Below, in pieces: positions 1-25,879 of a stretch of 25,879 nucleotides of DNA. The position numbers and the translations under genes were made by a program. The DNA is taken from IMG/VR virus record IMGVR_UViG_3300025771_000164, positions 1-25,879 of that record. One strand, given 5' to 3'. The notes beneath the pieces were generated by a model that was given only the letters and a program-made list of their open reading frames with translations, was not told where the DNA came from and made no database searches. The DNA is from a virus. Every line of letters starts with the position of its first letter. The stretch's first letter is position 1.

Positions 1-19
1 TTACTTTTTTTGTTGCCAT
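1..19 (-). CDS. possible start of the next gene (partial)
   Basis: An ATG at the last bases of the window opens a frame reading MATKKV that runs off the edge. Ala-Thr-Lys-Lys after the initiator is a common gene start, and tight overlap of this kind is the rule in this genome. Only six codons are visible, so no function can be suggested. It competes with the 23-residue frame on the same bases. Confidence 0.3.
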
Positions 20-72
20 GTTTCCAGGTATTGGTTTAGCCGTTCGACGTTTGCAAGTTGTGACTTCCGCAC
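1..72 (-). CDS. possible 23-residue ORF after the connector gene
   Basis: A short frame begins at a GTG one base after the stop of the connector gene and ends at a TAA that coincides with the window edge. It would encode 23 residues, charged and helix-prone, with the ending WQQKK. Nothing else supports it, and the start of another frame (MATKKV) overlaps it. It may be a tiny gene or only a spacer before the next one. Confidence 0.3.
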   Translation of the reverse strand: MRKSQLANVERLNQYLETWQQKK

Positions 73-73
73 C

Positions 74-646
74 TTATGGGCGGTAGTTAATGGCTTGCTT
101 AAAGGCTTTCCATTGGTTGCTTTCGGGGCGCTTGGGGTAGACATTTAGATTCTGAAAGTAGTTGCGTGTGGTTGGGTGTAGGTCGTCGTCAACGTTGGCT
201 TGGTATTGTGGGTACAACTCTTGGTTGTGACACAACCGCTCAATCAAACGCTCTCGGTAAAACATAGCCATGTCTTCCGCTCGGTCGAGCACCAACTTAA
301 TGTCTGCCATGCTTGCGTTGCCTCCCTGCTCGGAGTCGGGCAAAGAGACAGTGTTGTTGGCAAACCGAAGGCGGAGGCTATACCCCACCTCGACGAAGGC
401 AAATTGTGTAAGGGCGGGCAAGATGTAGTCAACCAACAAAGTCTTGTAAGCCGCGTTCGCGGGCAAGTCAATGTTGTTGTCAATGATAAGTTTCTTCAGG
501 TGGTCGTCCAGCTTGGTACCCAACACGGGCAAAATGTGTCGGTCTTGAGCCAACAAGATTTGAGGCTTCAAAAGGTCGTCGTCAACACTCGACCCAATAG
601 GGGTGTCACGCTTGAGCCTTGAGGTGCTTAAGTAAATCGTTGCCAT
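74..646 (-). CDS. head completion / connector protein, DUF6712-like
   Basis: This 190-residue protein resembles, from memory, the DUF6712-type proteins found after the portal gene in Bacteroidota phages. Shared features are an N-terminal 'FLT/YLS..LK' segment, a 'DDLLKPQILLAQDRHILPVLGTKL' helix-rich block near residues 22-46, a 'LLVDYILPAL' helix near residue 68, and an 'MAMFYRERLIERLCHNQELYPQY' block near residues 126-149. Proteins in this position usually act as head-tail adaptors that bind the portal ring; that role is inferred from position. The start codon overlaps the stop of the preceding gene as TAATG, which points to translational coupling. No membrane segment or signal peptide is visible. 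The family match is recalled, not computed. Confidence 0.68.
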   Translation of the reverse strand: MATIYLSTSRLKRDTPIGSSVDDDLLKPQILLAQDRHILPVLGTKLDDHLKKLIIDNNIDLPANAAYKTLLVDYILPALTQFAFVEVGYSLRLRFANNTVSLPDSEQGGNASMADIKLVLDRAEDMAMFYRERLIERLCHNQELYPQYQANVDDDLHPTTRNYFQNLNVYPKRPESNQWKAFKQAINYRP

Positions 647-885
647 TATCGGTATTGTTCCATGTTAATGTTCAAAGCCAAGTTGTGGTCACGGGCTAAA
701 GCCTTAACCGCATCCTTGACCTTCTCGGATTCAACCCACCTATTGCCTTCATATTGTACCGCGACACAACTATTTGCCCCGCGACCCACTTGCCAGATCG
801 ACATAGGAACTTGTGTGGTGCGCTCCAACTTGCGGGCAACCCCTCGCCACGACATGCCTTGCAGTAGGTATAGGTCGGTCATCAT
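646..885 (-). CDS. small hypothetical protein between portal and connector
   Basis: This 79-residue protein of unknown function has the visible blocks 'LLQGMSWRGVARKLERTTQVPMSIWQVGRG' and 'SEKVKDAVKALARDHNLALNI'. There are two consecutive ATG codons. The first makes an ATGA overlap with the portal stop, and the second starts one codon later (residue 2). The N-terminal block reads like a short helix-turn-helix, but the match is too weak for a DNA-binding call. Because it lies between portal and connector with overlaps on both sides, it is most likely a minor virion or head-assembly protein. One CCAGATC site lies inside the gene. Confidence 0.72.
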   Translation of the reverse strand: MMTDLYLLQGMSWRGVARKLERTTQVPMSIWQVGRGANSCVAVQYEGNRWVESEKVKDAVKALARDHNLALNINMEQYR

Positions 886-2894
886 TGCTTGTCTCGTGGG
901 GCTACGGCTTCTTCACCTTGTTGTACAACGTAGGGGTTATTGCCTACCGCATTCATCACATCATTGAAGCGTCCTTCGACAAGTTCGTTCCACTCTGCCA
1001 ACGCTTCGTCCAAATCCTCAAAAGTGTATTCTCCTTTGTCGTAGATGTAGATGCGACGCTTCCATCCATGTTGGCAATTCTTACCGCCAGCCCATTCGAA
1101 GATTGGGTAGGTTGAAGAACCCGCTTGTGCAAATTGCCCGTTCACTCCGTCGTCACTCATTTCTTGGATGTCCTCGTAGCGGTACTCAACTCCCGCGTCT
1201 GACAACTCCATCATCTCTACACAAAAGTCACGGCTTGCACCTTCGGGCGTGTCCTTGCTTGTCTTCTCGTAGGCGTAGCGTACCGCAAACAAGTAGCCTT
1301 TGGGACTGACAATCTCTCCCCACTCGCTAAATTCCTCGATGTTAGAGTAGTCTTCTAACCCGAAGTTTCTGCGGGTGTGCAAGCGGTGGTCAACCTTTGT
1401 GTCCGTCACGCTTTCCTCTTTGAGAAAAAAAAAGCGGTCGGTGTCGACGGGGGCATTCTTGTCCGCTAACCGCGTCAACCATTCCTCGCCTTGCTCGGTA
1501 GTGATGCGACCTTGGCGACTCAATTGAATGTCCGCTTCTTCTTCGGTGGTGTCTATTTCTTCTTGGGCTTCTTCTTCTTCTACAATTCCAATGGCGCTGA
1601 CACCCTCGGTAAACAATGCTTCGGCAACTTGAGGTGAGAATTGAAGCATCTGCACCAAGAAGACTTTGGCTTGTTCTTCGGTTAGGATGCCTTCTTGTAC
1701 CTTGACCAACACCTCCACCGCGCTTGCGATTTGTGCGCCATTGTACGAAGCATCCTTGTCTACTGCGGCTTCTTCCAAATTCATTTCCTCGACATACAAG
1801 AACGAGGCAGGTTGCAACTTCTTGAAGTGAAGGTCAAGGGTAATGCCCATCGCTGACAACATAGGGCGTAGACCACGGATGAATGTTTCTTGGAATGGGC
1901 GAATGACCAAGTTGTGGAACAACTCGTAGGCATCGCGCATCTCGTCCGCGTTGCTTCCAAAGCCCCCGCCTTCGCTACGCAAACCGAACAAGAGGGGCGA
2001 GGTCACGCGGTGTCCCGACAACACTTGCGTCACGATCTGTTCTGAATAGAAAGCGTAGGTCTTTTGCGGGTCACTCGGTTGGAAGGCTTCAAAGGTCGGT
2101 GCCTCGTCTGCACTGTCTGAATAGGTAATGAGAAACTTACCCGCGTTGCTTGCGCTCCCAAACTTGTCGTAGATAAGGCGCTCCAGCTTTTGGCGTTCCT
2201 CATCCGACGGCACCCCCGAACGGAAGTTTATGACCATAGAGGGAAACAAGCCGTTCTCAAGTGAGCTGGAATGGAAGTCAGCTACCTTCGCATCCGCGTC
2301 AATCCATGACAAGGAACCAATGTAGTCAGGCAATCCGTAGTAGAAGGACTGCGGGTTGTACAATTTGATTTGCACAATCTGACTTGCAGCCGTGCGGTCG
2401 GATGGCGTGAAGGCGGGAATGACTTGGGGAGGGTGTTGTGACACGTTCTCCCAATCGGTTGAATAGTAGAAGTGCGTCACCTCGTCCTCGTCATTGACCT
2501 TGCCAGATCGAATGTTCGCGCATGGCACATGGTGTACCTCGCTAATGGTTGTGCGGTCTTGTGACCAAATCACATTGAGGTAGCATTGACCATACAACTT
2601 GAGGTCAAAGGCACTACGCTTCAAACACGTCTCGTCACCAAACAAAACCTTCACCTTCAACCATTGGTCAATGTGTTGGTCTTTGTAGGTGGCATCCAAG
2701 CCGTGTCCAAAAATCATGTCCGCGACACCCTTGACAATAGCGTTGTGCATTCCGCTTCCAAGCATGAGGCTTTCCAAATAGAGGAACCACATGTTGTCCT
2801 CCCCCGCATCAATCCACTCGTGGCGATTGCTTTCTTCAAAGGTGGGGGTTGGTGTGCCCGCGTAGGGCATGACCGACATTTTAACTTTATCCAT
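882..2894 (-). CDS. portal protein with C-terminal extension
   Basis: This 670-residue protein would form the portal ring at the capsid vertex, where DNA enters and the tail attaches. The first ~430 residues have portal character: a helical N-terminus, 'YGQCYLNVIW' near residue 102, 'LYNPQSFYYGLPDYIGSLSWIDAD', and 'LSGHRVTSPLLFGLRSEGGGFGSNADEMRDAYELFHNLVIRPFQETF', the typical stem/wing region of Bacteroidota phage portals. An acidic Glu-rich linker follows near residues 440-460. The last ~180 residues form a separate domain with 'SRDFCVEMM', 'EDIQEMSDDGVN' and 'GGKNCQHGWKRRIY', a Cys/His-bearing module known in structural proteins of such phages. A T9 run at 1425-1433 (codons 488-490) could shift the frame by -1 and stop 11 codons later. 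The start overlaps the previous gene by 8 bases. Confidence 0.85.
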   Translation of the reverse strand: MDKVKMSVMPYAGTPTPTFEESNRHEWIDAGEDNMWFLYLESLMLGSGMHNAIVKGVADMIFGHGLDATYKDQHIDQWLKVKVLFGDETCLKRSAFDLKLYGQCYLNVIWSQDRTTISEVHHVPCANIRSGKVNDEDEVTHFYYSTDWENVSQHPPQVIPAFTPSDRTAASQIVQIKLYNPQSFYYGLPDYIGSLSWIDADAKVADFHSSSLENGLFPSMVINFRSGVPSDEERQKLERLIYDKFGSASNAGKFLITYSDSADEAPTFEAFQPSDPQKTYAFYSEQIVTQVLSGHRVTSPLLFGLRSEGGGFGSNADEMRDAYELFHNLVIRPFQETFIRGLRPMLSAMGITLDLHFKKLQPASFLYVEEMNLEEAAVDKDASYNGAQIASAVEVLVKVQEGILTEEQAKVFLVQMLQFSPQVAEALFTEGVSAIGIVEEEEAQEEIDTTEEEADIQLSRQGRITTEQGEEWLTRLADKNAPVDTDRFFFLKEESVTDTKVDHRLHTRRNFGLEDYSNIEEFSEWGEIVSPKGYLFAVRYAYEKTSKDTPEGASRDFCVEMMELSDAGVEYRYEDIQEMSDDGVNGQFAQAGSSTYPIFEWAGGKNCQHGWKRRIYIYDKGEYTFEDLDEALAEWNELVEGRFNDVMNAVGNNPYVVQQGEEAVAPRDKQ
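1390..1433 (-). other. possible slippage site in portal gene (T9 run and -1 frame tail)
   Basis: On the coding strand nine consecutive T residues occupy codons 488-490 (Phe-Phe-Phe). A -1 shift here continues through 11 sense codons (SQRGKRDGHKG) and stops at TGA at 1392-1390, giving a 501-residue product. That is close to the size of a plain portal and would lack the C-terminal Cys/His domain. Only two T9 runs occur on the coding strand in this window; the other is at the tail-chaperone junction. Whether slippage happens here is unproven. Confidence 0.35.
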
Positions 2895-3228
2895 CGTACA
2901 CTACGTCAGAGCTGGGGTTGGTTGAATAGGTGTTGTAGGGGCGTTCCTCAATAGGTGAGTCTGCATCGAACCGAAGGTACACCAAATGCCTACCCAAATC
3001 CACCGAAGGTTGAAACAGATCCATAGTGTACATACCCACGGGGTGGTCAATTGTGCTAATGTCAAACTTGACCGCACGACTATTGACGCTCAACGAGCTG
3101 GCTTGTTGTGTCGTTTGTTCCTTGGTTTCAAGGTTGGTAAGAATGCAGGTAAGGTCGTAAGCCTTGTCAAAGTCGGCAATGTAGATGCGGACTGTTTGGC
3201 GTAGGGCGTTGTGGATTAATTGCACCAT
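2887..3228 (-). CDS. small structural protein of unknown function
   Basis: This 113-residue protein is rich in beta-strand-like stretches ('TVRIYIADFDKAYDLTCILTNLETKEQTT', 'VNSRAVKFDIS', 'VGMYTMDLF', 'HLVYLRFDAD'), which suggests an immunoglobulin-like or beta-sandwich fold. Proteins of this look occur between capsid and tail genes in related phages, so I infer a minor virion role such as a neck or capsid-decoration protein. It is the first gene after a strong terminator, so the level at which it and the portal are transcribed may differ from that of the capsid gene upstream. Its stop overlaps the portal start by 8 bases. Confidence 0.72.
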   Translation of the reverse strand: MVQLIHNALRQTVRIYIADFDKAYDLTCILTNLETKEQTTQQASSLSVNSRAVKFDISTIDHPVGMYTMDLFQPSVDLGRHLVYLRFDADSPIEERPYNTYSTNPSSDVVYDG

Positions 3229-3253
3229 GTCATTCTACAATATAAACCAAACC

Positions 3254-3281
3254 AAAAAGGGGTAAGCCGAAGCCTACCCCC
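3254..3281 (-). terminator. rho-independent terminator with TTCG loop
   Basis: On the minus strand the arms GGGGTAGGC and GCTTACCCC pair over nine positions (one G-U) around a TTCG tetraloop, followed by TTTTT. It lies in the 78-base gap between the tail-tube gene and the next structural gene, the largest gap in the late region. It would end or attenuate transcripts from the scaffold, capsid and tube genes. Confidence 0.88.
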
Positions 3282-3306
3282 TTTCGTGTTCACTTGTTCA
3301 ACAAAC

Positions 3307-3909
3307 TTAAGGCGCTGGGTCAACCGCAATTTCCGAGGTTGAGTAGGCGGCAAATGGAGCCGAATTACAACCCGTCGTGCATGTTGTTGTAGGACCAACA
3401 AGTTCCATGAATGCGACAGTCTCACGACCCGTGAAAGTGATTTGCATTCCGTTCTTGTCGCCAAAGGCTTGTCCCGTGTCGATGCTACCGCCCGTCACGT
3501 CCATACCATTCTTTGCACCGAGCATAAGCAAGTTGCCTTGGTTGTCCTCAACAATGATTTGAGGTCGTCCGTAAGCCAACACGCGCAAGGTGTTTGCGTC
3601 CTCCAAAGTCAACTTAATAAAGTCGACAGTCAAGACTTGTTCAAAGAAGGTGGTGCCCGTTGAAGGGTCTGAATTTACACTAATCGAAAGGTTTGCCATC
3701 TCACGACGTAGGGCAAAGTAGTACACTTCAAACGCGGCAGCCGTCACTCCGTCATTGTACGCAGAGATGTCACTAATCTCGTTGTCTGCGGAGATAGCCG
3801 TTGTCGTGTTGTTGTACCACTCGTCGTAGTTGTGGATGTAGATACCCTTAATGCCACCCGTTGCATCTTTGCAACTCGTGGCGCGTCCTGCTGAAATATC
3901 ACACGGCAT
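3307..3909 (-). CDS. putative major tail tube protein
   Basis: This 200-residue protein directly follows the major capsid gene with a 19-base spacer. It begins 'MPCDISAGRATSCKDATGGIKGIYI' and carries the blocks 'TTFFEQVLTVDFIKLT', 'RVLAYGRPQIIVEDNQGN', 'GMDVTGGSIDTGQAFGDKNG' and 'ITFTGRE', a pattern I associate with abundant tail proteins of Bacteroidota phages. The even beta-strand spacing fits a tail-tube fold. It contains CxxG/Cys pairs at both ends (Cys3, Cys13 and a 'TTTCTTGC' stretch), which might form disulphides in the virion. Position next to the capsid gene, before a strong terminator, suits a high-copy structural protein. A capsid decoration role cannot be excluded. Confidence 0.6.
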   Translation of the reverse strand: MPCDISAGRATSCKDATGGIKGIYIHNYDEWYNNTTTAISADNEISDISAYNDGVTAAAFEVYYFALRREMANLSISVNSDPSTGTTFFEQVLTVDFIKLTLEDANTLRVLAYGRPQIIVEDNQGNLLMLGAKNGMDVTGGSIDTGQAFGDKNGMQITFTGRETVAFMELVGPTTTCTTGCNSAPFAAYSTSEIAVDPAP

Positions 3910-3928
3910 GATGCAATGGTTTTAAGGG

Positions 3929-4957
3929 TTAAAATGTTTTACCTACAATCGCGTCCGCAGGGGTTCCCGCGACAGTTCCCAATCCAAACTGCATGACCAC
4001 CCGCACGTTGTCGGAGCCATCGTATTGGTACACGGGAATGTATTGAACGCTTGAGAAGTCAGTCATGAGGTTTGAACCCACGACCAAGTTTTCAGATTGA
4101 GCCAAAACAATAGCGTCATCAAACATACCTGGACATTCGGCAATTGCGATACCCAAGAAGTTCAATTGTCCGAACGCTTGGTTAGTCACTTGGGCGTTGT
4201 AACCCGTACCTACGGAGTCGCCCGTAGTCAAGGCAGAACCACCCGCAGTAGCCAACGCTTGGCGGTACAACGCGGCAGTCTTGTTGGACACGAAGAACTT
4301 CAGGTCGGGCTTGTTCAAGATAGCTGACTTATTAGATGCGGCTTTTTGGTAAACCAAACCAAGTTGGGCAATGACGTTTCCAGCCGTCATTGAAGTAATG
4401 GCTTGAGTCGTCGCGCTTGCCAAAGAAGACGCGGCAAGACCTGCGGCATCAAACGTCCCGTCGTTTGACAAGAAACCTGCACCGCCAACGGAGCCTCCGC
4501 GCCAGATCAAATCTTCAACGCCTTCAGCCGTCTTCGCGGCTACTTGCTCAATTACGAAGTTCCGAATCTCATTGCTACCCCAATCGGTAGTAGCACGGGC
4601 ACCACGTTGTGACACCCAAGAAGGGAGCAACGTGCCACGGCACAATTCTTCGTTGACCTTCAAGTCAGTAAGCGTCAACACGCTCTCGCTCAAGGTGACG
4701 CTATTGCCGTCTGCAAAGTCACACCCTGCGGCTTGGATAACGTCATTAGCAACGGACGTAGATTGAATGACGGCTTTGTTTGTGATGCCGTCAATGGTGC
4801 GGACATAGTTGTTAGCCAAAGTCTCACCCGACTTTACTGCGGGTGCAATGAATGGCAACGCCAAATCCCCTGCATAGCTTGGGCTTGAGGGGTTGGCAAA
4901 GTTAGGATTCGCAAACGCCCGACGACGTGTGCGGTTCAAGGAGCGGTAACGGCTCAT
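3929..4957 (-). CDS. major capsid protein
   Basis: This 342-residue protein is expected to be the HK97-fold shell subunit. Supporting blocks are 'AGDLALPFIAPAVKSGETLANNYVRTIDGITNKAVIQ' (residues ~29-65), 'TDLKVNEELCRGTLLPSW', a helical 'EIRNFVIEQVAAKTAEGVEDLIWRGG' (spine helix region), 'FFVSNKTAALYRQAL' and 'GQLNFLGIAIAECPGMFDDAIVLAQSENLVVGSNL' (A-domain strands). The Arg-rich start (RYRSLNRTRRRAF) may face the DNA or interact with the scaffold. It overlaps the scaffold-like gene by ATGA. Low Lys, high Ala/Gly/Asn/Thr composition is typical of capsid shells. There is no obvious separate N-terminal delta domain, which fits with a separate scaffold gene upstream. Confidence 0.86.
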   Translation of the reverse strand: MSRYRSLNRTRRRAFANPNFANPSSPSYAGDLALPFIAPAVKSGETLANNYVRTIDGITNKAVIQSTSVANDVIQAAGCDFADGNSVTLSESVLTLTDLKVNEELCRGTLLPSWVSQRGARATTDWGSNEIRNFVIEQVAAKTAEGVEDLIWRGGSVGGAGFLSNDGTFDAAGLAASSLASATTQAITSMTAGNVIAQLGLVYQKAASNKSAILNKPDLKFFVSNKTAALYRQALATAGGSALTTGDSVGTGYNAQVTNQAFGQLNFLGIAIAECPGMFDDAIVLAQSENLVVGSNLMTDFSSVQYIPVYQYDGSDNVRVVMQFGLGTVAGTPADAIVGKTF

Positions 4958-5517
4958 TTCAAAAGGGTTTTCATCATGTTGGAAACACGCTCTTTCACAC
5001 TTGAGCCTTCGGCTTTAAGGGAACCCAGAGCGATAGGGTTTGCTTTGTAAGGGTTGGCACTCAACTTTTGTGCTGCGGGTGCCTTACCCAACGCATTCAT
5101 CTCGCGCTTCATTTGCGCGATCTGGCGACGCTGACGAGCAATGGTGCGTTCCTCACGGCTCATCTCGGTGCGACGGCTACGCGATGGGCGACGTGAAGGG
5201 CGACCTTCCGCGCTAAAGCGTGAGCGTCCACGACGTGACATGCGAGAGCGTGAGCGTCCACCCGACATGCGGGACTTGCGACCACGGCTCATGCGGGCAC
5301 GACCGCGCTGACGTGAAGCCTCTACTGCGGTAGGTTCCTCTGCGGGAGCCTCTGCGGGTTCGGCAGCAATCAAATCCATAGCCATTTGGTGTACGGCTTC
5401 GGCTTGTTCAGCACTCAAGCCCATGGCGGTAAGTGCCTCGACCAACGCGGTTGCGGGGTCGGTAGCGGGTGCCGCCTCTGCGGGTGCCGCTTCTTCTTCA
5501 AATTTTCTTTTGAACAT
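4954..5517 (-). CDS. scaffold-like protein with Arg/Ser-rich centre
   Basis: This 187-residue protein is encoded immediately before the capsid gene with a 4-base overlap, the normal place of a scaffold. Residues ~1-65 are Ala/Glu/Pro-rich and acidic. Residues ~68-125 are an Arg/Ser/Gly tract with repeated 'RMS', 'RSR' and 'RRPSR' units. Residues ~118-145 form a charged helix ('REERTIARQRRQIAQMKREMNAL'), and the C-terminus is basic ('VKERVSNMMKTLLK'). Acidic head, coiled helix and basic tail are usual in scaffolds, where the tail docks onto the capsid protein. The protamine-like centre is not usual and could bind DNA or the neighbouring acidic proteins. Function is inferred from position and layout only. 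Confidence 0.6.
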   Translation of the reverse strand: MFKRKFEEEAAPAEAAPATDPATALVEALTAMGLSAEQAEAVHQMAMDLIAAEPAEAPAEEPTAVEASRQRGRARMSRGRKSRMSGGRSRSRMSRRGRSRFSAEGRPSRRPSRSRRTEMSREERTIARQRRQIAQMKREMNALGKAPAAQKLSANPYKANPIALGSLKAEGSSVKERVSNMMKTLLK

Positions 5518-5536
5518 AGGGGTTAATTAAAAAGGT

Positions 5537-6259
5537 TTATGCGTTTGCGAACCACAACACGGGGTTGTTGCTTGGTCCGTGTTGGGTGTATTCGTAGGAC
5601 AAGTCGCGTTGAAACGCCTTCATGTCCATGTAGTTTACAAGTTTGTCTCCAAGGACTGTCGCAGGGTCTTCGCCAAACAATGCCCACTCACCCACATAGG
5701 CATCGCCTTGGTCCACAATTTCGTTGTACGCTTCTTCGTACTCTGGCGAGTCAACGTCATATTCGTCTTCAAGGATGAGGTCAATGTCGCCACTAACACG
5801 AACGTCATGTCCAAAGTCCTCGTAGCTGAAGTATTGTTCAATCGTTTCTTGACCGACAATTTCTTCTTCAACCAAGTGCCATGCCCATTCTTCCAAAGTC
5901 CATTGACCCATTACATGTCGGTCAAGGACGTTAGTGATGTCGTCGTCAATGTCTCCGTAGCCTTCGTCGTCAAGCATGGACAACACATCGCCTACATCCC
6001 AACCCCACAAGTCGGCAGCTTCTTCCGCTTGCATTACCCCGTCAAATACGGCTTCGGTAACTCCGTCGTCTTGAACGGGCAACCAACCAGGGTAGTCTAC
6101 CGCTTCCCATTCGTCTGCACCCAATTCTTCAATCCGCGTGTTCCACTCGTCGCGGTAATCGTCGTAGTCGCTGAATGACCAAGGTTGAATACTAATGTCC
6201 GTTTGTTCTCCATTGAGAAGATACAATCGGTGCCAAATCACAATGTCTTTTGCTTGCAT
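5537..6259 (-). CDS. ArdA-like antirestriction protein (DNA mimic)
   Basis: This 240-residue, extremely acidic protein has about 60 Asp/Glu against about 9 Lys/Arg. ArdA proteins imitate B-form DNA and block type I restriction enzymes. ArdA-like signs are an N-terminal 'FSDYDDYRDEWNTRIEELGADEWEAVDYPGW' block (residues ~29-59), 'ADLWGWDVGDVLSMLDD', and two related late blocks, 'EEWAWHLVEEEIVG..QYFSYEDFGHDVRVSGD' (~122-157) and 'LGDKLVNYMDMKAFQRDLSYEY' (~204-225). The (Y/F)x(D/S)Y/MxAFxRDL pattern is a familiar ArdA ending. Usual ArdA proteins are about 165-170 residues, so this one is longer. It ends a run of small acidic genes and sits just before the scaffold gene. The family call is from recalled patterns and should be treated as probable. 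Confidence 0.6.
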   Translation of the reverse strand: MQAKDIVIWHRLYLLNGEQTDISIQPWSFSDYDDYRDEWNTRIEELGADEWEAVDYPGWLPVQDDGVTEAVFDGVMQAEEAADLWGWDVGDVLSMLDDEGYGDIDDDITNVLDRHVMGQWTLEEWAWHLVEEEIVGQETIEQYFSYEDFGHDVRVSGDIDLILEDEYDVDSPEYEEAYNEIVDQGDAYVGEWALFGEDPATVLGDKLVNYMDMKAFQRDLSYEYTQHGPSNNPVLWFANA

Positions 6260-6525
6260 TATCCGTAAGGTTCAAAGTAAAATTCGTTGCCGTCCAGATC
6301 CACAAGCCATCCCCACCACGACTCACTCCATAGGTCGTAGTTGTATTGGATGCGGTCTTTTGGCTCATTCATTTCAATCACGACGTGGGGCGGGTTCTTT
6401 CCGTCACCCTCGAAGACTTCGACAATTTCCATGTCCAATTGTGCATCGTACTTATTGTCTTCAATAAGTTCCTCCATTGCTTCAATGAAGTCAGATGTCT
6501 TGAAGTGTCGTTCCCAACCTTGCAT
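6259..6525 (-). CDS. small acidic protein of unknown function
   Basis: This 88-residue protein has about 22 acidic and 6 basic residues, with many aromatics ('DLWSESWWGWLVDLDGNEFYFEPYG' near the C-terminus). A helix 'FIEAMEELIEDNKYD' is followed by strand-like 'DMEIVEVFEG' and 'HVVIEMNE'. The start overlaps the stop of the gene before it (TGATG) and its stop overlaps the ArdA-like gene start, so the three are translationally coupled. I do not recognise a family. Charge and position suggest an anti-defence or DNA-mimic role, which is inference. Confidence 0.72.
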   Translation of the reverse strand: MQGWERHFKTSDFIEAMEELIEDNKYDAQLDMEIVEVFEGDGKNPPHVVIEMNEPKDRIQYNYDLWSESWWGWLVDLDGNEFYFEPYG

Positions 6526-6746
6526 CAGTCAAGGATTTGAACTTTTACCATGCCGTTGTACTCGGACACTTGAACCGCATGCCAATCGCTTGCGATGTCG
6601 TACACGTCGTCCAAGGTCTCGTCGTCGGCACCGCCATAAGTTGTAGAGAAGTACAAGCAAGGGTAGCCCCCATTGTATTCTAATTCTTCGAAAAACAAGC
6701 CGTAGTATTCCAGCTCATCCACCAAGTCTTGGTATTGGTTTTTCAT
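6525..6746 (-). CDS. small acidic protein of unknown function (cassette 5)
   Basis: This 73-residue protein has about 16 Asp/Glu, two Lys and no Arg. The visible layout is a helix ('QDLVDELEYYGLFFEELEY'), a strand ('YPCLYFSTTYGG'), a second acidic helix ('DETLDDVYDIASDW') and a strand pair ('AVQVSEYNGMVKVQIL'). The translation start is fixed by the shared leader TAAACCACAACGATATG, whose TAA is the stop of the preceding gene. It is the last gene carrying that leader. No recognised family. Confidence 0.75.
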   Translation of the reverse strand: MKNQYQDLVDELEYYGLFFEELEYNGGYPCLYFSTTYGGADDETLDDVYDIASDWHAVQVSEYNGMVKVQILD

Positions 6747-6757
6747 ATCGTTGTGGT

Positions 6758-7027
6758 TTACAATAAGGTGAATATGAAGTCGACATATCCATCTCCCGTT
6801 GACGCGTGAATTATATCCGCTCCCAAATCATCGGCAAGGTCTTGCGCATAAAAAAGAACGTCCTCCTCATTGCCACGAACAACACTTGTGCGCACCTCCA
6901 CATCTACATCGCTGTCAACAACCAAGTCGTCATATCCAAGAATTGATGGGTGTTCTTGGTACGCGTCAAAGAAACGTTTTTGAACGGGGTTTAATGCCCC
7001 GTACTCTCTACTGCCATATCCATACAT
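6758..7027 (-). CDS. small acidic protein of unknown function (cassette 4)
   Basis: This 89-residue protein has about 18 acidic and 5 basic residues. After 'NPVQKRFFDAYQEHPSILGYDDLVV' come a strand 'DVDVEVRTSVVRG', a helix 'NEEDVLFYAQDLADDLGADII' and a strand pair ending 'DGYVDFIFTLL'. The second half is similar in layout and some residues (G-x-E-x-D, then D-I-[IV], then D-G-Y) to the protein at 7517-7777. The start is set by the shared leader, and the gene begins 11 bases after the previous stop. Confidence 0.75.
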   Translation of the reverse strand: MYGYGSREYGALNPVQKRFFDAYQEHPSILGYDDLVVDSDVDVEVRTSVVRGNEEDVLFYAQDLADDLGADIIHASTGDGYVDFIFTLL

Positions 7028-7038
7028 ATCGTTGTGGT

Positions 7039-7296
7039 TTAGCCGAAGGACACTACGTCAAGCAACTCGTAAAGCATATTGTCAAGCAATGACTTTGCCT
7101 CACCTCGTGCGCCCCCGAAGATGTCAATGCGAATTTCTCGCAACACCTCTTGAAACTCCCGCTCGTCGTAGGTGTCGTCGATTGCATCCAAAACCATTTC
7201 GACCGCCTCATCAAATGCTCCGCTGGTGTTAATGCCCATTCGGTCTGCATCGTCCAAGTAGCTAATCACTACGTCCTCAAGTTTGTTGTAATTCAT
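7039..7296 (-). CDS. small acidic protein of unknown function (cassette 3)
   Basis: This 85-residue, mostly helical protein has about 21 acidic and 7 basic residues. Segments 'LEDVVISYLDDADRMGINT', 'AFDEAVEMVLDAIDDTYDEREFQEVLREIRIDIFG' and 'AKSLLDNMLYELLDVV' look like three helices. It differs in fold from the strand-helix-strand neighbours, so the shared leader is not simply due to gene duplication. The start follows the shared leader, 11 bases after the preceding stop. No recognised family. Confidence 0.75.
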   Translation of the reverse strand: MNYNKLEDVVISYLDDADRMGINTSGAFDEAVEMVLDAIDDTYDEREFQEVLREIRIDIFGGARGEAKSLLDNMLYELLDVVSFG

Positions 7297-7307
7297 ATCG
7301 TTGTGGT

Positions 7308-7505
7308 TTAAAGGTCGTTGTATTCGTCAACGTAGGTCATGATGGCAACGTCACGGGTCGGCAACCCAAGTGCGTCGCAGTATTCGTACAAGTCGTCAAT
7401 GTTAGCAACGTCGATACTTAACTCTACCACATAAACCTCCTTGCTCATATAGTCAAGCACAACAATTTCGTTTCTGCTCAACTTGTGAATATCTGTCTTT
7501 GCCAT
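7308..7505 (-). CDS. small acidic protein of unknown function (cassette 2)
   Basis: This 65-residue protein begins MAKTDIHKL. A longer frame reaches 7550, but the shared leader ends exactly at this inner ATG, and the 15 extra residues would overlap the previous gene, so I chose 7505. It has about 14 acidic and 5 basic residues. Layout is strand ('NEIVVLDYMSKEVYVVELSID'), helix ('NIDDLYEYCDALGL'), strand ('DVAIMTYVDEYNDL'). No recognised family. Confidence 0.74.
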   Translation of the reverse strand: MAKTDIHKLSRNEIVVLDYMSKEVYVVELSIDVANIDDLYEYCDALGLPTRDVAIMTYVDEYNDL

Positions 7506-7516
7506 ATCGTTGTGGT

Positions 7517-7777
7517 TTAGATGTAACGCCAATTGTTGACACGCCCCCAATCGTCAAGAAAATCCAGTAGACCCTCCGCATTGCTTGTGCCTTCTACAAG
7601 CCATTTGTGTTGTTCCTTCACGTTGTCGCTGGACACCTCAATCATAAGATAACCATACCCGTCGGGTTCAATGCTATCGATGACAATATCTTGCTCCGAC
7701 CAATACTCCATAAATTCGTCAAGCGCCTTTTCCAAATCGCGCTCTTCGCCTTTCCATTCAACTTCAACTGTACTCAT
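7517..7777 (-). CDS. small acidic protein of unknown function (cassette 1)
   Basis: This 86-residue protein has about 22 acidic and 7 basic residues. It starts with a strand 'TVEVEWKGEERD', then a helix 'LEKALDEFMEYWSEQD', strands 'IVIDSIEPDGYGYLMIEV' and a second helix 'VKEQHKWLVEGTSNAEGLLDFLDDWG'. The ferredoxin-like beta-alpha-beta-beta layout resembles the second half of the protein at 6758-7027. It is the first gene after the prohead protease and uses a leader copy that is one T shorter than the other four. Confidence 0.75.
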   Translation of the reverse strand: MSTVEVEWKGEERDLEKALDEFMEYWSEQDIVIDSIEPDGYGYLMIEVSSDNVKEQHKWLVEGTSNAEGLLDFLDDWGRVNNWRYI

Positions 7778-7787
7778 ATCGTTGTGG

Positions 7788-8978
7788 TTAGTATTTGCTT
7801 GTCTTCAACCCTCGGTCTTCGAGGACTTCAATAATCTCGTCACACTCACTACTTGTCGTGGTGTTCTTCAGGTGTAGGATTGTGGCGGGTTCAAGCATGC
7901 CACCCGTGCTTTCGTAGCGGTCAACGAGGTAGTCCAGATCCGCAGCCCACAAAATGTCGGCAACGTCATCATGGTATTCGTACACGAAGATGTTGACCTC
8001 GCTGTAAAATTGGTACTCTTTCATGGCACCCAAAGTAACATTTTTCGAACCAACGGCAAACTTTTTGGAGTAGCGGTTTTTTAACAACGCCTTGTAGAAA
8101 CCGACCTTGTAAGCGTCCAGCTCGGTAGGTGTTGGCTCCGCAGGGGCTTCGGCTTTTTCTTCGATAGCCTTTACCTCCCCGTTGTACTCAATCAATACCC
8201 CGTCGTAAACCTCCAGGTCAATCCCTGCCTCGGTCGTGTATCGCCCGTTGGCAAGGTCGGTGGGTTCTCCCTTCTCGTCCAAGGTGTACACCGCAACGCC
8301 CGCTTCCATGTTTTCCGACTCGGTGACAAGGACAGTTCCGTCACCCAAGCGAGCCTCCGCGTAGAAGTTCCGACCCGTTACCTTGTTGTATAGTTGCTTC
8401 CAAACACTTGGGGCTTTGGGCTTTTGCTTGCTCATCCGCTCGATGCGGTCAAGAAAGTAGCCTTCAATAGAAAGCCCTTTTGCCTCGCCTGACTTAATCT
8501 TGTCCCACACTTCAGGGTTGTCAACCTTGGCGCGAACCATCCATGTGCCCTCGTTCAAATCGTTGAAGCCATACAAGTTGGCTTTGTCCATCTTGGGGTC
8601 TTGGACAATCCACGACTCTACAACGCTAACACCCTCGACGGGTTCTGCATGTTCAAAGGTGTGGTTGAGATTGCGTTGTGACTTCATGTACAACTCACTC
8701 GCCAACTTCACTGTCTCCTTGCTGAAGTACACATCGTATTCCTCGTTTTGTTCTTCGTCGAAGCGAACGATGTTGAAGTCAGGAACTAACGCGGGAGCAA
8801 TAAGGGTGCGTTGTTCCTCGTCGATCTGGGCAAGTTGAACCATACGGGACTTGCCTTGCTCCTTGTTGAACGCTACCCAATTGACTTCAATTGCAGGTTC
8901 TTTGACCAACGAAATAGCCTCGACACCAAATGCGCCTTCGGCTTCGTCAATGACCAACTCAATTAGTTTTCTACTCAT
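7788..8978 (-). CDS. prohead protease, XkdF / S78_2-like, with C-terminal extension
   Basis: This 396-residue capsid maturation protease begins MSRKLIELVIDE. I chose this start because it gives an ATGA overlap with the previous gene and matches the usual N-terminus of the family ('SRKxIELVIDE...GVEAISLVxxPAIE'). Candidate catalytic residues are His106 or His110 in 'NHTFEHAEPV' and Ser170 in 'AKGLSIEGYF', with the conserved 'VESWIVQDP' and 'GTWMVRAKVDNPEVWDKI' between them. Residues ~195-290 hold a beta-rich module ('EARLGDGTVLVTESENMEAGVAVYTLDE', 'EVYDGVLIEYNGEV') seen in scaffold-type regions of such proteases. The last ~80 residues ('MKEYQFYSEVNIFVYEY...') look like one of the small acidic proteins downstream and may be a fusion. 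It is expected to cut scaffold and capsid proteins. Confidence 0.8.
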   Translation of the reverse strand: MSRKLIELVIDEAEGAFGVEAISLVKEPAIEVNWVAFNKEQGKSRMVQLAQIDEEQRTLIAPALVPDFNIVRFDEEQNEEYDVYFSKETVKLASELYMKSQRNLNHTFEHAEPVEGVSVVESWIVQDPKMDKANLYGFNDLNEGTWMVRAKVDNPEVWDKIKSGEAKGLSIEGYFLDRIERMSKQKPKAPSVWKQLYNKVTGRNFYAEARLGDGTVLVTESENMEAGVAVYTLDEKGEPTDLANGRYTTEAGIDLEVYDGVLIEYNGEVKAIEEKAEAPAEPTPTELDAYKVGFYKALLKNRYSKKFAVGSKNVTLGAMKEYQFYSEVNIFVYEYHDDVADILWAADLDYLVDRYESTGGMLEPATILHLKNTTTSSECDEIIEVLEDRGLKTSKY

Positions 8979-9208
8979 CCTGCGGTGTGCCAATAAGCCT
9001 TTGGGTATTCGTCTTGCAGATACTCTACAATGTCGTTCGCGACCTGCCGAGAATAGGGAAAGTCATAAATACTCAAACCCGAACGCGACTCGTCGGTGTC
9101 ATATAGGTAAACGTCCTTTACACCTAACTCATCACACGCCTCCCAAAATTGCTCCCACAATTCGTCGATGTCGTAGGTGTCGGTGCCGTCAGCATAGATG
9201 TGTACCAT
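8975..9208 (-). CDS. small acidic protein upstream of the protease
   Basis: This 77-residue protein has about 18 acidic and 4 basic residues and many Tyr/Trp. The layout is strand ('MVHIYADG'), helix ('IDELWEQFWEACDELG'), strand ('DVYLYDTDESRSGLSIYDF') and helix ('SRQVANDIVEYLQDEYP'). It resembles the small acidic genes on the other side of the protease in charge and layout but does not carry their shared leader. It lies 20 bases after the tape-measure stop and overlaps the protease start by ATGA. Function unknown. Confidence 0.72.
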   Translation of the reverse strand: MVHIYADGTDTYDIDELWEQFWEACDELGVKDVYLYDTDESRSGLSIYDFPYSRQVANDIVEYLQDEYPKAYWHTAG

Positions 9209-9228
9209 ACTCTTAAATAGAAAGGTGT

Positions 9229-11439
9229 TTACAAACTTGCGTTGGAACTAATGGTGTCGTAGTCCCTTTGTTGTCCTTCGATGTCAGACAACACCACATA
9301 GGATTTAATTGGTTCGGGCGCACCGCCCTCCCCCGTGTACTCGTTGCTGAAGTCAGTAGCCAAGTTTGGGTCAAGGGCTTGGGTCATTGCTCGTTGCACC
9401 CCACCGCCACCACCCGCGTCAGGCGTAGGAATGTTCACGGCTTGCGCCTCATTCATAATCTTTTTGATTTGCGCCCAACCCGCCACAACCGAACCGACCG
9501 CAGTAGCAATAAAACCCGCGATAGCAAATGGGGCACCTGGTCCCGTAGCCGCGGCAGCTTGTGTGGCACCCAAGATAGCGTTTGCGATAGATTGACCTTG
9601 CGCCAAAAGAACTTGACCAACGGCAAATCGACGTTCACGTTCTGCGGCTTCCGCTTCGATTCGTGCAATTTCCTCATCACTTGCCCCCCGAATTTTGGCT
9701 TCAATTATTGCGGACTCCGTTACCGCATCGCGGACGGCTTGCATTTCTTGTAAGACCCCACCAACAGTGTCCGCAAAGTCCAACGCGCTTTCAATCATTT
9801 CGCGTCGGCTATCGACAAAACTTTGCGCTTCGGCTTGGTCAATGGTCACGAGGTCATCCGCCAATTGCTGACGGATTTGCTTCATGAGCATGGCGTGTTG
9901 GTTCTCCAGCTCGGAAGTGTCCAACCCTTGAGCAACCAATTGTTCTTTCTCTTTTTCGTACCCCGCTTGCGCGATAGCCATGCGGTCTTGTGCCATGGCG
10001 TTTGCGTCGTCCCTTTCCTTCTCGAACTTGGCGGTGCGGTCGTCCATGCTTAACAACTGCAATTCACGCTCCAGCTCGTACATGGCGGTCAACTCCTTAA
10101 TCTCTTTGTCCGCTCCGCCTCCACGAATTTTGTCCAACTCCGCTTGGCGTTGTGCCTCAAGCGCGGTGGTGTCCCGCCCGTACTGCTCCGCCAAAGCAAT
10201 CAATTCCGCGTACCTATCTTCTACGGCTTTGATCTGGCGCTCTCCTTGTGTCATCTCGGCTTGCTCCAACCGCTCCAAATCTGACTTTGCTTGCTCGTCC
10301 CTTTCTTCTTGGTACTTGTTTTCGATGTCAGTTAGTTCTTGTTGGTGTTGTGCCTCTAACCGCTCCATGTCCTCTTGGCTCAACTTCGCCTCTTTCGCTT
10401 GCTCCATCGCGGCTTTTTGCCTCCGCTTGGTTCGCATAATCTCTAATGCCTCCGCGTTTTCCTCACCCTGCAATCCCAATTCTTGTTCGTAGATGGCAAG
10501 GTCTTCGAGAATCTTCATTCTCATTTGCGCTTGCTTCTTTGCCAACGCTTCACCCTCTTTACGCAACCGCTCCGCCTCGCGCTCCGCATCCGCCCGTTCT
10601 TGTACCAACTCTTTTGCCTCACCTACAAGGGCGTTGTACTCCGCTTGTGCTTGCGCCAACTCTGCGGTAGCCTCCTTGTTGGCTTCGTTAGCCTCCAACG
10701 ATTCTCTTTGCAATCGTTCTTGGGCTTGCCTTCCTGACTCCCAAAAGCCTTTGTACTCCGATACAACAGTGTTGTAGTCCGCTTCGGCAGCTACTTCGGC
10801 TTCCCTCAATGTGGTAAGGGTTTGGCTTTGTTTGATTCGTGCCCGCTCCAACTTCTCCTTAATCGCCAACGCTTCGTTGGCTTGCTTCAGTTGTGTAGCT
10901 TGGTCTGCCTCCAAGTCAATGATGCCGTTAAACTCGCGGTTCAACTCACTCAAAGCCTCCGCCCTGGCTTCTTCACTTGCGGTAGCGTCACCCAAAATTT
11001 GAACGTAGCCCCGTGTGCTTGTGTTCAAGTCCCTTACCGCTCGGTCTTGTTCTGCCACAAGTTCCGCGTTGCGCTCCGCTTCTTTGTCTACAAAGCCCAA
11101 GGCTTCGCTAATGGCATCCCAATTAGCTACAAGTTCTTCAAGGGCAAGAATGATAAGACCAATACCAATGGATGCCCAAGCCGCCTTAAGCGCCTTGAAA
11201 CTTTTGGACACACCCTTTACCCCTCTTTGGGTAGCCTTAAACGACCGCAACAACCCTTGGATGTTTCGTGGCAACAAGCCCGTGAACAACTCACCCAAGC
11301 CTTTCCAATCCTTTTTGGCTTCTTTCGCTGACTCGCCCGCCTTCTCACCCGTCTTCTCCAACGACTTGCTGAAGTCCTCAAGTTTCTTCTTGGCTTGCTC
11401 GTCCTTGACCTGCAAGGTGACTGTCAATGTTTCAGCCAT
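9229..11439 (-). CDS. tail tape measure protein
   Basis: This 736-residue protein sets tail length and is a component of the injected tail core. The start is the ATG of MAETLTV; a TTG three codons earlier is possible but would deepen the overlap with the preceding small gene. Features are a Lys/Ala-rich N-terminus, a hydrophobic helix at about residues 88-104 ('WASIGIGLIILALEEL'), very long heptad-rich coiled coil from ~110 to ~560 (Ala, Glu, Gln, Lys, Arg), a hydrophobic Gly/Ala segment at ~630-660 ('FAIAGFIATAVGSVVAGWAQI') and a Gly/Pro-rich C-terminus. At 0.15 nm per residue a fully helical protein would give a tail of about 110 nm. No lysozyme or peptidase domain is visible. Confidence 0.85.
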   Translation of the reverse strand: MAETLTVTLQVKDEQAKKKLEDFSKSLEKTGEKAGESAKEAKKDWKGLGELFTGLLPRNIQGLLRSFKATQRGVKGVSKSFKALKAAWASIGIGLIILALEELVANWDAISEALGFVDKEAERNAELVAEQDRAVRDLNTSTRGYVQILGDATASEEARAEALSELNREFNGIIDLEADQATQLKQANEALAIKEKLERARIKQSQTLTTLREAEVAAEADYNTVVSEYKGFWESGRQAQERLQRESLEANEANKEATAELAQAQAEYNALVGEAKELVQERADAEREAERLRKEGEALAKKQAQMRMKILEDLAIYEQELGLQGEENAEALEIMRTKRRQKAAMEQAKEAKLSQEDMERLEAQHQQELTDIENKYQEERDEQAKSDLERLEQAEMTQGERQIKAVEDRYAELIALAEQYGRDTTALEAQRQAELDKIRGGGADKEIKELTAMYELERELQLLSMDDRTAKFEKERDDANAMAQDRMAIAQAGYEKEKEQLVAQGLDTSELENQHAMLMKQIRQQLADDLVTIDQAEAQSFVDSRREMIESALDFADTVGGVLQEMQAVRDAVTESAIIEAKIRGASDEEIARIEAEAAERERRFAVGQVLLAQGQSIANAILGATQAAAATGPGAPFAIAGFIATAVGSVVAGWAQIKKIMNEAQAVNIPTPDAGGGGGVQRAMTQALDPNLATDFSNEYTGEGGAPEPIKSYVVLSDIEGQQRDYDTISSNASL

Positions 11440-11596
11440 GGCGCACAATCATTTTGACCTTTGACCAAAGCGAAGTGTCCAGATCGTAGTAGCCGTACCA
11501 CAACTTGTAGATGTCGTGCCTCCCTTGCTCAAGGTCTTTGCCCATGGCAACCATGCTCGGTAGGATTTGTCCAATGTCGTTTATGTAGTCCTTCAT
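11432..11596 (-). CDS. small protein between tail tip and tape measure
   Basis: This 54-residue protein begins MKDYINDIGQILPSMVAMGKDLEQG and continues 'DIYKLWYGYYDLDTSLWSKVK'. Its ATG overlaps the preceding stop as ATGA, and its end overlaps the tape-measure start by 8 bases, so the coupling on both sides supports that it is real. It is helix-like with a Tyr/Trp cluster. Proteins of this size just before the tape measure may act in tail assembly; that is inference from position. Confidence 0.68.
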   Translation of the reverse strand: MKDYINDIGQILPSMVAMGKDLEQGRHDIYKLWYGYYDLDTSLWSKVKMIVRHG

Positions 11597-14595
11597 TGTT
11601 GTTCAATTACAATTATGCCCGCTTGGGTTGCCAAAGCCTCCCCTCCCTGCATTACAATAGGTGTGGGTGCGATAGACTCCCGCTCAATAAGTCGGGCGGT
11701 GACAGTCACGTCTAACAACCAATCTGCCTCCATGCCACCACAATAGAACTGCACCGAGGTTACGTCATCGACGACTGCGGTTTGTACTCCAATGGTTAGG
11801 GGGCTAACGTCACCAATGCGGGAGGTCACGTCGTCCGCACCTGCCTTGTCGCCCACAAAGTCCTTCGCTCGAATTACCCCCGTCCACGTCCCAAACTCTA
11901 CATCGCCCTTGTTCGCCTCCGTTGTGTTGGTTGCAATGTATTCGACATTGAATCCGAGGTTGACATTTTGAGCAATGGCAAAGGATGTTTCACCCGCGCT
12001 ATTTTTCGCCAACTCGTTGGCGGTACCCTTTGTGCTTAACGTGAGCTGGAAAGTAATAACTTGGGCATCGGCTCTACTCGTAATCACTTGCAACGGGTCA
12101 AAGAAAACATGAGTAGAGAGGTTGTGTCCGCGTGTAACGGCACCTGCGTTTCTTCCCATGGTGAAGTCCGATGCGTCGTAACAACTATCGCCCGTAGAAC
12201 ATGTGCCCGCATTTTCATCCCACATCCAATTGCCTCCACCAATAGAGTCACAACATGCTTCGTTCAAAGCTACCTCTACCCCAAATCGGTCGAAGCCCGT
12301 CACAATGCCTTGGCAATCAATATCGACAGTCATGATGTTCAAGGTGCATGGTTGACCAATTGGTGTAGACCCCGCACCCGAAGTGAGCAACCTTCGCAAC
12401 GTCACCTTACTTGCTTGGTTCCCACCGACGTAGTAATTACTCACCGACTCCAAGTAGTAGTATTGGGTGTCGATTTGGATAATGTCACCCCACGTCATGG
12501 TCGCCAGATCGCTGGCATTTACGAACATTTCACACTCCAAAATACGGGTGTCAATGCTATACCTTTCCTCAACCTCTTGTTCGTAATGCACCTCGTACAA
12601 CGTCTTTTTGTTGTTGGTGTCAAACAATCCATTGTAAGATTGTTTCTTCGACCACGTTAGAGCATTGTTCGCGTAGTAAGGAATGGCTCGTTTGTGTCGG
12701 TTAATCAAAAAGCCCGTGGGGTCTTCTTCATTGTCAAACAAGTAGAGACCTGGCGTAAACCCTTGTGAAGCGGTTGTGCGGTAAACGAAGAACCTTGAAT
12801 TGCCTGAAGGCTTAACCTTCCATGTTGTAGCCTCCCACTCCAAGTCCTTAAACATCATGAGCATGTTAGGCTTGGCGGTTTGGTCGAATTGGTCAAGATA
12901 AAGCGCACCATTGTTGTCGTACCCGTCAGGCACTTTCATCCAATGTGGTGTGCTGAAGTACCCACCAATTTCTTCTTCGCCTTGGGTGTACTCCTTGTTG
13001 CTCCGATACGTCCACGAGTCCCAATCCCTCTTGTATTTTTCTTCCCACCAATTTCCAAAGTTGTTGTCGGTCAACTCGTGCCTGAACGTCAACTTGCGCT
13101 TCAAGTCTCCCGCGTTGCCCTGCAATGTAACGGGTTTTGATCTGTCAAGTTTGGCGCTCCAATTCTTGGCACCTTGAATGTTGGTGTCGTACAACTCCCT
13201 CCGCAGATACAAGTACGCTCGTTTGTCTTGCACATTCACGTCAAGCGCCATGTTGTATTGCTTCATCAATGCCTCGAACCACTCGCCTACCGACTCGTCG
13301 CCCAAACTTTGTGGCACCAAAACAGTGTTGCTCTGACCTATGTAGCTGACGAACTTAACGCTCAAGTCTCCTTGTTCAAACACGACGGGGACTGCCGTAG
13401 AAACTTGAGACCATTGCACATAGAAGCTAACTTGGTCTTGGGCACTTAAATAGATTGAAAAAGTTTGTTGGTATATCCCCGAAGTTGTCGTGGTGTCCGC
13501 AGAAAAGTTTGTCCATTGGGTGGTAAGGCTTACGCCCGTCGATGTAATTAGTGGCATTACACCTATGGAAAAATTGTCATTTGTCCCTGCTGCCCGCGTC
13601 CAAGTGCCCGTTACCTGAAAGAAGTAAACACCCGATTGTGGCGCTTCAAAATACACTCCATCAAACAATCCGTCGGGGTCGTATTCGGGCGTGGTTTCCA
13701 AGAATGCTGCGGCTCCTTCAAAGTCAGTACCCGTCATTTCCAAATCATACACTACACCCGAAGCCTGGGAAAAATAATAATCCACCAAACATTCAGCCGA
13801 ATAGTAGGGGCGGTACGTTTGGTTTTCAGGGGTTGTCATGTAGTACAAAGCCTCGAAGCATGGGCGGTTATCTGCCGTGTCCATGGTCTCGTTGTACACC
13901 AAGGCGAGACCACAATACTCAAAAATCTTCTCCAACAAGTAAGACACTTGCACTCCAACGCAAAAACTCTTTGCCGTCCACGTTCGATTGAAGTTGGGTT
14001 GACTGTCCAGCTCCAGCATCCCTTGAGACAAGGGGTAGTATTCCCTCTCCAAATTGCTATTCAAATCGGAGAAGTAGGTCATTTGAAGCGGGTAGAAAAT
14101 CTTTTCGTCTCCCAATTGACCTTGTGTAATGTCGTACCCCCCATACGTTTGGTCGATGTTGTACGCGGTCTTTTCGTGGTCAAGACCTTGGAAGATTGTG
14201 CCGTCAGGGTTAGTGAAGATGTCCACCCACCGAGCCTCCTTAAGTTTGGAGTACACGTCAGCCGCCTTGCCGTAGATGGCACACTTGTACTTGCGGGCTT
14301 GCAAGTCCATGGACATGACGTTCAAGGAGCCATGCAAGATGTCGTTGTCGTCTTCATAAACGATGCAGTCCAAGGACGCTCGAATGTCAACATCTATGGT
14401 GGCAGGGTTGCGGTACCCCGTTAACGCCAGATCATTGCTTTCCGTAAAGGGCAAGGTGAAGGAAAGGCTATGGGGTGCCTTGGACTTTCCGACTGTCGAG
14501 ATGTCGGCAAACTGCCAATTTAGACTCAAGGACAATTCATTAACGTCCAAGAAGATAGTCCCGTGGTCACTCGTTTCTACGGAAATGCGAAGCAT
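11593..14595 (-). CDS. large tail-tip / baseplate protein
   Basis: This 1000-residue protein probably forms part of the tail tip. The N-terminal block 'DVNELSLSLNWQFADISTVGKSKAPHSLSFTLPFT' (residues ~17-51) and the following 'ARKYKCAIYGKAADVYSKLKEARWVDIF' resemble the baseplate-hub start of large tail proteins in Bacteroidota siphoviruses. The central part is beta-rich with many Tyr/Thr, and near residues 760-810 there is a Cys-rich patch ('NEACCDSIGGGNWMWDENAGTCSTGDSC'), a feature I recall from these proteins. The C-terminal ~200 residues are beta-strand-like and could carry a receptor-binding role. Neighbours on both sides are tail genes, and TAATG/ATGA overlaps indicate one operon. The exact tip position is not certain. 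Confidence 0.72.
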   Translation of the reverse strand: MLRISVETSDHGTIFLDVNELSLSLNWQFADISTVGKSKAPHSLSFTLPFTESNDLALTGYRNPATIDVDIRASLDCIVYEDDNDILHGSLNVMSMDLQARKYKCAIYGKAADVYSKLKEARWVDIFTNPDGTIFQGLDHEKTAYNIDQTYGGYDITQGQLGDEKIFYPLQMTYFSDLNSNLEREYYPLSQGMLELDSQPNFNRTWTAKSFCVGVQVSYLLEKIFEYCGLALVYNETMDTADNRPCFEALYYMTTPENQTYRPYYSAECLVDYYFSQASGVVYDLEMTGTDFEGAAAFLETTPEYDPDGLFDGVYFEAPQSGVYFFQVTGTWTRAAGTNDNFSIGVMPLITSTGVSLTTQWTNFSADTTTTSGIYQQTFSIYLSAQDQVSFYVQWSQVSTAVPVVFEQGDLSVKFVSYIGQSNTVLVPQSLGDESVGEWFEALMKQYNMALDVNVQDKRAYLYLRRELYDTNIQGAKNWSAKLDRSKPVTLQGNAGDLKRKLTFRHELTDNNFGNWWEEKYKRDWDSWTYRSNKEYTQGEEEIGGYFSTPHWMKVPDGYDNNGALYLDQFDQTAKPNMLMMFKDLEWEATTWKVKPSGNSRFFVYRTTASQGFTPGLYLFDNEEDPTGFLINRHKRAIPYYANNALTWSKKQSYNGLFDTNNKKTLYEVHYEQEVEERYSIDTRILECEMFVNASDLATMTWGDIIQIDTQYYYLESVSNYYVGGNQASKVTLRRLLTSGAGSTPIGQPCTLNIMTVDIDCQGIVTGFDRFGVEVALNEACCDSIGGGNWMWDENAGTCSTGDSCYDASDFTMGRNAGAVTRGHNLSTHVFFDPLQVITSRADAQVITFQLTLSTKGTANELAKNSAGETSFAIAQNVNLGFNVEYIATNTTEANKGDVEFGTWTGVIRAKDFVGDKAGADDVTSRIGDVSPLTIGVQTAVVDDVTSVQFYCGGMEADWLLDVTVTARLIERESIAPTPIVMQGGEALATQAGIIVIEQQ

Positions 14596-16022
14596 TAGAT
14601 GAGGGGTCGGGGGTTGTTGCTATACTCGAAGTCAAAGGTGTATTCCACAAGTTTGTCCGTCACTCGGTACATGTACGACATGCTTGTGCTTGTAATCAAA
14701 CAAGGGTAGAAACTCGGTGCCGAAGAAACTTGGGTGTCGTTGTCTACCCACTTGGTGACGTACACTTCTTGGCTTGTCATTAACTCCCTGACAACTGCAT
14801 TCATGTCTTCGCTAATGTACCCCGTATTTGCCGTGTACTTGTCTTGAATGGATGCAACACGAGACACGCGGGTGAAGTCGTGGGTGTTGTTTGTCTCGAT
14901 GCCTACAACGTTGTTGGCAGAATTGTAGTTGGTGTCGCGTCTCATGTGTTCCTCTCGTTGGTTATTCATGACCCGCTTGGTGTAGGTGCGGCACGACAAG
15001 TAGTCAAACCCACCCAACCGATTGCGGAATTTGAATTGCAGACGCTCCGAACCACTACAAGCGCCACCCTCCTTTTTCAACATGTTGTGCAAGCGAACAA
15101 TCTGGTTTCCCGTGGTGGCATTACCGCTCGTCATGGGCACAAGGTCTATGTACTCCCAAGTGCCCAAAGCAATTCCGCCTTGCATGGTTCCGTTGTACAC
15201 GTCAACCCCTCCAGCTTCTAACGACATGATGTCTCGCGGACCAAAGTGTATTTCACGAAGGAGCAATCCGTTTGCCGTTTGGGGTACCGCTTGCGTGTCT
15301 ACATAGATGCTTTCAAGGGCATTGATGGTGAATGTTTGTGTTTGCGGTGTGCCACCAATAACCTTCACTTGGAACTTACCGACGTTGCTATTCCATGTGT
15401 CGTCACCTACACCCGACCCTTTCTTTGCCGCAACGTATGTCACCGAATATCTATCGTATGGCATGACATCGACGTGCATGATGGGGCGGTTGCCATAGAT
15501 AAAAGCCCCTTCACCTTTACCCCTTGCCCTTGTCGTAAGGTAGGTGCCCGCGTTCGATTTGAGTATGTAGTCACTCACGGGGCGTTCGCTCCACGAAGTG
15601 AAGGTGTCAGTCAGGGCACCCCCAATGATGCGGTAGTACTTGGTGGCAGGGTACGTCGTGGGTTGTGTGTCCGACTTCCAGCCCAACTGCACTTTAATGT
15701 ACCACTCCCTGCCCGCATAGGTTTGGATGTTGTCCTCGTAAGTCGATTCGGTGTCGAGGGTTTGCAAGGCTCCTTTGGCAATGCGGTCGCCAGCCAACAC
15801 CACGCTTTGAATATCAAAGACCCCGTAGTTCAAGGCGTTGCCACGGCTCGACATAGTGCCCAATGCACTCCACCCCGTACCCGTCCAATAGCTGACTTTG
15901 CACAAGTAGTTGTGGTTGGTGTGACTGCCTACGTCTGTGTTTTCCGTGACGATGGGTACCCCGTCATAAGCCCATTGTATTGCGGCTTGGTTGTCCCCAC
16001 CTTGGTGAACATTGAATGCCAT
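14595..16022 (-). CDS. tail protein, probably distal tail / tip component
   Basis: This 475-residue, beta-rich protein begins 'MAFNVHQGGDNQAAIQWAYDGVPIV'. The region 'LQFKFRNRLGGFDYLSCRTYTKRVMNNQREEHMRRDTNY' (residues ~340-380) followed by 'VREL MTSQEVYV' and the ending 'VTDKLVEYTFDFEYSNN' matches the layout of tail proteins that I have seen in flavobacterial and related phages. It is coupled by TAATG to both neighbours. Between the neck-type protein and the 1000-residue protein, the position fits a distal tail or tail-tip ring protein. No enzyme motif is visible. Confidence 0.68.
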   Translation of the reverse strand: MAFNVHQGGDNQAAIQWAYDGVPIVTENTDVGSHTNHNYLCKVSYWTGTGWSALGTMSSRGNALNYGVFDIQSVVLAGDRIAKGALQTLDTESTYEDNIQTYAGREWYIKVQLGWKSDTQPTTYPATKYYRIIGGALTDTFTSWSERPVSDYILKSNAGTYLTTRARGKGEGAFIYGNRPIMHVDVMPYDRYSVTYVAAKKGSGVGDDTWNSNVGKFQVKVIGGTPQTQTFTINALESIYVDTQAVPQTANGLLLREIHFGPRDIMSLEAGGVDVYNGTMQGGIALGTWEYIDLVPMTSGNATTGNQIVRLHNMLKKEGGACSGSERLQFKFRNRLGGFDYLSCRTYTKRVMNNQREEHMRRDTNYNSANNVVGIETNNTHDFTRVSRVASIQDKYTANTGYISEDMNAVVRELMTSQEVYVTKWVDNDTQVSSAPSFYPCLITSTSMSYMYRVTDKLVEYTFDFEYSNNPRPLI

Positions 16023-16648
16023 TAGTTCCCAATAAGTTTGTATTCAACAACGATTTTGCTTGCCTCGTCCTCAAGGATAGTTCCGATAGCATTGCCTATG
16101 TCCTTCGTGTATGCGCTCTCCAATAGCTTCTTGTACCTCTTGTATTGAGCCTTGACAGTCGGCTCAAGGAACGGGGTGGGTGCGATGCCATGGAGGTAGA
16201 CGTTCCGACTAATCATGAAGGACATGCCATCGTAGGACATGAAGCGCCCCGTCTTGCGGTCTTGCCATTGCTCAACGGGTTTGTCCGTTATCCATTGACG
16301 GATGGCAGGTTGTAGCGTACCCTTCTCTCCGCTTCCAGATCCAAACTGAAATGGTGAGTCAGGTGCTTTGTTTGCGGTCATGGCACCCTTTACACCCTTC
16401 TCTACAAACGCCCAATAGGGTGCCCCCTCCATCGCCCACACTACACTTGTGTTGCCGTCCTTGTCTACAACGACTTTGTGTTGGATGCTCTCGCTCAAGT
16501 TGCCCGTGGCATTCTTGCCCTCCTTTTGCAGAATGGCACGAGCCGTGCGCGTTACAAATTTGCCGTAACTGTCGAGGGTCTTGGCTACCTTGGATAGCTT
16601 GACACGGACATCCCGCCCCAAAAGTTTTATCTTCAACTCCAGGCTCAT
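16022..16648 (-). CDS. HK97 gp10-like neck / tail completion protein
   Basis: This 208-residue protein has the pattern of HK97 gp10-type tail-completion proteins: a helical N-terminus ('KLSKVAKTLDSYGKFVTRTARAILQKEGKNATGNLSESIQHKV', residues ~17-59), then 'GAPYWAFVEKGVKG' (~75-88) and 'TPFLEPTVKAQYKRYKKLLESA' near the C-terminus. Such proteins sit at the head-tail junction. Extra residues between these blocks ('QFGSGSGEKGTLQPAIRQWITDKPVEQWQDRKTGRFMSYDGMS') make it longer than the usual ~110-150. It overlaps the preceding gene by ATGA. Confidence 0.72.
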   Translation of the reverse strand: MSLELKIKLLGRDVRVKLSKVAKTLDSYGKFVTRTARAILQKEGKNATGNLSESIQHKVVVDKDGNTSVVWAMEGAPYWAFVEKGVKGAMTANKAPDSPFQFGSGSGEKGTLQPAIRQWITDKPVEQWQDRKTGRFMSYDGMSFMISRNVYLHGIAPTPFLEPTVKAQYKRYKKLLESAYTKDIGNAIGTILEDEASKIVVEYKLIGN

Positions 16649-17112
16649 GGGTACAAGGCATCACAAAGGTCTACGACGTTAGGAATGCGAATGGTAAAGT
16701 TGCCCGACCACCCCGTGAGTAGGTTGTCAAACCTTGAGGTAAAAGGGGTGCAGTCGACGGGCAATTCAAACGACCATTCGTGGTTGACTGTTCCCCCTGC
16801 TTGGGTACTCAACGCCAACTCAAACTTGGCAATGACATCTTGCATGAGTAGAAGCGTCTCGCTATACACCTCCACAAGGTCATCCGATTGTTCTTCAACC
16901 ACCAAGTCACCAATGATAACCTCGTACCTAAACTCTACATACCCCCCATTGATCTGGGCACCGCTACACCCTGCGTACAAAAGCGGGTATTTGTCAATGG
17001 TCATCTTGTCAATGTCTACCTCCTTGGTCGTGTTGGTGTAGTAGGCTTGAATTGTTTGGTGTTCGTCAACGATGTTGCGAAAGGTGTTGTCGATGTCTTT
17101 AACGCTTTGCAT
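16645..17112 (-). CDS. tail terminator / neck-type protein
   Basis: This 155-residue protein carries 'QTIQAYYTNTTKEVDIDKMTIDKYPLLYAG' early, 'EVIIGDLVVEEQSDDLVEVYSETLLLMQDVIAKF' in the middle and 'SFELPVDCTPFTSRFDNLLTGWSGNFTIRIPNVVDLCD' at the end. The last block is a pattern I recall in neck or tail-terminator proteins from Bacteroidota phages next to gp10-like genes. It begins 14 bases inside the end of the preceding tail-chaperone extension. A tail terminator caps the finished tail and contacts the neck. The role is inferred from pattern and place. Confidence 0.62.
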   Translation of the reverse strand: MQSVKDIDNTFRNIVDEHQTIQAYYTNTTKEVDIDKMTIDKYPLLYAGCSGAQINGGYVEFRYEVIIGDLVVEEQSDDLVEVYSETLLLMQDVIAKFELALSTQAGGTVNHEWSFELPVDCTPFTSRFDNLLTGWSGNFTIRIPNVVDLCDALYP

Positions 17113-17344
17113 TGATTTTTATGCTTTCCGATAACCGCAAGTCAATTTCGTAGGCAAGGAACGTGAATGCCTCACTTATCAATATACGGCTAACCGCGTC
17201 CAGCTTGAGCAAGTCCCCGTCAGCCAACGAGTACATCACTCGGTACCAACCCCATTTATCCCGAAACTCCCGTTTCCCTTCCGATTGTTCGACGGAGGTA
17301 AAGAGGACCGCAAATCTCTCGCGAATGTCTCTGCGATATTCCAA
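17099..17344 (-). CDS. tail chaperone -1 frame extension (gpGT-like)
   Basis: This frame has no ATG or other convincing start: the open frame reaches up through the T9 run, and only a TTG is available. It encodes about 81 residues including 'FRDKWGWYRVMYSLADGDLLKLDAVSRILISEAFTFLAYEIDL'. The KWGWY block is familiar from tail-chaperone extensions. A -1 slip at 17343-17351 would join it to residue 169 of the upstream protein to give a 250-residue fusion, as in the lambda G/GT pair. The frame alone is not a likely independent gene. Its end overlaps the start of the neck-type gene by 14 bases. Confidence 0.7.
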   Translation of the reverse strand: MEYRRDIRERFAVLFTSVEQSEGKREFRDKWGWYRVMYSLADGDLLKLDAVSRILISEAFTFLAYEIDLRLSESIKINAKR

Positions 17345-17850
17345 AAAAAAACCATTGCTCCCACGGCTATTGTCATGGGCATGGAACGCATCACTTCAAT
17401 GCGCGGCTCGTCAACGGCATAGTCTTCGATTTGGTAATGACCATGCACCTTCTCGGTAATGGGGCGGTACATCAAAGCCATCGCCCTATCCAAGTTCTCC
17501 ACGAACCTACCTTCGGTAGCGTAGTGTTCGAGGTCTACAAACTCACCAAACGTCAGGTTGTTCCAATTGGGAATGAAGCCGTATTCGATGCCTTCGTACT
17601 CGAAGGTTTGCACCAAGTCCACGTCACCTTCAGGTGGTTGTTGCACCCACGCCAACCGACTCACAATATCCTCGTAACTGTCTTGTGTGAGGTAGGGCAT
17701 CTCGTCCTCGGTCAAACCACAAAAGGCGGTAATGGCAACGATAGCCTTTTGCCGTGTGGTCGTAGCCTTCTCAATGCTTGCGGAGTAGTATTGGTACTCT
17801 CTCACGCTTACATCATTCCAGCTCGTGGGTATGGTAATCTTCTTCTTCAT
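17236..17850 (-). CDS. tail assembly chaperone, 0-frame product (gpG-like)
   Basis: This 204-residue protein has the signature of tail assembly chaperones in Bacteroidota phages: 'SWNDVSVREYQYYSAS' at the start, 'VAITAFCGLTEDEMPYLTQDSYEDIVSRLAWV' (~38-69), 'FIPNWNNLTFGEFVDLEHYA' (~92-111), 'RAMALMYRPITEKVHGHYQIEDY' (~122-144) and 'MPMTIAVGAMVFF' (~157-169). The 35 residues after the T9 run ('WNIAETFARDLRSSL...') belong to the 0-frame product only. Chaperones of this type coat the tape measure during tail assembly. Lambda places its pair directly before the tape measure; here it directly follows the large terminase, separated from the tape measure by four tail genes. It overlaps the terminase by 4 bases. 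Confidence 0.72.
   Translation of the reverse strand: MKKKITIPTSWNDVSVREYQYYSASIEKATTTRQKAIVAITAFCGLTEDEMPYLTQDSYEDIVSRLAWVQQPPEGDVDLVQTFEYEGIEYGFIPNWNNLTFGEFVDLEHYATEGRFVENLDRAMALMYRPITEKVHGHYQIEDYAVDEPRIEVMRSMPMTIAVGAMVFFWNIAETFARDLRSSLPPSNNRKGNGSFGINGVGTE
17343..17351 (-). other. probable -1 ribosomal frameshift site (T9 run)
   Basis: Nine T residues on the coding strand contain the slippery heptamer T TTT TTT. In frame 0 the bases read ATG GTT TTT TTT TGG. A -1 slip after the second TTT re-reads the last T and continues TTG GAA TAT into the KWGWY frame. The 0 frame ends 35 codons later at 17238-17236. Transcriptional slippage on the same run is an alternative mechanism. Confidence 0.65.
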
Positions 17851-19007
17851 GCGATAACGTAGTGCCCTTGGCGTTTGGCTAATTTATTCAAACAACAATA
17901 TCTAATCGCATCGACCCCATGATTGTGCATATCGACGGGTTGACCAAGCATCCTGCCATCGCGATCTGTTTTCCACTTGTAGTTCCGAAACTCCTTGTGT
18001 AGGTCTACGCTCTCCGCGTGGATGTGCAACTTGCGTCGCCTCATGATGTCGATGCCCTGCCTTATGGAGTCGGGACCTTTGCGGGCGGGCTTGACATTGA
18101 AGCCCTCCCTTCGCAGTTCCTCGATACTCTTTGGCTCCGCGCTATCGGCAATGACTTCGGTGGTGCGGTCAATGCCTATCTCTCTCATGTACCTGGCGAT
18201 GTCTTGGTTTGTCATGCCCGTCTCGTACAACACTTGTTCCAAGTACAAGTCACCTTGGTTGTCGCCCAAGATGTACACGGCAATGAGGGCGGAGGGGTCG
18301 GTGGCGTACCCAAAGTCCAACCCGTAGGCAATCAATTTGGCTTGAGCTGGGCGTTCCTTGTAGGTGTGGGTAGTGAAGATTGTTTCTCTGCTGACACCCC
18401 GCATGCCCAAACCAAACACCCTCCAATAGTTCTCATCCGTTTCTTGCAGTCGTTCAATCTCTGCAATGGTCTCCTTGTTCAAGAAAGGGTTGTCTCGGTA
18501 GGTGCTGACAAAGAAGTTGGCATCGTCGCGTGGTATCAATTCGTCGTAGATGTAGGAGTATTCCATCGACGGGTTGAAGTCGCAGATGAATTTGTGCGTG
18601 GTACGAAGGAGTAGTTGGTACGTCTCATCCCGCGATAGCTCGTTTATTTCATTGACGTAGCAGACGTGGCGGCGACGTCCTCTAATTCGGTCGGGGCTAT
18701 CGACCGATATAAACTCCCACATGTTGCCAAAGAGCATGTAGGTTTGTTCGGTCTTGTTGTGGTTCTTCTCGGTGTACCACCCTTGGGTCATGAGTATCTC
18801 CACGAAGTCACGAAGGACGGAACCACGAAGCGAAGGAAAGGTCTTGCGTACTACACTAATCGTCCACCCTGCATTCGGGTTTTGGGCACACCACTCCGCA
18901 AGGACTTGGAGACAACTAAACGTCTTGCCACTACGCGAACCGCCTTGGTGTATCGACAGTCGTTTCTTGCATGACTTTAGGTCGTGGTATGTCTTGGGTT
19001 GCCTCAC
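17847..19007 (-). CDS. terL: terminase large subunit (DNA packaging ATPase / nuclease)
   Basis: This 386-residue protein drives DNA into the prohead and cuts the concatemer. The ATPase has a Walker A motif GGSRSGKT at residues 22-29, a Walker B region 'HVCYVNEIN' at ~114-122 and a coupling segment 'CDFNPSMEYSYIYDEL' near 142. The RNase-H-like nuclease carries Asp231 in 'YGLDFGYATDPSA', Asp288 in 'VIADSAEPKSIEEL' and Asp366 in 'HGVDAIRYC'. All expected acidic residues are visible, so the enzyme looks intact, though it is shorter than the usual 420-500. The start is GTG within a GTGA overlap with the small subunit. I cannot assign the packaging type from sequence alone. Confidence 0.93.
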   Translation of the reverse strand: MRQPKTYHDLKSCKKRLSIHQGGSRSGKTFSCLQVLAEWCAQNPNAGWTISVVRKTFPSLRGSVLRDFVEILMTQGWYTEKNHNKTEQTYMLFGNMWEFISVDSPDRIRGRRRHVCYVNEINELSRDETYQLLLRTTHKFICDFNPSMEYSYIYDELIPRDDANFFVSTYRDNPFLNKETIAEIERLQETDENYWRVFGLGMRGVSRETIFTTHTYKERPAQAKLIAYGLDFGYATDPSALIAVYILGDNQGDLYLEQVLYETGMTNQDIARYMREIGIDRTTEVIADSAEPKSIEELRREGFNVKPARKGPDSIRQGIDIMRRRKLHIHAESVDLHKEFRNYKWKTDRDGRMLGQPVDMHNHGVDAIRYCCLNKLAKRQGHYVIA

Positions 19008-19321
19008 TCGTCCTTGCCCAAGTTGCTTTCCTTTTGATCTGTTCGCTCCATGACATCTTCAAACCATGATGGCTCGGTAGGCTCGATGTCCATGACGACT
19101 GAAAGTTCTTGTTGCTTGGGCATGAAGTAGGGGAACAAGCCCGACAATGCCCGAAGGTACTTGTCCGCGCTTTCGTTGCGTAGCCCATCCAACGCATCTT
19201 GGATGTGCGTTACCTCCCCCTCCATGATGTGAATGAATAGGGTGCGGGCTTCTTCCGTGACCTTGTTAGGGCTTCCTTTGGGTCTACCCTTGCCGTGCTT
19301 GTTTCCCTTCTTGAATGCCAT
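19004..19321 (-). CDS. terS: terminase small subunit-like protein
   Basis: This 105-residue protein lies directly upstream of the large terminase with a 4-base overlap. It begins with a basic 'FKKGNKHGKGRPKGSPNKVTEEART' segment, familiar from phage small-terminase or packaging proteins, followed by helices 'LFIHIMEGEVTHIQDALDGLRNESADKYLRALSGLFPYFMP' and an acidic C-terminal tail. It would bind the packaging site on DNA and recruit the large subunit. Shorter than classical small terminases, but gene position and basic DNA-binding head support the call. Confidence 0.72.
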   Translation of the reverse strand: MAFKKGNKHGKGRPKGSPNKVTEEARTLFIHIMEGEVTHIQDALDGLRNESADKYLRALSGLFPYFMPKQQELSVVMDIEPTEPSWFEDVMERTDQKESNLGKDE

Positions 19322-19332
19322 GTTTTCTCGTG

Positions 19333-19728
19333 TTATTTTAACTCATCAAAGATGCTTGTTTGTTTGCTCAACACTACTCGCCTGGGCTTTGGTGGGTTCG
19401 GTGTTCCATTGGGTTGGAACCACCCGTTTTCATGACCCAACCTCGACCACTTAAGGTATCGTTCTTGTTCTCGGAGCATGGCGTTAAACTCGTACTCGTT
19501 TGGTTGGGCATGGTAAAACCTTCCGTCGTCGTCTTGCTTTACTATCCCCAAGTCCATTAGTTCGCTTACCCTTGCGGCAAGTGTTTGGTGTGGCATCTTC
19601 AGTTCGTCCCGTAGTTCTTGGGTCGTCATGCGTCGCCCACTCAAGTGCATGTACACCCGACGTGCTTTTGTGTCGCGTTCGCCAGATCGTACCAATTCCA
19701 AAAAAGCCTCTCTACTTTGTTTGCTCAT
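19333..19728 (-). CDS. winged-helix DNA-binding protein
   Basis: This 131-residue protein starts at MSKQSREAFLELV. The frame stays open further upstream, but those residues would lie inside the preceding gene and look non-coding; the chosen ATG makes an ATGA overlap. A winged helix-turn-helix covers about residues 20-75 ('ARRVYMHLSGRRMTTQELRDELKMPHQTLAARVSELMDLGIVKQDDDGRFY'), with 'HQTLAARVSELMDLG' as recognition helix. The C-terminal ~55 residues are basic with prolines. Placed just before the terminase genes, it may regulate late transcription. That is inference. Confidence 0.7.
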   Translation of the reverse strand: MSKQSREAFLELVRSGERDTKARRVYMHLSGRRMTTQELRDELKMPHQTLAARVSELMDLGIVKQDDDGRFYHAQPNEYEFNAMLREQERYLKWSRLGHENGWFQPNGTPNPPKPRRVVLSKQTSIFDELK

Positions 19729-20087
19729 TGCTCCAATTTGTTTTTGTAGTGTTGAATGATTTTCTCGGTTTCCTTCTTGTAGTATTCTTTGAAGTCTCCT
19801 TGACCTCCCTGCTCCATCCAAACCTTGTACATGATGTTTCGCATGCGTTGGCTTTGCTTCTTGGGTTGGTCGTATAAGTCTAACTCTATGTTGTCCAGCT
19901 CGTCTATTTCTTCGGTGTTGACGTGTTCGGTTCCTCGGTAGTACAAGACTCCAAACGTGTCCAAGCATCGGTCAATTTCGGCTACCTCATTTGTCGTCAA
20001 TTCTTGTGTGACAAATCGAATGCTCACCGACTTATCCTTTCTCCTTTGGTACCCGTCAAGAATGGCGGCATGGAACACCTTAAGCAT
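19725..20087 (-). CDS. hypothetical protein, conserved-looking
   Basis: This 120-residue protein has 'DKSVSIRFVTQELTTNEVAEIDRCLDTFGVLYYRG' (residues ~18-52), an acidic linker and 'SQRMRNIMYKVWMEQGGQGDFKEYYKKETEKIIQHYKNKL' (~79-118). I recall the same pair of blocks in proteins encoded near the replication genes of Bacteroidota phages, but no function is known to me. The C-terminal helix is charged and amphipathic. It overlaps the preceding gene by 8 bases and the following one by ATGA. Confidence 0.74.
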   Translation of the reverse strand: MLKVFHAAILDGYQRRKDKSVSIRFVTQELTTNEVAEIDRCLDTFGVLYYRGTEHVNTEEIDELDNIELDLYDQPKKQSQRMRNIMYKVWMEQGGQGDFKEYYKKETEKIIQHYKNKLEQ

Positions 20088-20565
20088 TCTCGCAACTATT
20101 CTTGTAGGCTTTCTCCAACTTCACCAAAGCATCCTTGAGGCATGACCCGCATTGGGTAAACTTCTTTGGCTTACCGAACACTTGTTTCCACACGTTGGAC
20201 AAGGCAAGTTGGTCGGGTCTACGAAACGTCTGCCTATCCCACGCGGGCTTCAAGACTGTCTCCCATGTCTTCTTGCTTTCCTCGTCCATCGGTTGGGCGT
20301 ATGGGAACAAGGCGTTTAGTTTCTTTCTGCGTTCCTCGCACCCGCAGTCCTCCCCTGCAATCGCCTTGGCTAACTTGTCAAGTTTGGTTGCCTCGGTTAT
20401 CTTTTGGATAGTGTCACCCAACCCTTCACTTTGCTTCTTCTTGGGCGCTGACTTCTTTCGAGCTGGAGCCTTGCGCTTGGCTTTGGGCTTGGTTGTACTT
20501 GTCGATTTTGCGCCTTGCTCTGCGGAGGGCTTTGTGGATTGTGTTTCGATTGATTCCTGTGGCAT
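20080..20565 (-). CDS. hypothetical protein with Lys-rich tail and Cys pairs
   Basis: This 161-residue protein has a strongly basic, Ala/Pro/Lys-rich N-terminal tail (residues ~25-45, 'KPKAKRKAPARKKSAPKKK'), then a compact domain starting 'EGLGDTIQKITEAT'. Cys74 and Cys76 in 'EDCGCEERRKKLNALFPY' and Cys139 and Cys142 in 'CGSC' could form a four-cysteine metal site. I recall GLGDxIxKxTxATG...CGC proteins from related phages but not a function. The first 46 residues are encoded in the 140 bases that also encode the end of the sigma-like factor. A start at an inner TTG before Gly-Asp would remove the overlap but also the tail. Confidence 0.68.
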   Translation of the reverse strand: MPQESIETQSTKPSAEQGAKSTSTTKPKAKRKAPARKKSAPKKKQSEGLGDTIQKITEATKLDKLAKAIAGEDCGCEERRKKLNALFPYAQPMDEESKKTWETVLKPAWDRQTFRRPDQLALSNVWKQVFGKPKKFTQCGSCLKDALVKLEKAYKNSCENA

Positions 20566-21016
20566 GGGAAAGGGTGTTTAGTGTGTGTTCGTGAAGGTAG
20601 TAAACTCTGAAAATTTCTCGCTCAAAGAACGGGAGGGTACCAAGTACCGCATCCACGTTGGGCATGTGTTGACTTGTCCAAGCGTCGGTGCGTTGGTCGT
20701 TCGTCTTGTTGGGAATAAGCAACACATGAAAGTCCAGATCGTTTGTCTCTCTCTCCTTGTGCTTCTTGTACTTGTAGTAGAATCGTGTGGTTTTGCTGAA
20801 GGCGTTAATCTTGGCGACTCGGATAAGGTAGTACCACAACTCACCGCGATTGCAGATGTCTTCGTACTTCTCCCCGTTGTCCTCCAAGATTGTCACACAC
20901 AAGTCGTGCATGAGGTCTTGTCCAAGTTCCTCCCCAACGTACATGCAGCACATGTCTTGAAGCCTATCGTAGTGCTTGCTCAAAAACTTTTGCGTACATG
21001 TAATGCAGTCGGTCAC
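20426..21016 (-). CDS. sigma-70-like RNA polymerase factor
   Basis: This 196-residue protein has the layout of a short (ECF-type) sigma factor. Residues ~12-80 correspond to region 2 ('LSKHYDRLQDMCCMYVGEELGQDLMHDLCVTILE' and 'LWYYLIRVAKINAFSKTTRFYYKYKKHK'). Residues ~122-172 correspond to region 4 ('VDAVLGTLPFFEREIFRVYYLHEHTLNTLSHATGINRNTIHKALRRARRKI'), with a helix-turn-helix at ~144-168. It probably redirects host RNA polymerase to middle or late phage promoters. The Gln/Ser-rich last 25 residues overlap the start of the next gene. It overlaps the NinG-like gene by ATGA. Confidence 0.75.
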   Translation of the reverse strand: MTDCITCTQKFLSKHYDRLQDMCCMYVGEELGQDLMHDLCVTILEDNGEKYEDICNRGELWYYLIRVAKINAFSKTTRFYYKYKKHKERETNDLDFHVLLIPNKTNDQRTDAWTSQHMPNVDAVLGTLPFFEREIFRVYYLHEHTLNTLSHATGINRNTIHKALRRARRKIDKYNQAQSQAQGSSSKEVSAQEEAK

Positions 21017-21411
21017 AAGTCCTTCAATTTTTGCTCGTACATCTTACGCATGGCAACGATGTCGGTAAGGCTAAACTTGCTCATTTGTTGGCTCGCCTGG
21101 TGTACCTTCTCTGCGGTGCCTTCTCCGTAGATGGCATCCAATCGCTTACCAAATTTGTAGGATTGTGAACTATCGTACAAGTTACATCTTGGGCATTGCG
21201 GCATTACATTGACCATGCCCGTGCTTGGGTCGTGCATCCATCGCGTAGAGTATTTGGAGCGAGACATGAAGTGACCCGCATGCATTTCGGCTACGGGTTT
21301 GAGGACACCACACGTTATGCACTTTGTCCTACCTGCCTTGTCCGCATATAGGTTACGGATGTACTTGCTAAACACCGCGTCCAACTTCTTGACTTCTTTG
21401 CGACGACTCAT
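21013..21411 (-). CDS. NinG/Rap-like recombination nuclease
   Basis: This 132-residue protein matches the NinG/Rap pattern. It has 'KKLDAVFSKYIRNLYAD' at residues 8-24, a zinc pair Cys31-Cys34 ('KCITCG'), 'MHAGHFMSRSKYSTRWM' with His44 and His47, a second pair Cys73-Cys76 ('PQCPRCN') and 'YKFGKRLDAIYGEG'. Lambda Rap (NinG) binds and cuts branched DNA during recombination. This protein is shorter than lambda Rap (about 200 residues) but keeps the whole Cys/His core. It is coupled to the methyltransferase upstream and the sigma-like gene downstream by ATGA overlaps. Confidence 0.82.
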   Translation of the reverse strand: MSRRKEVKKLDAVFSKYIRNLYADKAGRTKCITCGVLKPVAEMHAGHFMSRSKYSTRWMHDPSTGMVNVMPQCPRCNLYDSSQSYKFGKRLDAIYGEGTAEKVHQASQQMSKFSLTDIVAMRKMYEQKLKDL

Positions 21412-22352
21412 GCCTTACAATATAAACCCTCCATTTCTTGTATCGCTTGAAAGATCTGGACGGCTACTTGTGGGACGATGGCATTTCCGTAGGCTTTGAT
21501 TGTTTCCTTTCTCCACTTTGAAATGGAGATGTCGTCCAATTCTTTGGGAAGCCCATCATTTCTTCCACAAATAGGGGAGACAGTTGGGAAGTCGTCCCAT
21601 CTTCTTGCTTCCAATCTTGGTCGGTGTGGACGTACACATTCCGTAGAAGAAGGCTTCGGTCTATTCCGTCCCTGCTCACCATTGCTTCGGGCGAGTACGC
21701 ACCCTTCCAATCCGTTGCCGTTGGTGTCGCGAGTAGTCCCGACTCCACCACATCCCGCAACTTCACACCCCACCTTTCCCCCTTCTTGTTCTCTCGGTAG
21801 AATCCGCCCGCCTCGTTGGTCTTTACATCCTTCACCGCACCCCCTTCCACATCCGTTGTGCGGGGCGTGGGCAACAATCCACACTCTATCCCTTCGGTGG
21901 GGTGCATTGTAGACGGCACAAGCTGGAAGAATAAACGATTGTACTTCGTACCCTTCAGCTTCCAAGTCAGCTTGACACGCTTCGAATTGAATGCCTCCAT
22001 CCCAATCAGTAAGCCCGCGAACGTTCTCCGCCACGACCCAACGGGGTTGACACTCTCGAACAACTCTAAACATCTCGGACCACAAACTGCGCTCGTCTTC
22101 GGTTCCAAGTCGTTTTCCTGCACTTGAGAAGGGTTGGCATGGGAACCCCCCCGTGAGGACTCCAACTCGTCCAAGATGGATAGTTGCGTCCAAGTCGTGG
22201 ATGTCTTCGTATTGTCTGACATTTGGAAATTGGTGTTTGAGTACGCGCCTGGGGAAGTCCTCCCATTCGCAGTTAAAGATGTTGTCCCACCCCATGTATT
22301 CGGCAGCCAAGTCAAAGCCTCCAATGCCTGAAAACAAAGATGCGTGGGTCAT
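21408..22352 (-). CDS. dcm: C5-cytosine DNA methyltransferase
   Basis: This 314-residue enzyme transfers a methyl group from S-adenosylmethionine to cytosine C5. Motif I is 'LFSGIGGFDLA' (residues 6-16), motif IV 'GGFPCQPFS' (68-76) with catalytic Cys72, motif VI 'ENVRGL' (109-114), motif VIII 'PHRRDRVWIV' (151-160), and the motif IX/X end is 'KAYGNAIVPQVAVQIF'. The target-recognition part (~165-285) is unusually Gly/Cys/Arg-rich. The same bases are open for 286 codons in another frame, so its composition may be constrained by overlap. The enzyme could protect phage DNA from host restriction. Its target cannot be read from sequence. Confidence 0.9.
   Translation of the reverse strand: MTHASLFSGIGGFDLAAEYMGWDNIFNCEWEDFPRRVLKHQFPNVRQYEDIHDLDATIHLGRVGVLTGGFPCQPFSSAGKRLGTEDERSLWSEMFRVVRECQPRWVVAENVRGLTDWDGGIQFEACQADLEAEGYEVQSFILPACAVYNAPHRRDRVWIVAHAPHNGCGRGCGEGCKDQRGGRILPREQEGGKVGCEVAGCGGVGTTRDTNGNGLEGCVLARSNGEQGRNRPKPSSTECVRPHRPRLEARRWDDFPTVSPICGRNDGLPKELDDISISKWRKETIKAYGNAIVPQVAVQIFQAIQEMEGLYCKA
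21464..22324 (-). CDS. long overlapping frame inside the methyltransferase gene
   Basis: A second same-strand frame is open for 286 codons entirely within the methyltransferase gene. Its C-terminal half reads more like a protein than the gene around it: 'SWRRTFAGLLIGMEAFNSKRVKLTWKLKGTKYNRLFFQLVPST', two similar motifs 'GLLPTPRTTDVEGG' and 'GLLATPTATDWKGA', and 'SQLSPLFVEEMMGFPKNWT'. I recall the LLPTPT...DWKG...LNPxFVExMMGFPxxWT series from many phage proteins. Part of that recurrence may only mirror conservation of methyltransferase motifs read out of frame. A real gene might start at an inner codon. I treat it as possible dual coding. Confidence 0.38.
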   Translation of the reverse strand: MEALTWLPNTWGGTTSLTANGRTSPGAYSNTNFQMSDNTKTSTTWTQLSILDELESSRGGSHANPSQVQENDLEPKTSAVCGPRCLELFESVNPVGSWRRTFAGLLIGMEAFNSKRVKLTWKLKGTKYNRLFFQLVPSTMHPTEGIECGLLPTPRTTDVEGGAVKDVKTNEAGGFYRENKKGERWGVKLRDVVESGLLATPTATDWKGAYSPEAMVSRDGIDRSLLLRNVYVHTDQDWKQEDGTTSQLSPLFVEEMMGFPKNWTTSPFQSGERKQSKPTEMPSSHK

Positions 22353-22957
22353 TCCGTGCCCAAGTGTTTTTTGACTCGCTGACCTAAACCACTGTCTTTT
22401 GGTTTCTTCGGTGCCGTCACGCTCAAACTTCCAACCACCTCTCGCACCTCCTTACTATCCTTAAGTTGGTTGTCCATGCGTTCTTGCATGTTCCACTTTT
22501 GGTTGTGGATCTGGCGCTCCATGATGGGTGCCCTCACCTCTCCCTCGTAGCGTCGAAGCGCGTCCAAAATTTCAGGGGTCTTGAGTCTCTCGTATAGCTT
22601 ACCAAATTTCCCTGCTCGAATCATGTCGAAGCATGCCCGCAGTTCCTCCAGCTTAAGGGCGGGGAAGTCCTCAATGATTGACCGACAACAAAACTTAAGT
22701 TCTTCATCCGTCGATAGCGTCTTGTTTGCGTCAACCTCCTTGCACAACTTGGCTACTTCCGTAACAACCCACATGCGTATAGCTTGCTCGTGTTCCTCGT
22801 TGACCTTCATGGCGCTTCGGATGTTGGTGCCCAAGTTCCAAGCGTCCGTGGGTGTGACCCCCATGATGTCACCCATTAACAACGAAGTCGATTGCTCCGT
22901 CAGTTGTGAAGTTGCCCGCGTTAAACCCACGAGGCTTTTGTTTCCATTGTTCTGCAT
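22349..22957 (-). CDS. replication-associated hypothetical protein
   Basis: This 202-residue protein has 'HEQAIRMWVVTEVAKLCKEVDANKTLSTDEELKFCCRSIIEDFPALKLEELRACFDMIRAGKFGKLYERL' (residues ~56-125), 'ILDALRRYEGE' and a Gln/Lys-rich C-terminal helix. I recall this combination next to replication initiators in phages of Bacteroidota, but not its function; helicase loading is one possibility. The frame opens 89 bases inside the preceding gene. Inner ATG codons at 22876 and 22864 would cut the overlap to 8 bases or none, and both residues fall before the conserved-looking part, so the true start may be one of them. Confidence 0.72.
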   Translation of the reverse strand: MQNNGNKSLVGLTRATSQLTEQSTSLLMGDIMGVTPTDAWNLGTNIRSAMKVNEEHEQAIRMWVVTEVAKLCKEVDANKTLSTDEELKFCCRSIIEDFPALKLEELRACFDMIRAGKFGKLYERLKTPEILDALRRYEGEVRAPIMERQIHNQKWNMQERMDNQLKDSKEVREVVGSLSVTAPKKPKDSGLGQRVKKHLGTE

Positions 22958-23483
22958 TGCGTTTCCAATTGCGGGCGGCAGCTTTCCAATCCTTTATGGC
23001 TTTGCCCCTCCCTTGTTTCCATCCGTTGGTTTCGTAGTAGTCCACAAACTTATCGCCTTCCGCCATGTCCAAACCCAGCTCGTTAAAGTAGATATGAACT
23101 TCATCCCTTGAATTTGGCTTTGCCCTACTAACTTGTTTTCTAATTTGTTCCCTATCTTGTTTACTATGTAGACATTTTGGCGAGGCAGAGTCGCCACTTT
23201 GTCCACCCTGCATAGACAAATTGTCTACCCTGGCTCGACACTTTCGCACCCTTCCGTCGGTGCTTACCTCAATCAAACCTCTCTCCTTGAGTATCGTTAT
23301 CGAACGACTGACAGTGCGTTGACTGACTTGGTATTCTTCCGCTACTCGCTCATTGCTTTTGAAGAAGTGTGCATCGCGTCCCGTGAACGAATGGATGTCC
23401 GCCCACAACAACTTGGCTACTGCGGGAATGTCCATCTCCAAAATCTCTACGGGCATCCAGATCCCTTTGAATTGTCTCTCCAT
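22869..23483 (-). CDS. winged-helix replication initiator-like protein
   Basis: This 204-residue protein starts 'MERQFKGIWMPVEIL' and has a helix-turn-helix of the replication-initiator type at ~43-73 ('SNERVAEEYQVSQRTVSRSITILKERGLIEVS'). A polar linker follows (~85-125). The C-terminal part (~126-180) 'DEVHIYFNELGLDMAEGDKFVDYYETNGWKQGRGKAIKDWKAAARNWKRN' resembles the ending of phage replisome-organiser and DnaD/DnaT-like proteins. Such proteins bind the phage origin and help to load the host helicase. Its start overlaps the preceding stop as TAATG. No polymerase or helicase gene is in this window, so host enzymes may be needed. Confidence 0.72.
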   Translation of the reverse strand: MERQFKGIWMPVEILEMDIPAVAKLLWADIHSFTGRDAHFFKSNERVAEEYQVSQRTVSRSITILKERGLIEVSTDGRVRKCRARVDNLSMQGGQSGDSASPKCLHSKQDREQIRKQVSRAKPNSRDEVHIYFNELGLDMAEGDKFVDYYETNGWKQGRGKAIKDWKAAARNWKRNAEQWKQKPRGFNAGNFTTDGAIDFVVNG

Positions 23484-23677
23484 TAGCGCGGAAGATACTT
23501 ATGCGTGTTCAATCGCTTATTCAATTCCTCGCCTATCGCTTGAATCTCTCGTGCGTAGGCTCCGCTTTTATGATAGTTCTTCTTCTTGTCTTGGTATGCA
23601 TGACGAAAAAGAAGAATCTTGCGCCACTCCTTCAGTTCGGGAATGGTCATCGTTGAGATGTCGAATATCGTTTTCAC
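23483..23677 (-). CDS. small helical protein overlapping the HTH gene
   Basis: This 64-residue protein reads 'MTIPELKEWRKILLFRHAYQDKKKNYHKSGAYAREIQAIGEELNKRL' in its main part, two basic amphipathic helices. If it starts at 23677 it shares 110 bases with the HTH gene; a start at the inner ATG (residue 10) still leaves 83. Its stop is fused to the next start as TAATG, which favours its being real. Function unknown. Confidence 0.6.
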   Translation of the reverse strand: MKTIFDISTMTIPELKEWRKILLFRHAYQDKKKNYHKSGAYAREIQAIGEELNKRLNTHKYLPR

Positions 23678-23873
23678 GTTGGATAATCATTTCAAGTATG
23701 TCGTTTGCATCCATTCCCGTTTGCACCACCAATTGTTCGAGGTAGTACAAGAAGCGTCGCGGGTCGTGGCAGTACCAACGGGTGACTGTCTTGTGACCCA
23801 AACCCAAAGCCTTCTCCATATCGCCTTGGGTTCCGTAGTGACGTTTGATAAGTGTTTCAAATGTCAATCTCAT
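23568..23873 (-). CDS. helix-turn-helix protein
   Basis: This 101-residue protein has a helix-turn-helix in 'LIKRHYGTQGDMEKALGLGHKTVTRWYCHDPRRFLYYLEQLVVQTG' (residues ~8-53), with 'GHKTVTRWY' as recognition helix, similar in layout to Cro/CI-type or phage regulators. The last ~36 residues ('DIRHLNDDHSRTEGVAQDSSFSSCIPRQEEELS') look unstructured, and their bases also encode the next gene. A role in early transcription or in origin binding is possible. It overlaps the preceding gene by 17 bases. Confidence 0.66.
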   Translation of the reverse strand: MRLTFETLIKRHYGTQGDMEKALGLGHKTVTRWYCHDPRRFLYYLEQLVVQTGMDANDILEMIIQRENDIRHLNDDHSRTEGVAQDSSFSSCIPRQEEELS

Positions 23874-24054
23874 CTTTAATCATTTTCAATGTTCCAATCA
23901 AATGCATGGTTCCTTCGGCTACCTTGCTGCAATAGGCTTCCCAATCTTGGTGGTTGGCGGCTCCCTGCAAAGCGGATACGGCAAGCCCCATCGCCCACCG
24001 CACATCCGCTTCGCTCACTTCGTCCACCAAGTATTCGTTGTTTATGAGTACCAT
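23857..24054 (-). CDS. small hypothetical protein
   Basis: This 65-residue protein reads 'MVLINNEYLVDEVSEADVRWAMGLAVSALQGAANHQDWEAYCSKVAEGTMHLIGTLKMIKDEIDI'-like helices in order: an acidic start, an Ala-rich central helix and a hydrophobic C-terminal helix. Its start is fused to the SSB-like stop (TAATG), so the two are probably translated in a fixed ratio. No family recognised. Confidence 0.7.
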   Translation of the reverse strand: MVLINNEYLVDEVSEADVRWAMGLAVSALQGAANHQDWEAYCSKVAEGTMHLIGTLKMIKDEIDI

Positions 24055-24578
24055 TAGAAAGGAAGTCCATCGTCGTCAACGCCAACCGCTTTGGGCGGAA
24101 CGGGAGGGCAATTTTCAGGTGCCAACTCTTGCGCTCGTTGCGATGTCTCCTTCTTGTAGATACCGCCCCATGTGTCGAAGTTGTCGTGCATCGACTTAAG
24201 GTGTTTGGCTACTCCCCAAATGTCGTACAACGTCACTTGATCTGGAGCCTTGGTGCCATTGAAGACATAGCTTTGAGCCTCACGGATTGCCCATTGGGTT
24301 ACGATTGATTCTTGCCTATCGACTCCCGAAGGACTTGGCTTGTCAAACGATTGACCACCAAAGCCAGGTTTGTCCAACTTGAGGCGTGGTCCCCACTTGG
24401 TTTGTTGGTGTTCCTTGACCACCACTTCGTCACCTACTTTCCATTTGTCAGGTGTCTTGGCGTTGACCTCACCCACCATTCCGTTTTCCAAAATGATGTC
24501 CAACTTGTAGAAGGTCGCACCATTGTTGCCTTGCCATGTACCCTGCGGGTTAAGGCTTTGAATTTTTGTTGTCTCCAT
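24054..24578 (-). CDS. ssb: single-stranded DNA-binding protein, OB-fold type
   Basis: This 174-residue protein has a beta-rich N-terminal part fitting an OB fold ('GATFYKLDIILENGMVGEVNAKTPDKWKVGDEVVVKEHQQTKWGPRLKL', residues ~20-68) and a helical middle ('RQESIVTQWAIREAQSYVF', 'VTLYDIWGVAKHLKSMHDNF'). The final residues DDDGLPF form an acidic-hydrophobic tip like the DDDIPF tip of bacterial SSB, which docks partner proteins. It is not a classical SSB sequence, but I recall proteins of this layout in Bacteroidota phages. It would protect single strands in replication and recombination, alongside the initiator and NinG-like genes downstream. Confidence 0.75.
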   Translation of the reverse strand: METTKIQSLNPQGTWQGNNGATFYKLDIILENGMVGEVNAKTPDKWKVGDEVVVKEHQQTKWGPRLKLDKPGFGGQSFDKPSPSGVDRQESIVTQWAIREAQSYVFNGTKAPDQVTLYDIWGVAKHLKSMHDNFDTWGGIYKKETSQRAQELAPENCPPVPPKAVGVDDDGLPF

Positions 24579-24580
24579 TA

Positions 24581-24859
24581 TTAGAGGGTTTGAATTTCAC
24601 TTGTGAACACGAAGCCTTTGCCAAGGATGGCGGGTTCGACTCTCTCGTAAAGTCGTTCGCTTCTCCACCACCATGCGGTGGGCTTGTCTCGATCTGGATG
24701 TTGACTTTCCCTGCGGTACTTGTACCCCAATTCCTTCATTCGCTCCACGTCCATCGAATTGCCGTTGTCGGGCATAACGATGGAAGGAAGGTCAAGTGTT
24801 GGTCCAACGTAAAAGGGTTCTTGCGACTTGTGGTCTAAGCACTCTTTGTAGTCACTCAT
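24581..24859 (-). CDS. small hypothetical early protein
   Basis: This 92-residue protein carries 'FYVGPTLDLPSIVMPDNGNSMDVERMKELGYKYRRESQHPDRDKPTAWWWRSERLYERV', rich in aromatic and charged residues with a Trp triplet at about 63-65. It starts in an ATGA overlap with the preceding small gene and ends two bases before the SSB-like start. I do not recognise the family. Tight coupling with SSB suggests a replication-time role, which is inference. Confidence 0.72.
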   Translation of the reverse strand: MSDYKECLDHKSQEPFYVGPTLDLPSIVMPDNGNSMDVERMKELGYKYRRESQHPDRDKPTAWWWRSERLYERVEPAILGKGFVFTSEIQTL

Positions 24860-25002
24860 TTTTGTTCGTCTTTAACGGCTTGCAAAATGATGTCGTAAAA
24901 CTCCCGCTTGGCGTGGTACGCGGCTTCGGCTCTCTCCAAGGCGACAATCGCCTTCACCTCTGCATGTGTGTACATGCGAACGTCTTGGTCTAAATACTCC
25001 AT
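24856..25002 (-). CDS. first gene of the early operon, 48-residue protein
   Basis: This 48-residue protein begins MEYLDQDVRMYTHAEVKAIV and is one long amphipathic helix ('VKAIVALERAEAAYHAKREFYDIILQAVKDEQ'). The start is the first ATG after the terminator and the candidate promoter, and the stop overlaps the next start as ATGA. Another open frame on the same bases exists but is rich in Arg/Ser/Cys and has no coupled neighbour. Function unknown; a small helical protein first in an early operon may be a host-takeover factor. Confidence 0.65.
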   Translation of the reverse strand: MEYLDQDVRMYTHAEVKAIVALERAEAAYHAKREFYDIILQAVKDEQK

Positions 25003-25033
25003 TGAAATATGAATTGGTTTGTAATTGATGACC

Positions 25034-25064
25034 GCAATTTACAACCGCATCCGCAAAAGTCAAA
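25034..25064 (-). promoter_or_regulatory. candidate Bacteroidota-type promoter
   Basis: On the minus strand TTTG (25064-25061) is followed after 19 bases by TAAATTGC (25041-25034), close to the TTTG / TAnnTTTG pattern of Bacteroidota housekeeping promoters. It lies in the 170-base gap after the lysis-gene terminator and 31 bases upstream of the first early gene. The match to the -7 element is imperfect. The rest of the gap shows only the terminator. Confidence 0.35.
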
Positions 25065-25090
25065 CCATAGTTGTCAACAAACGACCATGG

Positions 25091-25122
25091 AAAAGGGGCA
25101 CCCTCGCAATGAGAATGCCCCC
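25091..25122 (-). terminator. rho-independent terminator after lysis genes
   Basis: On the minus strand a GGGGGCA arm pairs with TGCCCC, an inner CTC/GAG pair extends the hairpin around a small loop, and TTTT follows at 25094-25091. It lies about 50 bases beyond the stop of the holin-like gene and closes the lysis transcript before the early operon begins. Confidence 0.8.
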
Positions 25123-25172
25123 GACCAAAGGAGAGAGGGGAACCGCGAGCGCGATTCACCCTGCAATATAGC

Positions 25173-25349
25173 TTACTTCTTCTTCCGACCCAAGCCCCGT
25201 GACTTGCCAAATACAATGGCTTGCACAATTCGGGTCAAGACGTTGACAACTGTGTCGTCCTTGTCGGTTTCGGTCAAGGCAGTAATGGTGCCAAGTGCGG
25301 TAAGGATAGCCAACGCTACCTCACTCCAATGTTCAAAGAGAAAATCCAT
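25173..25349 (-). CDS. holin-like small membrane protein
   Basis: This 58-residue protein begins MDFLFEHWSEVALAILTALG. It has one hydrophobic segment (residues ~9-25), a charged middle ('TETDKDDT'), a second amphipathic stretch ('VVNVLTRIVQAIVFG') and a basic end 'SRGLGRKKK'. Size, one or two membrane-like segments, basic tail and place directly after the amidase fit a holin or a related lysis accessory. It starts 6 bases after the amidase stop codon and is followed by a terminator. I recall small proteins of this type next to endolysins in Bacteroidota phages. Function is not proven by sequence. Confidence 0.66.
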   Translation of the reverse strand: MDFLFEHWSEVALAILTALGTITALTETDKDDTVVNVLTRIVQAIVFGKSRGLGRKKK

Positions 25350-25355
25350 AGGTGT

Positions 25356-25781
25356 TTATTTAAGAAATTCATATTTGTCGGGGACATCAAAACACGGGCA
25401 TGCTTTACGCGCATATTGATTGTGTCCCGAAATGCTCAAGTTACCAAAGACAGTGCGAAGTGAACGAACAAGTTTGATAAAAGCAATGTCTTGAGCTGGA
25501 GTCATGGTGTCCTTGGGCTTACCATTTTTGTCAAGACCACCAACGTAGGCGACCCCTACTGAATCTTTGTTGTGCCCACGGACGTGGGCACCCTCCTTGT
25601 GTAATGGTCTACCCAACTCTATCGTTCCGTCCAGCCAGATCAAATAGTGGTACCCTATGTCCGACCACCCACGCCCTTCGGGTTCGGGGTCGGTGTGCCA
25701 CTTTCTAATTGTGGCGACATCAAAATGCGCCCGCTCAATTGTGGCGGTGCAATGCAAAATGATTCGCTTAAGTTCCCTCAC
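25356..25781 (-). CDS. N-acetylmuramoyl-L-alanine amidase (T7 lysozyme-like endolysin)
   Basis: This 141-residue zinc amidase cuts the bond between muramic acid and L-alanine in peptidoglycan. It lines up with T7 lysozyme over its length: His10 in 'LHCTA', Tyr44 in 'DIGYHYLI', His120 in 'SGHNQY', Lys126 and Cys128 in 'RKACPCFDV' correspond to His17, Tyr46, His122, Lys128 and Cys130 of T7. Also typical are 'IRKWHT', 'DGTIELGRP' and 'DSVGVAYVGGLD'. The start is GTG in a GTGA overlap with the gene upstream. No signal peptide is present, so release needs a holin, probably the small membrane protein downstream. Confidence 0.93.
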   Translation of the reverse strand: MRELKRIILHCTATIERAHFDVATIRKWHTDPEPEGRGWSDIGYHYLIWLDGTIELGRPLHKEGAHVRGHNKDSVGVAYVGGLDKNGKPKDTMTPAQDIAFIKLVRSLRTVFGNLSISGHNQYARKACPCFDVPDKYEFLK

Positions 25782-25879
25782 TCTACGCGGTTCTTGGCAA
25801 GCAACAACTTAATCTCGTTCACCCCATCCATGAGGTCACGCAAGGCTTCACTTACCTTGTCTTCGTTTTTTTCGAGCTG
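25778..25879 (-). CDS. C-terminal end of a small coiled-coil protein (partial)
   Basis: The last 33 codons of a gene that begins beyond the window encode a charged helix ('EKNEDKVSEALRDLMDGVNEIKLLLAKN'). The stop overlaps the amidase start. Small coiled-coil or spanin-like proteins often precede endolysins, but no lipobox or membrane segment is visible in this part, so no function is assigned. Confidence 0.6.
   Translation of the reverse strand, partial: QLEKNEDKVSEALRDLMDGVNEIKLLLAKNRVE

Follow-up and report, generated by a model that had tools for sequence, protein, structure and literature searches.

In the phage contig analyzed here (the window, 25,879 nt), all 26 GATC sites are embedded in one heptamer, (A/C)CAGATC (MCAGATC), and are evenly spaced at about 1 kb. 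The heptamers may be a repeated mark on which two selections act in opposite directions, much as if a phage had its own version of the cyanobacterial HIP1 elements; the probability of this interpretation is put at about 45%.

Results

GATC sites of the contig

A program count agreed with the earlier note that every GATC of the record lies in (A/C)CAGATC, with CA before or TG after the tetramer in all 26 cases (Table 1). The base preceding CAGATC was C in 21 cases and A in 5, GCAGATC and TCAGATC did not occur, and no GATC in another context was present in the rest of the record. Both strands were used almost equally, as reported before (14 plus, 12 minus), and the strand order was random (15 runs). 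About 100 GATC sites had originally been expected. This number holds for the base composition (99), but a Markov estimate (about 56) and codon-preserving shuffles (64 ± 7) gave lower values. The shuffles contained only 5.8 ± 1.5 copies of MCAGATC (maximum 11–12), compared to the 26 observed copies, an enrichment of about 4.5-fold, and they did not reproduce the restriction of context. Therefore, GATC has been purged elsewhere and, besides being the sole remaining context, the heptamer has been enriched. CCGG, GGCC, and CTAG were also absent from the contig (expected 57, 79, and 27).

The called genes hold 23 of the 26 sites. These sites occur in every codon phase and with the heptamer in either orientation, and therefore codon or protein preference, which the earlier note had dismissed on the basis of frame usage, is excluded as the cause of the array; the shuffles also rule it out. 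One site per gene is likewise ruled out, as genes carry 0–3 sites and three sites lie outside of called genes.

Recalculation of the gaps between GATC sites yielded a mean of 993.7 bp, a minimum of 452 bp, a maximum of 1908 bp, and a coefficient of variation (CV) of 0.37, at a density of 1.00 per kb, which reproduces the very even spacing described before (mean 994, range 452–1908, spread 0.37). None of 200,000 random placements reached such a low CV or such a large minimum gap. Compared with hard-core models with an exclusion zone of 400–450 bp, the P value for the CV was 0.008–0.03. CAGATC was the most evenly spaced of all 4- to 7-mers with at least 12 copies in the contig. MCAG was rejected as the true even element, as the evenness of its spacing was slight once the GATC sites were left out.

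The contig represents a small tailed phage, and relatives of its terminase were found mainly in Bacteroidota MAGs. The phage probably infects Bacteroidota bacteria.

Table 1. Positions of the GATC array and of selected genes in the window
Feature	Position	Strand	Evidence or remark
MCAGATC heptamer array, 26 copies, every GATC of the record	793..25641		program count
GATC starts 1–9 of 26	796, 2034, 2506, 3018, 4505, 5119, 6297, 7937, 8823
GATC starts 10–18 of 26	10231, 11482, 12507, 13139, 14430, 16338, 16951, 17963, 19036
GATC starts 19–26 of 26	19685, 20737, 21453, 22508, 23460, 24239, 24691, 25638
C5-cytosine DNA methyltransferase, 314 aa, candidate writer	21408..22352	-	PF00145 E=1e-41; phrog_363 E=2e-68; TIGR00675 dcm
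ArdA-like antirestriction protein, 240 aa	5537..6259	-	PF07275 E=2e-7; phrog_2059
Large terminase subunit	17847..19007	-
Portal protein	882..2894	-
Replication initiator / DnaD-like helix-turn-helix protein	22869..23483	-	context only; phrog_186, phrog_270, PF13730

GATC in related phages

The group of relatives was defined by the large terminase subunit and comprised 107 dereplicated loci with a common terminase. These fell into three classes, i.e., 47 loci with no or nearly no GATC, 44 loci with about 0.6–3 evenly spaced sites per kb, and 16 distant loci with abundant, randomly placed sites. The density distribution has a gap: 47 loci have at most 0.24 sites per kb, 44 loci have 0.58–3.0, and none lies between 0.3 and 0.55. 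Exactly zero GATC were present in 41 of the 107 relatives, and most portal relatives with 62–76% identity also had none. Prophage-like terminase relatives in Bacteroidales genomes had normal GATC and were discarded as further cases. No DNA-level relatives of the contig were found in the phage collection searched.

In the even class, the combined P value for the evenness of GATC was 1.7e-38. The other 15 palindromic 4-mers had P values of at least 0.01, which rules out that even spacing is a general property of palindromes. In the 29 sparser loci, 8 gaps were longer than 2 kb (30 expected), none was longer than 2.5 kb (18 expected), and 7 were shorter than 200 bp (47 expected). Even spacing was reproduced in newly fetched contigs of the group, and near-identical sequence was found in independent contigs (99.7–100% identity). 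Among the GATC-free relatives that were scanned, no striking alternative evenly spaced word was found.

Several phages of the even class had a flank of their own (TGATC, RCGATC, AAGATC, CCGATC), and GATC was the invariant core. The private contexts were MCA in the contig phage (26/26), and RC (13/13), AA (9/9), T (15/15, 12/12, and 9/9), and VC (10/10) in other phages. The allowed contexts would be supplied by chance at 0.22, 0.33, 0.52, 0.53, 0.90, 1.21, 1.30, and 1.55 per kb, and the observed densities were, in the same order, 1.0, 0.83, 0.73, 0.90, 0.70, 1.22, 1.15, and 1.08 per kb. The density hardly tracked the chance supply, and was about 1 per kb even at a supply of 0.2–0.3 per kb. Clear enrichment above the neutral level was confined to the contig phage and L047 (8 CCGATC versus 1.9 by chance); in L046 and L266 it was weak. 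For phages other than the contig phage, the contexts were picked post hoc.

In genomes with about 1 site per kb, GATC was usually better conserved than control 4-mers (5/5, 7/8, 6/6, and 4/5 sites, versus 0.75, 0.60, 0.59, and 0.38), but two of the six low-density comparisons were at or below the control (L035/L037, 3/6; L036/L037, 3/8). In one pair of relatives, two GATC sites were lost, and gains were found 150–420 bp away. In dense genomes, GATC conservation was neutral.

A candidate methyltransferase

The C5-methyltransferase of the phage matched PF00145 with 143.9 bits (curated cut-off 22), and its PCQ and ENV motifs are invariant in the alignment. The gene is an accessory one, inserted between a NinG-like gene and a conserved gene for a 202-aa protein; in G003, a GATC-free relative, these two are direct neighbours. 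No other gene is as strongly enriched in the even class as the methyltransferase gene; among loci with at least 4 kb upstream of the terminase, it was present in 9 of 21 even-class and 2 of 25 GATC-poor loci (P = 0.013). The catalytic core is all that it has in common with Sau3AI-type methyltransferases, and its target-recognition region has no informative relative. The enzyme belongs to the same broad family (PF00145, phrog_363) as phage orphan C5-methyltransferases, e.g., of Bacteroides and Paenibacillus phages. However, unlike the contig phage, carriers outside the group (Bacteroides, Porphyromonas, Lacticaseibacillus, and Paenibacillus phages) did not have evenly spaced GATC.

In three near-complete phages of the even class (G018, G019, G232), no DNA_methylase, D12, or N6_N4 methyltransferase was recognisable, and therefore a phage-encoded writer is not obligatory. 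The C5-methyltransferase also occurs together with only 1–3 GATC, in the related clade L218 and L226 and in L157. Both observations rule out that this enzyme is the sole cause of the pattern. Its absence from several near-complete members of the even class leaves both the writer and the function putative. The N6A-type methyltransferase of L035 was rejected as the GATC writer, as many of its 33 homologous loci have zero GATC. The ArdA-like protein suggests that the phage encounters Type I restriction; a tie to the GATC system is not claimed.

Restriction and repair genes in the host-family proxy

GATC-cutting enzymes, both Sau3AI-like and DpnII-like, were present in the sampled proxy of the host family, and the Sau3AI-like ones are from Flavobacteriaceae. 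Matches to the MutH domain were found in 7 of 200 proxy genomes, and were frames of 465–481 aa with two MutH domains each, like Sau3AI. Sau3AI is a Type IIE enzyme. In two of three proxy loci read, a C5-methyltransferase gene adjoins the Sau3AI-like gene. A single-domain (classical) MutH was found neither in the 4 MAGs with terminase relatives nor in the 200 genomes of the proxy family, which stand in for the host. Therefore, the version of the explanation that involves mismatch repair is weakened.

Discussion

According to the preferred explanation, restriction strips GATC from the phage, and something would require a readable GATC at intervals of about a kilobase. The purge is evident from the counts, and because the relatives without the mark carry no GATC, we infer that GATC-specific restriction in the hosts is the agent. 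Statistically, GATC in the phage-specific extended context is retained at about 1 per kb, above chance in the contig phage, with selection against both pairs closer than about 0.3 kb and gaps above about 2 kb. The extended context (MCAGATC in the contig phage) might permit protection or reading of the site, most simply by methylation, in the contig phage plausibly by its own C5-methyltransferase. The least certain step is the reader, which could be a process that acts over about 1 kb of DNA; strand-directed repair is one example, and a host defence that translocates and leaves marked DNA intact is another. A point against this explanation is that it gives no reason why relatives devoid of GATC thrive without the mark. 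A more far-reaching version, which we propose only tentatively, is a hitherto unknown phage self-marking: each lineage would have a private extended GATC word about 1 kb apart, modified on entry or after replication, and a distance-limited machine of host or phage would read it to tell phage from other DNA, or the old from the new strand. Lineages would switch between all-marked and GATC-free.

A different, rather unlikely explanation involves a host enzyme of the Sau3AI kind (Type IIE) that cuts efficiently only where two GATC sites are close. Close pairs would then be purged, lone sites would be nearly harmless, and mutation would fill long gaps, resulting in packing at about 1 per kb. The two-MutH-domain frames with adjoining C5-methyltransferase genes, the strong depletion of short gaps, and the neutral turnover in denser genomes agree with this model, and where a phage has a loose context, about 2–4 GATC per kb would be supplied neutrally, enough to fill long gaps. 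However, the supply of the allowed word is 0.22 per kb in the contig phage, and therefore mutation cannot fill it to 1 per kb; the enrichment of CCGATC in L047 also speaks against neutral refilling. In addition, the model gives no reason for the phage-specific flank or for conservation exceeding that of the controls in genomes with about 1 site per kb, and a pure exclusion of 400–450 bp is less regular than observed. Less probable still is plain restriction avoidance with a context protected by an overlapping modification of phage or host, one of two suggestions of the earlier note. The purge that it implies is real and extreme: the count is far below the codon-aware null (26 versus 64, with 0 outside MCAGATC), CCGG, GGCC, and CTAG are also purged, and many relatives have zero GATC. 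The phage has a methyltransferase and ArdA, and the C5-methyltransferase is commoner in GATC-bearing relatives. But if the sites themselves were not needed, at most about 6 protected sites at random positions would be predicted, and neither the evenness in relatives nor the lack of loci with densities of 0.3–0.55 per kb would be expected. Only a mutational bias that makes MCAGATC at spaced positions could rescue this explanation.

The other suggestion was a working site for replication, recombination, packaging, or a nucleoid-type protein that has to be regularly spaced. As a rival explanation, such a site would serve binding or initiation (Chi-like in the case of recombination), and its GATC would be incidental. 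Even spacing, the use of both orientations, and the enrichment of a non-palindromic word are in agreement with such a site. However, the element is GATC with a phage-specific flank and not one conserved heptamer, dozens of relatives with the same structural and replication genes lack such sites, and no comparable word turned up among the GATC-free relatives that were scanned. This possibility appears quite remote. The two suggestions seem each to be half right and to act together. Chance, codon usage, or an assembly artefact have practically no probability; no support was found, and they are refuted by the shuffles, the random placements, the control palindromes, the independent contigs, and the newly fetched relatives.

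The two-selection explanation leads to a comparison with HIP1, which among known phenomena comes nearest to the array. Cyanobacterial HIP1 (GCGATCGC) and alternate HIPs have a GATC core with flanks and occur about once per 1000 nt, they are tied to DNA methyltransferases, with lineages using alternate sequences that match their own methyltransferase, and the 1-kb reach of mismatch repair was proposed as the reason for the spacing (Elhai 2015, PMC4390886). The phage array likewise has a GATC core with a flank, a density of about 1 per kb, over-representation against a codon-aware null, and alternate words among lineages. The contig phage has a C5-methyltransferase, which is missing in some even-class relatives. 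In contrast to the GC-rich, palindromic HIPs of cyanobacterial chromosomes, the array is found in a phage and its context is one-sided and non-palindromic (CAGATCTG is not found at any of the 26 sites). The phage has no GATC in any other context, and its close relatives have no GATC at all. Chi sites and DNA uptake sequences also consist of short non-palindromic words that are over-represented and distributed along a genome, but the core of the phage word is a restriction tetramer that has been purged from all other positions, and even close relatives have different words.

Phages that have lost GATC largely or completely are known, and the loss has been ascribed to restriction or MutHLS repair (phiX174, PMC5014478; survey PMC6286503). 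There, loss alone was described, whereas here a private context is retained at even spacing, for which no earlier description in phages was found in the literature. Phage GATC avoidance is usually taken as plain restriction escape. Restriction alone does not predict a phage group whose members either have lost all GATC or retain it in a private context at nearly constant distances. The pattern suggests that a second selection demands a mark roughly once per kilobase, a scale noted long ago for HIP1 and for the reach of mismatch repair. Phages of 25–31 kb would make the old question of the 1-kb spacing open to experiment, and the specificity of methyltransferases or defence systems that have yet to be characterised could be read from the sequence alone.

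GATC context and spacing in the window

The 25,879-bp contig carries tailed-phage genes (portal, protease, terminase, amidase, ECF-type sigma factor). All 26 GATC sites of the window lay in the heptamer MCAGATC (CCAGATC 21, ACAGATC 5), 14 on the plus and 12 on the minus strand. The very even spacing described in the earlier note was confirmed, with a mean gap of 994 (range 452–1908) and a CV (spread of gaps divided by mean gap) of 0.37. The CV and the minimum gap were matched by none of 200,000 random placements, and CAGATC was the most evenly spaced of all words of 4–7 bases. The claim that the sites occupy all three codon phases also held. Synonymous-codon shuffles contained 64 GATC, compared with the 26 observed, and only 5.8 MCAGATC (maximum 11–12), again compared with 26. 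This shows that GATC outside MCAGATC was wiped out, while MCAGATC was enriched 4.5-fold.

Other words also deviated. CCGG, GGCC, and CTAG were completely absent from the window, and the non-palindromic words ACCGT (0 observed/46 expected), CGCCG (1/53), CTCAG (0/23), and CTAAG (1/24) were nearly missing, which suggests several further restriction specificities. MCAG as a whole was depleted (111 versus about 248 in shuffles), and three of its contexts were enriched, i.e., MCAGATC, CCAGCTC (15 versus 3.2), and GACAGT (23 versus 7.8). In one relative (L032, contig G013), the hexamer ACCGTC, from a word family absent from the window, was enriched (20 versus 6.2).

GATC density and spacing in relatives

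Relatives were drawn from IMG/VR via terminase homologues. Nearly half of the initial set contained no GATC at all in as much as 28 kb, others retained about one per kb, and GATC was the only one of 16 palindromic 4-mers that was under-dispersed. After addition of new contigs and removal of duplicates, the densities at 107 loci fell into three groups: 47 GATC-poor loci (0–0.24 per kb, exactly zero in 41), an even class of 44 loci (0.58–3.0 per kb, evenly spaced), and 16 distant loci (3.9–9 per kb, spacing largely random). No locus fell between 0.3 and 0.55 per kb. Evenness in the even class was highly significant for GATC (combined P 1.7e-38; other palindromes, P >= 0.01). At the sparser even-class loci (<1.5 GATC per kb), both short gaps (<200 bp, 7 versus 47 expected) and long gaps (>2 kb, 8 versus 30; >2.5 kb, 0 versus 18) were scarce. 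L018 and L017 are 92% identical over 11.7 kb, yet have 15 and 0 GATC, respectively, showing a recent switch and that a lineage can change its GATC state quickly.

In a distant branch of the terminase group (L250, L254, L256, L257, L260–L265, L267, L268, L270, L271, L273), GATC was over-represented (4.9–9.1 per kb, up to about 2.5-fold expectation) with largely random spacing. In G014 (L110), a phage otherwise without GATC over 28.4 kb, three GATC lie in the first 543 bases of the contig, perhaps a recently acquired tail-end gene. AGCT was evenly spaced in a small clade (L082, L085, L086; CV 0.27–0.53, p 0.00005–0.001) and is possibly a second motif behaving like GATC.

Several even-class phages each had their own one-sided GATC flank; those of phages other than the window were found by search and need independent confirmation. 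Site number was weakly tied to supply, the density of the allowed context expected by chance: flank words with supplies of 0.22–0.53 per kb were raised to 0.7–1.0 sites per kb, and those with supplies of 0.9–1.55 per kb remained at 0.7–1.2. In pairwise comparisons of relatives near one GATC per kb, sites were mostly kept above control 4-mers; conservation was neutral at 1.6–2 per kb, and no excess was seen in two comparisons with L037. Compensating turnover was found in one case (L035 versus L037).

GATC flanks and located features
Feature	Phage or locus	Position	Remark
GATC flank MCA	window		
GATC flank T	L041, L045, L030		
GATC flank RC	L269		
GATC flank AA	L266		
GATC flank VC	L046		mostly CC
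C5-MTase	window	21408-22352	accessory slot
GATC cluster	G014 (L110)	82-543	three sites
Nuclease-like reading frame	L035	1244-1660	139 aa, after N6A-type methyltransferase; no Pfam match

Methyltransferases and host enzymes

The C5-MTase was the gene most strongly enriched in the even class; among loci with enough upstream sequence, homologues occurred in 9/21 even-class and 2/25 GATC-poor loci (P=0.013). In the relative G003, the two genes flanking its slot adjoin without it. It is the likely candidate writer in the window phage, where it would modify the sites. It is not a necessary part in all phages, because none of three common MTase families was found in the near-complete even-class phages G018, G019, and G232, and only 1–3 GATC accompany the gene in the L218/L226 clade. 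The N6A-type MTase of L035 showed no link to GATC.

Terminase relatives in cellular genomes were mainly from Bacteroidota MAGs, Flavobacteriaceae among them. As a stand-in for the phage's host, 200 genomes from the family of one such MAG were surveyed. Seven encoded a Sau3AI-like open frame with two MutH domains (465–481 aa), adjoined by a C5-MTase at two of three loci read, and four a DpnII-like enzyme; thus, GATC restriction is present in this family. Single-domain MutH was not seen in these 200 genomes.

Possible role of the GATC sites

Restriction would explain the loss of GATC. The scarcity of close pairs could also be due to an enzyme that needs two sites, and gaps could be refilled by neutral mutation wherever the context is loose. 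Neither of these two accounts for 26 MCAGATC compared with 6 by chance. The most straightforward reading left is that the phage positively requires one readable GATC no more than about 1 kb from any point. As classical MutH was not found, the reader may be part of DNA repair, a defence from which marked DNA is exempt, or another kind of system.

No description of evenly spaced GATC in phages was found in open-licence PubMed Central papers. The best analogue of the array is HIP1, the GATC-containing iterated element of cyanobacterial chromosomes, for which Elhai proposed methyl-directed repair with a reach of about 1 kb (PMC4390886); a similar reach was cited for Dam/MutHLS in phiX174 work (PMC5014478). 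A need for a readable site at about this interval would give the phage array a comparable function.
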